Shown piece after piece: positions 1 to 64,000 of a stretch of 64,000 nt of DNA. Every line of letters begins with the position of its first letter. Within the stretch, counting starts at the first letter, position 1. The DNA lies in NCBI RefSeq assembly GCF_033115175.1, contig NC_084834.1, positions 7,785,294-7,849,293 on the forward strand, written 5' to 3'. Under the pieces are notes generated by a model, which made no database searches, had not been told where the DNA came from, and was given only the letters and a program-made list of their open reading frames with translations. A program made the translations under genes and the position numbers. The stretch comes from Lepus europaeus (taxonomy: Eukaryota > Chordata > Mammalia > Lagomorpha > Leporidae).

Positions 1-590
1 GAGTTATCTGCACCCCCATGTTATAGCCGCTCAATTCACAGTAGCTAAGCCATGGAATCAACCTAAATGCCTATCAACTGAAGGCTGGATAAAGAAAGTA
101 TGGGGTATGTATACCTCGGAGTACTACACAGCAGTAAAAGAATAATGAAATCCAGTCATTTGCAACAAAATGGATGAAACTGGAGAACATCACACCTAGT
201 GAAATAAGCCAGTCCCAAAAGGACAGATACCATACGTTCTCCCTGATCTGTGACAACTAACTGAGCACCTAAAAGGAAATCTGCAGAAGTGAAATTGACA
301 CTTTGAGAAGCAATGACTTTGAACAGCCCTTGTCTCAACTGTTAAGCAACAGTTTTTCCCCCATACTATTTGTTGAACTCTTAACATAGAGTTAATCATA
401 TGTGTATCAAGTTCATTGAAAACAGATCTTAGTAAAAAATAAGGATGGGAATAGGAGAGGGAGGAGGGCGGGTATGATGGGAAGATCACCATGTTCAGTG
501 GCAAGAATCACTATGTTCTGAAAATTGCAATTGTGAAATGTATGAAGTTTGCATTCCTTAAATAAAAGTTTTCTGAGGAGAAAAAAAAAA
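1..590 (+). mobile_element. L1 3' end (copy 1, cut by window start)
   Basis: The final ORF2 codons, reading WMKLENI and ending HTFSLICDN with TAA at 258-260, match the end of mammalian L1 ORF2. An A-rich 3' UTR with an aataaa-type signal near 560 and a short poly(A) at 580-590 follow. The window begins inside the element. The sequence is identical by eye to 24754-25343. Confidence 0.85.
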
Positions 591-1100
591 GAAATCTCTT
601 TTCCTGACAGCTCTTTCTTTTTTTTTTTTTTTTAAGATTTATTTATTTATTTGAAAGTCAGAATTACAGAGAGGTCTTCCATCCAATGGTTCACTCCCCA
701 ATTAGCCACAATGGCTGGAGCTGAGCCAGGAGCCAGGAGCTTCTTCTGGGTCTCCCATGCAGGTGCAGGGGCTCAAGCACTTGGGCCATATTCCACTGCC
801 TTCCCAGGCCACAGCAGAGAGCTGGATTGGAAGAGGAGCAGCTGGGACTAGAACCGGCGACCATATGGGATGCTGGCACTTCAGGCAAGGGCGTTAACCC
901 TCTGCACCAGGAGAAAGCAGGAGAAGATGGCCCAAAGTACTTGGACCCCTGCCACTCACATAAGAGACCCAGATGAAGCTTCTGGCTTTGACTTGGCCCA
1001 GCACTTGCCACTGGTGTCATTTTGGGAGTTAACCAGCAAATGAAAGCTATCTCTCTCTAACTCTGCCTTTCAAATCAATAAATATTTTTTAAAAGATTAT
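591..1100. repeat. SINE pair after L1 copy 1
   Basis: A minus-strand C-SINE at about 625-904, inserted in the DNA downstream of the L1 tail, is followed at once by a head-less plus-strand C-SINE at 905-1097 ending in caaatcaataaatatt. The first is the paralog of the SINE at 25375-25700. Confidence 0.8.
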
Positions 1101-1509
1101 AATTTGCAAGAAGTGAAATGTTGCTTCTACTTATTATTAGAGTATTTTCATGTTTTATAATTATTATTATCTTCTGTGAAATACTTTTTTCCTATTTTTC
1201 CATTGGTCTGTCTGTCTTGTCAATTTCTTTTAGCTTTTCACATTTTATAGTTTCAGTCCTTTGGCAGTTATAGTCACTGCAGGACTCTTCAAACTTAGAC
1301 TTCTCTCAGTGGTGTCTTCAACAGTTCATATGTTCAACGTTTTTATCTGTCTTTCCCTTTGTTATTTGGATTCTTTAAGAAATCTTCTGTACAAATGATG
1401 TTAAGATAACTGTACTTCAAAACCCTTTTGTATCTACTTGGAATTGACTCTGTGTTTAAGAATATGATAGAACGTGCCTGTACTATATGTAGCATAAAAA
1501 TAACCATGT

Positions 1510-2285
1510 TGGGGCCCCCAGCACTGTGGCACAGCAGGTTAAAGCCCTGGCTTGCAGCACTGGCATCCCATATGGGCACCAGTTTGAATCCTAGCTGCTG
1601 CTCTTCTGATCCAGCTCTCTGCTATGGCCTGGAAAAGCAGTAGAAGATGGTCCATGTGCTTGGGCCCCTGCACCCACATGGGAAACCCAGAAACAGGTCC
1701 TGGCTCCTGGCAGCAAATCAGCTCTGGCCAAGGTGGCCATTTGGGGAGTGAACCAGCAGATGGAAGACACTCCCTCCCCCCACCCCCACCCGCCCCGGGT
1801 AACTCTTTCAAATAAATCTGAAAAGCAAATCATGTGTCACAACATCATTTATCAATGGATCATTCCTCCACATCTCAACAATGATACCTGCGCCATATCT
1901 GTTATCTAGTCTATTGGACTATACATGGGCTGCTGCCACACTCATAAATATTATAGCACTCTATGGGCTGGCGCTGTGGCACAGCAGGTTAAAACCCTGG
2001 CCTGAAGCTCTGGCATCCCATATGGGGGCCGGTTCTAGCCCCAACTGCTCCTCTTCCCATCCAGCTCTCTGCTGTGGCCTGGGAAAGCAGTAGAAGATGG
2101 CCCAAGTCCTTGGGCCCCTGCACCCATGTGGGAGATCCAGAAGAAGTTCCTGGCTCCTGGCTTCGGATCGACGCAGTTCTGGGAATTGTGGCCATCTGGG
2201 GAGTGAACCAGCATATGGAAGACCTCTCTCTCTGTCTCTACCTCTTTCTCTAACTCTGTCTTTCAAATAAACAAAATAAATCTTG
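1510..2285 (+). repeat. Two plus-strand C-SINEs
   Basis: Full-length elements at about 1512-1822 and 1969-2284, each with a gctgtggcacagcaggtta-type head and a caaataaa tail. Confidence 0.85.
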
Positions 2286-2629
2286 TAATGATGAGCATGC
2301 CGAATTAAGTATTTTAATTGCTTGCCAGTCTATGACAATCTATGTTTTTATATCTAAGTTGCTTAATGACATATCCCAGTGGACTTTCTTAGGTCAAGCT
2401 AAACATTTAGATTCACAGGTCTACCACAGGACACACGTGAAATCAGGATTACTCAGCGGGATGTTGAACAAGAAACAGCTTGCCATAAGGTAGTTCCATA
2501 CAATGCTCTTCCAGTGGGAATCCAATCGAATTATCCAGGAGTACCTTCTGGGTTTCCTATGAGATGCCTCAGGTAGAAGTCAATGGGACATCAAGCAGGA
2601 AAAGAAGCAACTCTGGTTGAAAACATCAC

Positions 2630-3670
2630 ATCCAGTGCAGGTGTCTGGTGCAGCAGTTAAGCAGCCTCTTGGGATGCCTTCAACCCGTGGTGAAGTGCCT
2701 AGTGTGAGTCCTGGCTCCACTCCACGTTCCGTCTTCCTGCTAATGTGCACCTTTGGAGGCAGCAGGGGATGGCTGCCACCCACGTCGGACACCCAGATGG
2801 AGTTGTAGTTTCCTGAGTTTGGCCTGGCCCAGCATTTGGCTGTTGTACACATTGGGAATGAGCCAGCAGGTTAAAAGATACCTCCCTGTTCCCACCACTG
2901 CCTTGCCTTTCAGATAAAGTACTTTTTAAAAATGGTTAATTTTTAGAAATTGCCTTATGCCTTGATGGCATGAAATACAGCCAGATCTTTTTGCAATATT
3001 TTTGGCACTTTTCATTTATATTCACTTTAGAGGTAATGTTGATTATTCATAATCAGTGTTTTCTACAACCTAGGAAAGAGACAAGAAAACCACTAATACA
3101 CAATCCAAGAGGATTAAAAGAGACAAAAGCAAGACAGACTAGCCAATCAGTTATTGGCATAGTATTCAATCTGATTGCAGATGTGAGGTTGTAATGCACA
3201 GATTTGTAGAACTTAAAAATACCCTTTCCCTGGGGTGTGGAAAATGCTGGCAGAATAACAGGCTTAGAAGATATGTGATCTGATTCAACATGTTGGGAAT
3301 AATCAAACTATTTTTCCAAATTTAAATTGTATTCTGACATTGTACCTCCATAAGAAATTTTACGAGGGGCCATGCCATGGTGTGGCCAGTAAGGCTGCCA
3401 CCTCTGGGCCTGGCATCCCATGTGGGCACTGATTTGACTCCCAGTTGCTCCTCTTTCTATCCAGTTCTCTGCTGTGGCCTGGGAAAGCAGTGGAAGATGG
3501 CCCATGTGCTCACACCTCTGCACCCGCATGGCAGGTCTGGAAGAAGCTTCTGACTCCTGGCTTCAGATTGGCCCAGCTCTGGCCATTGTGGCCATTTAGG
3601 AAATGAACCAGTAGATGGAAGACCTCCCTCTGTAACTCTATCTCAAATAAATAAATCCTTAAAAAAAATC
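2630..3670 (+). repeat. Two plus-strand C-SINEs
   Basis: A diverged older copy at about 2630-2935 and a copy at about 3365-3668. The stretch between them (2940-3364) is AT-rich and I recognise nothing in it. Confidence 0.75.
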
Positions 3671-5580
3671 GAACACTACTTGGAATCAAGGATATATGTG
3701 AAAATTCCTTTACATATATTTATATATAAAATATATATATATACATATATACATATATATTTGGAAATTCCTTTTCTAAACCACATAAATAGGCTAGAAG
3801 ACATAGACAAGTTCAACAAATTTTGGTACACATGTACAATGGGCTATCGTGCAGCTCTTTTAGGGTAATACAGGAATAAATGCTTGTATATGGCATGGGT
3901 AAATAAATACCAAAAATCAGCTATGGGGAAAAACTGAGATTAAAAATGAATCATACCCCCAGTGACCTGTCTGAAGTTATGTCACTCTTTACATCATTAC
4001 CTGAATTCCTTTTTACATCAATCATCACTCTTTGATGTTACATATTTACGTTTGCTTCTGACTGTAATCCTGAAAGATAATCCCCAATGTCATCCTAAAT
4101 GTTTAAATACCAAAAGATCAAAATCTAGCATCCAAAATAAAAAAAAAAAAACCACAATCCCAAAAATTTAGAACCCAAAATGTTGAAATCCTAATACTCA
4201 AAATTCTATAAACAAGTCCCCTTTTTAAAAAAAAAAATGCAGTATAAGAGATAGTTAAATTCTGGAGAAGACATGAGCCACATTATATAGCCATGGTAAA
4301 CACTTCACTTTAAAAATGAATTTGTCTATCTTGACATTCCTTCCAGTCCATGAAATTCCAGAAACCTTTAAGGAATTAAAGGCGTCATCTTCCCAAAGAA
4401 GCCATGAAGGTACTGACTGGTCCAAAATTAATTATGTGCACCATAGGATAAGAAGACATTCAACTGTGGATGCTCAACCATCACTAATGTTTCCACCAAA
4501 TTGGTAGCCTGTATATAGAGTCCCATGTGGAATGGATTTCTTTGTTCCTTAAGCAACACAAGAGCATTGCACAAAAGATGTGAAAATGTAACAGAGAATG
4601 CTCAGGTCAGTGGATGTTGCAGAAAATTTTCAAATAAAAGCAGCACCCCACAGAAAATGAATGTGAACATGGTCACCAGGGATGGCTGTGCCATAAAAGC
4701 AACACAAACTGTTCATTGCAAGGCAAGACTTCCAAATGTGAGGACCAGGGACGCCAGCTCTTATGCATTCCCCACAGGAAATTGCCCATAAGCTGTCCTG
4801 GTAATACATTTGCATGTATAATTTTATTTTTAGGGTTTTTTAAGCTTTTTTTAGCTTCCCACTGTTTTAAATTTTTTATTTGAGAGGCAGAAAAAACAAA
4901 GAATGAGGGAAGCCCATTCACTTTTCCACTCCCCTTTCCTACTATTTTGAACTGCCAGCATTTTTTATAATTTGTTACACTAGGTATTTTAGGTTCACAT
5001 TGTTTCTAATACTGAAGGGTTAAGTCATTTACTACTGTAGAGAGTTCTAATTCATTTGGTGTATTTTTTTGCAAATCTAACTCCATTAAAGTGCACTATC
5101 ATAATGCTGACTACGCCATTAAAGTACATTATCAGAACACAAAATCTACGCACTGTGCATGTATGTAAACATGTTGAAAACTTCCTTAAATTTCTTTTTA
5201 CTACCTCTGCATTTGTGAAAAAGAAGTGTCTCAAGATCTCAGCTCTTCGAGTGACTGCAAATGTGGTAGCCACCCATTGTGGGTTTTTTCTTGTCAGTTT
5301 TCCAGTTAATTTCTTTCCCAGCATGAAATCATTGCTGAAAGCGCTTGATAGCTTTATCTCCTGTCAAGATTTGATTGATCTCATCAAGATTTAGGCTGTC
5401 CATGGCAGTAGTTCAAATGACTGCAATTATACAGTTAGTTGTATACAATCACCATGGTGCTATGTTTACACATTTTGCTTTTTGACCTAGGAGCAGTCTA
5501 TATTTTATAGCCAATATGCATTATTTTTCCCAATAAATGTAGGTATTCCCAATTGGGGGAGAGACTTTACAATATGAAAG
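3670..5580. other. AT-rich intergenic DNA with unidentified relics
   Basis: (TA)n simple repeat at about 3722-3765. From about 4090 to 4250 there are degenerate runs of the type 'aaaatc(c)caaa'. The stretch 4300-4800 has codon-like texture, but no frame stays open beyond 90 residues and I recognise no protein. A short minus-strand SINE-like scrap is at about 4868-4940. At 5056-5394 a 112-codon frame is open on the plus strand, with a 90-codon frame on the minus strand overlapping it; low-complexity, hydrophobic translation and no recognised domain make a real gene unlikely. Possibly an old DNA transposon or pseudogene. Confidence 0.35.
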
Positions 5581-5584
5581 ACCA

Positions 5585-6040
5585 TCACTACAGCAGACTA
5601 AATGGAGTCCTTCCAAGATCGTTATTTACCTAGATCCTAAGAATATGACCTTAATTGGAAATAGGGTCTTTGCAGATGCAATTGGTTTTTGATGAGACTA
5701 TATTCTATTAGGGTAAAGCCTAAATCCAATGACTGGTGTCTTCATAAGAAAATTAAGGAACACATTTATAGACTGAGGAGAGTAACATGTAAAAGCAGAG
5801 GCAGAGACTGGGGTGACAGAGCTACAAGCCAAGCAATGCCAAGGGTCGTGGCAGTCACTGGGAGCATGGAAGCATGGAAGGATTATCTCCTAAAGATTCA
5901 AGGGGACTGTTCCTGCTCACAGATCGATTTTGGACTTCACAACTCCATGATTGTAAGACAAAGTATTTTAATTTATTAAGCCACCCAGCTATAGTAATGT
6001 GTTACACTCGTAGCAGCTCTAGAAAATCTAATATGACCAC
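5585..6040 (+). mobile_element. Ancient MaLR-type solo LTR (MLT1-like)
   Basis: Contains hallmarks I associate with MLT1 LTRs: gaccttaattggaaataggg, tctttgcagatg, tccaatgactggtgtcttcataag, and near the end a segment like gattgtaagacaa followed by taagccaccc. Much diverged. A (TA)n tract follows at about 6040-6075. Confidence 0.65.
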
Positions 6041-6289
6041 TATATATATATATATATATATATGTATATAAATATACATATATATATTTTTTAAAATGGG
6101 GGCAAAATCAGGTTAACAGAAATATAAGACAATTTACACTAATTCTACATTCAAAAATACATTAATAGACACATCTGAGCATATACAATTGAAATATGTT
6201 TCTTGTTTTTATTTAAGTGTTCTGATTCATTCAAATAAACTCTTGAATATAATCATTTTTAGATGTATCTTTCTGACAAAATAAAGTAC

Positions 6290-7283
6290 TTGGAGAGGGC
6301 ATTTGGCATAGTGGTTAAGATGTTGCTTGCCACATCTGCACCCCACATTGGAGGAGCTGGGACTTGAACCAGGTGCTCCACTTCTGATCCAGCTTCCTGC
6401 TGGTGTGCACATGGGAGGCATCAGGTGATGACTGAAATACTTGGATCCCTGAAACCCAAGTGAGACGCTTGGATTCAGTTCCAGACTCATGACTTCAGCC
6501 TGGCCCACCCTTGGCTGTTGTCGGTATTTGGGGAGTGGACCCATGGATGGAAGATCTTGTCTTTCTGTCTCTACCTTTCACATAACAATGGGAAGGGGAA
6601 GAGAGAACAGCAAGACGGTAGTTGAAGGTATTAGAGTGGATGATATCCATGGAGTCTCAGTCATAGTTCCATTAGAGAAGCAAAACCAATAGGGTGAGGA
6701 AATAGATGTATTACAAGGAATTTGCTCATGGGATTGTCAGGGCTGCCTAACCATTGTCAAAGTCAATAAAGCAGAACAGGAAGATTATGTGCAACCTGGA
6801 ACAATAAGGTTAAGGGCAGAAGTTGCTGTCCACAAACAGGAAGGGAAGAGTGAGAGAAGAGGGAAAACTGGACAACTATTGGCTGTTTGGAGTCTCTTGC
6901 CAGGAGGACTTCAGTCCCTTTTAATGACTCACGTTATTAGATTACATGCACCAAGTGTACTGTCTCCAAAGTTACTTGTTCAGAGAAATTTTTTCAAGAT
7001 TTATTTATTTAATAGAGAGCAATTGAGCTTCTATTCACTGGTTCACTCTCTAGATGGTCACAACGTCCAAGACTGGGCCATGCAAGAGCCAGGAGCTGCA
7101 TCTGGGTCTTCCATATGGATGGCAGGGACTTAAATATTTGGGCCATCTTCCACTGCTTTTCCCAGGCCATTAGCAGGTAGCTGGTTTGGAAGTGCAGCAG
7201 CCAGGACACAATCCAGTGCCCATAGTGGATATCAGTGTCACAGCCTAGGGCTTTACCTGCTACACTACAACTATTGGCCCCAA
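6290..7283. repeat. C-SINEs flanking a unique stretch
   Basis: Plus-strand SINE at about 6290-6585 and minus-strand SINE at about 6990-7282. The 400 bases between them show no recognisable feature. Confidence 0.75.
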
Positions 7284-7584
7284 TGATCAAGCACTGTTAA
7301 TGACATCTGATAAACTCTTTCACATTAGTAGCTAGATTAGTGTTTGAGCAAAACAAAACTTGTGCTTCAGCTTATATACTACATGCTACAAAACGATTGT
7401 CACCCTTCTTTCCATCCTTACAGTTTAGCCTAGCCACACTGACATATCAAATGCCATTGACTGAGACACCAGGAGCCCCTGGAAAGGAAAGAAAAATTAT
7501 AGCAAAAAAAAAAAAAGACAGAGATAAAAGAACATATGACATAACTCCAGGAACCCTGAGGGAAGAGGAGATGGGAGAAACATA

Positions 7585-8030
7585 GGCTATGTAATCTTCA
7601 GATGTTGTTGACCCTGTGGACTACACCTGTCTGAGCAATTCCCACACTTCTGTGCAAAACATACTCCAATGTCAGTTGTCTAATTGAGTCATGCCTCATT
7701 AGCATACACCTCAGCCAATCAGGGAGAACTTCCTGCTTTACAAATACATAAAATCCTGAACCAGCCAGGCCTGCTGGACAGTGCCTTCAGGGCAGCCCTC
7801 CTGGCTGCCACGAGGCTTCCTCTGCCTCTTCAATAAATGCCATTCACTTTGCTCCTTTCTACCCCTGTGCCTCATTCATCATGGTTGTGAGACAAAAAAC
7901 CCAGCAGAGAAGAAAAGCTGTAACCCAGAAGACTAACACTCAAGAAACCTGGCAGAGAGGAGAGAGCCGTAATACAGAGACTATAACCCAGAGGGCTGCA
8001 ACATGGAGAGTTTCAACACAAAACAGCTGT
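7585..8030 (+). mobile_element. Probable solo ERV LTR with tandem tail
   Basis: Order of signals as in a retroviral LTR: a ccaatcag CCAAT box at about 7715, a TATA-like cataaaatcc at about 7748, an aataaa poly(A) signal at about 7833, and a pyrimidine-rich stretch ending tgtgcctcattc. It is followed by roughly 50-base degenerate tandem units built on 'cagagaggagagagccgtaa' to about 8010. No gag, pol or env frame is next to it. Confidence 0.5.
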
Positions 8031-9080
8031 AACATGAGAGCTGTGCTGTTCCTAAAGAATCCAACCAGCTATAGTACCTGGCCCCTCTCTGGGGACAAGG
8101 CACAGACCCAAGTGACTGGAGCCGAAGACTCCTCATGCCAACACTGATACAACACCAACCCCAGCTTTCCTGCAACATCAGCACCTCGTCAGAAGAGAAG
8201 CCGTTCTGAATTGTTTGACCAGTCTGCTTTTTCTATTCATTTTCCTTGAAAAGAAACCAGTTTTTAAATATTTGATATACAGGCAAGGCTTTTTGTTTTG
8301 TTTTATCCTTTTGGTGCTCACATAATTGGGGAAAACAAAACGAGCTAAGCTCAGATTCCCTCATGACCCAGGCTCCTCCTCATCTTTACCACGAATTCTT
8401 TGTAAGGTTGTTCATTTCCTTTTCTGATGTAGGAGGCATGATTCAGATGGCATTACCCAGTGGAATTTGGACAGAATTGTTTGTTTCTTTTGATGGCATC
8501 TTCTCCACACTGATTCGTTAGAAAAAACTGCTTCATTTTCTTCACACTTGAATTTTCTCTTGCTCAAAAATGTTCATAGTAATCATTCAGGACCCAGATC
8601 CAAACTCTGAATAGCTCTAGTTCCTCTTTTACTGTCCTTTCTCAGTCTGTTTTGCAGACGGTTCTTGTCAACCTCAGGAGTTGAGATGTTTTCTGAGAAT
8701 GCAAGGAGGACTAAGAAAGACCTCTCTCAGTAATGTCTGGTCTAGCCGTGTTAGTGATCTGTTACACACTGCCCTGGGATTAATGCGGTATCCAAACACT
8801 AGAAGAGCTATCATAACATCCCTGTGAGGTAGCAGTTGTTAATCTCAGTAAGCAAACATGGAAACTGAACCTGAGAGCTGTGAAGCTACATATCCAGGTT
8901 CCAGAGCCATGCTGCTCCTTCGCTATGCTCCCAGAGTATCTGGTATCCAGCTATGCCTTGGAACTTCCAGAACTGTGTTGTTTATGCCTTTAACCTTGTA
9001 ACCCACATATGGTAATTGACCCACACAAAATCTAAAAGGGGAAGAACTGTAACTTATGTGAAGAATCTGCTTCAGTCTTT
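8031..9080. other. Unique intergenic DNA, no feature seen
   Basis: About 1 kb of mixed-composition DNA without SINEs, long frames or recognisable RNA genes. Confidence 0.4.
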
Positions 9081-9905
9081 TTTTAAAAAAGATTGTTTAT
9101 TTATTTGACAGGTAGGGTTACAGACAGTGAGAGAGCACTTCCTTCTATTGGTTCACTCCCCCAAATGGCCGCCATGGCCAGAGCTATGCCCATTCGAAGC
9201 CTGAAGCCAGGTGCCTCTTCCTGGTCTCCCATGCAGGTACAGGGGCCAAGAACCTGTGCCATCCTCCACTGCCTTCCCAGGCCACAGCAGAGAGCTGGAC
9301 TGGAAGAGGAGCACCGGGACTAGAACCTGGCGCCCATATGGGATGCCGGCTGCAGGCGGAGGATTAACCAAGTGAACCACGGCGCCGGCCCCTTCAGTCT
9401 ACTTTTGATAGTGGAAAGGAATATAAATTTAAAGAGAAACTTTGCAATCAATGTAAGTTTTGGTATTTGTGTCTCAACACTTGCTACTTACCTAGTTGTC
9501 CTTGGAAAAGTTATTTAATTTCTCTAAGGTTTAATCGATTCTTCCGTAAATTAGAGATAATAAAACTCAGAGTTGTTGTTTGTCTAAACTTCAGATGGTT
9601 AAAAAATGAATAGGGCCAGCGCCATGGCTCACTTGGTTAATCCTCTGCGGGCTGGCATCCCATATAGATGCCGGGTTCTAGCCGCGGTTGCTCCTCTCCC
9701 AGTCCAGCTCTGTGCTGTGGCCCGGGAGAGCAGTGGAGGATGGCCCTAGTGCTTGGCTCCTGCACCTGCATGGGAAACTTGGAAGAAGCTCTGACTCCTG
9801 GCTCTGAATCAGCCGATTCCGGCCATTGCAGCCATTCCAGTGGATGGAAGACCTCTTTCTCTCTCTCACTGTAACTCTACCTCTCAAATAAATAAAATCT
9901 TAAAA
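9081..9905. repeat. Inverted C-SINE pair
   Basis: Minus-strand SINE at about 9081-9392 with an intact head (ccacggcgccggcccc), then about 220 bases of unique DNA, then a plus-strand SINE at about 9613-9905. The pair could fold as an inverted repeat in RNA. Confidence 0.85.
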
Positions 9906-10251
9906 GAAAATATACTTTAGAGAAAAACAAGCTGAGACGGAGGATGCCATACATATACCAAGAGGTGACATGGTTTCTTCTGCATATACCTTGGGTACGC
10001 AGTGTGGTTATTGAGTGGGACCACAAGGGACTAAGAGAGCAGGCAAAGGTGACTCTATGGGAGTGACTACAGTTAGGGCTGGGACAAGGGTCCCTTGCCT
10101 GACCAGGGGCTTGCTTGTTTTGATCCTCGCACTTGTACTGACAGGGGGAGCACATGGACTTCCTCCTCAGCTTTCCCAGCATTGGGGCAGAAAGAGCCGG
10201 AACATGAACGCTAAGAGTTCAACAGTCAAGCATCAAAATGGAATCAGAATC

Positions 10252-10318
10252 TTTATTCCAAGGCACTTCCAGGAGCACAGAGAGATAAACATGGCCACAT
10301 ACGAAATGATCTTTTATT
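10252..10318 (-). terminator. Poly(A) signals of TRIM gene A
   Basis: On the minus strand an AATAAA (10318-10313) overlaps the tandem stop codons TAATAA of the gene. A second AATAAA lies at 10257-10252, about 60 bases downstream, and is the more plausible one because the first would leave almost no 3' UTR. Confidence 0.5.
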
Positions 10319-11642
10319 AGATGATTCTGATGTTAATAACTGAACAAGGTAGAATGGAGAAGTAAGCCTGGACCTTTTCTGTCAACGTAGCAGTGTAGGT
10401 ATACAAGTAGGATTTGTCACTTAAATCATAGAATGAAATTTCTCCTAATTCATAGTCCAGAAAGACGCCAATCCACTTGTCTTCAATTTCGCCCTGGCCC
10501 AGGAACTGCTCGATTTGCCAGCAGCCGTTGTGTGTGCACGGTGCTGTGTTGGCATCGGTGGGGAACGATTCCTGACACACACCCAGTGACCACTCCCCTC
10601 TGCCTCTTGAGTGTACCTTCCAAAAGTGCCTCCCACTAGCGAATTTCTCACAACTCCGGACAGTGAAACGCTCATGAGGGAGATAAGGTGGGCTCGTTGC
10701 TTCCATCAGCACAACTTTTCCATCTTCGGAGACCACAAGATCTGGGTGGGCGGTTCCAGGATCCAGGGTCAAATCCACCTGAAGCGTGCTCATCATTTTC
10801 TGCAGACCAAACAACCGCGGCAGGACGCAGCACCTCTCCTTTATCTCACAGGGTAAGATCTCTGAAGCTTTTAGCCCTTCATACCTGTGATTGACACTGC
10901 GAAGCCCTCTCAGGAAATCCACGTCTGTCTGCAGGCACTTCTCTGCTATTTCACTCAACAGATCTTCCACTGCGGCTATGTGGTCTGAAATCCGACGTTT
11001 GTTTTCAACTAGCATGTCATGAACATCCTGTTCCTTGCAGAGCAGCCTGACCTGTGCTTCCTCTTGCTCCCTTATCAGGAAATAGTAAAGATCCTGAAAT
11101 TTAGACTGGGCCTCCTGCCTCCAGTTATTCAGCCGGCTCCTCAGTTCATCACATTCCCTAGCTTGCATATCACACGCCATTTCAGCATCTTCAACTTGCT
11201 TTTTCAGCCACTCAATGTCCATTCCCAGGATCCTCTTGTGATGAGCTGCAGCTTTCTCAATGGGCACCAGGTGGTGATCCTCGTGGGCCCTGGAGACCCT
11301 GCACTGGGGACACAGCAGCTCCAGGTCCTGCTCACAGAAGAAGTCCAGGACCTGGCCGTGCATCTCACACAGGGGTTTCCTCTCGTTCCCTGTGGTGGGA
11401 AGCTGCGTCACAATGTCTATCATTTCGCGTAACAGGATATTAGTCTTGAGGTTTCTCGAAGGGCAGTGGTACTGGCAGACGGGACAGGGGAAGACATCAT
11501 CTATATCTTTCCAGAACTGTTGGATGCAGCAACAGCAGAAGTTATGGCCACACTCGGTGGTCACTGGGTCCCTCATGTAGTCCAGGCATTTGGGGCATCT
11601 AGCCTGTGCTTGGAGCACAGACAGGGAAGCTGCAAAGGCCAT
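10317..11642 (-). CDS. TRIM60/61/75-family RING-Bbox-SPRY protein (TRIM gene A)
   Basis: A 441-residue intact single-exon ORF. The family acts as cytoplasmic RING-type E3 ubiquitin ligases, with the C-terminal SPRY domain choosing the target; the substrate here is unknown. RING ligands are C16, C19, C31, H33, C36, C39, C53 and C56. B-box2 ligands are C92, H95, C103, D106, C111, C114, H120 and H123. A helical coiled-coil stretch runs from about 130 to 275, and PRY-SPRY from about 291 to the end. The start ATG at 11642 has A at -3 and G at +4. The protein aligns without an N-terminal offset to TRIM75-type proteins. Oddities: the RING has CPKC where CPIC is usual, and the SPRY is about 20 residues short, missing residues before the SGRHFW motif, in the loop before IGVFLDY and at the C-terminus. 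Transcription runs away from the left inverted arm, which carries a candidate promoter. Family assignment is firm; which paralog it is remains unsure. Confidence 0.88.
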   Translation of the reverse strand: MAFAASLSVLQAQARCPKCLDYMRDPVTTECGHNFCCCCIQQFWKDIDDVFPCPVCQYHCPSRNLKTNILLREMIDIVTQLPTTGNERKPLCEMHGQVLDFFCEQDLELLCPQCRVSRAHEDHHLVPIEKAAAHHKRILGMDIEWLKKQVEDAEMACDMQARECDELRSRLNNWRQEAQSKFQDLYYFLIREQEEAQVRLLCKEQDVHDMLVENKRRISDHIAAVEDLLSEIAEKCLQTDVDFLRGLRSVNHRYEGLKASEILPCEIKERCCVLPRLFGLQKMMSTLQVDLTLDPGTAHPDLVVSEDGKVVLMEATSPPYLPHERFTVRSCEKFASGRHFWKVHSRGRGEWSLGVCQESFPTDANTAPCTHNGCWQIEQFLGQGEIEDKWIGVFLDYELGEISFYDLSDKSYLYTYTATLTEKVQAYFSILPCSVINIRII

Positions 11643-11760
11643 TATGTGAGGACAGGCTCTCTTTGGTCAGTCTGGTTCTCTAGGAATTCCAGGGACAGTG
11701 GGAATCTGGTGACTCCAGCACTCTCTCCTGAAGGGCCCTGGGGTCTGCAGGAAACTATGG
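11640..11760 (-). other. 5' UTR of TRIM gene A with candidate splice acceptor
   Basis: Read on the minus strand, a pyrimidine-containing acceptor tttcctgcag ends at 11745, about 100 bases upstream of the ATG. This fits the family's gene plan of noncoding 5' exon(s) spliced to one coding exon. It would be the partner of the donor at 18548-18547 in the left arm, giving an intron of about 6.8 kb. No transcript evidence is available. Confidence 0.4.
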
Positions 11761-12155
11761 CCCCACACACCTGTGTCCTCGCCTGTCCCTTCAGCTATCA
11801 GGAGGTGCGACCCAGCAATCACTGGTCCCCAGCCCCTGATCCACCTTCCCTCAGATTCAAGCTTGGTGGTTTAGTCTTCTTTCTTATGAAAGAGCCACGA
11901 TCATGGAGGGAGTGCCAGACGTTGAGACAGGCCGACTGCACAGGTTTCTTCAACATAAAATAACAAGAAGGAAAAAGGACAATATTTATATAAAGCAATG
12001 AAGACCATGTGTGTATTTCACAAATGTTATCTAGATTTTTCCTGATCTAAACACACATTGCTAGAGAAAAAGAAGAAAGGGAAAGAGCTCTCATGATAAC
12101 AATCATGCCTGATGAGGATATTATGATTATCACCTTGATAATAAAAACAAGGATG
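11761..12155. other. Intron of TRIM gene A, unique part
   Basis: Sequence between the proposed acceptor and the first SINE. No recognisable feature apart from AT-rich DNA at 11960-12150. Confidence 0.35.
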
Positions 12156-12740
12156 GTGGGGCCAGTGCTATGGCACAGCGGGTTAACACCCTGGCCTGAA
12201 GTGCTGGCATCCCATATGGGCGCCAGTTCTAGTCCCAGCTGCTCCTCTTCCAATCCAGCTCTCTGCTATGGCCTAAGAAAACAGAAGATGACCCTGCACC
12301 CACGTGGGAGACCAGGAAGAAGCTCCTGGCTCCTGGCTTCAGATCAGCACAGCTCCTTCCATTGCGGCCATCTGAGGAGTGAACCATCGGGTGGAAGACC
12401 TCTCTCTCTCTGCCTCTCCTCTGTGTAACTTTCAAAAAATCTTTTTTTTTTTTTTTAAAAAGAGAAGGATGGATAAGTGGAGCAGTAATTGGGTGTCCAC
12501 TTGGGGTACCCACATCCCACATTCCAGTCAGCTCCTTTGCTCCTGCTCCAGCTTCCGGCTAATGCATACCCAGGTGGCAACACAGGAGGACTTCAGTACT
12601 TGGACCTCTGCCACCCATATGCAAAACCTGGATAGAGTTCTAGGCTCCTAGCTATGGCCTGGCCAGGCCCCATGCCAGCTATTGCAGACATTTTGGGAGT
12701 GAACCAGTGGATGCCAGATAGAAATCTTTACGTTTCAAAG
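12156..12740 (+). repeat. Two plus-strand C-SINEs in tandem
   Basis: About 12156-12465, with a T-rich then A-rich tail, followed directly by an older copy at 12468-12740. Confidence 0.8.
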
Positions 12741-12949
12741 AAAATGGAAAAAAATGAACTTTTTCAGAAGGAACCTCGTGTGTGTATATATTTACAGACA
12801 ACATAGCCATATATATTTGATGTGAGTACCATGCATTTCATCTTCAATAAAATAATGAAATAATCACATACACCCAAGTAAAACGTATGGAATTCGTGAT
12901 TAGAAAGACAAAGCACAAATGAGCATTCTCTGGCTCTCAGCAGACTCTC

Positions 12950-13850
12950 AGCACTGTGTACTTCCCCACACCTGCCTTGTGCACAGCCCGAGTGCCACCC
13001 TGGCCAGTGCAGATTCCCCCCTATCCTGCTTCCTGAGCCATGGCGAGGCCCCTAAAGATCACCCACATTGAGCCAGCACCTGAGAAGAATCCCCATGGAG
13101 CAGCCCCCTAGCCTGGCCCAAGACCCCCTGCCCCTTCCAGCTGGGTCCCATCTATCAGGCTGCTATGGTACCAACGGTGTTCACTGAACACCAAAATCTG
13201 CTGGGGTACTAGCTCTGCCAACCGGGGGGCGGGGGGCTGTCCTGCTCCTCCAGCCCCCAGATGTGGGTGGTGGTCCCCTGAGCATGAACCGGGGCTGAAG
13301 GTTTCTCCTGTTCTTGCAGCTCAGGCAACAACACAATCTCTCTGTGGGCCTGGGGCTCGGGCTCTGGCTCTTGCAATGCGTAATCCTGCAGGGAGCTTCC
13401 TTTTCTGGCCCCCACTGCACCCAGATGCCCCCAGCTCCAGGGCAGTCCCAGGCTCCCACCTGCATTTCCCATCTTCCTCCCTGACCGCACTTCCACACTG
13501 GAGGTGGGATGGGTGGGGGCTGGAAGGTTTGACTCCTCCATCACTGCTCCTGGGAAACCCCTCTGATGGGATCTGTTGCCTGATTTCACCCTGCCCTTTC
13601 TGCAGGAGGGGGTGTGGGGGTGGTCCTGAGCCTGGCTGGGAGACTGCCCGCCCAGCCCATGCAGGAGGTGAAGAGTGACCGCACACCATGCCTCCCGGCA
13701 AAGACCCTATGACCTGACTGCTGGCGGCGGCAGGAGCCCCAGGCACTTTGCCCCCATCCTGCTTCCCCTGGAAGGGTCCTGGAATTGCCCATCAGTGAAA
13801 AGGCTCCTGGCTGTGGCCCACACCCATTAAGGATCACCTAGAAGGCTTAA
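12950..13850. other. GC-rich non-SINE block, possible pseudogene
   Basis: About 900 bases of GC-rich DNA with several open frames of 80-140 codons on both strands. The longest coherent minus-strand frame (about 13589-13209) has a proline- and glutamate-rich translation but no recognised domain. Start and end do not look like splice sites. A processed pseudogene of unknown parent or simply GC-rich DNA are both possible. Confidence 0.3.
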
Positions 13851-13968
13851 GTAGGCTACGTGACCTTCAAGCATCGAAGGGCCAATATTGGCTTCATCCT
13901 ATATATAGAATTAGTGTTGCCCTGAACTACCTACGCCCCCTCTGCCTGCCATTTAAGTTGTTCTTGAT

Positions 13969-14296
13969 TGCTTTTTTTTTTGACAGGCAGAGTTAGACAG
14001 TAAGAGAGACAGAGAAAGGTCTTCCTTTTAACATTGGTTCACCCCCCAAGTGGCCACCGTGGCCAGCGCGCTGTGCCGATCTGACGCCAGGAGCCAGGTG
14101 CCTCCTCCCGGTCTCCCATGTGGTTGCAGGGCCTGAGGACCTAGGCCATCTTCCACTGCACTCCCTGGCCACAGCAGAGAGCTGGCCTGGAAGAGGGGCA
14201 ACCGGGACAGAATCCGGCGCACGGACTGGGACTATAACCTGGGGTGCCAGCGCCGCAGGCAGAGAACCGGCACACTGAGCCGTGAGCCGGCCTCTT
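13969..14296 (-). repeat. C-SINE
   Basis: Minus-strand copy beginning with a T run and ggcagagtt and ending at the SINE head near gccggcctc. Confidence 0.85.
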
Positions 14297-15182
14297 GATT
14301 GTTAATAGACGGACTTGTTCACCGAACCTCACCATCACCTCACCACCCCAGCACTGCGGGTCTCGCAGGACAGTCCGCAGGGGGTTACAAGACACGTAGA
14401 GGAGGGCTGTGCCTGCACAGTGAGAGGGCAGGTGCAAGAGCAGGCTTGCAAGGTGCAGTGACACAAGCTCCCTCTGGGTCACCTGGAAACCTGAAGACTG
14501 ACATTTTGTTAGCTCCTTGGCCGCCCCCTCGACTCTAAATGGTTTCAGCTACTGCCCCAGTGATGCCATGGAGCTCTGGAAAGGGTATGGCTCTGGGACT
14601 AGAGCCTCTGTCCATGGGGTAAATGCTGACCTTAGCACCCACTGTCTGGGAGCCTGGGGTAAGTGTCTAATACAGCCACCCAACTCTAGGGAGATCTGGT
14701 AAATGAAGACATTGCAGAGTAGGGAAACTGATCCCACACAAGGTGCATGGAGTGAAACTGGAGGTCAGGACTTCAGTAGGAGACAGGCTAGAATACAGAA
14801 ATGCCTGGTCCTTCAAGCTGCTACCAGGTAGTAAAGGGTTGGTGGGGATGAGGGCCTGATCGGCAAGACTGGCGCCTTCTCCTAGAAGCAGTTTCCCATT
14901 CTGATGGAAGCTGTGAGGTTGCAGATTCAGCAGACTTTCAGGGCTGAGGAAACCACACTTGGAATTCGGGACACCCACAGGAAATGCGTCCTGGCAACCC
15001 CCAGGTTGGAAATAAGACCAAAGAACCGCTATGCAGTTGAAGGCAGGAGTGGAGGATCACAACAGTGCATCAGGAGTCTGTTGATTCAGCCACTTCAGAC
15101 CCGGGGGAAACCTGAGCTTCCCTGAGTCTGGGTGGGTAGCTCCAGGCTGTGACTGCCAACTGAAAGTGTTCAAAATGTACAT
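14297..15182. other. Unique intronic DNA, no feature seen
   Basis: About 900 bases without SINEs. Lies in the proposed intron of TRIM gene A. Open frames are under 115 codons and look random. Confidence 0.35.
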
Positions 15183-15836
15183 GTGGGGCCGGCACTTGGC
15201 TCACTTGGTTAATCCTCCCCCTGCGGTGCCAGCATCCCATATGGGTCCCGGTTCTAGTCCTGGTTGTTCCTCTTCCAGTCCAGCTCTCTGCTGTGGCCCG
15301 GGAGTGCAGTGGAGGATGGCCCCAGTGCTTGGGCCCTGCACCCGCATGGGAGAGTAGGAGGAAGCACCTGGCTCCTGGCTTCGGATCGGTGTAGCTCCAG
15401 CCATAGCAGCCATTTGGGGGGTGAGCCAACAGAAAGAAGACCTTTTTCTCTGTCTCTCTCTCACTGTCCAACTGTCAAATTATAAAAAAAGAGTAAATAG
15501 CATGGGCCCTGGAGGTGTCACCACAGAGACCCTGCAGGGGCCAGTGGTGTGGCTTAGTGGGGAAGTCCGAAGTCTGCTGCCTCCAGTGCCGTGACCCATA
15601 CAGGCACCAATTCGAGTCCCTGCTGCTCCACTTCTGTTCCAGCTCTCTGCTCTGGCCCAAGTCCTTGAGCCCATGCACCTACGTGGGAAGACCTGGAGGA
15701 AGCTCCTGGCTCCTGATCGGCACAGCTCTGGCCATTGTAGCTATCTGGGGAGTGAACCAGCGGATGGAAGATCTCTATCTGCCTCTCCTCTCCCTGTATA
15801 ACTCTTTCAAATAAATAAATCATTAAAAAAGGGACC
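15183..15836 (+). repeat. Two plus-strand C-SINEs
   Basis: About 15183-15490 and 15537-15835, lying just outside the left inverted arm. Neither has a counterpart beyond the right arm. Confidence 0.85.
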
Positions 15837-16554
15837 AGGAAAATGCAAATAATAGAAACAAAGACGGACAATTAGGAAAACAGAACAGATAGATTATTTT
15901 AAATACTCCAGCAGCAGAGTGGAGAAGAGGAGAAAGGGTTCGACTCTGATTGGCCAAGATCTCAGAGCTGACAAAGGCAGGGCAGGGGCAGGAAGCCTGG
16001 GGTAGGGAGAACTGGGACCCTGACCAGCCTGCCTGGGTTGAAACCCTGCTCCTCCATTGCACATGACTGCTCAGAGAGGATTTCCTGAGAGCCAGGCTGT
16101 TCCCGGCAGCAGGCATGGTCCACACAAGTGCTCAGTGCAGTTCCACCCCCGGGACACATGCTCAGGGCACACGCCTTTGTTCTCACCACTATCACCCTCC
16201 CCCAAGGCTTCTGCCTTGCCCTTCATTGTGCCTGCACCAGCCCTGACCTCCAGCCCATCAGCACTCCCAGGGCCTGCTGGAATCCTGTCTGCACACAGAA
16301 ATCCCATCATGATGCTGTCTCACAGGACAGCTGTTCCCAGGGTGAGGCCCAGCCCCTCCCCGGGACCCAGCATCACCCAGAACCTTGCTCTGCAGCTCTC
16401 ACTCGCCTGCCTCTCAGGCAGCGTGAGCTCCCTGGGGCCCAGGCCCTTAGCCCAGGCTGGTCCCTCAGTTCCCGCGTGGGCTGAGGCCAGCTATCACCTC
16501 ACTGGTCACTCCGGCTGATCCACGCATCCCCTGCCTCCATGAGAGGTCGCTACT

Positions 16555-18415
16555 CCCCCCCCCCCCCCCCCCCCGCACAGTACTTAGGCCCCTGCACCCA
16601 CATGAGACCTGAAAAAGCTCTTGTCTCCTAGCTTACATCGGCCTAGCCCTACCCAGGCCATTGCAGACATTTAGGGAGGGAACCAGCAGATGGAAGATCT
16701 CTTTCCCCCTCTGTCCCCACCCTCCCCCACTCCCCCCCGCCCCGCCCTATTTGTTTTTAAGATTTCTTTCTGTTAGAAAGGCAAACAAACAAAAAGATGT
16801 GAGTGACTCAGCCCCCATGTCTTAATGCCCACAGGTTAGATGAGGGTTGACAGTCTCAGCCAGGCCCCATGGGCTCACTCCTCCTTTGCCAAGGAGCCTC
16901 CAGCCCTCCCTCACTGTACCCCCTGGGCACACTCGGCCTCAGGCCAGCCCCTCCCACAGCTGGGCAGACACAGAGGCTGCTCCCACTCTCCCATTAGGAC
17001 ACAGTGGGGAGCTGGGTTTTGTAGCAATTCCTTTTTATTTTTATTTTTTTTTAATTTGAGAGGTAGTGTTTTAGACCATGAGAGGGAGAGACAGGGAGAG
17101 GGAAAGAGGTCTTCCATCTGCTGGTTCGCTCCCCACATGGCAGCAATGGCCAAAACTGCACCAATCCGAAGCCAGGAGCCAGGTGATTCTTCCAAGTCTC
17201 CCAAGCGCATGCAGGGGCCCAAGCAAAGCACTTGGGTCATCTTGCCCTGGTTTCCAGGCCACAGAGAGCTGTAGCAATTCCATTTCAGAACACCTGGGTC
17301 GGGGCCGGCACTGCAGCACAGTACGTTAATCTTCCGCCTGTGGTGCCGGCATCCCAAATGGACACCGGTTCTAGTCCCGGCTGCTCTCTTCCCGTCCAGC
17401 TCTCTGCTATGGCCAGGGAACAGTAGAAGATGGCCCAAGTGCTTGGGCCCCTACAACAATGTGGGAGACCGAGAAGCTCCTGGCTCCTGGCTTCAGTCAT
17501 TGGGGGGGGGGGGGGGGGGGGGAGGACCAGTGGAAGGAAGACCTTTCTGTCTCTCCCTCTCACTGTTGGTAACTCTACATCTCAAATAAATAAAATCTTT
17601 AAAAGGGGGGGGGGGGGGCAGCGCTATGGTGCAGCTGGTTAACGCCCTGGCCTGAAGTGCCAGCATCCCATTTAGGGGCCATTTCAAAACCATCTGCTCC
17701 TCTTGTCATCCAGCTCTCTGCTATGGCCAGGGAAAGCGGTGGAAGGTGGCCTAAGACCTTGGGCCCCTGCACCCACATGGGAGACCTGGAAGAAGCTCCT
17801 GGCTCCAGGCTTCGCATCAGCGCAGCTCCGGCTGTTGCAGCCAATTGGGGAGTGAACCATCAGATGAAGACCTCTATGTCTCTCTCTCTCACTGTAACTC
17901 GACTTTCAAATAAATAAATAAATCTTTAAAAAAAATGAGAGGTAGAGTTACAGACAGTGAGAGGGAGCTGCACTGATACCAGGCCAGGAACCAGGAGCTT
18001 CTTTCAGGTCTCCCATGCGGGTGCAGGGACGGCTGGAGCCCTTATGGGAAACCGGCACTTCAGGCCAGGGCTTTAACCTGCTGCGCCACAGTGCCGGGCC
18101 CTGTAGCATTCCTTTTAGGAGCACCTGGGTCAGCCATTGATGTGGCTCAGTAGGTTAATCATCCGCCAGCGGTGCCGGCATCCCGTATGGGCACCGGATT
18201 CTGTCCTGGCTGCTCCTCTTCCCATCCAGCTCTCTGCTGTGGCCTGGGAAGGCAGTGGAGGATGGCCCAAGTGCTTGGGCCCTGAACCCGCATGGGAAGC
18301 TCCTTGGCTTCGGAGCCTTCTGGGCGTGAACCAGCGGAAGGAAGACCTTTCTCTCTGTCTCTCCCTCTCGCTATAATGCTACCTCTCAAATAAATAAAAC
18401 CTTAAAGAAAGGGAG
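16555..18415. repeat. Six SINE pieces of the left inverted arm
   Basis: A head-less plus-strand piece at 16575-16760 preceded by 20 Cs (16555-16574); minus-strand at about 17040-17265; plus-strand at about 17300-17600 with 21 Gs at 17502-17522; plus-strand at about 17619-17935, preceded by 14 Gs at 17605-17618; minus-strand fragment at 17936-18102; plus-strand at 18131-18415, internally shortened. Confidence 0.85.
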
Positions 18416-18542
18416 CTCCCGGGCCCCACAATACCTAAGCTGCCCTGAGATGTGGTTTCCCCGAAAGCGCGATCTCAGACCTCGCACAGAGCAGCGCCGG
18501 CCGACTCGGGACTCCGCTCCTGCTCCCGGCCCTCCCCTTCCC

Positions 18543-18613
18543 GCTTACCTGCAGCCGGTGATCCTAGCAGTCCCGAGCAGGTCCGGGTGTTTCTGCAGCC
18601 TGTCTAGGTCCAC
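18543..18613 (-). other. Candidate noncoding exon 1 plus splice donor (left arm)
   Basis: The minus strand carries ctgcag followed by gtaagc (plus-strand 18554-18543), as in the right arm. I see one base difference within the exon between the two arms. It could splice to the acceptor at 11745. Confidence 0.48.
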
Positions 18614-18730
18614 ACTGTCTGCTTAGCTGTGAGCTGCCTAAATAGGCTGGCGGGAGGGCGGGCATCTTCAGTCCCTGCCCCACAGCTGGAAGCCCCGCCC
18701 TGAGGAGGGTCACCCTGGGCGGGGTCACAG
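18613..18730 (-). promoter_or_regulatory. Candidate promoter of TRIM gene A (left arm)
   Basis: Mirror copy of the right-arm promoter. The TATA-like element is cctaaata on the plus strand at 18637-18644, and the GC boxes are at 18693-18700 and 18717-18724. It faces left, toward the TRIM gene whose ATG is at 11642. Confidence 0.5.
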
Positions 18731-19133
18731 TGTCCTTGAGGGGCTGCTGCTGGGGAGGGAATCACCTGAGATCCCATCAGGCCACGGTGGGCCTGGTGGT
18801 GAGAAGCTGATCTCATCTCTGCCTCTCAAGCCTCCATTAATCCCCAATGTGCTTAGAATGCCTGAATCCTGTCTGCTGTGGGGAAACTGAGGTCTCCAAG
18901 ACCGGGGAGCTTGGCCTCTCTGGTGTCACCCTGTGTTTCGTGAACAGTGCCCTGTGCAGGGCGAGGAGTGGGCGGCTCCACCCTGAGCAGGCAGACGTGG
19001 GGATGAGCGCACCCCAGCTCCTTGCCCCTGACAGCTTGCTGAGCCTGTCCTTGTCACTGCAGAGCCCTCGCTGGGGGAAGGCAGGCAGACAGGGTGGTGG
19101 CTGGAGAGCACTCTGCGCACCTCACACACAGGG

Positions 19134-19889
19134 CCAGACCGTGGGAACAATCCAAGCCAGGGACAGTTGTGCAGCTATGATGGCTGGGACTCCCGGAGCC
19201 ACTGACTCTGAGCAAGGAAGGAGCTGGGGACAAGGAGCCCTTGCAGGGGAAGAACCCCAGACACCAGCGCGTCAGCAGAAAGCCCCGAGCCATGAGGCGG
19301 CCAAGCCAGAGTGCTGTGGCTTCTGAGCCCCTGATGACGCCTTTTCAGGTTGATGTCCCAGGGTTAGAGTGACTCCCACTCTCCGCAATCCTCCACCCCA
19401 TTCCCACCCGGAGGCAAATACAGATCCTGCCTGTGCCCAGTGCCCTGGTGACCTCTGTACCCACTTAGCCTGCCTGGCCTCTTCAGTGACTCACTCCTAT
19501 AACCTTCTCCCTCACCCTATTCCACTCCCTATGTGTTTTCTTGTTTACATTGCAATTCTAATCCTGTTCCTTGAAACAGGAGGAGCAGTTTCTTTTGCTC
19601 TTGCAAGAGGTAATCTGTTTGCCAAGCTCCAGAAGAGCCTGCACAGTGCGGTTCCCCACCCATTCTCAATCTCCACCCCCACTACCCCGCTCTCTTTCCC
19701 CCTCCTTCAGCATACAGCAGCACAGGTCTTTGCATAGGCAGCCCCCCACACACACATCACAGGAACTCGTGTCTGATAAACACAGGGTATTCTACATGTA
19801 CACTTCGTTTTTCATAAGAACCCAGTCTAACGGTCACTTTCTCTGGGAAGCTCTGAACTCTGAAATTCTGTGACTCATCAATTTATTTG
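19134..19889. other. Unique DNA inside the left arm
   Basis: From the inner edge of the arm to the next SINE. GC-rich to about 19350, then CT-rich. No gene or RNA recognised. Confidence 0.35.
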
Positions 19890-20705
19890 GAGATTTTCTT
19901 TTTCTGTTTATTTATTTGAAAGGCAGATTACAGACACAGAGAAGGGCGGAAAGATGGGAGAGAGAGCTCTTCCACCCACTGGTTCACCCCTGAAATGTTG
20001 CAATGGCCAGACCTGGGCTGATCCAAAGCTAGGAGACAGTGAGCTTCTTCTGGGTCCCCCAGGCAGGGCCAGGGGCCCTCGCACCTGGGCCATCCTCCAC
20101 TGCCCTCCCAGGCCATTAGCAGGGAGCTGAATTGGAAGCGGAGCAGCTGGGACTCAAACTGGTGCCCATTTGGGATGCCGGCTCTGCACGCAGAGGCTCA
20201 ACCTACCACGCCACAGCTCCAGTCTCGGAGAATGTTTTCCTTACATGGATTGAAATTCATAACTGACTTCTAATATGTCACCTATATGCTTTTAAAATTC
20301 AAATGCAATCATCAATGGATAATGAGATTTTAAGGAATGACAAACATAATGCAGGAGTGTGGTTCCGGGACTGGCGCTGTGGTGCAGCGGGTTAAAGCCC
20401 TTGCCTGAAATCCCAGCATCCCATGTGGGCGCCGGTTCTAATCCAGGCTGTTCCTGTTCCCATCCAGCTCTCAGCTATGGCCTGGGAAAGCAGTAGAAGA
20501 TGGCCCAAGTCCTTGGGCCCCTGCACCCATGTGGAATCCCAGAAGAAGCTCCTGGATCCTGGCTTTGGATCGGCGCAGCTCTGGCCATTGCGGACATCTG
20601 GGGAGTCAAGCAGTGGATGGAAGACCTCTCTCTGTCTCTACCTCTCTCTGTAACTCTATCTTTCAAATAAATAAAATAAATCTTTAAAGAAAGACATTTA
20701 AAAAA
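19890..20705. repeat. C-SINE pair, opposite strands
   Basis: Minus-strand copy at about 19890-20226 and plus-strand copy at about 20369-20700. Confidence 0.85.
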
Positions 20706-20849
20706 AGAGTATGATCCCATAACATTCTTTTGCCACATGGTGTGGCTGCCATCTTGCTTTGGGTCAGTACACCCTATGATGTTTGCATGGTGACAAAATC
20801 ACTTCATGATACTATCTTTTGTACCTGAGTGAGGGCAAACAGAGGAGCA

Positions 20850-22300
20850 CCATACACTGATAAAGTCTGCTGGTCCTTTATTGCCGGCGGTGGAGAGTGG
20901 GCTTGTGCCCTAAAGAACTCTCGACCCTGAAGCCCAAAGCAACAGGGTCCACAAAAACAGGAGGGGCAATACATGGTTGCTAGGATCAGCGGGAATGCAT
21001 GGTTACCGTGGTCAAGCTAACCTAAGGCCTACGTGAAACTAATATCAATTATAACCTTGACGATACAAGTACAATATTTTTAAAGATTTATTTATTTCTT
21101 CGTAAGGCAGAGTTACAGAGGTGCGGAGGCAGAGAGAGAGAGAGGTCTTCCATCCACTGGTTCATTCCCCAAATGGCCGTAACAGCTGGAGCTGCACCAA
21201 TCTGAAGCCAGGAGCTTCTTCCAGGTCCCCCACAGGGCTACAGGGGTCCAAGAATTTGGGCCATCTTCTTCTGCCTTCCCGGGCCATAGCAGAAAGCTGG
21301 ATGGGAAGTGGAGCAGCTGGGACTCAAACCAGTGCCTGTATGGGATGCTGGCACTGCAGGCAGTGGCCCTACCTGCTACACCACAGTGCCGGTCCCACCA
21401 ATTAGAATTTTTTTTAAAGTTTTTTATTTTTTTTTTAAAGATTTATTTATTTGAAAGTCCGAGCTACAGAGAGAGAGAGAGAGAGAGTGAGAGAGGTCTT
21501 CCATCCAGTGGTTCACTCCCCAATTGGTTGCAATGGCCAGAGCTGTGCCGATCCAAAGCCAGGAGCCAGGAGCTTCCTCCCGATCTCCGATGAGGGTGCA
21601 GGGGCCCAAGGACTTGGGCCATCCTCTACTGCTTGCCCAGGCCATAGCAGAGAGCTGGATCGGAAGAGGAGCATCCGGGAACTGAACCAGCGCCCATAGG
21701 GGATGCCAGTGCTTCAGCCCAGGGTGTTAACCTGCTGTGCCACAGTGCCAGCCCCCAACAATTACAAATTTAACAATTTCAGTTATAATCTTGACATTAA
21801 TCCAGCTATTGGTCTAAATCATATGTGGTACATAGACAAATTACAATCTTATTAACCCAAGTACAGTCAATCTGTTTTTAAGCTTGAGTGACCATGCTAG
21901 GGGGTTTCTGTGCTCTGCAACCGGTGAAGCAGAGGACTGCTATTGTCTGAATTTTTGAGATCAGAGTTTCAGACCAGAGTCTCACGGTGGGGGGTGCTTT
22001 CTCAAGGTGGACTCCCTGCCGTCAAGGTGTCAGTTCAATGCATTCCTCAGAACACCCCATCATGAAGCCGCATACGACTGTATTTCATGGGTGCTTCCAA
22101 TCTATAAAACAGATTACATCTCAAAATATGAGTTTACAAATATCAGGAGAAAAGATAATAAGGACTGACAGATTAAGTATGTGTGTAGTTGGCCAAGCTT
22201 GTCAGTGGCTCTAATTTTGTGCAGGCCTTCACAATGCTCTCTGCTTTAAACTTTCCCAGCTAAGTCAACAATGATTTGGGAGACTCACAGAAGACAGATT
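20850..22300 (-). mobile_element. Possible antisense LTR or ERV remnant, split by SINEs
   Basis: On the minus strand, a gccggcaataaaggacc-type segment at about 20870-20890 looks like the R region of an LTR with its poly(A) signal. The DNA before and after the two inserted SINEs (21077-21397 and 21415-21755, both minus strand) shares motifs such as aatttcagttataatcttgac and tcaattataaccttgac, which suggests a local duplication. I see no viral protein frame. Weak call. Confidence 0.3.
21077..21757 (-). repeat. Two minus-strand C-SINEs
   Basis: About 21077-21397 and 21415-21755. The DNA on either side of the pair is similar in sequence. Confidence 0.85.
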
Positions 22301-22654
22301 TTCTGTGTTGAGAAGTAAACTGGCTCATAGAGGAGTCTAAAGGGATTTGCTGCTGGGAGTGACCCGGAGCCCTCTGCAGGGAGGAGCCCTTGTGTGGCTG
22401 AGCCCGTCTGATGGAAGCTCAACTTGCTGAATCTGCTTCCTTCAGAGGCTGGGCTCAGGCCAGAAGTCCAGGTCCTTCAGACTGGGTCCACACACTCTTG
22501 TCTGGGCAGAGGCTAATGTGAGGCCCTCGATCAACAACACCCATCCTTTGCCACCTGTTGCCCTCGGAGGTCCCACATCTACTTAGCACTTCCCACGCCT
22601 GCCCATCTTACCGCTGGCTGGGCTAGGGAGTCTTTAAGGTCTGGGATTTTTGTG
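22300..22654. other. Unique DNA, no feature seen
   Basis: Mixed-composition sequence between the possible LTR remnant and the next SINE group. Confidence 0.35.
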
Positions 22655-23376
22655 TTGGCCAGTGTGGCACAGCAGGGTAAGCTGCCACTCAGGATGCCCG
22701 CAAGAGCATATGGGAATAGTAGTTCAATGAGAAAATGTGCATGATGCGTAACAAGTAACATTTTTTTTTTTTGACAGGCAGAGTTGACAGTGATAGAGAG
22801 ACAGAGAGAAAGGTCTTCCTTTTGCCGTTGGTTCACCCTCCAATGGCCGCCGCGGTAGCGCGCTGCGGCCGGCGCACCGCGCTGTTCCGATGGCAGGAGC
22901 CAGGTGCTTCTCCTGGTCTCCCATGGGGTGCAGAGCCCAAACACTTGGGCCATCCTCCACTGCACTCCCTGGCCACAGCAGAGAGCTGGCCTGGAAGAGG
23001 GGCAACCGGGACAGGATCGGTGCCCCGACCGGGACTAGAACCCGGTGTGCCACAAGTAACATTTTTAAAAAAGATTTATTTTATTTATTTGAAAGGCAGA
23101 GTCACAGAAAGAGGCAAGAAAGAGGCGCGAGAGACAGAGAGAATCTTCCATGTGCTGGTTCACTCCCCAAGTGGCCTCAATGGCCATGGCTGGGCCAGGC
23201 CAAAGCCAGGAGCCAAAGTTTCTTCAGGATCTCCCACATGGCTACAAGGGCCCAAGCACTTGGACATCTTCCCTGCTTTCCCAGGCACATTAGCAGGAAG
23301 CTGGATCAGAAGTGGAGTAGCTGGGACCACAGGAGGAGGCTTAATCTATGCCACAGCTCCCGCCCCCATACAACTA
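22655..23376. repeat. SINE cluster
   Basis: A short plus-strand head piece at about 22655-22730, a minus-strand young-looking C-SINE at about 22748-23055 lacking its outermost head, and a minus-strand copy at about 23065-23375. Confidence 0.8.
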
Positions 23377-23535
23377 ACTTTTTAAGATGAGTATTTATCT
23401 TAAGTTCTAATTTGCAGGGGCACCTTTTTTTTTTTCCATAACCATAATGAGTCCTTGTACCTCTTCTTTATTTTATCTACATCTCTGTCTGCATGATTTC
23501 CACTGTCAAGGCTTTATTAAAATTTCTATGCTCGG

Positions 23536-24463
23536 GCCCGGTGCTGTGGCACAACAGGTTAAAGCCCCGTCCTGAAGTGCCGGCATCCCATAGGGGTGCC
23601 GGTTCTAGTCCCAGCTGCTCCTCTTCCAATCTATCTCTCTGCTATGGCCTGGGAAAGTAGTATAAGACGGCCCAAGTCCTTGCACCCACGCGGGAGACCC
23701 AGAAGAAGCTCCTGGCTCCTGGCTTCAGATTGGTGCAGCTCCAGCCATTGCGGCCATCTGGGGAGTGAACCAGTGGATGGAAGATCCCTCTGTCTCTACC
23801 TCTCTCTGTAACTCTGTCTTTCAAATAAAATAAAATAAATCTTAAAAAAATATTTCTAGGCTGGGGCCAGCCTTGTGGTGTAATGGGTAACATTGCAGCC
23901 CAAGATGCCTTTGTGCCCTGGATGCTCCACTTTTGATCCAGCCCCCTGCTAATGGCTGTAAAAAGCAGCAGAAGCCAGTGCCGTGGCTCACCTGGTTAAT
24001 CCTTTGCCTGCGGCGGTGGCATCCCATATGAGCACCAGTTCTAGTCCCGGCTGCTCCTCTTCCAGGCCAGCTCTCTGCTGTGGCCCGGGAAGGCAGTGGA
24101 GGATGGCCCCAGGGCTTGGGCCCTGCACCCACGTGGGAGACCAGGAAGAAGCACTCGGCTCCTGGCTTCGGATCAGCGCAGTGCCAGTCATGGCAGCCAT
24201 TTGGGTACTGAACCAAAGGAACGAAGACTTTTCTCTCTGTCTCTCTCACTGTCTATAACTCTATCTGTCAAATAAATAAATTAAAAAAAAAAAAGCAGCA
24301 GAAGACAGCCCAAGTGTTTGGACCCCTACTACCCATATGAGAGATCTGGATGAAGCTCCTGGCATTGGCCTGGAGAAAGACTTTCTCTCCCACTCTCAGC
24401 CTCTGCCCTGCCTCTGTGTAGCTTTGCCTTTCAAATAAATAAAATATCTTTAAAGAAAAGCAA
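23536..24463 (+). repeat. C-SINEs including a SINE inside a SINE
   Basis: One copy at about 23536-23855. A second copy at about 23864-24460 is split by a third at about 23975-24290. The insertion is flanked by the exact 14-base duplication aaaagcagcagaag at 23961-23974 and 24291-24304, which proves target-primed insertion. Confidence 0.9.
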
Positions 24464-25343
24464 AAATGCTTGGGATCACTAGCTATCAGAGGAATGCAAA
24501 TCAAAACCACAATGAGGTTTCACCTCACTCCCATTAGAACGGCTTTCATATAGAAATCAACAAATAACAAATGCAGGTGAGGATGTGGGGGAAAAAGTAC
24601 CCTAATCCTCTATTGGTGGGAATGTAAACTGGTAAAGCCACTATGGAAGACAGTATGGAGATACCTCACAAATCTGAATATAGACCTACCACATGACCCC
24701 AGCCATCCCATTCCTGGGAATTTACCCAAGGGAAATGAAATCAGCACATGAAAGAGTTATCTGCACCCCCATGTTATAGCCGCTCAATTCACAGTAGCTA
24801 AGCCATGGAATCAACCTAAATGCCTATCAACTGAAGGCTGGATAAAGAAAGTATGGGGTATGTATACCTCGGAGTACTACACAGCAGTAAAAGAATAATG
24901 AAATCCAGTCATTTGCAACAAAATGGATGAAACTGGAGAACATCACACCTAGTGAAATAAGCCAGTCCCAAAAGGACAGATACCATACGTTCTCCCTGAT
25001 CTGTGACAACTAACTGAGCACCTAAAAGGAAATCTGCAGAAGTGAAATTGACACTTTGAGAAGCAATGACTTTGAACAGCCCTTGTCTCAACTGTTAAGC
25101 AACAGTTTTTCCCCCATACTATTTGTTGAACTCTTAACATAGAGTTAATCATATGTGTATCAAGTTCATTGAAAACAGATCTTAGTAAAAAATAAGGATG
25201 GGAATAGGAGAGGGAGGAGGGCGGGTATGATGGGAAGATCACCATGTTCAGTGGCAAGAATCACTATGTTCTGAAAATTGCAATTGTGAAATGTATGAAG
25301 TTTGCATTCCTTAAATAAAAGTTTTCTGAGGAGAAAAAAAAAA
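24464..25343 (+). mobile_element. L1 3' end (copy 2)
   Basis: Starts inside ORF2 at the region that in other L1s reads as the block before the conserved IPFLG segment, and continues to the ORF2 stop at 25011-25013, the 3' UTR and a poly(A). It is 5'-truncated, with SINE sequence directly upstream. It extends copy 1 upstream by about 290 bases. Confidence 0.85.
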
Positions 25344-26003
25344 GAAACCTCTTTTCCTGACAACTCTTTGTTTTTTAAAAAAGATTAATTTATTTATTTG
25401 AAAGTCAGAATTACACAGAGAGGCAGAGAGAGAGAGAGAGAGAGATCGGTCTTCCATCCGATGGTTCACTCCCGAATTAGCCACAATGGCTGGAGCTGAG
25501 CTGAACCGAAGCCAGGAGCCAGGAGCTTCTTCCGGGTCTCCCACGCGGGTGCAGGGGCCCAAGGACTTGGGCCATATTCCACTGCCTTCCCAGGCCATAG
25601 CAGAGAGCTGAATCGGAAGAGCAGCAGCTGGGACTAGAACCGGCGACCATATGGGATGCTGGCGCTTCAGGCCAGGGCGTTAACCTGCTTCACCAGGGCA
25701 CCTTCGACAACTCTTTCAAAAACAAAACAAATAGAAAAAAGTCTGTCTTTAAGCAGAGGGTTAACGCCCTGGCCTGAAGTGCTGGCATCCCACATGGGTG
25801 CTGGTTCGAATCAGGACTGCTCCTCTTCCAATCCAGCTCACTGCTATGGCCTGGGAAAGCAGCTGAACATGGTCCAACTCCCCCCCCCCCCCCCCCCCGG
25901 AAGGAGCTCCTGGCTTCAGATCGGCGCAGCTCTGGCCGTTGCAGCCAATTGGGGAGTGAATCATCAGATGGAAGACCTCTCTCTCTCTCTCTCTCTCTGG
26001 AAG

Positions 26004-26053
<50 letters not shown>

Positions 26054-26090
26054 GTCTCTTTCAAGTAAATAAATAAATCTTAAAAAGAAA
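25344..26090. repeat. SINE pair after L1 copy 2, with C tract and (CT)n
   Basis: A minus-strand C-SINE at about 25375-25700, then a plus-strand C-SINE at about 25755-26090 with its head missing. The second contains a 19-base C run at 25880-25898 and a long CT dinucleotide array at about 25978-26052, interrupted once by ggaaga. Confidence 0.8.
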
Positions 26091-26469
26091 AAAAAGTCAA
26101 ACTGGGTTCTGTAGGAGCCTACATATGTCATCTCATTTCCTCAGTGTTCTGAGTTCACCTCCTAAAATCTACACATCTGGTCCTCCCTCTGCTCCAGTAC
26201 ACAGGCCTCTCTGCCCTTCTTCTGCATTCTTATCAACTCCAACCATCACAGGATAAATGTGGAGAGTCTACCGTATGCTAGCCATGTAAAGAATAACATC
26301 ACTTAGGAAGCAGTACTGTCATCGTCTCCATCACACAGAACAGCAAACAAGATCCAAGGAGTTTAACATAGCTCAGGGTCTCAGAACACAATGCAGATAC
26401 GACATAATAATAAAAATGCTGTATTTATGTGATAATATATTTGCATCTACAGCTACCATTAAATTATCT
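26091..26469. other. Unique DNA before the CpG island
   Basis: About 380 bases without SINEs or CpG enrichment. No feature recognised. Confidence 0.35.
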
Positions 26470-27430
26470 AGCAAAGGGAGGGAGATGATGGGCAAAACAT
26501 GTGAGTATGGGCTCACGGGTGGGTGGTTTACTCGGGAGCAAGTCCCACACACCTAGCGCAGGTGCAGCCCGGGTCAGGGGCACGTCCTTTACAGACCGTG
26601 CAACCAGTCTTGGAGCCACCACTCCTGCAACTTTTCCAGAACTGCACGCCTCTGGGATCAGTCTGGTGGATGCACCCTGCCAGCCCTGCGAATCCTGCCC
26701 GTCCTGGAACGCGCCGCTCCCATGAAGCCTCCCCACAGCTGGTTTGGGGTTTCCGCCACCCCAGGCCGCCCTGGCCGCAAGATGCCGCCTTCCTGGACCT
26801 TCCCAGCGGAGCGAGCCCTGTCTGAGTCCTCGGAGCTGCAGGCTCCGGACGTGCGGTCCAGCCTGGCTCCTCCTGCGCCGCGTCTCCTCCGCCCACCGGG
26901 AGGCGCCCTGGGAGGGGTCCCCACCCACAGCGTGGCCGGCGCGGTCGCCCGCTCGCTCGGGTCAGACCGGGCCGTCCTCGGGGTCCCTGTGTGGCCCGGC
27001 CACAGTCAGCACCTGTGGGGGTAACACCATTCCGGCTGTTACCCCAGGGGGAACGGCTGGTGCCCTCGACATTCATCCTGGGTCTCTCTCTGCAGGTTCT
27101 TGTCAAGCACCCGACTCCCGAACCGCTCGGTCCTGTGGCCAACCACGCACACACTGGACGCTTCCGCAGTAAAGGATCCCGCGAATCCACACAGGCACGG
27201 CCACGGTCTCCGCCCGGGCTAGCGGCAGACTCCGTCCAGGCTCCCCTTGCCGCGTCTCGCTGGGGACGAGGGTGCGTTCCGAGCCGGGACAGCGTTTCTG
27301 CCGGAGCTCACCGCCCGCACCCCCAGGCCCGGCACCGAGCAGAAGCCTCTGGCACCATCTGCTGGGAAACTTCGGGAAAACCAACACGCGTGGGCTTAGA
27401 ACATCTAAAGGAGGCCACTGGTTTGGACTG
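26470..27430. promoter_or_regulatory. Orphan CpG island, possibly with a degraded exon
   Basis: CpG is dense here (for example cggcgcggtcgcccgctcgctcgg at about 26938) while the flanks are AT-rich and CpG-poor. Several frames are open through it, up to 220 codons on the minus strand, as expected for GC-rich DNA. No TATA box. No TRIM gene starts within 8 kb on either strand. It may be the promoter of an unannotated noncoding RNA or of a small lineage-variable gene such as FAM218A, which I recall lies near TRIM61 in human. Confidence 0.5.
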
Positions 27431-27674
27431 AGCTCCCAAACTATGCCCAGCAGACCAAACTAACAATGCAAACTACACATGCTAGAATTTTTCTGAGTTG
27501 TCTATTTACCTTCTGAGAAATCAGGAGAGAGAATAGCCAAATTCCAGGAAGCTGGTTTTAGCAGGTGTAAAGAAGACCCTCTGATTTAACTTTACAAAGA
27601 AAACAATTTTGAAAGGACCAATCTGCTTTTTTCCCCCCGAAACACTGACTTTCATAGAAACTTGGGGCTTTTTT

Positions 27675-28205
27675 ATTTTTTAACATTTATTTGAAAGGCA
27701 GAGCAACTGAGGGAGCTTCTATCTGCTGGTTCACTCTCTGAATGCTGGGCCAGGCGGAAGGCAGGAGCCAGGAATTCCATCTAAGTATCCAACGGGCATG
27801 GCAGGAATCCAGGTACATGGGCCATCACCTACTGCATCCAGGCACATTAGCAAGAAGCTGGATTGGAACAGACTCAGGATTCAATACTAGGCACGGGGGC
27901 CGGGTTCTAGTCCCGGTTGCTCCTCTTCCAGTCCAGCTCTCTGCTGTGGCCCGGGAGGGCAGTGGAGGATGGCCCAAGTGCTTGGGCCCTGCACCCCATG
28001 GGAGACCAGGAGGAAGCACCTGGCTCCTGGCTTTGGATTCGCACAGTGCCGGCCGTGGTGGCCATTTGGGGAGTGAACCAGCGGAAGGAAGACCTTTCTG
28101 TCTGTCTATAACTCTGTCAAAAAAAAAAAAAAAAAATACTAGGCACGGATGGGTCTCTGGTGGTGGCTTAAGTTGCTGCCCCACAATGCTGCCCTCAAAT
28201 CTGCC
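27675..28205. repeat. Minus-strand SINE split by a plus-strand SINE
   Basis: Host SINE at about 27675-27896 and 28149-28195. The guest lies at about 27897-28134 and is 5'-truncated. The exact duplication aatactaggcacgg is present at 27883-27896 and 28135-28148. Confidence 0.88.
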
Positions 28206-28707
28206 TTTTCTATTTCTGCTTTCCTAAAGCCTTTTTCTGTCTACAAAACCGAACTCTGCTCAGTTCACCAGAATACTCATTCTATTTGATAGAATGACAT
28301 GTTGCCCTATGGTAAAATGGAAATACGTGCCAGTTAAGATCTTTAACTAATTTTGTCTTTCTAAAGTTTGAATCCAAAACATCCAAAGATTTTAACCCTC
28401 TGTAGACTGTTGAAGTGTCCAGAAATTATACAATTTTTGCTACATCCAAAAGCATCCTGAGGATAAAACAATTTTTCCTTTAATGATCTGAGAGTAAGTG
28501 TTTTTAAACAGCTTCATTGAGGTAGAGTTGACAATGAAGTACAAGTTATATGTGCAGTTTCATGAGTGTTGACAAAAGTATAGTGTATGACAGTATAATC
28601 AATATAATGAAAATATCCACACACCCCAAATGATATTTAATCTAGAAGAGTGCTCTGTCCCTCCTGCTTGCCTTTCATGTTCACTTTTTCAAAATTTTTA
28701 CTTACTA
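28206..28707. mobile_element. Old L1 fragment within unique DNA
   Basis: The stretch at about 28500-28690 (aacagcttcattgaggtaga onward, with a later segment resembling aatgaaaatatccacacacccc) resembles the 3' part of old L1M elements. The rest shows nothing recognisable. Confidence 0.5.
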
Positions 28708-30006
28708 TGGCCAGCACTGTTGCACATCAGGCTAAGCCACCATCTGCAGTGCTGCCATCCTATATGGGTGCAGGTTTGGTTTGAGTCCCGATTGCTCCAC
28801 TTCTGATCCTGCTCCCTGCTAATGTGCCTGGGAAAGCAGTAGAGGATGACAGAAGTCCTTGGGCCCCTGCACCCATATGGGAAACCTGGAAGAAGCTCCT
28901 GGCTCCTGGCTTCTGCCTGGCCCAGCCGGAGCCATTGCAGCCATTTGGGGAGTGAACCAGTGGATGAAAGATCTCTCTCCCCCGCCCTACCCTCTCTACC
29001 CTAACTCTGTAATTTTTTTTTCTCCTTTTTTTTTTAATTTTTTTTTTTTATTTTTGACAGGCAGAGTGGACAGTGAGAGAGAGAGAGACAGAGAGAAAGG
29101 TCTTCCTTTGCCGTTGGTTCACCCTCTAATGGCCGCCGCGGTAGCGCGCTGCGGCCGGCGCACCGCGCTGTTCCGATGGCAGGAGCCAGGTGCTTCTCCT
29201 GGTCTCCCATGGGGTGCAGAGCCCAAACACTTGGGCCATCCTCCACTGCACTCCCGGGCCACAGCAGAGAGCTGGCCTGGAAGAGGGGCAACCGGGACAG
29301 GATCGGTGCCCCGACCGGGACTAGAACCCGGTGTGCCGGCGCCGCAAGGCGGAGGATTAGCCTGTTGAGCCACGGCGCCGGCCTCCAAACTCTGTAATTC
29401 TTTCAAAGAAATAAATCTCTTTTTTAAAAGATTTTATTTATTTGAGAGGTAGAGTTACAGACAGTGAGAGGGTTCACTCCCCAGATGCCCGCAACGGCCA
29501 GAGCTATGCCGATCCGAAGCCAGGAGCCAGGAGCCAGGAGCTTCTTCCTGGTCCACCATACGGGTGCAGGGGCCAATGACTTGGGCCATGTTCTGCTTTC
29601 CCAGGCCACAGCAGAGAACTGGATCAGAAGAGGAGCAGCCGGGACTAGAACCAGCGCCCATATGGGATGCTGGCACCGCAGGCAGAGATTTAATCTACTG
29701 CGCCACAGCGCCAGCCCAATAAATCTTTTAAAAATTTTTTTACTTGGTTATTATTTGTTCAGCCTCCAAATGCTGGCAATATCCAGAGGTGGGGCAGGCC
29801 AAAGCCAGAAGCCAGGAGCCAAGGACTCAACCCACATCTCCCATGTAGTTAGCAGGAACCCAACTACTTGAGCCATCACCTAATCCCTTCTAGGCTTTAT
29901 ATTAGCAGGAAGCCGGAATCAGAAGCAGAACTGGGACTTGAACTGAGGCACTCATATGTGGGAAGTGGGTGTCCAACTGGCAGCTTAAGTGCTGAACCAA
30001 TCACGT
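28708..30006. repeat. Stack of four SINEs, one nested
   Basis: A plus-strand SINE at about 28708-29014 and 29388-29420 is split by a minus-strand young C-SINE (about 29035-29385). The flanking duplication aactctgtaatt lies at 29003-29014 and 29388-29399. Minus-strand copies follow at about 29420-29717 and 29735-30005. Confidence 0.85.
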
Positions 30007-30238
30007 CTATGAAGACTACAGGACAGCTATCTGTTGACTGTGTCAAACTGCAGATGCACCTAGTCATTTCCTCATGATCAAATTCATGGTAAATGATTTA
30101 GGCCAGAATACAGTAACGCTTCTAAATTTTTATGGAAAACAGAATTAAAATTTATTTAGATGCAAAAATTTTGGAAAGACATGTCTATAAGGGGTTTGCA
30201 AAGAGCAAGGCAAATGCACATCATGGAAAAACTGGGGT

Positions 30239-31592
30239 GGACATTCGGGGCAGTGGTGAAGATGCTGCTTGCGATGCCAACATTCCGTATTGGAATGCTT
30301 GGATTTTAGTCTCCTCCCTGTTTCTGGTTCCAGCCTCCTGCTTATGTGTACCCTGGAGGGAGCTGGTGACGGCCCAAGTGGTTGGGTCCCTGCCACCCAT
30401 GTGGGAGACTTAGATTGAGTTCTTGGTTCCTGGCTTCAGTGTGGCTCAGCCCCAACCACTGCAAGCATTTGGCGAGTGAACCAACAGATGGGAGACCCCT
30501 GTGTGTGTCTCTCTGCCTTTCAAATAGTTTTTTTATATATATAAATTTCTGTGCATTTCAATTTTTTAAAACATTTTTATTGCATTTTCCATGAATTTTT
30601 TTGTTTGAAGTACTCTCACATTACAGGCTGCATTGTGTTCTTCCCACTGTCTCACATTAGAGGTACACACAGTGTCAGTCTGATCACTTTGCTCAGAGGT
30701 GTCTGAGACCTATCTCCAGTATAAAGGTCCCTTTCCCCTTCATAATTAAAAGGAGTTTTGGAGTGAATATTCTGTTCCCTAACATTTTCCAAAAGGCTTT
30801 AACAACCATTGATGATTCTTGCTGGACTCTGTGATCACATTATAAGTAGCAAATGGTTCTCTAATTTTGTACCCTGACATTTAATTGCCAGCAATCAGTA
30901 AAGAAAAGCTTTACTTTTCCTTCCTGCCAATCAGAAATTACACATTAAAGGGTGGGTGGGCCGGTGCCGTGGCTCAATAGGCTAATCCTCCGCCTGCAGC
31001 ACCAACACTGTGTTCTAGTCCCAGTCGGGGCACCAGCTCTGTACCGGTTGCCCCTCTTCCAGTCCAGCTTTCTGCTGTGGCCCAGGAATGCAGTGGAGGA
31101 TGGTCCAAGTGCTTGGGCCCTGTACCCCATGGGAGACCAGCAGAAGCACCTGGCTCCTGGCTTCAGATCAGCGCGGTGCACAGGCCACAGCGGCCATTGG
31201 AGGGTGAAGCAAGGAAAAAGGAAGACCTTTTTCTCTCTCTGACTGTCCACTCTGCCTGTCAAAAAAAAAAAAAAAAGATGGGTGGTATGGCACAGCAGGT
31301 TGAACTACCACTTAGTCACCTGAATTCCATTCCAGAGTGTCAGCTTGAGTTCTGGCTACTTTGTTTCCAAATCAGCTCCCTACTAATGCTACTGGGAAAC
31401 TGCAGGTGGTGACTCAGGTACCTGAGTTCCTGCCACCCATGTGGGAAGACCTGGATGGAGTTCCTGCTCCTGGTTTGAGCATGGCCTGGCTCCAGTTGTT
31501 TCAGGTTTTTGGAGAGTAAACCAGCAGATGGAAAATCTCCTTCCCCCACGCCCCAACCATGTCACCTTTCAAATAAATAAATCTTTAAAACA
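30239..31592 (+). repeat. Three plus-strand C-SINEs
   Basis: About 30239-30535, 30957-31276 and 31280-31590. The AT-rich stretch 30536-30956 between the first two shows nothing recognisable. Confidence 0.8.
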
Positions 31593-31736
31593 AGAACTCA
31601 TACATGAGATTCGTGTGCTGTGATCCATTAGTCTTGTTTGGGAGACCCAGAGAATTCCAAATTTAGCTGGCTGAGTCCACTCAGCTGCAGTCTGTGTCCT
31701 TGTGACTGGCGAGTACCGCCAGTGTTTGAGCATATT

Positions 31737-32611
31737 TTTTTTAAAGATTTTATTTATTTGAAAGAGTTATAGAGAGAGGTAGAGACAGAGAGAGAGAGAA
31801 AGAGAGAGAGGTCTTCCATCCTTTGGTTCATTCCCCAAATAGCCACAATGGCCAGAGCTTGGCCGATCTGAAGCCAGGAGCTTCTTCCAGGCCTCCCACA
31901 TGGGTGCAGGGCCCCAAACATTTGGACTAGCCTCCATTACTCTCCCAGGCACATCAGCAGGGAGCTGGAAGTGGAATAGCCAGGACTCAAACCTGCGCCC
32001 ATATGGGATGCCGGTGCTGAAGGCCAGGGCTTTAACCAGCTGCACCATAGCACTGGCCACTTGGGCATATTCTTGCTCTGTCATCCAAGGGGTTTGGTCT
32101 CATCTTGTTCTTTCCTGGTCACAGACCAAGGAGAAACCACTTCTCCTAGACATCCTGCTCCTTTTATTGGTAAAGGGCATTTACAAGTCCAGACCTGAGG
32201 GCATAAACTCTCCTAAGTTTTTGATGTAAGAGATGTGAGGGTGTTAAGAATGTGGAGCATCGGTGCCGACGCCGCTCAATAGGCTAATTCTCCACCTTGC
32301 AGCGCCGGCACACCGGGTTCTAGTCCCGGTCGGGGCACCGATCCTGTCCCGGTTGCCCCTCTTCCAGGCCAGCTCTCTGCTGTGGCCAGGGAGTGCAGTG
32401 GAGGATGGCCCAAGTGCTTGGGCCCTGCACCCCATGGGAGACTAGGAGAAGCACCTGGCTCCTGCCATCGGATCAGCGCGGAGCGCCGGCTGCAGCGGCC
32501 ATTGGAGGGTGAACCAACGGCAAAGGAAGACCTTTCTCTCTGTCTCTCATTATCCACTCTGCCTGTCAAAAAAAATTAAAAATTAAAAAAAAAAAGAATG
32601 TGGAGCATCGG
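31737..32611. repeat. Minus-strand and plus-strand C-SINEs
   Basis: A minus-strand copy at about 31737-32058, then unique DNA, then a plus-strand copy at about 32264-32593. The latter has an 18-base exact duplication aagaatgtggagcatcgg at 32246-32263 and 32594-32611, so it is a recent insertion. Confidence 0.9.
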
Positions 32612-33132
32612 AGAATGTATCTTATTTACGATTTCCCACAGTAGCTCATACTGCTTCATGAACGGCAGCAGAAGACATGATAATACTGGAACAGAGGCAA
32701 ACACCTTTTACTAGTTGCACAACAGGCAGTATAGCTTTGTGGTGTTACCAACTTCCTATGTTTCACAATCCAGTGGGGAAGGGGCTGGATGGATGCTGTA
32801 TGCAGAGCAGGCAAGCATCATAATCGAGGAGACTCACACCAGGGTATCCTGGTCCCTTCTTATGGGCTGCAGGCAACCTCTGCTCAACCTTGGCCCCAAA
32901 AGGAAGCAGCATCTTGCTTACACCACAGAACACCCACACATGCCCTCTGCCTTCCAAAGCACTGCCTCATACAAACATCCCTGAAGAAACAGTCCAGAAC
33001 AGAAAGGCACTCACAAGTTCTGAAGATGGTACACGTGAAGACACAACAGAGCAGACTGAAAAGCAGGATTGAAACAGGGGTAGACGCTGGCCTGGAGGCT
33101 TGCAAACTTGGACCTTGATGTAGCTATTAAGA
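32612..33132. other. Unique DNA, no feature seen
   Basis: About 520 bases without SINEs. Open frames reach 109 codons but show no recognised domain. Confidence 0.35.
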
Positions 33133-34125
33133 ACAATGTTTTTTTTCAATTTATTTGACAGGTAGAGTTATAGACAGTGAGAGGGAGAGGGAGAGACAGA
33201 GACAAAGGTCTTCCTTCCGTTGGTTCACTCCCCTAATGGCTGCTATGGCCGGCATTGTGCCGATCTGAAGCCAGGAGCCAAGTGCTTCCTCCCGGTTTCC
33301 CATGCGGGTGCAGGGGCCCAAGCACTTGGGCCATCCTCCACTACCTTCCCAGGCCACAGCAGAGAGCTAGACTGGAAGAGGAGCAGCCGGGACTAGAACT
33401 GGTGCCCATATGGGATGCCGGCGCTGCACGCGGAGGATTAATTAAGTGAGCCACGGTGCTGGCCCCTATTAAGAACAATTTTAGTGGAGCGGGAAATAGA
33501 GACATGAAGAGGACCCTGTGAGGATGTTTATCCCAAGCAGTCATCTGGAACAGTTGTTTTCAAATGCGGTCCCTGGACCAGAGGTATCAGAAAGACACAA
33601 AATTTATGACACTCATCAAAACAACTGTATCAGGAGCTCTGGAGGTAGGTCAGTAGAGCCCAGAAATCTGTCATAAAAAGCCCCCAAATAGGGGGTTGGT
33701 ATTCCTCCTGGTCTCCTATGTGGGTGCAGGGGCCAAAGGGCTATGGATGATCTTCCACTGCTTTCCAAGAAAGCTGGAAATAGAGCTGGAGCCTGGCATT
33801 TATCACCATAGGATGCAGGAGCTTTTTTTAAAAAAAATATTTATATGAAAGACAATTATGTTGGCAATGGGAAGAGAATCTTCCATCTGCTGGTTCACTC
33901 CCCAAATGGCTACAACAGCTAGGACTAGGCCAGGCCCAAATCAGGCACCTGGAACTCCATTTTAGTCTCCCACAAGTGGCAGGGACCCAAACAAATGGGC
34001 CACCTTCTGCTGCTTTGCCAGGCCCATTAGCAAGGAGATGGAACAGAAGTGGAGCTGCCAGAATTGGAACCAGCACTCATATGGGATACAGCAGTCTTAA
34101 CAGATAGGCCAAATGCCCACTCCTA
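33133..34125 (-). repeat. Three minus-strand SINE copies or pieces
   Basis: Full copy at about 33133-33465, a short piece at about 33690-33800, and a diverged copy at about 33826-34125. Unique DNA lies at 33466-33689. Confidence 0.75.
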
Positions 34126-35045
34126 CTAATACCTTTTCATATGCATGCTGTTCATCTGCTCTTTTTATATTATGCAATCTCCTGTATTTTTATCTTATGT
34201 TTATATCAGTATATGGCCAATTGATCTAAGGGTCTTTCCCCCTTGTGAGCATCATTCTGGCTGTCACATTCCAATCTGGAAAACCTACTTTAGGCCTGTA
34301 AAGCTGTCAGCCTTCTAATCACTATTCTGGGACCTGATCTCTCTGCTTTTGGATTTCCTGGTTGATCCTATGCCTCCCTCTTTATCTTTTCAAGTGTCAT
34401 CACCTCAAATGTTGCAGTGTTGTCAAGTTTGAGGGATTCTGCATGTCTGAAAATGATTCTTTTCTACCCATATTTATGTGATCATTAAACCAAATATACA
34501 CTTCTACATATGACATCCTTATAATTTTGAAAACACGATAGTTTTGATAAATATGAAACCAGTCTCACTTTTGATACTTTGGGTACCACTGTTGCTTGTA
34601 TTTCTTTAAAGATATTTTTTTATTCCTACTGTTCTGAACTTTTTTTTACTCTGCTCTACTGAATAATCAAATACCCAGCCTAGAATTATACAAGATGAGC
34701 CAAACAAAGATTCTTCTCCTCAAGCAGCATTAAGGAGAGACAGTAGACAATAAAATAATAAAGAGTTGGATGTTGGATGCTGATCAAATGATATGGTCAA
34801 GATGAAAAGTAGACAGATGTCCAGGGCATGGGAGTGCTATGGGCAGGGGAAGGTTAGCTATGGGAGGCAGGCTGACCAGGGTAGGTAGGCATCTTAGGGA
34901 AACGTGGAATCTGAACAGAAGTACGAGGTGAGGGAGTCAGACTTGCAAATAGCAGGGTGGGGCATTTCAGGGTGAATAGCCACAGCCAAATGGCAAGGAA
35001 GTTAGCAACTGAAGTAGTGAGTTATGGGAAAAATAGAAGGAGTGG
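34126..35045. other. Unique AT-rich DNA, no feature seen
   Basis: About 900 bases without SINEs or long frames. Confidence 0.35.
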
Positions 35046-35299
35046 GGGACAGTGCTGTGGTATAGCAGGTAAAGCAGTCGCCTGCTGTGCCGGCATCCCA
35101 TATAGGCGCCAGTTCAAGTCCTGGCTGCTCCACTTCCAATCCAGTTCTCTGCTATGGCTTGGGAAAGCAGAAGATGGCCCAAGTCCTTGAGCCCCTGCAC
35201 CTACATGGGGGACCCGAAAGAAGCTCCTGGTTTGTGGCTTCCAATCAGCATGGTGCCGGCCATTGTGGCCATCTGGGGAGTGAACCAGTGGATGGAAGA

Positions 35300-35342
<43 letters not shown>

Positions 35343-35385
35343 CTGGCTCTCTGTAACTCTTTCAAATAAATAAATCTTTATAAAA
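35046..35385 (+). repeat. C-SINE with CT array
   Basis: Plus-strand copy. The CT tract is expanded at about 35304-35338. It lies 3' of TRIM60. Confidence 0.85.
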
Positions 35386-35697
35386 AGTAGGAATGAAGTC
35401 AGAAATGTGGCTTAGTACAGGTATTAAGTGTGGGGGGAAAGAGTATACAAATTTAAAATTTGCTTTCCACAGAAATAAGGCAAGCGTGACAACTGATATA
35501 CACATTAAAGAACAGAAACATCTAATGAGATATATGGAGGTAAACAGAAGAATCCAGTAAACAGTAGGTTCCATGTATGTGAGCATAACAGTAGGTCCGT
35601 ATACATAAGCATGACATTTAAGTAACAATTTATATAACTTCAGAGGACTGACATCATTTTTAAAAAGAATCGAATGGGCCATTATAAATCAAAATAT

Positions 35698-35703
35698 TTT
35701 ATT
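35698..35703 (-). terminator. Candidate poly(A) signal of TRIM60
   Basis: AATAAA on the minus strand, about 240 bases downstream of the TRIM60 stop codon, in AT-rich DNA free of SINEs. Confidence 0.45.
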
Positions 35704-35939
35704 GGGCGTGTTAAATTTTCAAATCTTTTATATTGGAATTCAAACAACTTGACAGTTGATATTTATAACATTTATGAAATTCACATTACTATCACATTTT
35801 CTCTAGTTGCAGAAAATAGGAGAGAAAAATCTATTTTTGTTTTCAGTGGGAAAATGTCAAAGGATTCCAGAAATAACAAAATTAAAATTTACTAAGTTAT
35901 CCCTATTAACTAAAACAGAATCATTAACCACCATGTTTT

Positions 35940-37406
35940 TTATCTTTCATGATCTGGAACTGGTAAGATTTTAAGAGGTTCAGAATCTGTTCCAACACAG
36001 AAATATGGCCAAACAGCTTCAGTAAAAGAATCTTGAAAAGTACAGAGAAGAGACTTGTCACTCATATCATAAAAGGAAACCTCACCCAATTCATAATCTA
36101 GGAAAATACCAATTCTCCTGGGCCCTGCTACTGGCAGAAGCTGGGTTCTCCTGGGACCCAAGGCAACACATCCACTCTTAGTGCATCGCCCAATTGCCCA
36201 GAAGCCATCTCGGACTGAGGGCTGATTCCGCCAATTCCTAGGAAGACAGCCTTGACATATACCCAATGTCCATTTAGGTTTGTTTCCCACCTCCACCTCC
36301 CAGTAATATCTTCCAGAACTAAACTGGTTAGCACCCAGGACAGCAGGGCACAGATAAAATCTCTTTGGGTGATAGCAAACATTTTGCTTTGTTCTTCCAT
36401 ATTGCACAGCTTTTCTGTTCTCAGAGATAAGAAGATGAGGGTGTGCTGTGTTGAGATCTAGAATCACATTTACTTGAAATTGCTTAATAATTCTGTCTAA
36501 GCCAGAATACTGCACAGGAAGCCTAAAACCATACTTCTTTAAACTGAATGTGAAGAGTTCAGGGTGTTTTAGGTTTTGATATCTGTGGTGGATACTCTTG
36601 ACATGGGTGAGTAATTCCAAGTCTGGCTTCATATACTGGCCCTCCACATCCCTCAGCAGGTGTTTTAATGTAGAAACATGCCCTGAAAATGTTACAATGT
36701 TTTCATGAAGTTTGGCTAAAATGTTCATCTCTTCATCTCGTAACTGTCTCAGAATAACCTCTTGCTCATGCTGTAGAAACAGCCTGCTTTGCACAAATTC
36801 ACAGTGTATTTCCTGTTTCCTGCGTTTTACCCTCTTCCTCAGTGCCACAGATTTCCTGCACTGCAGGGCTATCACCTTTCCAACTCGTTCCACATTATTC
36901 TTCATGGGCTCAATGCTACATTTTAGGATTTTCCTGTGGTAAGCAGCAGCTTTCTTAATGGGGCAAATGTAGTGCTTGCGGTGTTTGGTAGAGAAACTGC
37001 ACTGTGTACATAAAATCTCTAGGTCCTTCACACAGAAAAGGGTCAGAAATTGATTGTGCTTTTCACACACAGGCCTTTCTTCCTGCCTCTTTCTCTTGCT
37101 CCTTCTGATCTGAAGAAGCTGAGCAACTTCAATCAAATTACGGAGCTGGGGGTTCTTCCTGAGGTTCCTTTCTGGAAAGCAAAATCGGCAGACAGGGCAA
37201 GGAAAACAATCATCTAGATCCTTCCAGGAAAAACTGAGGCAGGAGTAACAGAAGTTGTGCCCACAGATGAGTGTCACTGGATCTTTCAAATAATCCAGAC
37301 AGATAGGACAGCCAGATTCCACCTGGAGGTCTGCCAGTGCTGTCTCAAACTCCACTGAGTCACGAACAGAGGTGGTGGGTAAGGCGAGACCTCGTGACAA
37401 GGCCAT
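35940..37406 (-). CDS. TRIM60: TRIM60 ortholog, RING-Bbox-coiled coil-PRY/SPRY protein
   Basis: A 488-residue single-exon ORF that closely matches human TRIM60 as I remember it, including the run IRRSKRKRQ and the block around VKDLEILCTQCSFSTKH. It is a probable E3 ubiquitin ligase. Numbering from the ATG at 37406, RING ligands are C33, C36, C48, H50, C53, C56, C70 and C73; B-box2 ligands are C114, H117, C125, D128, C133, C136, H142 and H145; the coiled coil spans about 155-300; PRY-SPRY spans about 314-488. The residue aligned to the human initiator Met is Val18 (GTG at 37355-37353), so the first usable ATG lies 17 codons upstream, in a good context (G at -3 and +4). An in-frame TTG four codons further up is not a likely start. 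A TGA in the same frame closes the reading frame upstream. The gene lies in the spacer between the inverted arms. Confidence 0.92.
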   Translation of the reverse strand: MALSRGLALPTTSVRDSVEFETALADLQVESGCPICLDYLKDPVTLICGHNFCYSCLSFSWKDLDDCFPCPVCRFCFPERNLRKNPQLRNLIEVAQLLQIRRSKRKRQEERPVCEKHNQFLTLFCVKDLEILCTQCSFSTKHRKHYICPIKKAAAYHRKILKCSIEPMKNNVERVGKVIALQCRKSVALRKRVKRRKQEIHCEFVQSRLFLQHEQEVILRQLRDEEMNILAKLHENIVTFSGHVSTLKHLLRDVEGQYMKPDLELLTHVKSIHHRYQNLKHPELFTFSLKKYGFRLPVQYSGLDRIIKQFQVNVILDLNTAHPHLLISENRKAVQYGRTKQNVCYHPKRFYLCPAVLGANQFSSGRYYWEVEVGNKPKWTLGICQGCLPRNWRNQPSVRDGFWAIGRCTKSGCVALGPRRTQLLPVAGPRRIGIFLDYELGEVSFYDMSDKSLLCTFQDSFTEAVWPYFCVGTDSEPLKILPVPDHER

Positions 37407-38029
37407 CTCAGAGCTCAAGAGTGAGATGGGAGTCCCTCCAGGTCCTTCAAGACTGACCAGCTTCAGGTCTCAGTTCCTGGGCACTCTGAGAGCAGTCACT
37501 GGAATCTTACTTAGTCTCCTGCTTCTCAGCTTAAAGAACAAGAATTCAAAGCTTACAGCCCTACCACAGGTTAGCACATCTGGACTTCAGTGTAATGACT
37601 CTCTTCTTCAAGAAAGTAGCCACAGGTCTAATGGAACAATCATCCCTGTGGGTGAGACATAATTTTTAATACCAAAAATCTACTGGATTTGAAAACATAT
37701 TATAAATGATTCTGGCAAAAATAATCAGTAAACATAAAAACTATTGAGGAAATTTTATGAGCAAATAGGACATCCACAGTCTTAAAATATTACCCTTGGA
37801 ATTACAATTTTAATTGCAAAGAGAGAAAATAAATACCTTTATGATGCAGAGATGCAGAGAATCTGGGGCTTACCACCAGAATCAATGATGAGAAGACAAA
37901 CAGATGATCTGCAAGAGAAGAAAAACACTGGCACTTGGGGAAAATTCTTGTAAAAAAAGAAAACAAAATTATTTTATCTGAATTTAATCAGAGGTAAATA
38001 ATCACAAAAACATAAATATAAAAATTTGG
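37407..38029 (-). other. 5' flank of TRIM60
   Basis: SINE-free DNA upstream of the start codon. Possible splice acceptor ctgctctcag ending near 37486 on the minus strand, which would place a 5' UTR exon edge about 80 bases before the ATG. No TATA box or GC box is evident, so the promoter is probably further upstream. Confidence 0.35.
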
Positions 38030-38860
38030 GGCTAGGATTGTGGTGCAGTGAGTTTAGTCACTTCCTATTGGCACTAGCATCCCATGAGGACAGGCTTGAA
38101 TCCTATCTGCTCCACTTCTGATCCAGCTACCTGATAATGTACCTGGGAAATCAGAAGATGGCCTGAGCACTTAGGCCCCTGCCACCCACCTGGGACACCA
38201 GGATGGAGTTCCAGGCTCCTGGTTCCAGTTGGGCCCACTACTGGTCATTGTAACCATTTGGGGAATAAACCAATGGATTGAAGATTGATTTATCTCTCCC
38301 TTTCTGAACTCTGCCTTTCATGTAAATAAAATAAATTTTTTATAAATTGAACAAGACAATGGCCTAATACTGGATGAATGAAAATAATGTTGAAAAAATA
38401 TGGGCAATTTGTCCCAGAATGAAAGAGACTAGAGAAAACAGGAGTAACCTGTGACCTTCAGTTTGGATTCTAGATGGGAAAAACTTTAAAGTGGACAGTA
38501 ATGAGGTAATGGGGAAAATCGAAATATATACTATTTTTAAAAATTTATTTATTTTTTTTTTGATAGGCAGAATGGATAGTGAGAGAGAGAGAGACAGAGA
38601 GAAAGGTCTTCCTTTGCCGTTGGTTCACCCTTCAATGGCCGCCACGGCCAGCACACTGCACTGATCCAAAGGCAGGAACCAGGTGCTTCTCCTGGTCTCC
38701 CATGGGGTGCAGGGCCCAAGCACTTGGGCCATCCTCCACTGCCTTCCCGGGCCACAGCAGAGAGCTGGCCTGGAAGAGGGGCAACCGGGACAGAACCCGG
38801 TGTGCCGGTGCTGCTAGGCGGAGGATTAGCCTATTGAGCCACGGCGCTGGCGAAATGTAT
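38030..38860. repeat. C-SINE pair, opposite strands
   Basis: Plus-strand copy at about 38030-38345 and minus-strand copy at about 38545-38855. Confidence 0.82.
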
Positions 38861-39179
38861 ACTATTGATTAGATGAAGGCAATATATGAAACTGAAGCTT
38901 TCTGAACTGCCTAATTGTACTGAAGCTACATAACAAAATTAGCCTGTTATTCTTTTCACATTGCAGCCACAATTAATTGACTTTGGATTAACATGTAAAG
39001 ATCATTGCTATGGGTATGAGTACCTTGTGCCTCAATGTTCAAACACCTGTTTATCATTTCCTTCAGGTCACCTCACAGATCTTACCTCCTGAGGGAAACT
39101 GTCTCTGTTTACCAATTTGACTTCCTCCCACTCACCCCAGTTTTTCCTATCTTATCATCTTTCCATGTTGCTTCACAGA

Positions 39180-41478
39180 GCTGCTCCACTTCTGATCCAG
39201 CTCACTGCTAATGCCTGGGAAAGCAGTGGAGGATGGCCCAAGTGCTTGGGCTCATGCACCCATGAGGGAGACCCAAAAGAAGCTCCTGGCTCTTGGCTTT
39301 GGATGGGCCCAGCCCTGGCCATTGTAGTCATCTGAGAAGTGAACCAGCAGATGGAAGAATTCTTTCTCTGTGTCTCCCTCTCTCTGTCTATAAACTCTAC
39401 CTTTCTAATAAATAAATAAATCTTAAGAAAAAAAAAAGAAAGTTGGGTGGACACTGGGACACAGCCTGTTAAGCTGCTTCTTGGGATGCTAGCATCCCAT
39501 ATAATAGTACTGATTCCAGTTCTGGACACTTCACTTCTAACTCCCTACTAATGTACCTGGGAAGCAATAGATAACGGTTCAAGTACATGGTAAGTACACC
39601 TAAATGGGAGTTCTCCATTTCTGGCTTTGGCCTAGCCTAGCCCCCAGTGTTGGCTGCTATTTGAGAAATAAAGCAGCAAATGAAAGATTTCTCTTTCTGC
39701 ACTCTGGTTTTCAAATAAATAAATATTTCTTTTTATTTATTTCATTTATTTGAAAGAGTTAGAGAGAGAGAGGTCTTCCAACCACTGGTTCACTCCCCTA
39801 ATGGTCACAACAGCAGAAGCCAGGAGCTTCATCTGGGGCCCAAAGACTTGGACCATTCTCCACTGCTTTCTCAGGCACATTAACAGGGAGTTGGATCAAA
39901 AGTGGAGCAGCTGGGAATCAAACCAGCTCCCTTATGGGATGCTGGTGCTGCAGGCTGGGGCTTTAACCTGCTGTAGGACAGTGCTGGCACCCTGAATCTT
40001 TTTTTTTTTTTTTTAATTAACAGGTAGAGTTACAGACAATGAGACAATGAGAAAGAGAGAGACAGAGACAAAGTCCTCCCTCTGCTGGTTCACTCCTTGA
40101 ATGGCTGCTACAGCCAGAGCTATGCCAATCTGAAGCCAGGAACCAGGAGCTTCTTCCAGGTCTCCCAAGCGGGTGCAGGGGACCAAGTACTTGGGCCATC
40201 CTCCACTGCCCTCCTGGGCCACAGCAGAGAGCTGGACCAGAAGAGGAGCAACTGGGACTAGACTGGCCTACATATGGGATGCCAGCCCGCAGGCGGAGGA
40301 TTAACCAAGCGAGCTATGGCGCTGCCCCCCCCCCTTTTTTTTAAAAGATTTATTTATTTGAAAGACAGAGTTACAGAGAGAAGTAGAGACAGAGAGATAA
40401 GTCTTCCATCCGGTGATTCACTCTCCAGATGGCCGCCACGGCCGGAGCTGCGCCAATCCAAAGCTAGGACCCAGGTGCTTCTTCTGGGTCTCTCACATGG
40501 GTGCAGGGGCCCAAGGACTTGGGCCATTTTTTACTGCTTTCCCAGGCCATAGCAGAGAGCTGGATTGGAAGAGGAGCAGCCGGGACTAGAACTGGCACCC
40601 ATATGGGATGCCGCGCTTCAGGCCAGAGCTTTAACCCACTGCGCCATAGCGCCGGCCCCACCCTAAATCTTTTTTTTAAATATTAAAAATTTGTGTTTTT
40701 AAAAGAGAGTTGACAGGCCAGCGCCGTGGCTCACTAGGCTAATCCTCTGCCTGCGGTGCCGGCACCCCGGGGTTCTAGTCCTGGTTGGGGCGCCGGTTCT
40801 GTCCCAGTTGCTCCTCTTCCAGTCCAGCTCTCTGCTGTGGCCCGGGAAGGCAGTGAAGGATGGCCCAAGTGCTTGGGCCCCTGCACCTGCATGGGAGACC
40901 AGGAGGAAGCACCTGGCTCCTGGCTTTGGATCGGCGCAGCACACCGGCTGTAGTGGCCATTTGGGAGGTGAACGAACGGAAGGAAGACCTTTCTCTCTGT
41001 CTCTCTCTCTCACTGTCTAACTCTGCCTGTCCAAAAAAAAAAAAAAAAAGAGTTGACATGTTTGTTTGTTAACTTATTTTGAAACTGTTCAAGAAAACAT
41101 ATGAATGCAGATACTTCAAAAAGTTCATGGAAATGGAATTGAAAGATTATTTTCACACAAAAAATTTGAAATCCATATTTTTTTAAAGGTTTATTCATTA
41201 TTTTTATTTGAAACATAGAAAATGGCGGGGGTGGGGGAGAAATCTTCCACCCACTTGTTCACTCTCCAAATGGCTGCAATGGCCATAGCTAGGCTGATCT
41301 GAAGCCAGGACCCAGCAGCTTCTTCTGGGTCTCCCATTTGGGTACAGGGGTCTTCTGTTGCTTTCCCAGGTATATTAGGGAGCTAGATTGGAAGTGGAGC
41401 AGCCCAGATTCGAACAGCACTCATGTGGAATGCCAGCAGTGCAGGCAGAGGCATAACCTACGCCACAGCGCTGGCCCC
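39180..41478. repeat. Seven SINEs nearly end to end
   Basis: Plus strand at about 39180-39435 (head missing) and 39445-39728. Minus strand at about 39730-39995, 40005-40325 and 40340-40660. Plus strand at about 40715-41050. Minus strand at about 41180-41478. The third and fourth elements are separated only by a T run. Confidence 0.8.
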
Positions 41479-42441
41479 CATGTACACTTTTTTGATACAC
41501 ATTCCCATGAACTTTTTGAAGAACTCCTCATATACATAGCTTTCAAAATTTTTCTGTACCAAAACAAACTACTTTCTGAATCCATTTCAATGTCCTCTTT
41601 GAAGTAATCTTGTATATATAAATATGTAACTGTACACATATATACATTCATATATACACAAAATATTTCTTTTCCATATCCCCTTCCTGACTACTTTTGA
41701 GCCTACCATAGTTAACCCCTCACACATGTGGCTCAACCATCACTACAGTATTCTTTCTCCTCCTCTGCCAAACTGCCAGGCACCAACTCTCTGCTGCTCA
41801 CATCTTTCACATTACATTGAGGCTAGAAGGCAGTAAAATTGGCCTGAGTCTGACATATGACACTGACTCAGTCCTTGAGAGGAAGTTACCTCACTGCGAC
41901 TCATTGGTTATAGGCTGTATCTTCCTTCCGGAATATTCAAAAGTGAATAACATCAGGTGAACTAAGTTATAGGTAGCTATCCACATTTTAATATCCCTAT
42001 GTCACCCACTTCAGCAGAACACGAAACTGAATCAGGCCTAGGGTCCTGAGGGAACTTTGAATAATTCAGTCAGTTGGGCTGAACTTGGTCAGCCATCCTA
42101 GATATACATTCAAGTAGTACTTTACCCTGGAACTCACACACACACTTTGACTCTGAATCACTTACCAGATCTCTGGCCACTATGTTCCCAGTGACTGCTT
42201 TCAGATAGCTATGTTTATGCATGCATGATTGGGGTAGGGGTGGGGGGTGGGCAGCACAGGAATAAACTGGTGAAAGGTGAATTCACAAACACACTGACTC
42301 AATCCTCTGGAGTATTTTTCAACCATTCTATGTTAATCTTCTATTTTCTCCAATACTACTCCCTTTGCCTAGAAGATCCTTTCTTCACTTTTTCTTGGGG
42401 CTGTTTCCTGATATGTTAGAGACAGCTCAAAATTCACTATC
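41479..42441. other. Unique DNA, no feature seen
   Basis: Nearly 1 kb without SINEs. Short (CA)n-like run near 42137. No gene recognised. Confidence 0.35.
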
Positions 42442-43690
42442 AGGGCAGGCATTTGGCACATTGGTTAAAACACTGCTAAGGGCATTAGCGTCTCTTAGTG
42501 CTTGCTTGGGTTTGAATCCCAGGAGGCAGCAGATGATGACTCCAAGATTTGAGTCCCTACTACTGACCTGGGAGACGTGGACTGAATCCTAGGCTCCTGG
42601 CTTCAGCCTGGCACATCCTTGGCTATTACAAGCATTTGAGGAGTGAGCCAGTGGATGGAAGCTCTTTCTCCTCCTGTTGCTCTCTTTCAAATAAACAATA
42701 AAAACAAATAATAAATTTACAAAAAAAAATTACTGTCTCTGGTATCACTGTATTACTCTGTCAGTCATAGTGCTAAGTATCTTCCATAAAGTCACCGATT
42801 CCCTTAATTAAACCTTCAAAACAATTTTGTGAATTAAGTGTTGGAGGAGGCAATTGACCATTGGGCGCAAGTATCCCTGGATATTCCAGGAATGTAGATT
42901 CAGTGACCACACTGAACCAAGGGCATTCCTCAGGGTCATGTTCTCAACTAGCATCCTTGGAAGATGAGGTGCAATTTCACACTGGGACAAAGAACAGTCT
43001 TGCAATACAAACAGATCCCCAAATCTGAGGATTATTGGCTATCTATATCACTCCTGAGGGAGCTAGGTTATGTTGCTCATGCTGTTGGCTGTGCCTGGAA
43101 TAATAAAATTCTTTGTCTCTATTCCAGGAGTGTTGCATCTTCTGGCAGCACCAATAAATATTAACAGACTAACTCCCAAGTGGAGTACAATCCAAAACTC
43201 TAAAAGTTTGGGGTTACTATCTTCAATTTAAATTTAATTTAAATCAAGTTATTATCTTCGAATTTAAATTTACAAGAATGTTACAGACTTATCCGAAGTC
43301 CTAATACTAACTGGTGTAAGTACTGGTATCAACACTAAATCATGGAGCCAGCGCTGTGACGCAGTGGGTTAAGCCACCACCTGTGAGACCAGTGTCCCAT
43401 ATGAATGCCAGTTCAAGTTCTAGCTGCTCTACTTTCAGTGCAGCTACCTACTAATGTTCCTGTGAAGGTAGTAGTAAATAGCCTAAGTGCTTGGGCCCCT
43501 GCCACCAAAGTGGGAGACCTGGATGGAGTTACAGGCTCCTACCTTTGCCCTGGCACTGCCACAGCTGTTGAGCCAACTGGGGAGTGAACCAGTGAGTGGA
43601 AGATCTGTCTCTCCCTCCCCCCTCTTCTTCCTCTTACTCTCCCTCTGTTGTAGCTCTGCCTTTCAAATACATAAATATTCATAAAAATGC
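42442..43690 (+). repeat. Two plus-strand C-SINEs around unique DNA
   Basis: About 42442-42720 and 43347-43685. Between them, 42960-43165 ends with aataaa-type signals and may be an old LTR, but this is weak. Confidence 0.7.
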
Positions 43691-44029
43691 TAAATCATTA
43701 TATGAACTGTCTTATCCTGGCACTTTTATGATAGGGCCAGCCTTCAAAAACTGTATTAAAGTGCATCATAGCATATTATATTCAACCTATTCAGTTAGAT
43801 ATTACACAACTGTTAATACATCCACACAATTTAACAAGGAAAACAGGATTTTTCCTATAATTTTTTACATTGTATCCAGTGATGCAAACAGGCTGAACAC
43901 AAAGCATTAGGTAGCACTCACCAGTAAGTGTTCATCCTAATACTGCCACCTAATCAGGTATACAAGTTATTGACCAACTAAATAATTTCGCTGAGCTTAG
44001 CTTATTATTTTAAATTTTCTTGCTTTTTG

Positions 44030-44355
44030 TTTTAAATTTATTCGAAAGGCAGAGAGAAAAAGGAGAGAAGAGAAGCACATGGGGAGATAGAGTATCTTCC
44101 ATTCATTGGTTCACTCCCAAAATGCCTAAAACAGCTGGGGCTGAGCCATACTGAGGCTAGAAGCCTGAAATCCATTCTGGGTCTCTTATATAGGTGGTAG
44201 GGGCCCAAGTATTTGACCCATCACCTGCTGTTTCTTGGTAGAATTGGCAGAAGGCTAGACTGTAAGTAGAGTTGGGACTGGAACCCTGGGACTCCTATTT
44301 GAGATGTGGAGTCCCAAGTGTGGCATCTAAACCACCTTGTCAACTGCCTGCCCAC
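44030..44355 (-). repeat. C-SINE, diverged
   Basis: Minus-strand copy starting with an A/T-rich tail and ggcagag and ending at an eroded head. Confidence 0.7.
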
Positions 44356-44449
44356 TCTAAGCGTCAGTTTCTATTTTAAGAAGCTAGATGCATTGCCAGG
44401 GAAATAAAAGTAAGGATGCTGCAGTGCATGACCCAAAACAAATGCTCAA

Positions 44450-44930
44450 TATGTAGGACTGTGCCTAAGTTAGTACAGCAGATTGAAAACTGTATTCTTA
44501 CAGGCTGTATCAAGCTTGGCCCCTGGTTGTGTATGGGAATTCTGATATCCTAAGGATCCCACCTTTCCCTCCTAAGTATGATAGGTTCATTGTGCCTAAA
44601 GTGTTTATACAATGAGGTTAATAGTGAATACTGCTTTCATTTTGAGAATCTGGGATTTTGATATGTGTCAGGCGGAGGTGACTCCCTAAATGATCTACTA
44701 TCAATAAGATCTTTGGGCAATGAATGAGTCTTTAATATGCTTCCCTGGTAGGCAATGTATCACTTAACTTGTCACTAGAAGACTTGAGCAGGTCCTTTGG
44801 GAATGCTTGGTTTTCTGCAGACTTACACCTTTCCATTTGTCTATTCATGACAATAAACCATAACTGTGACTAATACTTTATTCTGAGTTCTGTAATCATT
44901 TAAAAAAATCCCTAACTCTGAGGTTGGCCT
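44450..44930 (+). mobile_element. Possible old ERVL/MaLR LTR
   Basis: The 3' part (about 44848-44895) has the order aataaaccataactgtgact, then ttctgagttctgtaatc, which resembles the end of ERVL-type LTRs. The 5' limit is uncertain. Confidence 0.35.
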
Positions 44931-44969
44931 TGAGAAGCCCAACACAGATATTAGAAAATCTTTTTTCCA

Positions 44970-45011
44970 AAAATTTATTTACTTCAAAGTTGGAATTACA
45001 CACTCACATAC

Positions 45012-45047
<36 letters not shown>

Positions 45048-45922
45048 CTTTCATCCATTGGTTCACTCCCCAGTTGGATGCAATGGCCGGAGCTGCACCA
45101 ATCCAAAGCCAGGAGCCAGGAGCTTCTTCTGGGTCTCCCACATGGGTGCAGGAACCCAAGGACTTGGGCCATCTTCCACTGCTTTCCCAGGCCATAGCAG
45201 AGAGCTGGATCGGAAGTAGAGCAACTAGGTCTCGAACCCCGGCACCTACATAGGATGCTGGCACTGCAGGCAGAGGCTTTACCCACTACGCCACAGTGCC
45301 GGCCCCAGAAAATCTTATAAAATTACAAAGAGAGGGGCTGGAATTGTGATACAGTGTAAGCCACTGCTTGTGACACCAGCATTCTACATCAGACTGCTGA
45401 TTCCAGTCCTGGCTGCTCCACTTTCAAACCAGCTTCCTGCTAATGCATCAGAGAAGGCAGCAAGAGATAGCCCAAGTGCCTGGGCCCTGCCACCAGGCAG
45501 GAAACAAGGATCGAGTTCCTGGCTCCTGGCTTTAGTGTGGCCCAGACCTGACTACTGCTGCCATTTGGGGAGGGAACCAGTGGATAGAAGCATGTGCTTT
45601 CTCCTTCTGCTGCCCTTTCAAATAAACAATCTTTTAAAAAAATTTTCAGGGGCAGGTGCTGCTGCCTGTGCATCCCATATGGGTGCCAGTTCCTGTCCTG
45701 GGTGCTCCACTTCTAATCCAGCCCCCTGCTAATGGCCTGGGAAAGCAGGGGAAGAAGGCCCAAGTGTTTGAGCCAGTCACCCATGAGGGAGACCCAGAAG
45801 AAGCTCCTGGCTCCTAGCTTCAGTCTGGCCCAGCCCCAGCTGTTACAGACATCTGGGGAATGAACCAGCAGTTGGAAGAGCTCTCTCTCTGTAATCTTTC
45901 AAAAATAAATATTTAAAAAATA
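44970..45922. repeat. Three SINEs
   Basis: Minus-strand copy at about 44970-45306 with a (GA)n tract at 45016-45045, then plus-strand copies at about 45333-45645 and 45648-45920, the last lacking its head. Confidence 0.82.
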
Positions 45923-46121
45923 ATAATTTTTTCAAAGTGAAAAGTGCTTAGAAATCTAACCCTTAAATTCTGTCATATGTTGTTACACTATATATAATAC
46001 CAAACTGTCTTAGCCTAAGAGCCATTTTCTTAACTCATTAATGATTAGAAAAGGTATTAACTTTATGACAGCTAACTGGCAGAAAGTCATTTCAAGGGAC
46101 AATGAAGCATCATTACATTTT

Positions 46122-46445
46122 TTTTTAAGATTTATTCATTTATTTGAAGGGCAGAATTACAGAGAGGCAGAGGCTGTGAGAGAGTTCTTCCATCCACTGG
46201 TTCACTCTCCAGATGGCTGCAACTACCAGAGCTGTGCCGACCTGAAGCCAAGAGCCAGGAGCTGCTTCTGGGTCTCCCATGTGGGTGCAGAGGCCCAGAG
46301 ACTTGAGCCATCTTCCACTGCTTTCTCAAGCCATAGCAGAGAGCTAGATCATAAGTGGAGCAGCCAGGACTTGGACCGGCATCCATATGGATGCAGGCAC
46401 TGCAGGCGGTGGCTTTACCTGCTACAACACAGCGCCAGCCCCCAT
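46122..46445 (-). repeat. C-SINE
   Basis: Minus-strand full copy with intact head sequence before cagcgccagcccc. Confidence 0.83.
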
Positions 46446-47204
46446 TACATCTTTAAATATAATGTTTTCACCACTACAAAATAATCTGATACTTGTTTTA
46501 ATGTACCATGTTTAGCAGGTGTTCTTGGGGCTCAGTAAATGACATTTTAAGCATTTAGTACAAAGCTGAACCATTAATACATTGAAAAATGAGATTTCTG
46601 AGATCAGAAGGAACACGTATATTGATGTTTAAAGAAAGGATTCTTTTTTTAAAATAGAAATGTGAAAGGAGCATTGGTAGCTAATGCATCCTTTCTCTCC
46701 CTATACTCCATTTTCCCCTAAGCCACCTTTCAGATATTGGCTATGAACCAAACAGCTTTCTAAGCTGTTTTCCTAGTCTAAGCTACAGATAGTACCCTAC
46801 AATTATGACTACCTCCAGACAGACTAAATTCTAACGAGGTTCTTGAAAACCTCTCCTCAACTAGGTCTCAGCCTTGGTCTATAAAGACTTAAAACAAAAT
46901 TAGTAGCTTCCATCACCTCAAGGTTGCATCCCTAGTATGATGCAGTCTTCCTTAAAGTATATAAAAAAACTTAAGGACACCAAAAGAATTTACTGTTGGT
47001 TATAACCAACACTGGAGAATGGAGACTGTCTCCCACTGTCTATGGGAGGTTAGGACCCCAGCTTCCAGAAGCACTAGTCAGTAAACTATACTGAGCTGCT
47101 GCCCACCCACTCCATCCTCTCATTATCCCAGCCACCTCTAAACAAATCAAAGTTGATTAAATTCATGCTGGTTTATTTTCCCTACTTCAATAATGTATAA
47201 CTAC
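46446..47204. other. Unique DNA, no feature seen
   Basis: About 750 bases without SINEs, long frames or RNA genes. Confidence 0.35.
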
Positions 47205-47490
47205 AGCAAATGTTGTAATGCAGCAGATTAAGCAATGCCTGCATCTCCTATTAGAGCGCTGGTTTGAGTCTTGGCTACTCTGCTTCTGATTCAGCTTCCT
47301 TCTAATACATCTGGGAAGGCAGTAGAGGATGATCCAACTACTTGAGCCCCTGCTGCCCACATGGTAGGCCTGGATGGAGTTATGCGCTCCTGTCTTCTGC
47401 CTGGCCCAGCCTCTGCTGTTGCAGGCATCTGGGGAGTTAAGTAGCACATGGATGATCTCTCTCTACCTCTCAAATCTATCTTTCAAACTC
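47205..47490 (+). repeat. C-SINE, old
   Basis: Diverged plus-strand copy with a weak tail. Followed by about 430 bases of unique DNA (47491-47921). Confidence 0.65.
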
Positions 47491-47921
47491 AAATATAATC
47501 CCATTAACTTCTAATTTCCAAACTTCAAATAGCTTCTCATAACTAAAAATAACAACGCTCAGTGGGCAGCAACATCTGGTACTATTTTCATACACTGGCT
47601 CCACATTAAGTGTCAACAGTCTACACACCACAGTTGAGATTTTGCATGTACTTCTTTGGTTAAGAAAACTGGAATGTCTGTGGTCTGAATTCTCCCTATT
47701 TTCCTCAAAATCGTGTTCTCTACTCCTACTCTTCTGACTGCACAGTATGGACTTGCAAGTGTGAGCTCACTCAACTCTAGACTGGTAAATTAAACCTGCA
47801 GCAATTTCTCTCAAGAGTCAAGCTCTATTAGAATACAATACTAAAAAACTGAACTTAAGCCATCTCCTCAAAACTTTACTTCCTTCTTCACAAAAAAAAA
47901 TTTTCAAGATTGTATCTATTT

Positions 47922-48838
47922 GAGGCTGGCGCTGTGGCCCAGCGGGTTAACACTCTGGCCTGAAGCGCCAGCATCCCATATTGGCGCCGGTTCTAGTCCC
48001 GGCTGCTCCTCTTCCCTTCCAGCTCTCTGCTGTGGCCTGGGCAAGCAGTGGAGGATGGCCCAAGTGCTTGGGCCCTGCACCCACGTGGGAGACCCGGAAG
48101 AAGCACCTGGCTCCTGGCTTCAAATCAGCGCAGCTCCGGGCCATAGCAGCCATCTGGGGAGTGGACTAGTGGATGGAAGACCTCTCTCTGTAACTCTTTA
48201 AAATAATTAAATCTTTTAAAAAAAAAAAAAGATTGTATCTATTTATCGGAAGGATTCACTCCATAAACAAAGCCAGAAGCTAGGAACTCCATCCGGGTCT
48301 CTCAGTTGGAGGCAGGGGCCCCTGCACTTGGCTAGCTTCCTGCCTTCCCAAGCACGTTAGCAGGAAGCTGGAAGGGAAGCTGAGCAGCCAGGGCTCCAAC
48401 CGACGTGCGGGCAGCATCTCCGCTCCCTGTACGACACGGGTCCCCCTCCAAACTTCTCATTACAAAAGGTGGCTAAGTCCACCAGGCGCACCACGGGGTA
48501 TGGGAGAGCCTAATATCCCAACGAATTCTTTGGAGGTCACGTGGACAACTCCCAAACTGGCCTAAATCACATTCTTCTTATAACAATTAAAGTGGCTCCG
48601 CCATCTCCCTCCTCAATAAACAGGTACGAACCACGGCCCGGGGTCTTTCTTTTCTTCTTCCTTCCTTCCCTTATTCTTTTTTAAAGATGTATTATGTTAT
48701 GACAAAATTGGAGCCTCAGGGAGAAACCAGTCTTCCATGAACTGGTTCACTCCCCAAAAGAAAGAAACTGTGGCCACAGGCGCTGCCGCGTGTCTCCGTA
48801 GGCAGCTTTACCCGCTCCGCCACAACCCGGGGCCGCCA
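47922..48838. repeat. SINE group left of the 49-kb promoter-like segment
   Basis: Plus-strand copy at about 47922-48230, minus-strand copies at about 48240-48445 and 48690-48838. The head of the last one abuts the CpG-rich segment. Confidence 0.75.
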
Positions 48839-49212
48839 TCTTTTCTCCCTTGAAAATGACTCCACACAGGTAAAAGCCGCGACGACTGTGGCCACAGCTG
48901 AGGGCCAGGAAGCCCCTGCCCAGTGCAGCCTCCTCCCACCAGGCCCGCTGGGCCCTTCCGAGCCTCTCCCGGCCTACCTCAAATGGCCCGCTCGGGGCAT
49001 CAGCACCCACCACAGAGGGCCTCCAGCGCGGGAAAGGGCAGATTCCAACGGCTCACGGGCACACTGCACATGCGCAGTGACCAGACTTCCGGGGCCGGGG
49101 CGGGGACAGAGCCCGCGCATGCCCAGTGGCTCTGGTTGGAGGGGCGCGTGTGAGATGGCGGTTACAGGCATCCTTCCCCGTCCCACCTACCGACGCTATT
49201 GCTTGGATGAGA
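48835..49212. promoter_or_regulatory. CpG-rich, possibly bidirectional promoter
   Basis: TATA-less CpG-rich DNA with an ETS-type acttccgg (49085-49092), NRF1-type motifs (catgcgcag near 49068-49076 and gcgcatgc at 49115-49122), a GC box in ggggccggggcgggg near 49091-49105, and a YY1-type gatggcgg at 49153-49160 on the plus strand. On the minus strand, aagatggcggcc spans the SINE junction at about 48832-48843. These motifs are typical of housekeeping promoters. It lies 11.4 kb upstream of TRIM60 on the minus strand and could supply that gene's promoter, or the first exon of another transcript on the plus strand. After ATG at 49154 only about 22 non-SINE codons follow. Confidence 0.45.
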
Positions 49213-49310
49213 ACCTCATCTGGGGAGTGAACCGGCAGATGGAAGACCTACCTCTCTCTCTCTCTCTCTCTGCCTCTGCCTCTCTAAATAAATAAAGCTT
49301 TAAAAAAAGA
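49213..49310 (+). repeat. 5'-truncated C-SINE
   Basis: Only the 3' third, from ctggggagtgaacc to the A-rich tail, inserted directly after the CpG-rich segment. Confidence 0.8.
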
Positions 49311-50340
49311 AAAGAATCCCTTAGTTTTGAAAGCCTTTCATGGATAAGGTGTCTAGGAGCGACTGGAAAAACATGTTGCAGGCCAGTGGTTGTGTTGAGG
49401 AATGGTGAAACCCAGATCCACACAGAGGCAGTTCATGCTTATGGCTCCAGTATGCCCCCAAATACATAGTTAACGGAAGTCCTCCCATGGTTCAAAGATC
49501 AATTACCATGGTATATTGTGAGTGATTCCATAAAGTACAAATTACATGAACACAGAAGGCAGAAGTCTGTAGCCATTATTCAAGACCAAGGTATTATTCC
49601 TTGGTCTTGAAAACTAAAGAAATTTGCTTTGCTATATTTCAAAATGGCCTTGGAGACAGCAAACCCTGATAATTTAATCACTAGCAAGAGGTCAGTCTGG
49701 TCACATACTTTGATTGCTCCTGTAATCATTTTCTGACAGTGACTCTCCTAATTTAGGTTCTCTAAATTTTAGGATTTTTTTGTTTCTATTTATTTAATTT
49801 TAGCCATCAAGACAGGTTAAGAATCTCCCATAAATTATCAAATCCCAGGTTCCTTTTTACTTAACAGCTATTTCTGAAAATTATTTCTTTCCCCTTTTAC
49901 CATGAGCTGCAAAAAGAAACCAGGCTGCATTATCAACACATTGCTTTCAAATGTCAGCAAAATTTCCATGTTCATAATTTGTAAGTTCTTTGCACCACAC
50001 AACATCGGATGCAATTGCGTTCTCCCTTTCTACAATAAGAATCTCCTTTCCTCCAGATTCAGAGTATGTTCCTCATTCTCTTCTAATACTCACCATGAGT
50101 ACTTGTAAGGTTCATGTTTCTACAACAGTCTCCTTAAGAAAATATATGTATTCTGTAAGGTTAAAGTTATCTTCTCTCGAATCCCTGTTGGACTGATCAA
50201 TCCTATTATCTTTAATACAGTTTAGAATTTAGACTCTTTCAATAATGTCAAAGGAAATCTTGATGAAATTAACTGAAAGTGATCATTCTTCTATATTGAT
50301 CGATTTTCCCCAGAAAAGATAATTTAAAGCACAGCAATCT
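49311..50340. other. Unique AT-rich DNA, no feature seen
   Basis: About 1 kb with a short perfect inverted repeat (near 49580-49612, accaaggtattattccttggt) that could form a small hairpin. No gene recognised. Confidence 0.4.
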
Positions 50341-50576
50341 GACTCATACTACCTAAAGTGATTTCCTTATTCAATTCAATCCCCATCAAAATACCAATGA
50401 AATTCTTCACAGAACCAGGGGAAAAAAAAAAAAAAAAAACTCCTAAGATTCACAGGGAAGTACAAAAGACCCCAAATATTCAAAGCAATCTTGAACAACA
50501 ACAAAAATCTGAAGGTATCATGATACCTGATTTCAAGACAAACTGAAGAGCTATTATAATCAAAATGGGATGATGC

Positions 50577-50922
50577 AGGCCGGCGCCGCGGCTCACTAGG
50601 CTAAGCCTCCGCCTTGCGGCGCTGGCACACGGGGTTCTAGTCCCGGTCGGGGCACCGATCCTGTCCCGGTTGCCCCTCTTCCAGGCCAGCTCTCTGCTGT
50701 GGCCTGGGAGTGCAGTGGAGGATGGCCCACGTCCCTGGGCCCTGCACCCGCATGGGAGACCAGGAGAAGCACCTGGCTCCTGCCATCGGATCAGCGCGGT
50801 GCGCCGGCCGCAGCACGCCTACCGCGGCGGCCATTGGAGGGTGAACCAATGGCAAAAGGAAGACCTTTCTCTCTGTCTCTCTCTCTCTCACTGTCCACTC
50901 TGCCTGTCAAAAAAAAAAAATA
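50577..50922 (+). repeat. C-SINE inside the L1 relic
   Basis: Young-looking copy. The flanking L1 sequence is duplicated as aatgggatgatgc before and aataggatgatgc after, one base apart. Confidence 0.88.
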
Positions 50923-51255
50923 GGATGATGCTTTCATAAACACACATAAACCAAGGGGACACTACAGAGAACCCAGAAATGAAACCATACACTTGGACCC
51001 AAATGATTCTCAACAAAGGCACCAAAGACAAACACTGGAGAAAGGAATACTCCCCCAATAAATGGGATACTGATACTGGACATCCATGATAAGAAAACTG
51101 AATCCTTTAGAGAAAGACAGAAAATTGAGTCTTGACCCCACTCACCTACATCTCAGTCTATGCAAAAATAAATGCAAAATGGATCAAAGACCTGAATGTG
51201 AAACATGCAACTGCAAGAAGAAAATCTAAGAGAAGCAAAGCAGGACACTAGCATA

Positions 51256-52618
51256 GGACTGGTGTTGTGGCGTGGTGGGTTAAGTCACAATCATTGTGGA
51301 AGATCTCTGTCTTTCCTCTCTGTCTCTCTCTGTAACTGCCCATATTGGAGTGCTGGTTCGAGTTCCAGCTGCTCCACTTCTGATCTCACTTCCTGCTAAT
51401 GAGCCTGGTAGCTGTAACCCTGCAACCCATATGGGAGACACAGATGGAGTTCCTGGCTCCTGGCTTCTGCCCAGCCCAGTCCCTATCATCATAGCCATTT
51501 GGGAAATGAACTAGTGGATGGAAGATTTCTTACTCTTTGTCTCTGTTTAACTTTGCCTTTCAAATAAAATCAACCTTTTTAAAAAGGACACTGGTATAGC
51601 AATTTTTTGCACAAGATCCCAAAAGCAAAGGCAACAGAAGTAAAACTAGACAAATGGGATTATAAAAAACTAAGAGGGGCTGGTGTCATGGTGCAGGTTA
51701 ATCCTCCGCCTGTGGCACTGGCATCCCATCTGGGCGGTGGTTATAGTCCCAGCTGTACCTCTTCCAATCCAGCTCCCTGCTATGGCCTGGGAAAGCTGTA
51801 GAAGATAGCCTAAGTACTTGGGCCCCTGCACCCGCATGGGAGACCTGGAAGAAGCTCCTGGCTCCTGGCTTCGGATCAGCCCAGCTCTAGCTGTTGCAGC
51901 CATTTGGGGAGTGAACCAGTGGATGGAAGTCCTCTCTCTCTGTCTTGCCCTCTCACTGTCTGTAATTCTACCTCTCAAACAGATAAATAAAAATTAAAAA
52001 AAAAAAACTAAGAAGTTTATGAACAGCACAATAAACAACACTATAAGGAGACAACTGACACAATGTCAGAACTTATTTGTAAACTATTCATCTAACAAAA
52101 GATTAATCTTCAGAATATATAAGGAACTCCAAAAACTCTAAAATAAAAAAAAAATCTAGTTTAAGAAATAAGTAGAGACCCTGAATAGACATTTCAGAAA
52201 AGAAGAGAAACAAATGGTCAAGGAATGTATGACAATTACTGAGTATCTCTAGCCATTAGGAAAATGCAGATCAAAACCATAATATGGGCACTATGTGGCA
52301 GGTTTAAGCCAGGACTACTTGGGATGCCCACAGTCCATATCAGAGTGTCCTGTTTGAGTACCAGTTACTTTGCACTTCCAATTCAGCTTCCTGCAATTGT
52401 GAACTCTGGGAGGCAGAAGACCGCCCAATTCCTTGAGTTCCTGCCATGCCTGTGGGAGATCTAGATGGAGTTCCTAGCAATTACCTTCGGATTGGCTTAA
52501 CCTGTATGTTGCAGACATTAGGGGAGTGAACTAGTCTCTGGAAGATCTTTCTCTTGCTTACTTGTTCTTTTTCTCTTTCCCTGTTATTTTTTTCAAACAA
52601 ATAAATATTATTTAAAAG
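51256..52618 (+). repeat. Three plus-strand SINEs inside the L1 relic
   Basis: About 51258-51586, 51677-51995 and 52286-52618. The second has a near-exact target duplication around aaaaaactaagag / aaaaaactaagaa. Confidence 0.8.
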
Positions 52619-52671
52619 GCATGAGCTATGTTACTCTAATTAGAGTGGTTGTTATCAAGAAGGCATAAAAT

Positions 52672-53560
52672 TGGGGCTGGCATAGTGGAGTAGCAGGTAG
52701 AGCTGCCATCCACCATGCTGGCATCCCATATGGCTGCCTGCTCATGTCCTGGCTGCTCCATTTCTGATCCAGCTTCCTCCTAATGGCCTGGGAAAATCAA
52801 TGAAAGGTGGCCCAGGTGTCTGGGTCCCCCTGCCACCCATGGCCCAGCCCTGGTTGGTGTAGCATCTGGAGAGTAAGCCAGCAGATGCAAAATCTCTCTC
52901 TCTCAATCTGACTTTCAAATAAATAAATAAACTTTTTTTAAAGCCCCGGCCTGCAGCGCTGGCATCCCACATGAGCACGAGTTCTAATCCTGGTTGCTCC
53001 ACTTCCCATCCAGCATCCTACTAATGCACCTGGGAAAGTAGTGGAGAACGGCCCATGTGCTTGGACCTCTGAACCCACATGGGATACTCAGAAGCTCCTG
53101 GCTCCTGGCCTCACCCTGGCTCAGTTCTGGCTGTTGCAGCCATTTGGAGAGTAAGCCAGCAGGTGGAAGATCTCTGTCTCTCCTCTGTCTCTCTCTGTAA
53201 CTCTGCCTTTCAAATACATAGATAAATCTTTAAAAAATATTAAATCTTAAAAAAAAAAAGATGATGCAAAATAACATGGGCCCAGTATTGTGGCACCAGC
53301 AGGTTAAGCCACTGCTTGTAGTGCCAGAATTCCATATCAAACTGCCTATAATCCAGCTCCCTGATAATGTATCACGGAAGGCCACATGGGCCCTTGCCAT
53401 CCTTGTGGGAGACTGGATGGAGTTCCTGGCTATTGGATTCAGCATGGCCCAGCCCTGATTTTGCAGGAGTGGGAAGTGAACCAGCAGATGAAAGCACTCT
53501 CTCTCCGTCTTTCTCTATCACTCTGTTTCAAGAGATGAAGATAAACATTAAAAAGAAAAA
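52672..53560 (+). repeat. Three more plus-strand SINEs in tandem
   Basis: About 52672-52940, 52942-53245 and 53280-53560. The second lacks its head, as though inserted in the tail of the first. Confidence 0.75.
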
Positions 53561-54094
53561 GAAAATCAAGCTAAGGGAGACAAAGACAGTTCCTGAATCA
53601 GTTGATTGCAGGACACACAAAAGCAGAATAAGCAGAAACAATCTGAAAGAATATAAAGATACATATCACAGAAATATCCACTTTCCTTCAGGGGAGGAAA
53701 GAAACTTGGTGGCTACGCTTTGGAGGGCTGAATGGGATTTGGATAAACCCGACCAGGAGTCAGCAGATGCTCAGAAGCCACTATGCTGCAGGCTCTGCTG
53801 CTCCCTGGCCCCGGGCTTTCCCCTGCTCTATTCCTGCTTCCCTGGGGGCTCTTTTCTTGCAAGGGATCCCACCCCAATTCCTTCCTTTCTCAAGGTCAGT
53901 GACACAGGGAGCTCCGGTGCTAGCTAATCCCAGGGCCTCCGGCTATGTGTCCTTGGTGGCACAGTCCTCGCAAGAGACCCCTGCATGTTGTGGGAGAAAG
54001 CATCCTCTACAGTCACAGAATAGGGTCCAGCCATTGTAAGTGGCAGGGAGCCCAAGATGGACTGAGCCCACATGGCTACAGCTCAGGACAGAGC
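53561..54094. other. Unique DNA before the right arm
   Basis: About 530 bases with no SINE and no recognised gene. Confidence 0.35.
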
Positions 54095-54504
54095 CATCGT
54101 CTCCTGTGTGTGAGGTGCGCAGAGTGCTCTCCAGTCACCACCCTGTCTGCCTGCCTTCCCCCAGCGAGGGCTCTGCAGTGACAAGGACAGGCTCAGCCAG
54201 CTGTCAGGGGCAAGGAGCCGGGGTGCGCTCCGCCCCACGTCTGCCTGCTCAGGGTGGAGCTGTCTGCTCCTCGCCCTGCACAGGGCACTGTTCACGAAAC
54301 ACAGGGTGACACCAGAGAGGCCAAGCTCCCCGGTCTTGGAGACCTCAGTTTCCCCACAGCAGACAGGATTCATGCATTCTAAGCAGATTGGGGATTCATG
54401 GAGGCTTGAGAGGCAGAGATGAGATCAGCTTCTCACCACCAGGCCCACCGTGGCCTGATGGGATCTCAGGTGATTCCCTCCCCAGCAGCAGCCCCTCAAG
54501 GACA

Positions 54505-54622
54505 CTGTGACCCCGCCCAGGGTGACCCTCCTCAGGGCGGGGCTTCCAGCTGTGGGGCAGGGACTGAAGATGCCCGCCCTCCCGCCAGCCTATTTAGGCA
54601 GCTCACAGCTAAGCAGACAGTG
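54505..54622 (+). promoter_or_regulatory. Candidate promoter of TRIM gene B (right arm)
   Basis: Two GC boxes in opposite orientation (ccccgccc at 54511-54518 and gggcgggg at 54535-54542) lie upstream of a TATA-like tatttagg at 54591-54598. The predicted start is near 54622. Base composition is GC-rich compared with the flanks. The promoter role is inferred from motif spacing and from the splice donor that follows. Confidence 0.5.
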
Positions 54623-54692
54623 TGGACCTAGACAGGCTGCAGAAACACCCGGACCTGCTTGGGACTGCTAGGATCACCGGCTGCAGGTAAGC
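54622..54692 (+). other. Candidate noncoding exon 1 plus splice donor (right arm)
   Basis: The stretch from the inferred start to ctgcag (54681-54686) is followed by gtaagc at 54687-54692, a strong donor match. It has no open frame beginning with ATG, which fits a 5' UTR exon spliced to the single coding exon at 59888 onward. Confidence 0.5.
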
Positions 54693-54829
54693 GGGAAGGG
54701 GAGGGCCGGGAGCAGGAGCGGAGTCCCCAGTCGGCCGGCGCTGCTCTGTGCGAGGTCTGAGATCGCGCTTTCGGGGAAACCACATCTCAGGGCAGCTTAG
54801 GTATTGTGGGGCCCGGGAGCTCCCTTTTT

Positions 54830-56655
54830 TAAGGTTTTATTTATTTGAGAGGTAGCATTATAGCGAGAGGGAGAGACAGAGAGAAAGGTCTTCCTTCCGC
54901 TGGTTCACGCCCAGAAGGCTCAGAAGCCAGGAGCTTCCCATGCGGGTTCAGGGCCCAAGCACTTGGGCCATCCTCCACTGCCTTCCCAGGCCACAGCAGA
55001 GAGCTGGATGGGAAGAGGAGCAGCCAGGACAGAATCCGGTGCCCATACGGGATGCCGGCGCCACTGGCGGATGATTAACCTACTGTGCCACAGCAATGGC
55101 TGACCCAGGTGCTCCTAAAAGGAATGCTACAGGGCCCGGCACTGTGGCGCAGCAGGTTAAAGCCCTGGCCTGAAGTGCCGGTTTCCCATAAGGGCTCCAG
55201 CCGTCCCTGCACCCGCATGGGAGACCTGAAAGAAGCTCCTGGTTCCTGGCCTGGTATCAGTGCAGCTCCCTCTCACTGTCTGTAACTCTACCTCTCATTT
55301 TTTTTTAAAGATATATTAATTTATTTGAAAGTCTAGTTACAGTGAGAGAGAGAGAGAGAGAGAGGTCTTCATCTGATGGTTCACTCCCCAATTGGCCTTA
55401 ACAGCCGGAAGTGCGCTGAAGCGAAGCCAGGAGCCAGGAGCTTCTTCCAGGTCTCCACGTGGGTGCAGGGGCCCAAGGTCTTAGGTCACCTTCCACTGCT
55501 TTCCCAGGCCATAGCAGAGAGCTGGATCACAAGAGGAGCAGATGGTTTTGAAATGGCCCCTAAATGGGATGCTGGCGCTTCAGGCCAGGGCGTTAACCCA
55601 CTGCACCACAGCGCTGCCCCCTTCCCCCCTTTTAAAGATTTTATTTATTTGAGATGTAGAGTTACCAACAGTGAGAGGGAGAGACAGAAAGGTCTTCCTT
55701 CCACTGGTTCACTCCCCAAATGACTGAAGCCAGGAGCCAGGAGCTTTCGGTCTCCCACATTGGTGCAGGGGCCCAAGCACTTGGGCCATCTTCTACTGTT
55801 TTCCCTGGCCATAGCAGAGAGCTGGACGGGAAGAGAGCAGCCAGGACTAGAACGGGTGTCCATCTGGGATGCCGGCACCACAGGCGGAAGATTAACGTAC
55901 TGTGCTGCAGCGCCGGCCCCGACCCAGGTGTTCTGAAATGGAATTGCTACAGCTCTCTGCTGTGGCCTGGAAACCAGGGGAAGATGACCCAAGTGCTTTG
56001 CTTGGGCCCCTGCACGCACTTGGGAGACTTAGAAGAATCACCTGGCTCCTGGCTTCAGATTGGTGCAGTTTTGGCCATTGTAGCCATGTGGGGAGTGAAC
56101 CAGCAGATGGAAGACCTCTTTCCCTCTCCCTGTCTCTCCCTCTCATGGTCTAAAACACTACCTCTCAAATTAAAAAATATATATATAAAGGAATTGCTAC
56201 AAAACCCAGCTCCCCACTGTGTCCTAATGGGAGAGTGGGAGCAGCCTCTGTGTCTGCCCAGCTGTGGGAGGGGCTGGCCTGAGGCCGAGTGTGCCCAGGG
56301 GGTACAGTGAGGGAGGGCTGGAGGTTCAGTGGCAGAGGAGGAGTGAGCCCATGGGGCCTGGCTGAGACTGTCAACCCTCATCTAACCTGTGGGCATTAAG
56401 ACATGGGGGCTGAGTCACTCACATCTTTTTGTTTGTTTGCCTTTCTAACAAAGAAAGAAATCTTAAAAACAACCAGGGCGGGGGTGGGGGGGAGTGGGGG
56501 AGGGTAGGGACAGAGAGGGAAAGAGATCTTCCATCTGCTGGTTCACTCCCTAAATGTCTGCAATGGCCTGGGTAGGGCTAGGCGGATGGAAGCTAGGAGA
56601 CAAGAGCTTTTTTCAGGTCTCATGTGGGTGCAGGGGCCTAAGTACTGTGCGGGGG
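54830..56655. repeat. Six SINE pieces of the right inverted arm
   Basis: Minus strand at about 54830-55100, plus-strand fragment at about 55132-55305, minus strand at about 55308-55618 and 55632-55920, plus strand at about 55950-56190, and a minus-strand head-less piece at about 56460-56655. Orthologous by position to those in the left arm. Confidence 0.85.
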
Positions 56656-57474
56656 GGGAGGGGGATGACCTCTCATGGAGGCAGGGGATGCGTGGATCAG
56701 CCGGAGTGACCAATGAGGTGATAGCTGGCCTCAGCCCACGCGGGAACTGAGGGACCAGCCTGGGCTAAGGGGCTGGGCCCCAGGGAGCTCACGCTGCCTG
56801 ACAGGCAGGTGAGTGAGAGCTGCAGAGCAAGGTTCTGGGTGATGCTGGGTCCCGGGGAGGGGCTGGGCCTCACCCTGGGAACAGCTGTCCTGTGAGACAG
56901 CGTCATGATGGGATTTCTGTGTGCAGATGGGATTCCAGGAGGCCCTGGGAGTGCTGATGGGCTGGAGGTCAGGGCTGGTGCAGGCACAATGAAGGGCAAG
57001 GCAGAAGCCTTGGGGGAGGGTGGTAGTGGTGAGAACAAAGGCGTGTGTCCTGAGCATGAGTCCCGAGGGTGGAACAGCACTGAGCACTTGTGTGGACCAT
57101 GCCTGCTGCCGGGAACAGCCTGGCTCTCAGGAAATCCTCTCTGAGCAGTCCAAGGTTCCACGTGTGCAATGGAGAAGCCAGGGTTTCAACCCAGGCAGGC
57201 TGGTCAGGGTCCCAGTTCTCCCTACCCCAGGCTTCCTGCCCCTGCCCTGCCTTTGTCAGCTCTGAGATCTCTCAATGATATGAGACAGAACAATTCTATC
57301 CATGCTGCTCCTGGATTATTAAAAATTATATACTTTGCTTAATAATTGGTTATTTGTTTCCAATTTACAATCACTTGAATCAAGAAATTATGCGTTATTC
57401 CATTTTTTAATGCATAAATGTAACTTATAGACTTATCTCAATTATACCTGGGAATGTTTACCAGGATGTACTCT

Positions 57475-57765
57475 TTTTTAAAAAAATTTATTGATTTGAA
57501 AGTCTGAGTTACACTGAGGAGAGGCAGAGAGTGAGAGGTCTTCCATCCGCTGGTTCACTCCCCAGATGGTCACAACGCCGGAGCTGTGTTGTTCCGGAGC
57601 CAGGAGCTTCTTCTGGGTCTCCCACGTGGGTGCAGGGGCCCAAGGACTTGGGCCATCCTCTACTGCTTTCCCAGGCCGTAGCAGAGAGCTGGATTGGAGG
57701 AGGAGCAGCCAGGATGCCGGCACTTCAGGCCAGGGCATTAACCCGCTGAGCCATACCACCGGCCC
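57475..57765 (-). repeat. C-SINE outside the right arm
   Basis: Minus-strand copy with intact head. Absent from the flank of the left arm. Confidence 0.85.
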
Positions 57766-58129
57766 ACCAGGATGTACTCTCAAATGGGATGCTCTGAACT
57801 CCAGGCTTGTTTCCCTCAACCTTGACCATCAGCTGAAAGCTCCAGTCAACACTTCAGCCTCTCAGCTTTGGTTCCAGAATTTCAGACATTTTAGTAACTT
57901 CTTCCCAGCCCAAGGTCCCATCCTCTTTTCAAGATCTTGTCCAACTCCCATCCACTTATGTACATAGACAGATGGATATCCACCCATTGAGAAGGTTAGG
58001 TGAAAAACATGAATTCCATATCAAAAATATTAAATATCAAAAATACCAGTGGTTGAAGTTAGACAGTACACAAAGATTTCCTTAGATTTCTCAGAAGATT
58101 GAAATTACTTTAAAAAATATTTATTTTGG
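57766..58129. other. Unique DNA, no feature seen
   Basis: Within the proposed intron of TRIM gene B. No recognisable feature. Confidence 0.35.
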
Positions 58130-59440
58130 GGCCGACACTGTGGTGCAGAGGGTTAACACCATCACCTGAAGCACCGGCATTCCATACGGGCGCCGGTTTG
58201 AGACCCAGCTGCTCCACTTCTGATCCAGCTCTCTGCTGTGGCCTGGGAAAGCAGTAGAAAATGGCCCAAGTGCTTGGGCCCCTGCACCCGCGTGGGAGAC
58301 CTGGGGAAGCTCCTGGCTTCAGATCGGTACAGCTCTGGCTGTTGTGGCCACCTGGGAAGTGAACTAGCAGATGGAACTCCTCTTTCTATCTGCCTCTGCT
58401 CTCTCTGTGTAACTCTTTCAAATAAATAAATAAATCTTTAAAATATATATATATATTTATTTATTTGAAAGGGGACAGGTGCTGTGGCATAGCAGGTAAA
58501 GGGCCACCTGCAGTGCAAGCATCCTATATGGGCACCGGTTCTAGTCCTGGCTGCTCCACTTCCAATCCAGCTTTCTGCTATGGGCTGGGAAAGCAGTGGA
58601 AGATGGCCCAAGTCCTTGGGCCCCTGCACCCATGTGGGAGACCTGGAAGAAGCTGCTGGCTTCTGGCTTTGGATCAGTGCAGCTCTGGCCATTGTGGCCA
58701 TCTGGGGAGTGAACCAGTGGATGGAAGACTTCTCTCTTTTTCTCTCTCCCTCTCTGCCTCTCTGTGTAACTCTGACTTTCAAATAAATAAATTTTTAAAA
58801 GATATATTTATTTATTTGAAAGGGGGCTGGTGCTGTGGCGTAGCAATTATAGCTGCCACCTGCATTGCTGGCATCCCATATGTGAGCCGGTTCTAGTCCC
58901 AGCTGCTCCACTTGTGATCCAGCTCTCTGCTATGCCCTGGGAAAGCAGTAAAAGATGGCCCAAGTCCTTGGACCCCTACACATGTGTGGGAGACCTGAAA
59001 GAAGCTCCTGGCTCCTGGCTTTCGATTGCTGCAGCTCTGGCCTTTGTGGCCAGTTGAGGAGTGAACCAGAGTATGGAAGACCTCTCTTCTCCCTCTCTCT
59101 CTGCTTCTCCTTCTCTCTCTGTGTATAACTCTTAACTTTCAAATAAATAGATCTTTTAAAAAAGAGAGAAAGACAGTGAGATCTTCCATTTGCTGGTTCA
59201 CTCTCCAATTGGCTACAATGACCAGGGGTGGGCCAAGGCAAGGTCAGGAGCCAGGAACACCATCTGGGTGTCCTACGTAGGTGGCAGGAACCAATTACTT
59301 GGGCCATCTCCTGCTGCCTTGTCAAGCACATTAGCAGGGAGCAGGACTGGAAGCAGAGCAGCCAAGACAAACTGGCGTTCATATGGGACGCCAACATCAC
59401 AGGTGGCAGCTTAACCTGCTGTGCCACAGTGCCTGCCCCA
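58130..59440. repeat. Four SINEs end to end
   Basis: Plus strand at about 58130-58445, 58460-58800 and 58805-59155, each inserted in or after the A-rich tail of the one before; then minus strand at about 59160-59440. Confidence 0.85.
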
Positions 59441-59887
59441 AGATTGAAATTTTTAAAGGTGGGATCCTATTCTCATTTTGCTGCCTCTCTAAGAGTTGGT
59501 CAGACCAGTTATGCACTTTCCCTGGGTCCCCCAGACAGTAGGTGCTGAGGCTGGGGTCTAACCCTAGGGACAGGGAGTCTAGGCTTGAAGTCATCCCCTT
59601 TCTGTACTGAATGGTTGACTGGATGCAGGTGGATTGTTGGCAGTGTAGAGAAAAGCCAGTGGTTGCCTTAAAGGTGGAAGTGAGCAGGCCTCAATAGGGA
59701 TAGTAGCTTTTTTAAAATCAAGAAATTTTTTTCTATTCCCAGGAACAATCAGAAACTTGAGTTGGACCTGCTTTCTGACCACCAGAGTTGCTGAGCTTGG
59801 TTGCCTACTCTATTGTCTTTGCTAAGAGTTCCCGAACTCATCTGTTACCAGTTACTGGAGTCCTGGACACCTGCTTCTGCCCTGTAG

Positions 59888-60034
59888 GTGATCAAGGCTG
59901 CCCTTGACGGACAAGAACATCTTTAGGACACAAGACAGTGAGATCCAAGGGTCCACCTCCTCTCCCTGGAGGGCATCTGCGCAGCCACTCCCCAGAAGAG
60001 CACAGCACAAGCCCACACCTGCACTCAAGGCCAG
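59888..60034 (+). other. 5' UTR of TRIM gene B with candidate splice acceptor
   Basis: A pyrimidine-rich acceptor ending ccctgtag lies at 59880-59887, so a second exon could begin at 59888 and run into the ATG at 60035. Paired with the donor at 54687 it would give an intron of about 5.2 kb. Inferred from splice consensus only. Confidence 0.45.
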
Positions 60035-61426
60035 ATGGCGGAGGCATCAGGCCTGGCCGCTCTGCAGGAAGCCATCAAGTGCCCCATCTGTCTCGGTGAC
60101 CTGAAACAGCCCGTCACCACTGAATGTGGACACAACTTCTGTTATTCCTGCATCAAGGACACATGGACTTGTGCACAAAGCAGCTACCCTTGCCCTGTCT
60201 GCCGTCACCAGTGCAGACAGAGATTAATCACGACCAACAGCCAGCTGGGAAGGATGGTAAATACTGCCAGGCTTCTCCAGCACCAGAGTGAGGCAGAGAG
60301 TCAGGGAGAGCCGCCCAGCTGTGAGAAGCACAGCCAGATCCTGACCCTGTTCTGTGAGGAGGACCTGGAGGTGTTGTGTCACCGGTGCACTCAGCTCCCT
60401 GACCACCAGGGCCACAACGTGAGGCCCATCATGGAGGCTGCCTCTGATCACAGGGGCAGGATCCACAGTTACATTGAGCCTCTGAAGAGGCAAGTGGCAG
60501 ACTTTCAGAAACAGCTAGTCATCCAGGAAAGAGAGTCATCAGGACTGAGCAAGAAGGTAAAAAGCATCAAGAAGCAATTATCCTCTGAGTATGAGTCCCT
60601 GAGCAAGCTTGTGAAACATTCAGAAGAGGCATTTCTCTCAAGGCTAGATAAGGACGAGGAGGCCCTTCAACAGCAGCTCAAGGCAAACGTGACAGCCTTT
60701 TCAGATCACATTTCCACACTCGATCGTCTGCTCACCGAGCTGGCAGAGAAGAGCGTGATGCCGGAAGTGGAACTGCTGGCTGCTGTCAAGGGCACCCTCA
60801 ACAAGTGTGGACAGCTGAAGCCCCCAGATACCCCTGCACTCCAAGTAAGGGCACCAGAGATTATTATTCCTCTACTGTATTCAGTTATACAAACATTTAG
60901 GGAAGATATTACTCTGGATCCTGAGACAGCACACCCCAAGGTGTATGTCTTTGAGGATAAAAAACATGTGATATTCATGAAGAGAAAGCAAAATGTCCCT
61001 CCAAATCCTAAGAGATTTAAGATGTATCCAGCAGTCCTGGGTTCTGAGGGCTTCAATTCTGGCCGGCATTATTGGGAGGTACAAGTGGGCAGCAAAACCA
61101 AATGGGCTGTGGGAGTCTGTACAGAATCCCTTCCCAGGAGCATGAAGCAGTCCCAGGCAGAACAGAATGGGTGCTGGACAATTCAACTGCACCATGGTAA
61201 CTACGTGGCTTGCGGCACTGAGCCAGTCACTCTTCTGCTAAGGGAAAAGCCCAGAGGGATCGGCATTTATCTAGACTGTGACTTGGGTGAGATTGCTTTC
61301 TACAATTTAAGTGACAGGTCTTGCATCCATTCTTTCATGTGCAATTTCTCTGAAGTACTGAAGCCTTATTTCTATGTGGGACATGATTCAAAACCCCTTG
61401 GGGTCTGTCAAGTAACTGACGGATAA
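60035..61426 (+). CDS. TRIM75: TRIM75-like RING-Bbox-coiled coil-PRY/SPRY protein (TRIM gene B)
   Basis: A 463-residue intact single-exon ORF, the usual size for TRIM75-type proteins. RING ligands are C16, C19, C31, H33, C36, C39, C53 and C56, with the normal CPIC motif. B-box2 ligands are C96, H99, C107, D110, C115, C118, H124 and H127. The coiled coil spans about 135-275. PRY-SPRY spans about 292-463 and includes the LDPETAHP opening, NSGRHYWEV, and the IGIYLD and GEIAFYNLSD blocks. Segments such as PCPVCRHQC, QLGRM and PDHQGH resemble human TRIM75 as remembered, where the gene is often called a pseudogene; here it is open. The ATG at 60035 has G at +4 but C at -3. Transcription runs away from the right inverted arm. 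An inferred E3 ligase; the target is not known. Confidence 0.9.
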   Translation: MAEASGLAALQEAIKCPICLGDLKQPVTTECGHNFCYSCIKDTWTCAQSSYPCPVCRHQCRQRLITTNSQLGRMVNTARLLQHQSEAESQGEPPSCEKHSQILTLFCEEDLEVLCHRCTQLPDHQGHNVRPIMEAASDHRGRIHSYIEPLKRQVADFQKQLVIQERESSGLSKKVKSIKKQLSSEYESLSKLVKHSEEAFLSRLDKDEEALQQQLKANVTAFSDHISTLDRLLTELAEKSVMPEVELLAAVKGTLNKCGQLKPPDTPALQVRAPEIIIPLLYSVIQTFREDITLDPETAHPKVYVFEDKKHVIFMKRKQNVPPNPKRFKMYPAVLGSEGFNSGRHYWEVQVGSKTKWAVGVCTESLPRSMKQSQAEQNGCWTIQLHHGNYVACGTEPVTLLLREKPRGIGIYLDCDLGEIAFYNLSDRSCIHSFMCNFSEVLKPYFYVGHDSKPLGVCQVTDG

Positions 61427-61639
61427 ATGCTAACACTGCTTTCTTTTTTTATCATTTATGCATAGTAAGTAGAAATTTACACAAATGTCAGTGAATCTAG
61501 CATTTAACAACTTTAAAATTCTGGCAAGATTTCCTCATTTCATTTCATTAGCAACAGATGTGGAAACTAACAGCTGTTTGTTTGTAGTTCAAAGTGTTCC
61601 TGGATTCCTACAAACATAAAATTGTAATTTCACAGCTGT

Positions 61640-61645
61640 AATAAA
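61640..61645 (+). terminator. Poly(A) signal of TRIM gene B
   Basis: AATAAA about 215 bases after the stop codon, followed by a T-rich stretch, in DNA free of SINEs. Confidence 0.6.
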
Positions 61646-61829
61646 CTTTTTACGCAAGCTCATGGTGTCTATACGTATGCATTTATGTGTTTCATTTGCT
61701 CCTAACAAAGTCCAGGTAGCAGTGAAGACATTAAAGTGAGAGGCAATTCTCTAAGAGCATCCCATTTCTGCAGGGTGGGGAGTGAGACAGGGACAGATTC
61801 AGGTTGTTTTCAACGAATTTTTGTTTTAG

Positions 61830-62155
61830 GACTTAGTTGCTTGAAAGGCAGAGTTACAGTGTGTGTGTGTGTGTGTGTGTGAAAGAGATTTCCATCTGCT
61901 GCTGCTGCTTCATTCCCCAAATGGCCACAATAGCCAGGGTCGGGCCAGGCTGGAGCAAGGAGCCAGGATCTCTATCCAGTTCTCCCATATGGGTAGCAGG
62001 GGGCCCAGATACTTGAATCATCCTCGGCCTTCCCAGGTGCATTCAGCAGGTAGCTGGATGGGAAGCAGAGCAGCCTGGGCTCAACCAGCTCTCACATGGG
62101 ATACCACCATCAAAGGCAGCAGTGTTACCTGCTGTGCCACAACACTGGCCCAAAG
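61830..62155 (-). repeat. C-SINE with (GT)n
   Basis: Minus-strand copy. Its simple-repeat tract has become (GT)n at about 61859-61881. Confidence 0.8.
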
Positions 62156-62429
62156 GATGTTCTTATAGGGAACATCCTTGGAAGACAGAGATAGTGCCTC
62201 CCTCCAGAGCAAAGGGAAGGTTTGTTTACTCCAAGATAATAAAGATAATGTCTCACTTCCGAGAGCTGTCAGGCCAACTCACTGCCTATTATAAAGCATT
62301 TGAGTTGCTATTTACCAGAACTGTAGATTAAATGAGATGATTTATACTTAAAACATAGTCTACCCTTTGTATCTAACCTTGGATTCCACCAAGGATTTAA
62401 GTCTTAAAATTTATTTATAATATCTTTTA

Positions 62430-63480
62430 AAGATTTATTTGAAAGTCACAGGGAGGCAGAGAGAAAAAGGGAGGGAGGGGGCCGGCGCCGCAGCTCACTA
62501 GGCTAATCCTCCGCCTTGCGGCGCCGGCACACTGGGTTCTAGTCCCAGTCGGGGCACCGATCCTGTTCCGGTTGCCCCTCTTCCAGGCCAGCTCTCTGCT
62601 GTGGCCTGGGAGTGCAGTGGAGGATGGCCCAAGTCCTTGGGCCCTGCACCCCATGGGAGACCAGGAGAAGCACCTGGCTCCTGCCATTGGATCAGCGCAG
62701 TGCGCCGGCCGCAGCGTGCCTACCGCGGCGGCCATTGGAAGATGAACCAACGGCAAAAGGAAGACCTTTCTCTGTCTCTCTCTCACTGTCCACTCTGCCT
62801 GTCAAAAAAAAAAAAAGGGGGGGGGAGGGAGGGAGAGAGAGAGAGGTCTTTCATCCACTGGTTCACTCCCCAGGTGGCTGCAATGGCCAGAGCTGCACTG
62901 ATCTGAAGCTAGGAGCCAGGGGCTTCCTCTGGGTCTACTACACGGGTGCAGGGGCCCAAGGACTTAGGCCATCTTCTACTGCTTTTCTAGGCCATGGCAG
63001 AGAGCTGGATTGGAAGAGGAGCAGCTGGGACTCGAATCAGCACCCATATAGGATGCCAGTGCTGCAGGCCAGGGCTTTAACCCACTGTGCCATAGCACTG
63101 GCCCTGAAATTTTTAAATATTAAACATTTTTAAGAAATGAGACAGAGCAAGTTCTTCCATACTCTGGTTCACTCCTCAATTGGCTGCAAAGGCCAGAGCT
63201 ATAGCAATCTGAAGCCAGGAGCTTCTTTCAGGTCTCCCACGCAGGAGTAGGGGCCCAAGGACTTGGGCCATCTTCTGCGGTTTTCTCCAGCATTGTGGCA
63301 CAACCTCAGAGCACTAGTTTCAGTCTCAGCTGCTGCTGATGTGCCTGGGCGAGCAATGGAGGATGGCCCAAGTTCTTCGATCCCTGCCACATGGGAGACC
63401 CAGACAGTTCCTGGCCCTTGGCTTTGGTCTGGCCATTGCGGTCATTTGGAGAGTGAACCAGCAGATGGAAAACTCTCCTA
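62430..63480. repeat. Nested and tandem SINEs
   Basis: A minus-strand SINE (62430-62480 and about 62822-63105) is split by a young plus-strand C-SINE (about 62481-62815) whose tail is an A run plus a G run. A minus-strand piece at about 63115-63290 and a plus-strand piece at about 63290-63485 follow. Confidence 0.82.
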
Positions 63481-63485
63481 CCTTG

Positions 63486-64000
63486 TCATTAGGCCTTTAA
63501 ATATTTTAAAGGAGTTATGTTGTTGCTGACATGTACTATACAGTTAGGCCTGCAATGGTTGCAACTGCACTAAACATGTTGACTTTGTTTTCTTGTTATT
63601 ACCTATACAATAAAATGCAACAACTATTTACATAAGATTTACATTATATTAGATATTATAAGTAATCTAAAGATGAGTTAAAGTGTATAAGAGGATGCTG
63701 GTAGGTTCAATCCAAATATATTCCATTTTAAACAATGAGCTTGAGTGTATCTGAATTTTGGTATGCACGAGGTGGTTATAAAAACACATGCATATGTATA
63801 CAAATACACTCACACCTGGGATATAACTAATGTAGGAAAAGATCAGTCTTCAGATCAGTCATAAATCAGTTTCTTTGATTTTACACTTATGAGGTATAAT
63901 CAGATTTTCTCTTTGTGATTTACTGTAGGTAGCACACTGTTCTATTTTACTTCCACTGTTGGGAGAATTCTGTCCCGACATCCGCGTTTACCTGGCTGCC
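63486..64000. other. Unique AT-rich DNA to the window end
   Basis: About 500 bases without SINEs. No gene or RNA recognised. Confidence 0.35.

Follow-up and report, generated by a model that had tools for sequence, protein, structure and literature searches.

Inverted promoter and first-exon arms of divergent hare TRIM genes are probably tracts of interlocus gene conversion

The window analyzed here, a 64,000-nucleotide stretch of the Lepus europaeus genome, contains TRIM gene A (10317–11642, minus strand, 441 aa; RING, B-box and PRY-SPRY) and TRIM gene B (60035–61426, plus strand, 463 aa), each with its coding exon as an intact open reading frame. The TRIM60/61/75 cluster to which such genes belong is flanked by TMEM192 and APELA (PMC10145180). 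Together with the open frame of TRIM gene C (35940–37469, minus strand), with D and E, and with A′, a tandem copy of A beyond the window (window coordinates -25197 to -23839), they make up six single open frames of 441–473 aa, the length of C being counted from the Val codon aligned with the Met of D. A, B, and C exceed the Pfam cut-offs for all four of RING, B-box, PRY, and SPRY, and PRY was found in A′, D, and E, which were scanned for PRY alone. In a midpoint-rooted protein tree of 40 rows, 34 of them hand-picked from 233 proteins, B and E group with TRIM75, C and D with TRIM60/61, and A and A′ belong to a distinct clade of proteins annotated as TRIM60-like or TRIM75-like. The A clade and the B clade each include Afrotheria, Xenarthra, and Boreoeutheria (support 100/100 and 100/99), and on the protein sequences we take A and B, which are identical at 154 of 437 residues, to have split before the placental radiation.

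Upstream of A and B lie two inverted arms, the left at 15957–19132 (minus strand) and the right at 54103–57270 (plus strand), with TRIM gene C between them. Self-BLAST aligned 15957–19132 with 57270–54103 at 95.344% identity over 3200 columns, stronger than any other non-self match in the window, bearing out the initial annotation of two inverted arms of about 3.2 kb, here 34,970 bases apart. The arms differ at 93 of 3144 ungapped columns and by 18 further indel events in a three-way alignment, and the repeat stretches within them sit at the same places in A and B. Their edges are abrupt: just outside the arms, A and B mismatch at 66/134 and 60/137 positions, and both edges of the B arm are sharp against A and also against A′, while A and A′ stay alike past them. 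Two is the correct count for the window but not in total, as the repeat-free core, searched against the genome with three candidate places scored, gave three copies. The third arm (-19552 to -16514), missed earlier because it lies outside the window, is upstream of A′; it is about as similar as the A and B arms are to each other, lacks one stretch and carries an insert. All comparisons among the A, A′, and B arms were made within one hare genome.

Each arm carries GC boxes, a TATTTA motif and a CAG|GTAAGC donor, as had been proposed, and the left module is indeed aimed at A and the right one at B, both lying upstream of, and reading in sense toward, a TRIM coding region that consists of one exon. 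This orientation toward a TRIM gene holds in all three copies. In B, the promoter and candidate exon 1 (54398–54700, plus strand) include GC boxes at 54513 (minus), 54535 (plus), and 54574 (minus), TATTTA at 54591, a candidate noncoding exon at 54621–54686 (plus strand) that contains no ATG, and the donor GT at 54687. The A counterpart (18535–18837, minus strand) has its candidate noncoding exon at 18549–18614 and a donor GT that begins at 18548. Transcription would start about 30 bases past TATTTA, near 54621 in B and near 18614 in A. Scored, like the acceptors, with a splice-site matrix, the donor reaches 11.25; seven sites attain this value on both strands of 194 kb, three of them being the arm copies, all of which retain it, the A′ arm at -17098. 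The best candidate acceptors have their first exon base at 12060 in A (minus strand, score 13.3; the next candidate is 12272, at 10.7) and at 59743 in B (plus strand, 10.8). Of the acceptors originally suggested, that of B is fair (59888, 8.5, second to 59743), and that of A near 11745 we rejected, since its exon would start at 11744 with a score of just 4.0 and both 12060 and 12272 are better. The strong donor at 56809 is private to B and was dismissed as a second conserved donor.

A profile search of 194 kb detected no module near C, D, or E beyond the three known copies; the best E-values after these were 0.17 (700-base model) and 0.48 (220-base model). Two CpG-island-like stretches were seen, at -50762 and 75197. 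The latter contains a strong donor that precedes E (75197), and with no profile match there we rejected it as a relative of the module. Rfam gave zero matches at gathering thresholds.

The similarity between the A and B arms is patchy. Only 1 mismatch occurs in the 303 positions of promoter and exon 1, against 7/498 in the SINE-containing intron and 72/1927 in the remainder, with segment borders for the patchiness tests picked after the data had been seen. Clustering of the runs of identity, the longest of which is 262, is only modest (permutation p = 0.03). Beyond the arms, a diverged colinear homology joins the distal flanks at 19137–19354 (minus strand) and 53743–53966 (plus strand), 68.4% identical over the best 171 bases. 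In a repeat-masked comparison of the A and B loci this was the best match outside the arms and coding exons (E = 1e-8), and it scored E = 6.6e-5 in the genome search with its three candidate places. Neither flank matches elsewhere in 194 kb at E 0.01, and on that range we provisionally discarded the idea that a repeat accounts for the likeness. On the B side, 136 bases (53967–54102) separate the homology from the arm edge. The proximal flanks, 15836–15952 (minus strand) and 57273–57377 (plus strand), show a weaker, short colinear homology. The distal flanks scored 237, where the highest of 1942 random placements reached 161, and the proximal flanks 162, where the highest of 1988 reached 145; in a looser GC-matched control, which kept paralogous and repeat pairs in, the proximal score was reached by 1 of 2578 random pairs and the distal by 8 of 1968. 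The tract sits within longer, more diverged homology on both sides, strong distally and weak proximally.

For A and B, as first noted, it is the module and not the whole gene that is similar, whereas A and A′ are a whole-gene tandem duplication. Their coding exons differ at 91 nucleotides (dN 0.073, dS 0.070; dN 0.118 in PRY-SPRY). With dN/dS at 1.03, and with dN no greater than dS in 45% of 1000 bootstrap replicates, we claim no positive selection. The coding exons have diverged more than the nearby intron between coding exon and arm, where 38 of 3200 positions differ (1.2%; dS 0.070 vs 38/3200, p = 2e-8), the latter figure coming from 16 windows of 200 bases hand-picked from a larger A/A′ scan. 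Against this contrast stand a noncoding window past the 3′ end of the gene (9648–9848), which differs at 16 of 200 positions, and windows near 21.7 and 22.1 kb that differ at 8 and 7. Within the arm, A and A′ differ at 1/898 positions in the core and at 60/1488 in the proximal part, compared with the 38/3200 of the intron nearer the gene.

The initial annotation left it undecided whether the module was duplicated or kept alike. We favor the latter, by conversion, on two grounds: diverged colinear homology extends outside the arms, and the age of the coding regions far exceeds that of the arm divergence. The paralogs (154/437 identical residues) are older than the similarity of the tract (93/3144 mismatches), and as the protein split predates the placental radiation, arms at 3% divergence cannot date from it. 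At a probability of roughly 0.6, judged on sequence, the arms are interlocus gene conversion tracts inside older paralogous promoter DNA rather than a module newly pasted in. A recent dispersed inverted duplication, in which a replication-based event pasted a 3.2-kb piece once from A to B or the reverse and gave one gene a new promoter, would fit the sharp edges of the B arm against A and A′, which continue alike, and the finding of just three copies in the genome. Such a paste does not predict mismatch densities as uneven as 1/303, 7/498, and 72/1927 in adjoining parts, nor 60/1488 between A and A′ in the proximal arm against 38/3200 nearer the gene, and the diverged homology outside the arm, distal and more weakly proximal, also speaks against it; we consider it rather unlikely. 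Purifying selection on the promoter alone, preserving old arms with no conversion, agrees with promoter and exon 1 being the most similar part. It is nevertheless very improbable, as the adjoining SINE-derived intron is also unusually similar (7/498 vs 72/1927, p = 0.007) and the other 1.9 kb of the arm, about half of it repeats, is 96% identical, compared with 68% or less in the flanks. The slightest chance goes to an assembly error or an unmerged second haplotype that produced one arm or the A/A′ tandem. The low A/A′ intron divergence is what such an artifact would give, but the copies carry private changes and indels, as between the A and B arms, the A/A′ coding exons differ by the 91 nucleotides given above, and the A and A′ proteins are, letter for letter, separate database entries on one 130.6-Mb contig.

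A different alternative concerns function and is compatible with conversion: the module may be a real promoter of separate noncoding RNAs, with A and B starting elsewhere. The 5–6.5 kb from donor to coding exon and the private strong donor of B at 56809 would suit this reading, which we hold to be doubtful in view of the sense orientation of all three copies toward a TRIM gene and the strong donor kept in each. In addition, a reference cited in PMC2724483 describes Rnf35, a mouse gene of the TRIM60/61/75 cluster, as bi-exonic, the first exon being untranslated. We infer instead that the module drives the TRIM genes. The two promoter copies are separate and 35 kb apart, and are thus not one physical promoter for two genes.

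Under the gene conversion reading, recombination repair between inverted, partly similar promoter regions would overwrite one with the other, probably repeatedly, and would thereby homogenize the promoter, exon 1, and the first, SINE-filled part of intron 1. The coding exons would escape and go on diversifying, we propose because they are too different to pair. The short noncoding exon ending at the CAG|GTAAGC donor would be spliced 5–6.5 kb on to the single coding exon, at about 12060 in A and about 59743 in B, and the paralogs would in this way be given a common expression program. At E, a closer relative of B than A is, no sign of the module was seen; the sharing may therefore trace to an older copying event rather than to the initial gene duplication. 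More tentatively, we suggest that the promoter and first-exon modules of A, A′, and B evolve in concert by repeated conversion across the inverted repeat as their coding exons diversify freely, so that homogenized regulation is uncoupled from diversifying coding sequence. Selection may favor tracts that end short of the coding exon.

Descriptions of gene conversion usually concern the homogenization of coding copies. In the present genes, whose split predates the placental radiation, conversion seems confined to the promoter, exon 1, and the beginning of intron 1. If this is true, the locus offers a natural test of whether conversion holds together the co-expression of a diversifying gene family, and orthology or dating inferred from promoters can mislead badly in TRIM clusters. 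The inverted repeat would also predispose the 35-kb block that contains TRIM gene C to invert recurrently. In the open-licence literature, judged mainly by titles and abstract openings, we found no like case of promoter-limited conversion between old paralogs.

Four known systems are nevertheless related in part. In mouse, the juxtaposed genes Rnf33/Trim60 and Rnf35/Trim61 have a common promoter (Chen et al. 2002, via PMC2568002 and PMC2724483). They share with the hare genes the TRIM60/61/75 cluster and an intronless coding region, and the untranslated exon 1 of Rnf35 and the co-expression of the paralogs through the common promoter in the two-cell embryo would be further parallels (PMC2568002, PMC2724483). 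Unlike these neighbors, reported to be served by one promoter, the hare genes each have their own module copy, inverted and 35 kb apart. The human and chimpanzee GSTT2 inverted duplication resembles the hare case in that a promoter mutation was spread between inverted duplicates by gene conversion (PMC3375281); that duplication is at least 7 million years old and its copies are 99.4% alike in humans, whereas the hare A and B proteins are just 35% identical. In the Arabidopsis halleri HMA4 cluster, too, the parts of the paralogs subject to conversion differ from those under selection, but as the mirror image of the hare locus, with coding sequences homogenized by conversion and positive selection in the promoters (PMC3749932). 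The flip/flop region of yeast chromosome XIV likewise links homogenized related genes with a 24-kb block found in two orientations (PMC9731477); there the inversion polymorphism is established, whereas in the hare inversion is a prediction from the inverted repeat.

The window is a portion of a TRIM60/61/75-type cluster. We surveyed it with 130 kb of flanking DNA added across both sides, reading single-exon coding frames from stop to stop in window coordinates, so that negative positions and those above 64,000 lie outside. The divergent genes A (10317–11666, minus strand; coding exon 10317–11642) and B (59942–61426, plus strand; coding exon 60035–61426) have gene C between them (35940–37469, minus strand), and all three contain RING, B-box and PRY-SPRY domains. 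Outside lie A′, a tandem copy of A (−25197 to −23839, minus strand; coding exon −25197 to −23863), and the further TRIM genes D (−44141 to −42714, plus strand) and E (88382–89830, plus strand); a domain scan for PRY found it in these three. Proteins A′ and E match Lepus europaeus database entries letter for letter. The intact B protein (60035–61426) was absent among the database proteins listed (best 120 of 1599), and the closest to it by identity among the matches listed is rabbit P0002 (79%), a 393-aa entry with no RING domain listed. Gene C likely has an N-terminal extension, because Val replaces the start Met of its relative D and its first Met lies further upstream, at 37406. CpG-rich stretches with good donors at −50762 and 75197, one on each side of the cluster, are perhaps the starts of bordering genes. 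Open frames at 80438–85038 (minus strand) and −67003 to −65087 (plus strand), one of them of 1169 codons, resemble LINE-1 and overlap an outer inverted match of 93.6% and 4.9 kb.

The arm upstream of A (15957–19132) aligns in inverted orientation with the arm upstream of B (57270–54103) at 95.344% over 3200 columns, the top non-self match anywhere in a self-BLAST of the window, with 93 mismatches in 3144 ungapped columns and 18 indel events. Self-comparison and motif positions bear out the arm coordinates, orientation and motifs of the initial annotation; the inverted pair it claimed is real, but its count of two copies falls short, as a third arm exists outside the window (−19552 to −16514, upstream of A′). 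This arm follows from a tandem duplication of gene A and its surroundings at an offset of about 35.5 kb. The tandem is broken (window 1–25700 matching roughly −41000 to −1, with offsets of about 25, 35.5 and 41 kb), and the third arm is without a stretch common to the other two and carries about 0.3 kb of private sequence. A genome search with the whole right arm returned the three arm places, the remaining matches listed being its repeat stretches (best 40 of 31848 candidates), and the nearly repeat-free 53743–54815 returned three places (all 3 candidates scored). The block 19132–54103, with gene C, is flanked by inverted 95% repeats and could be inverted by recombination.

Each arm carries a putative promoter module. 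In the B copy, on the B sense strand, motif reading places GC boxes at 54513, 54535 and 54574, TATTTA at 54591 (plus strand) and the donor CAG/GTAAGC at 54687 (plus strand), with the same donor at 18548 and −17098 (both minus strand). There is no ATG in 54615–54686, and 54440–54720 differs from the A copy at a single base. CpG observed/expected is 0.40–0.45 around this interval, so the module is not a classical CpG island. A second strong donor, CAG/GTGAGT at 56809, is private to B; A and A′ have GCGAGT.

A simple paste of a promoter would leave unrelated DNA beyond the arms, which does not look to be the case, since both flanks show A–B similarity. On the distal side (away from the coding exon), A 19354–19190 matches B 53743–53911 at 68.4% identity over 171 bases; with arms and coding exons set aside, nothing scored better when the two repeat-masked loci were compared (E 1e-8). 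The match had an E of 6.6e-5 in a genome search (three candidate places scored), and A′ was its only further partner in 194 kb. Beside the arm, the distal alignment scored 237, whereas 1942 random placements peaked at 161. This alignment extends to A 19137, four bases off the arm, while in B 136 bases intervene. The proximal flank (A 15952–15836, B 57273–57377) adjoins the arm and scored 162; the highest score among 1988 random placements was 145. A looser GC-matched control, which allowed true paralogs or repeats, had 1 of 2578 pairs reaching 162 and 8 of 1968 reaching 237. That the arms are embedded in older paralogous DNA thus has good evidence on the distal side and moderate evidence on the proximal side.

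Within the arms, identity is patchy. With part borders chosen after inspection of the data, A–B mismatches number 12/295 at the distal edge, 1/303 in promoter plus exon 1, 1/121 in a further part, 7/498 in the SINE-derived start of intron 1 and 72/1927 in the remainder. Against that remainder, and subject to these post hoc borders, promoter plus exon 1 (p 0.0004) and the SINE part (p 0.007) both stand out, with no difference between the two (p 0.27). Constraint on the promoter by itself does not explain a neighbouring SINE-derived intron that is also alike. The SINEs here are presumably lagomorph CSINEs. The longest A–B identity run, 262 bases, lies over the promoter (permutation p 0.03). Between A and A′, mismatches are 1/898 in the core and 60/1488 in the proximal arm, where the three copies are about equidistant (A–B 71/1913, A–A′ 60/1488, A′–B 51/1483). 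Such mixed levels are consistent with recurrent exchange between copies.

The coding exons of A and A′ differ at dS 0.070 and dN 0.073, peaking in PRY-SPRY (dN 0.118); dN/dS is 1.03 and thus no demonstration of positive selection. The rate of change at synonymous sites (20/296) exceeds that of the adjacent intron between coding exon and arm (38/3200, or 1.2%, in 16 windows that we picked; p 2e-8). The difference reflects either homogenization of introns and promoter since the duplication or an influx of changes into the coding exons from elsewhere. The contrast has exceptions: a noncoding window just past the 3′ end has 16/200 mismatches, and two lying close to 22 kb have 8/200 and 7/200.

A maximum-likelihood protein tree with midpoint root (40 sequences: 6 of our own and 34 hand-picked from 233) puts A, A′ and rabbit U3KMX7 together in a 13-row clade (support 100/100) that also includes sloth, manatee, elephant, bear, hippopotamus, donkey, rhinoceros and others; A and A′ are sisters, with rabbit outside (100/99). 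B groups with rabbit, armadillo, manatee, elephant, horse and others (95/92), nested in a 15-row TRIM75 clade (100/99). Residue identity is 154/437 for A–B and 257/463 for B–E. By clade make-up and A–B identity, the A–B split is older than the placental radiation, and arms at 3% divergence cannot be leftovers of that split.

Our best reading, from sequence comparison, is concerted evolution of a putative promoter module across three TRIM genes. Inverted, partly alike promoter regions would pair, and repair would overwrite one with the other. At 35% amino-acid identity, the A and B coding exons would pair poorly and so remain outside the tract. The common product would be a candidate promoter, a noncoding exon 1 of about 66 bases (its start predicted) and a donor; the whole path from this promoter to a spliced message is likewise putative. 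On a splice-site matrix, candidate acceptors score 13.3 for A (12060) and 10.8 for B (59743); those favored by the initial annotation rank lower (4.0 at A, 11744 by AG; 8.5 at B, 59888).

The pattern at this locus is real and exceeds what was first reported, and the proposed process, interlocus gene conversion, is already known. Among the matches listed from open-licence literature, we found no precedent for promoter-side-only conversion between genes this old. Mouse Rnf33/Trim60 and Rnf35/Trim61, which belong to the same cluster as the hare genes, reportedly share one promoter in two-cell embryos, and Rnf35 is termed bi-exonic with an untranslated exon 1 (PMC2568002, PMC2724483); two-exon structure and common-promoter co-regulation are therefore already known for the cluster. 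Bat TRIM60/75 has many copies, seldom transcribed across four tissues and with no interferon induction (PMC10145180). Mouse Trim75 has been investigated in oocytes, and the same paper cites TRIM60 as specific to the testis (PMC4790955). The GSTT2 inverted duplicates are a known case of conversion-spread promoter change (PMC3375281), and the hare pattern has its mirror image in the A. halleri HMA4 cluster, where conversion homogenizes coding sequences and the promoters show positive selection (PMC3749932).
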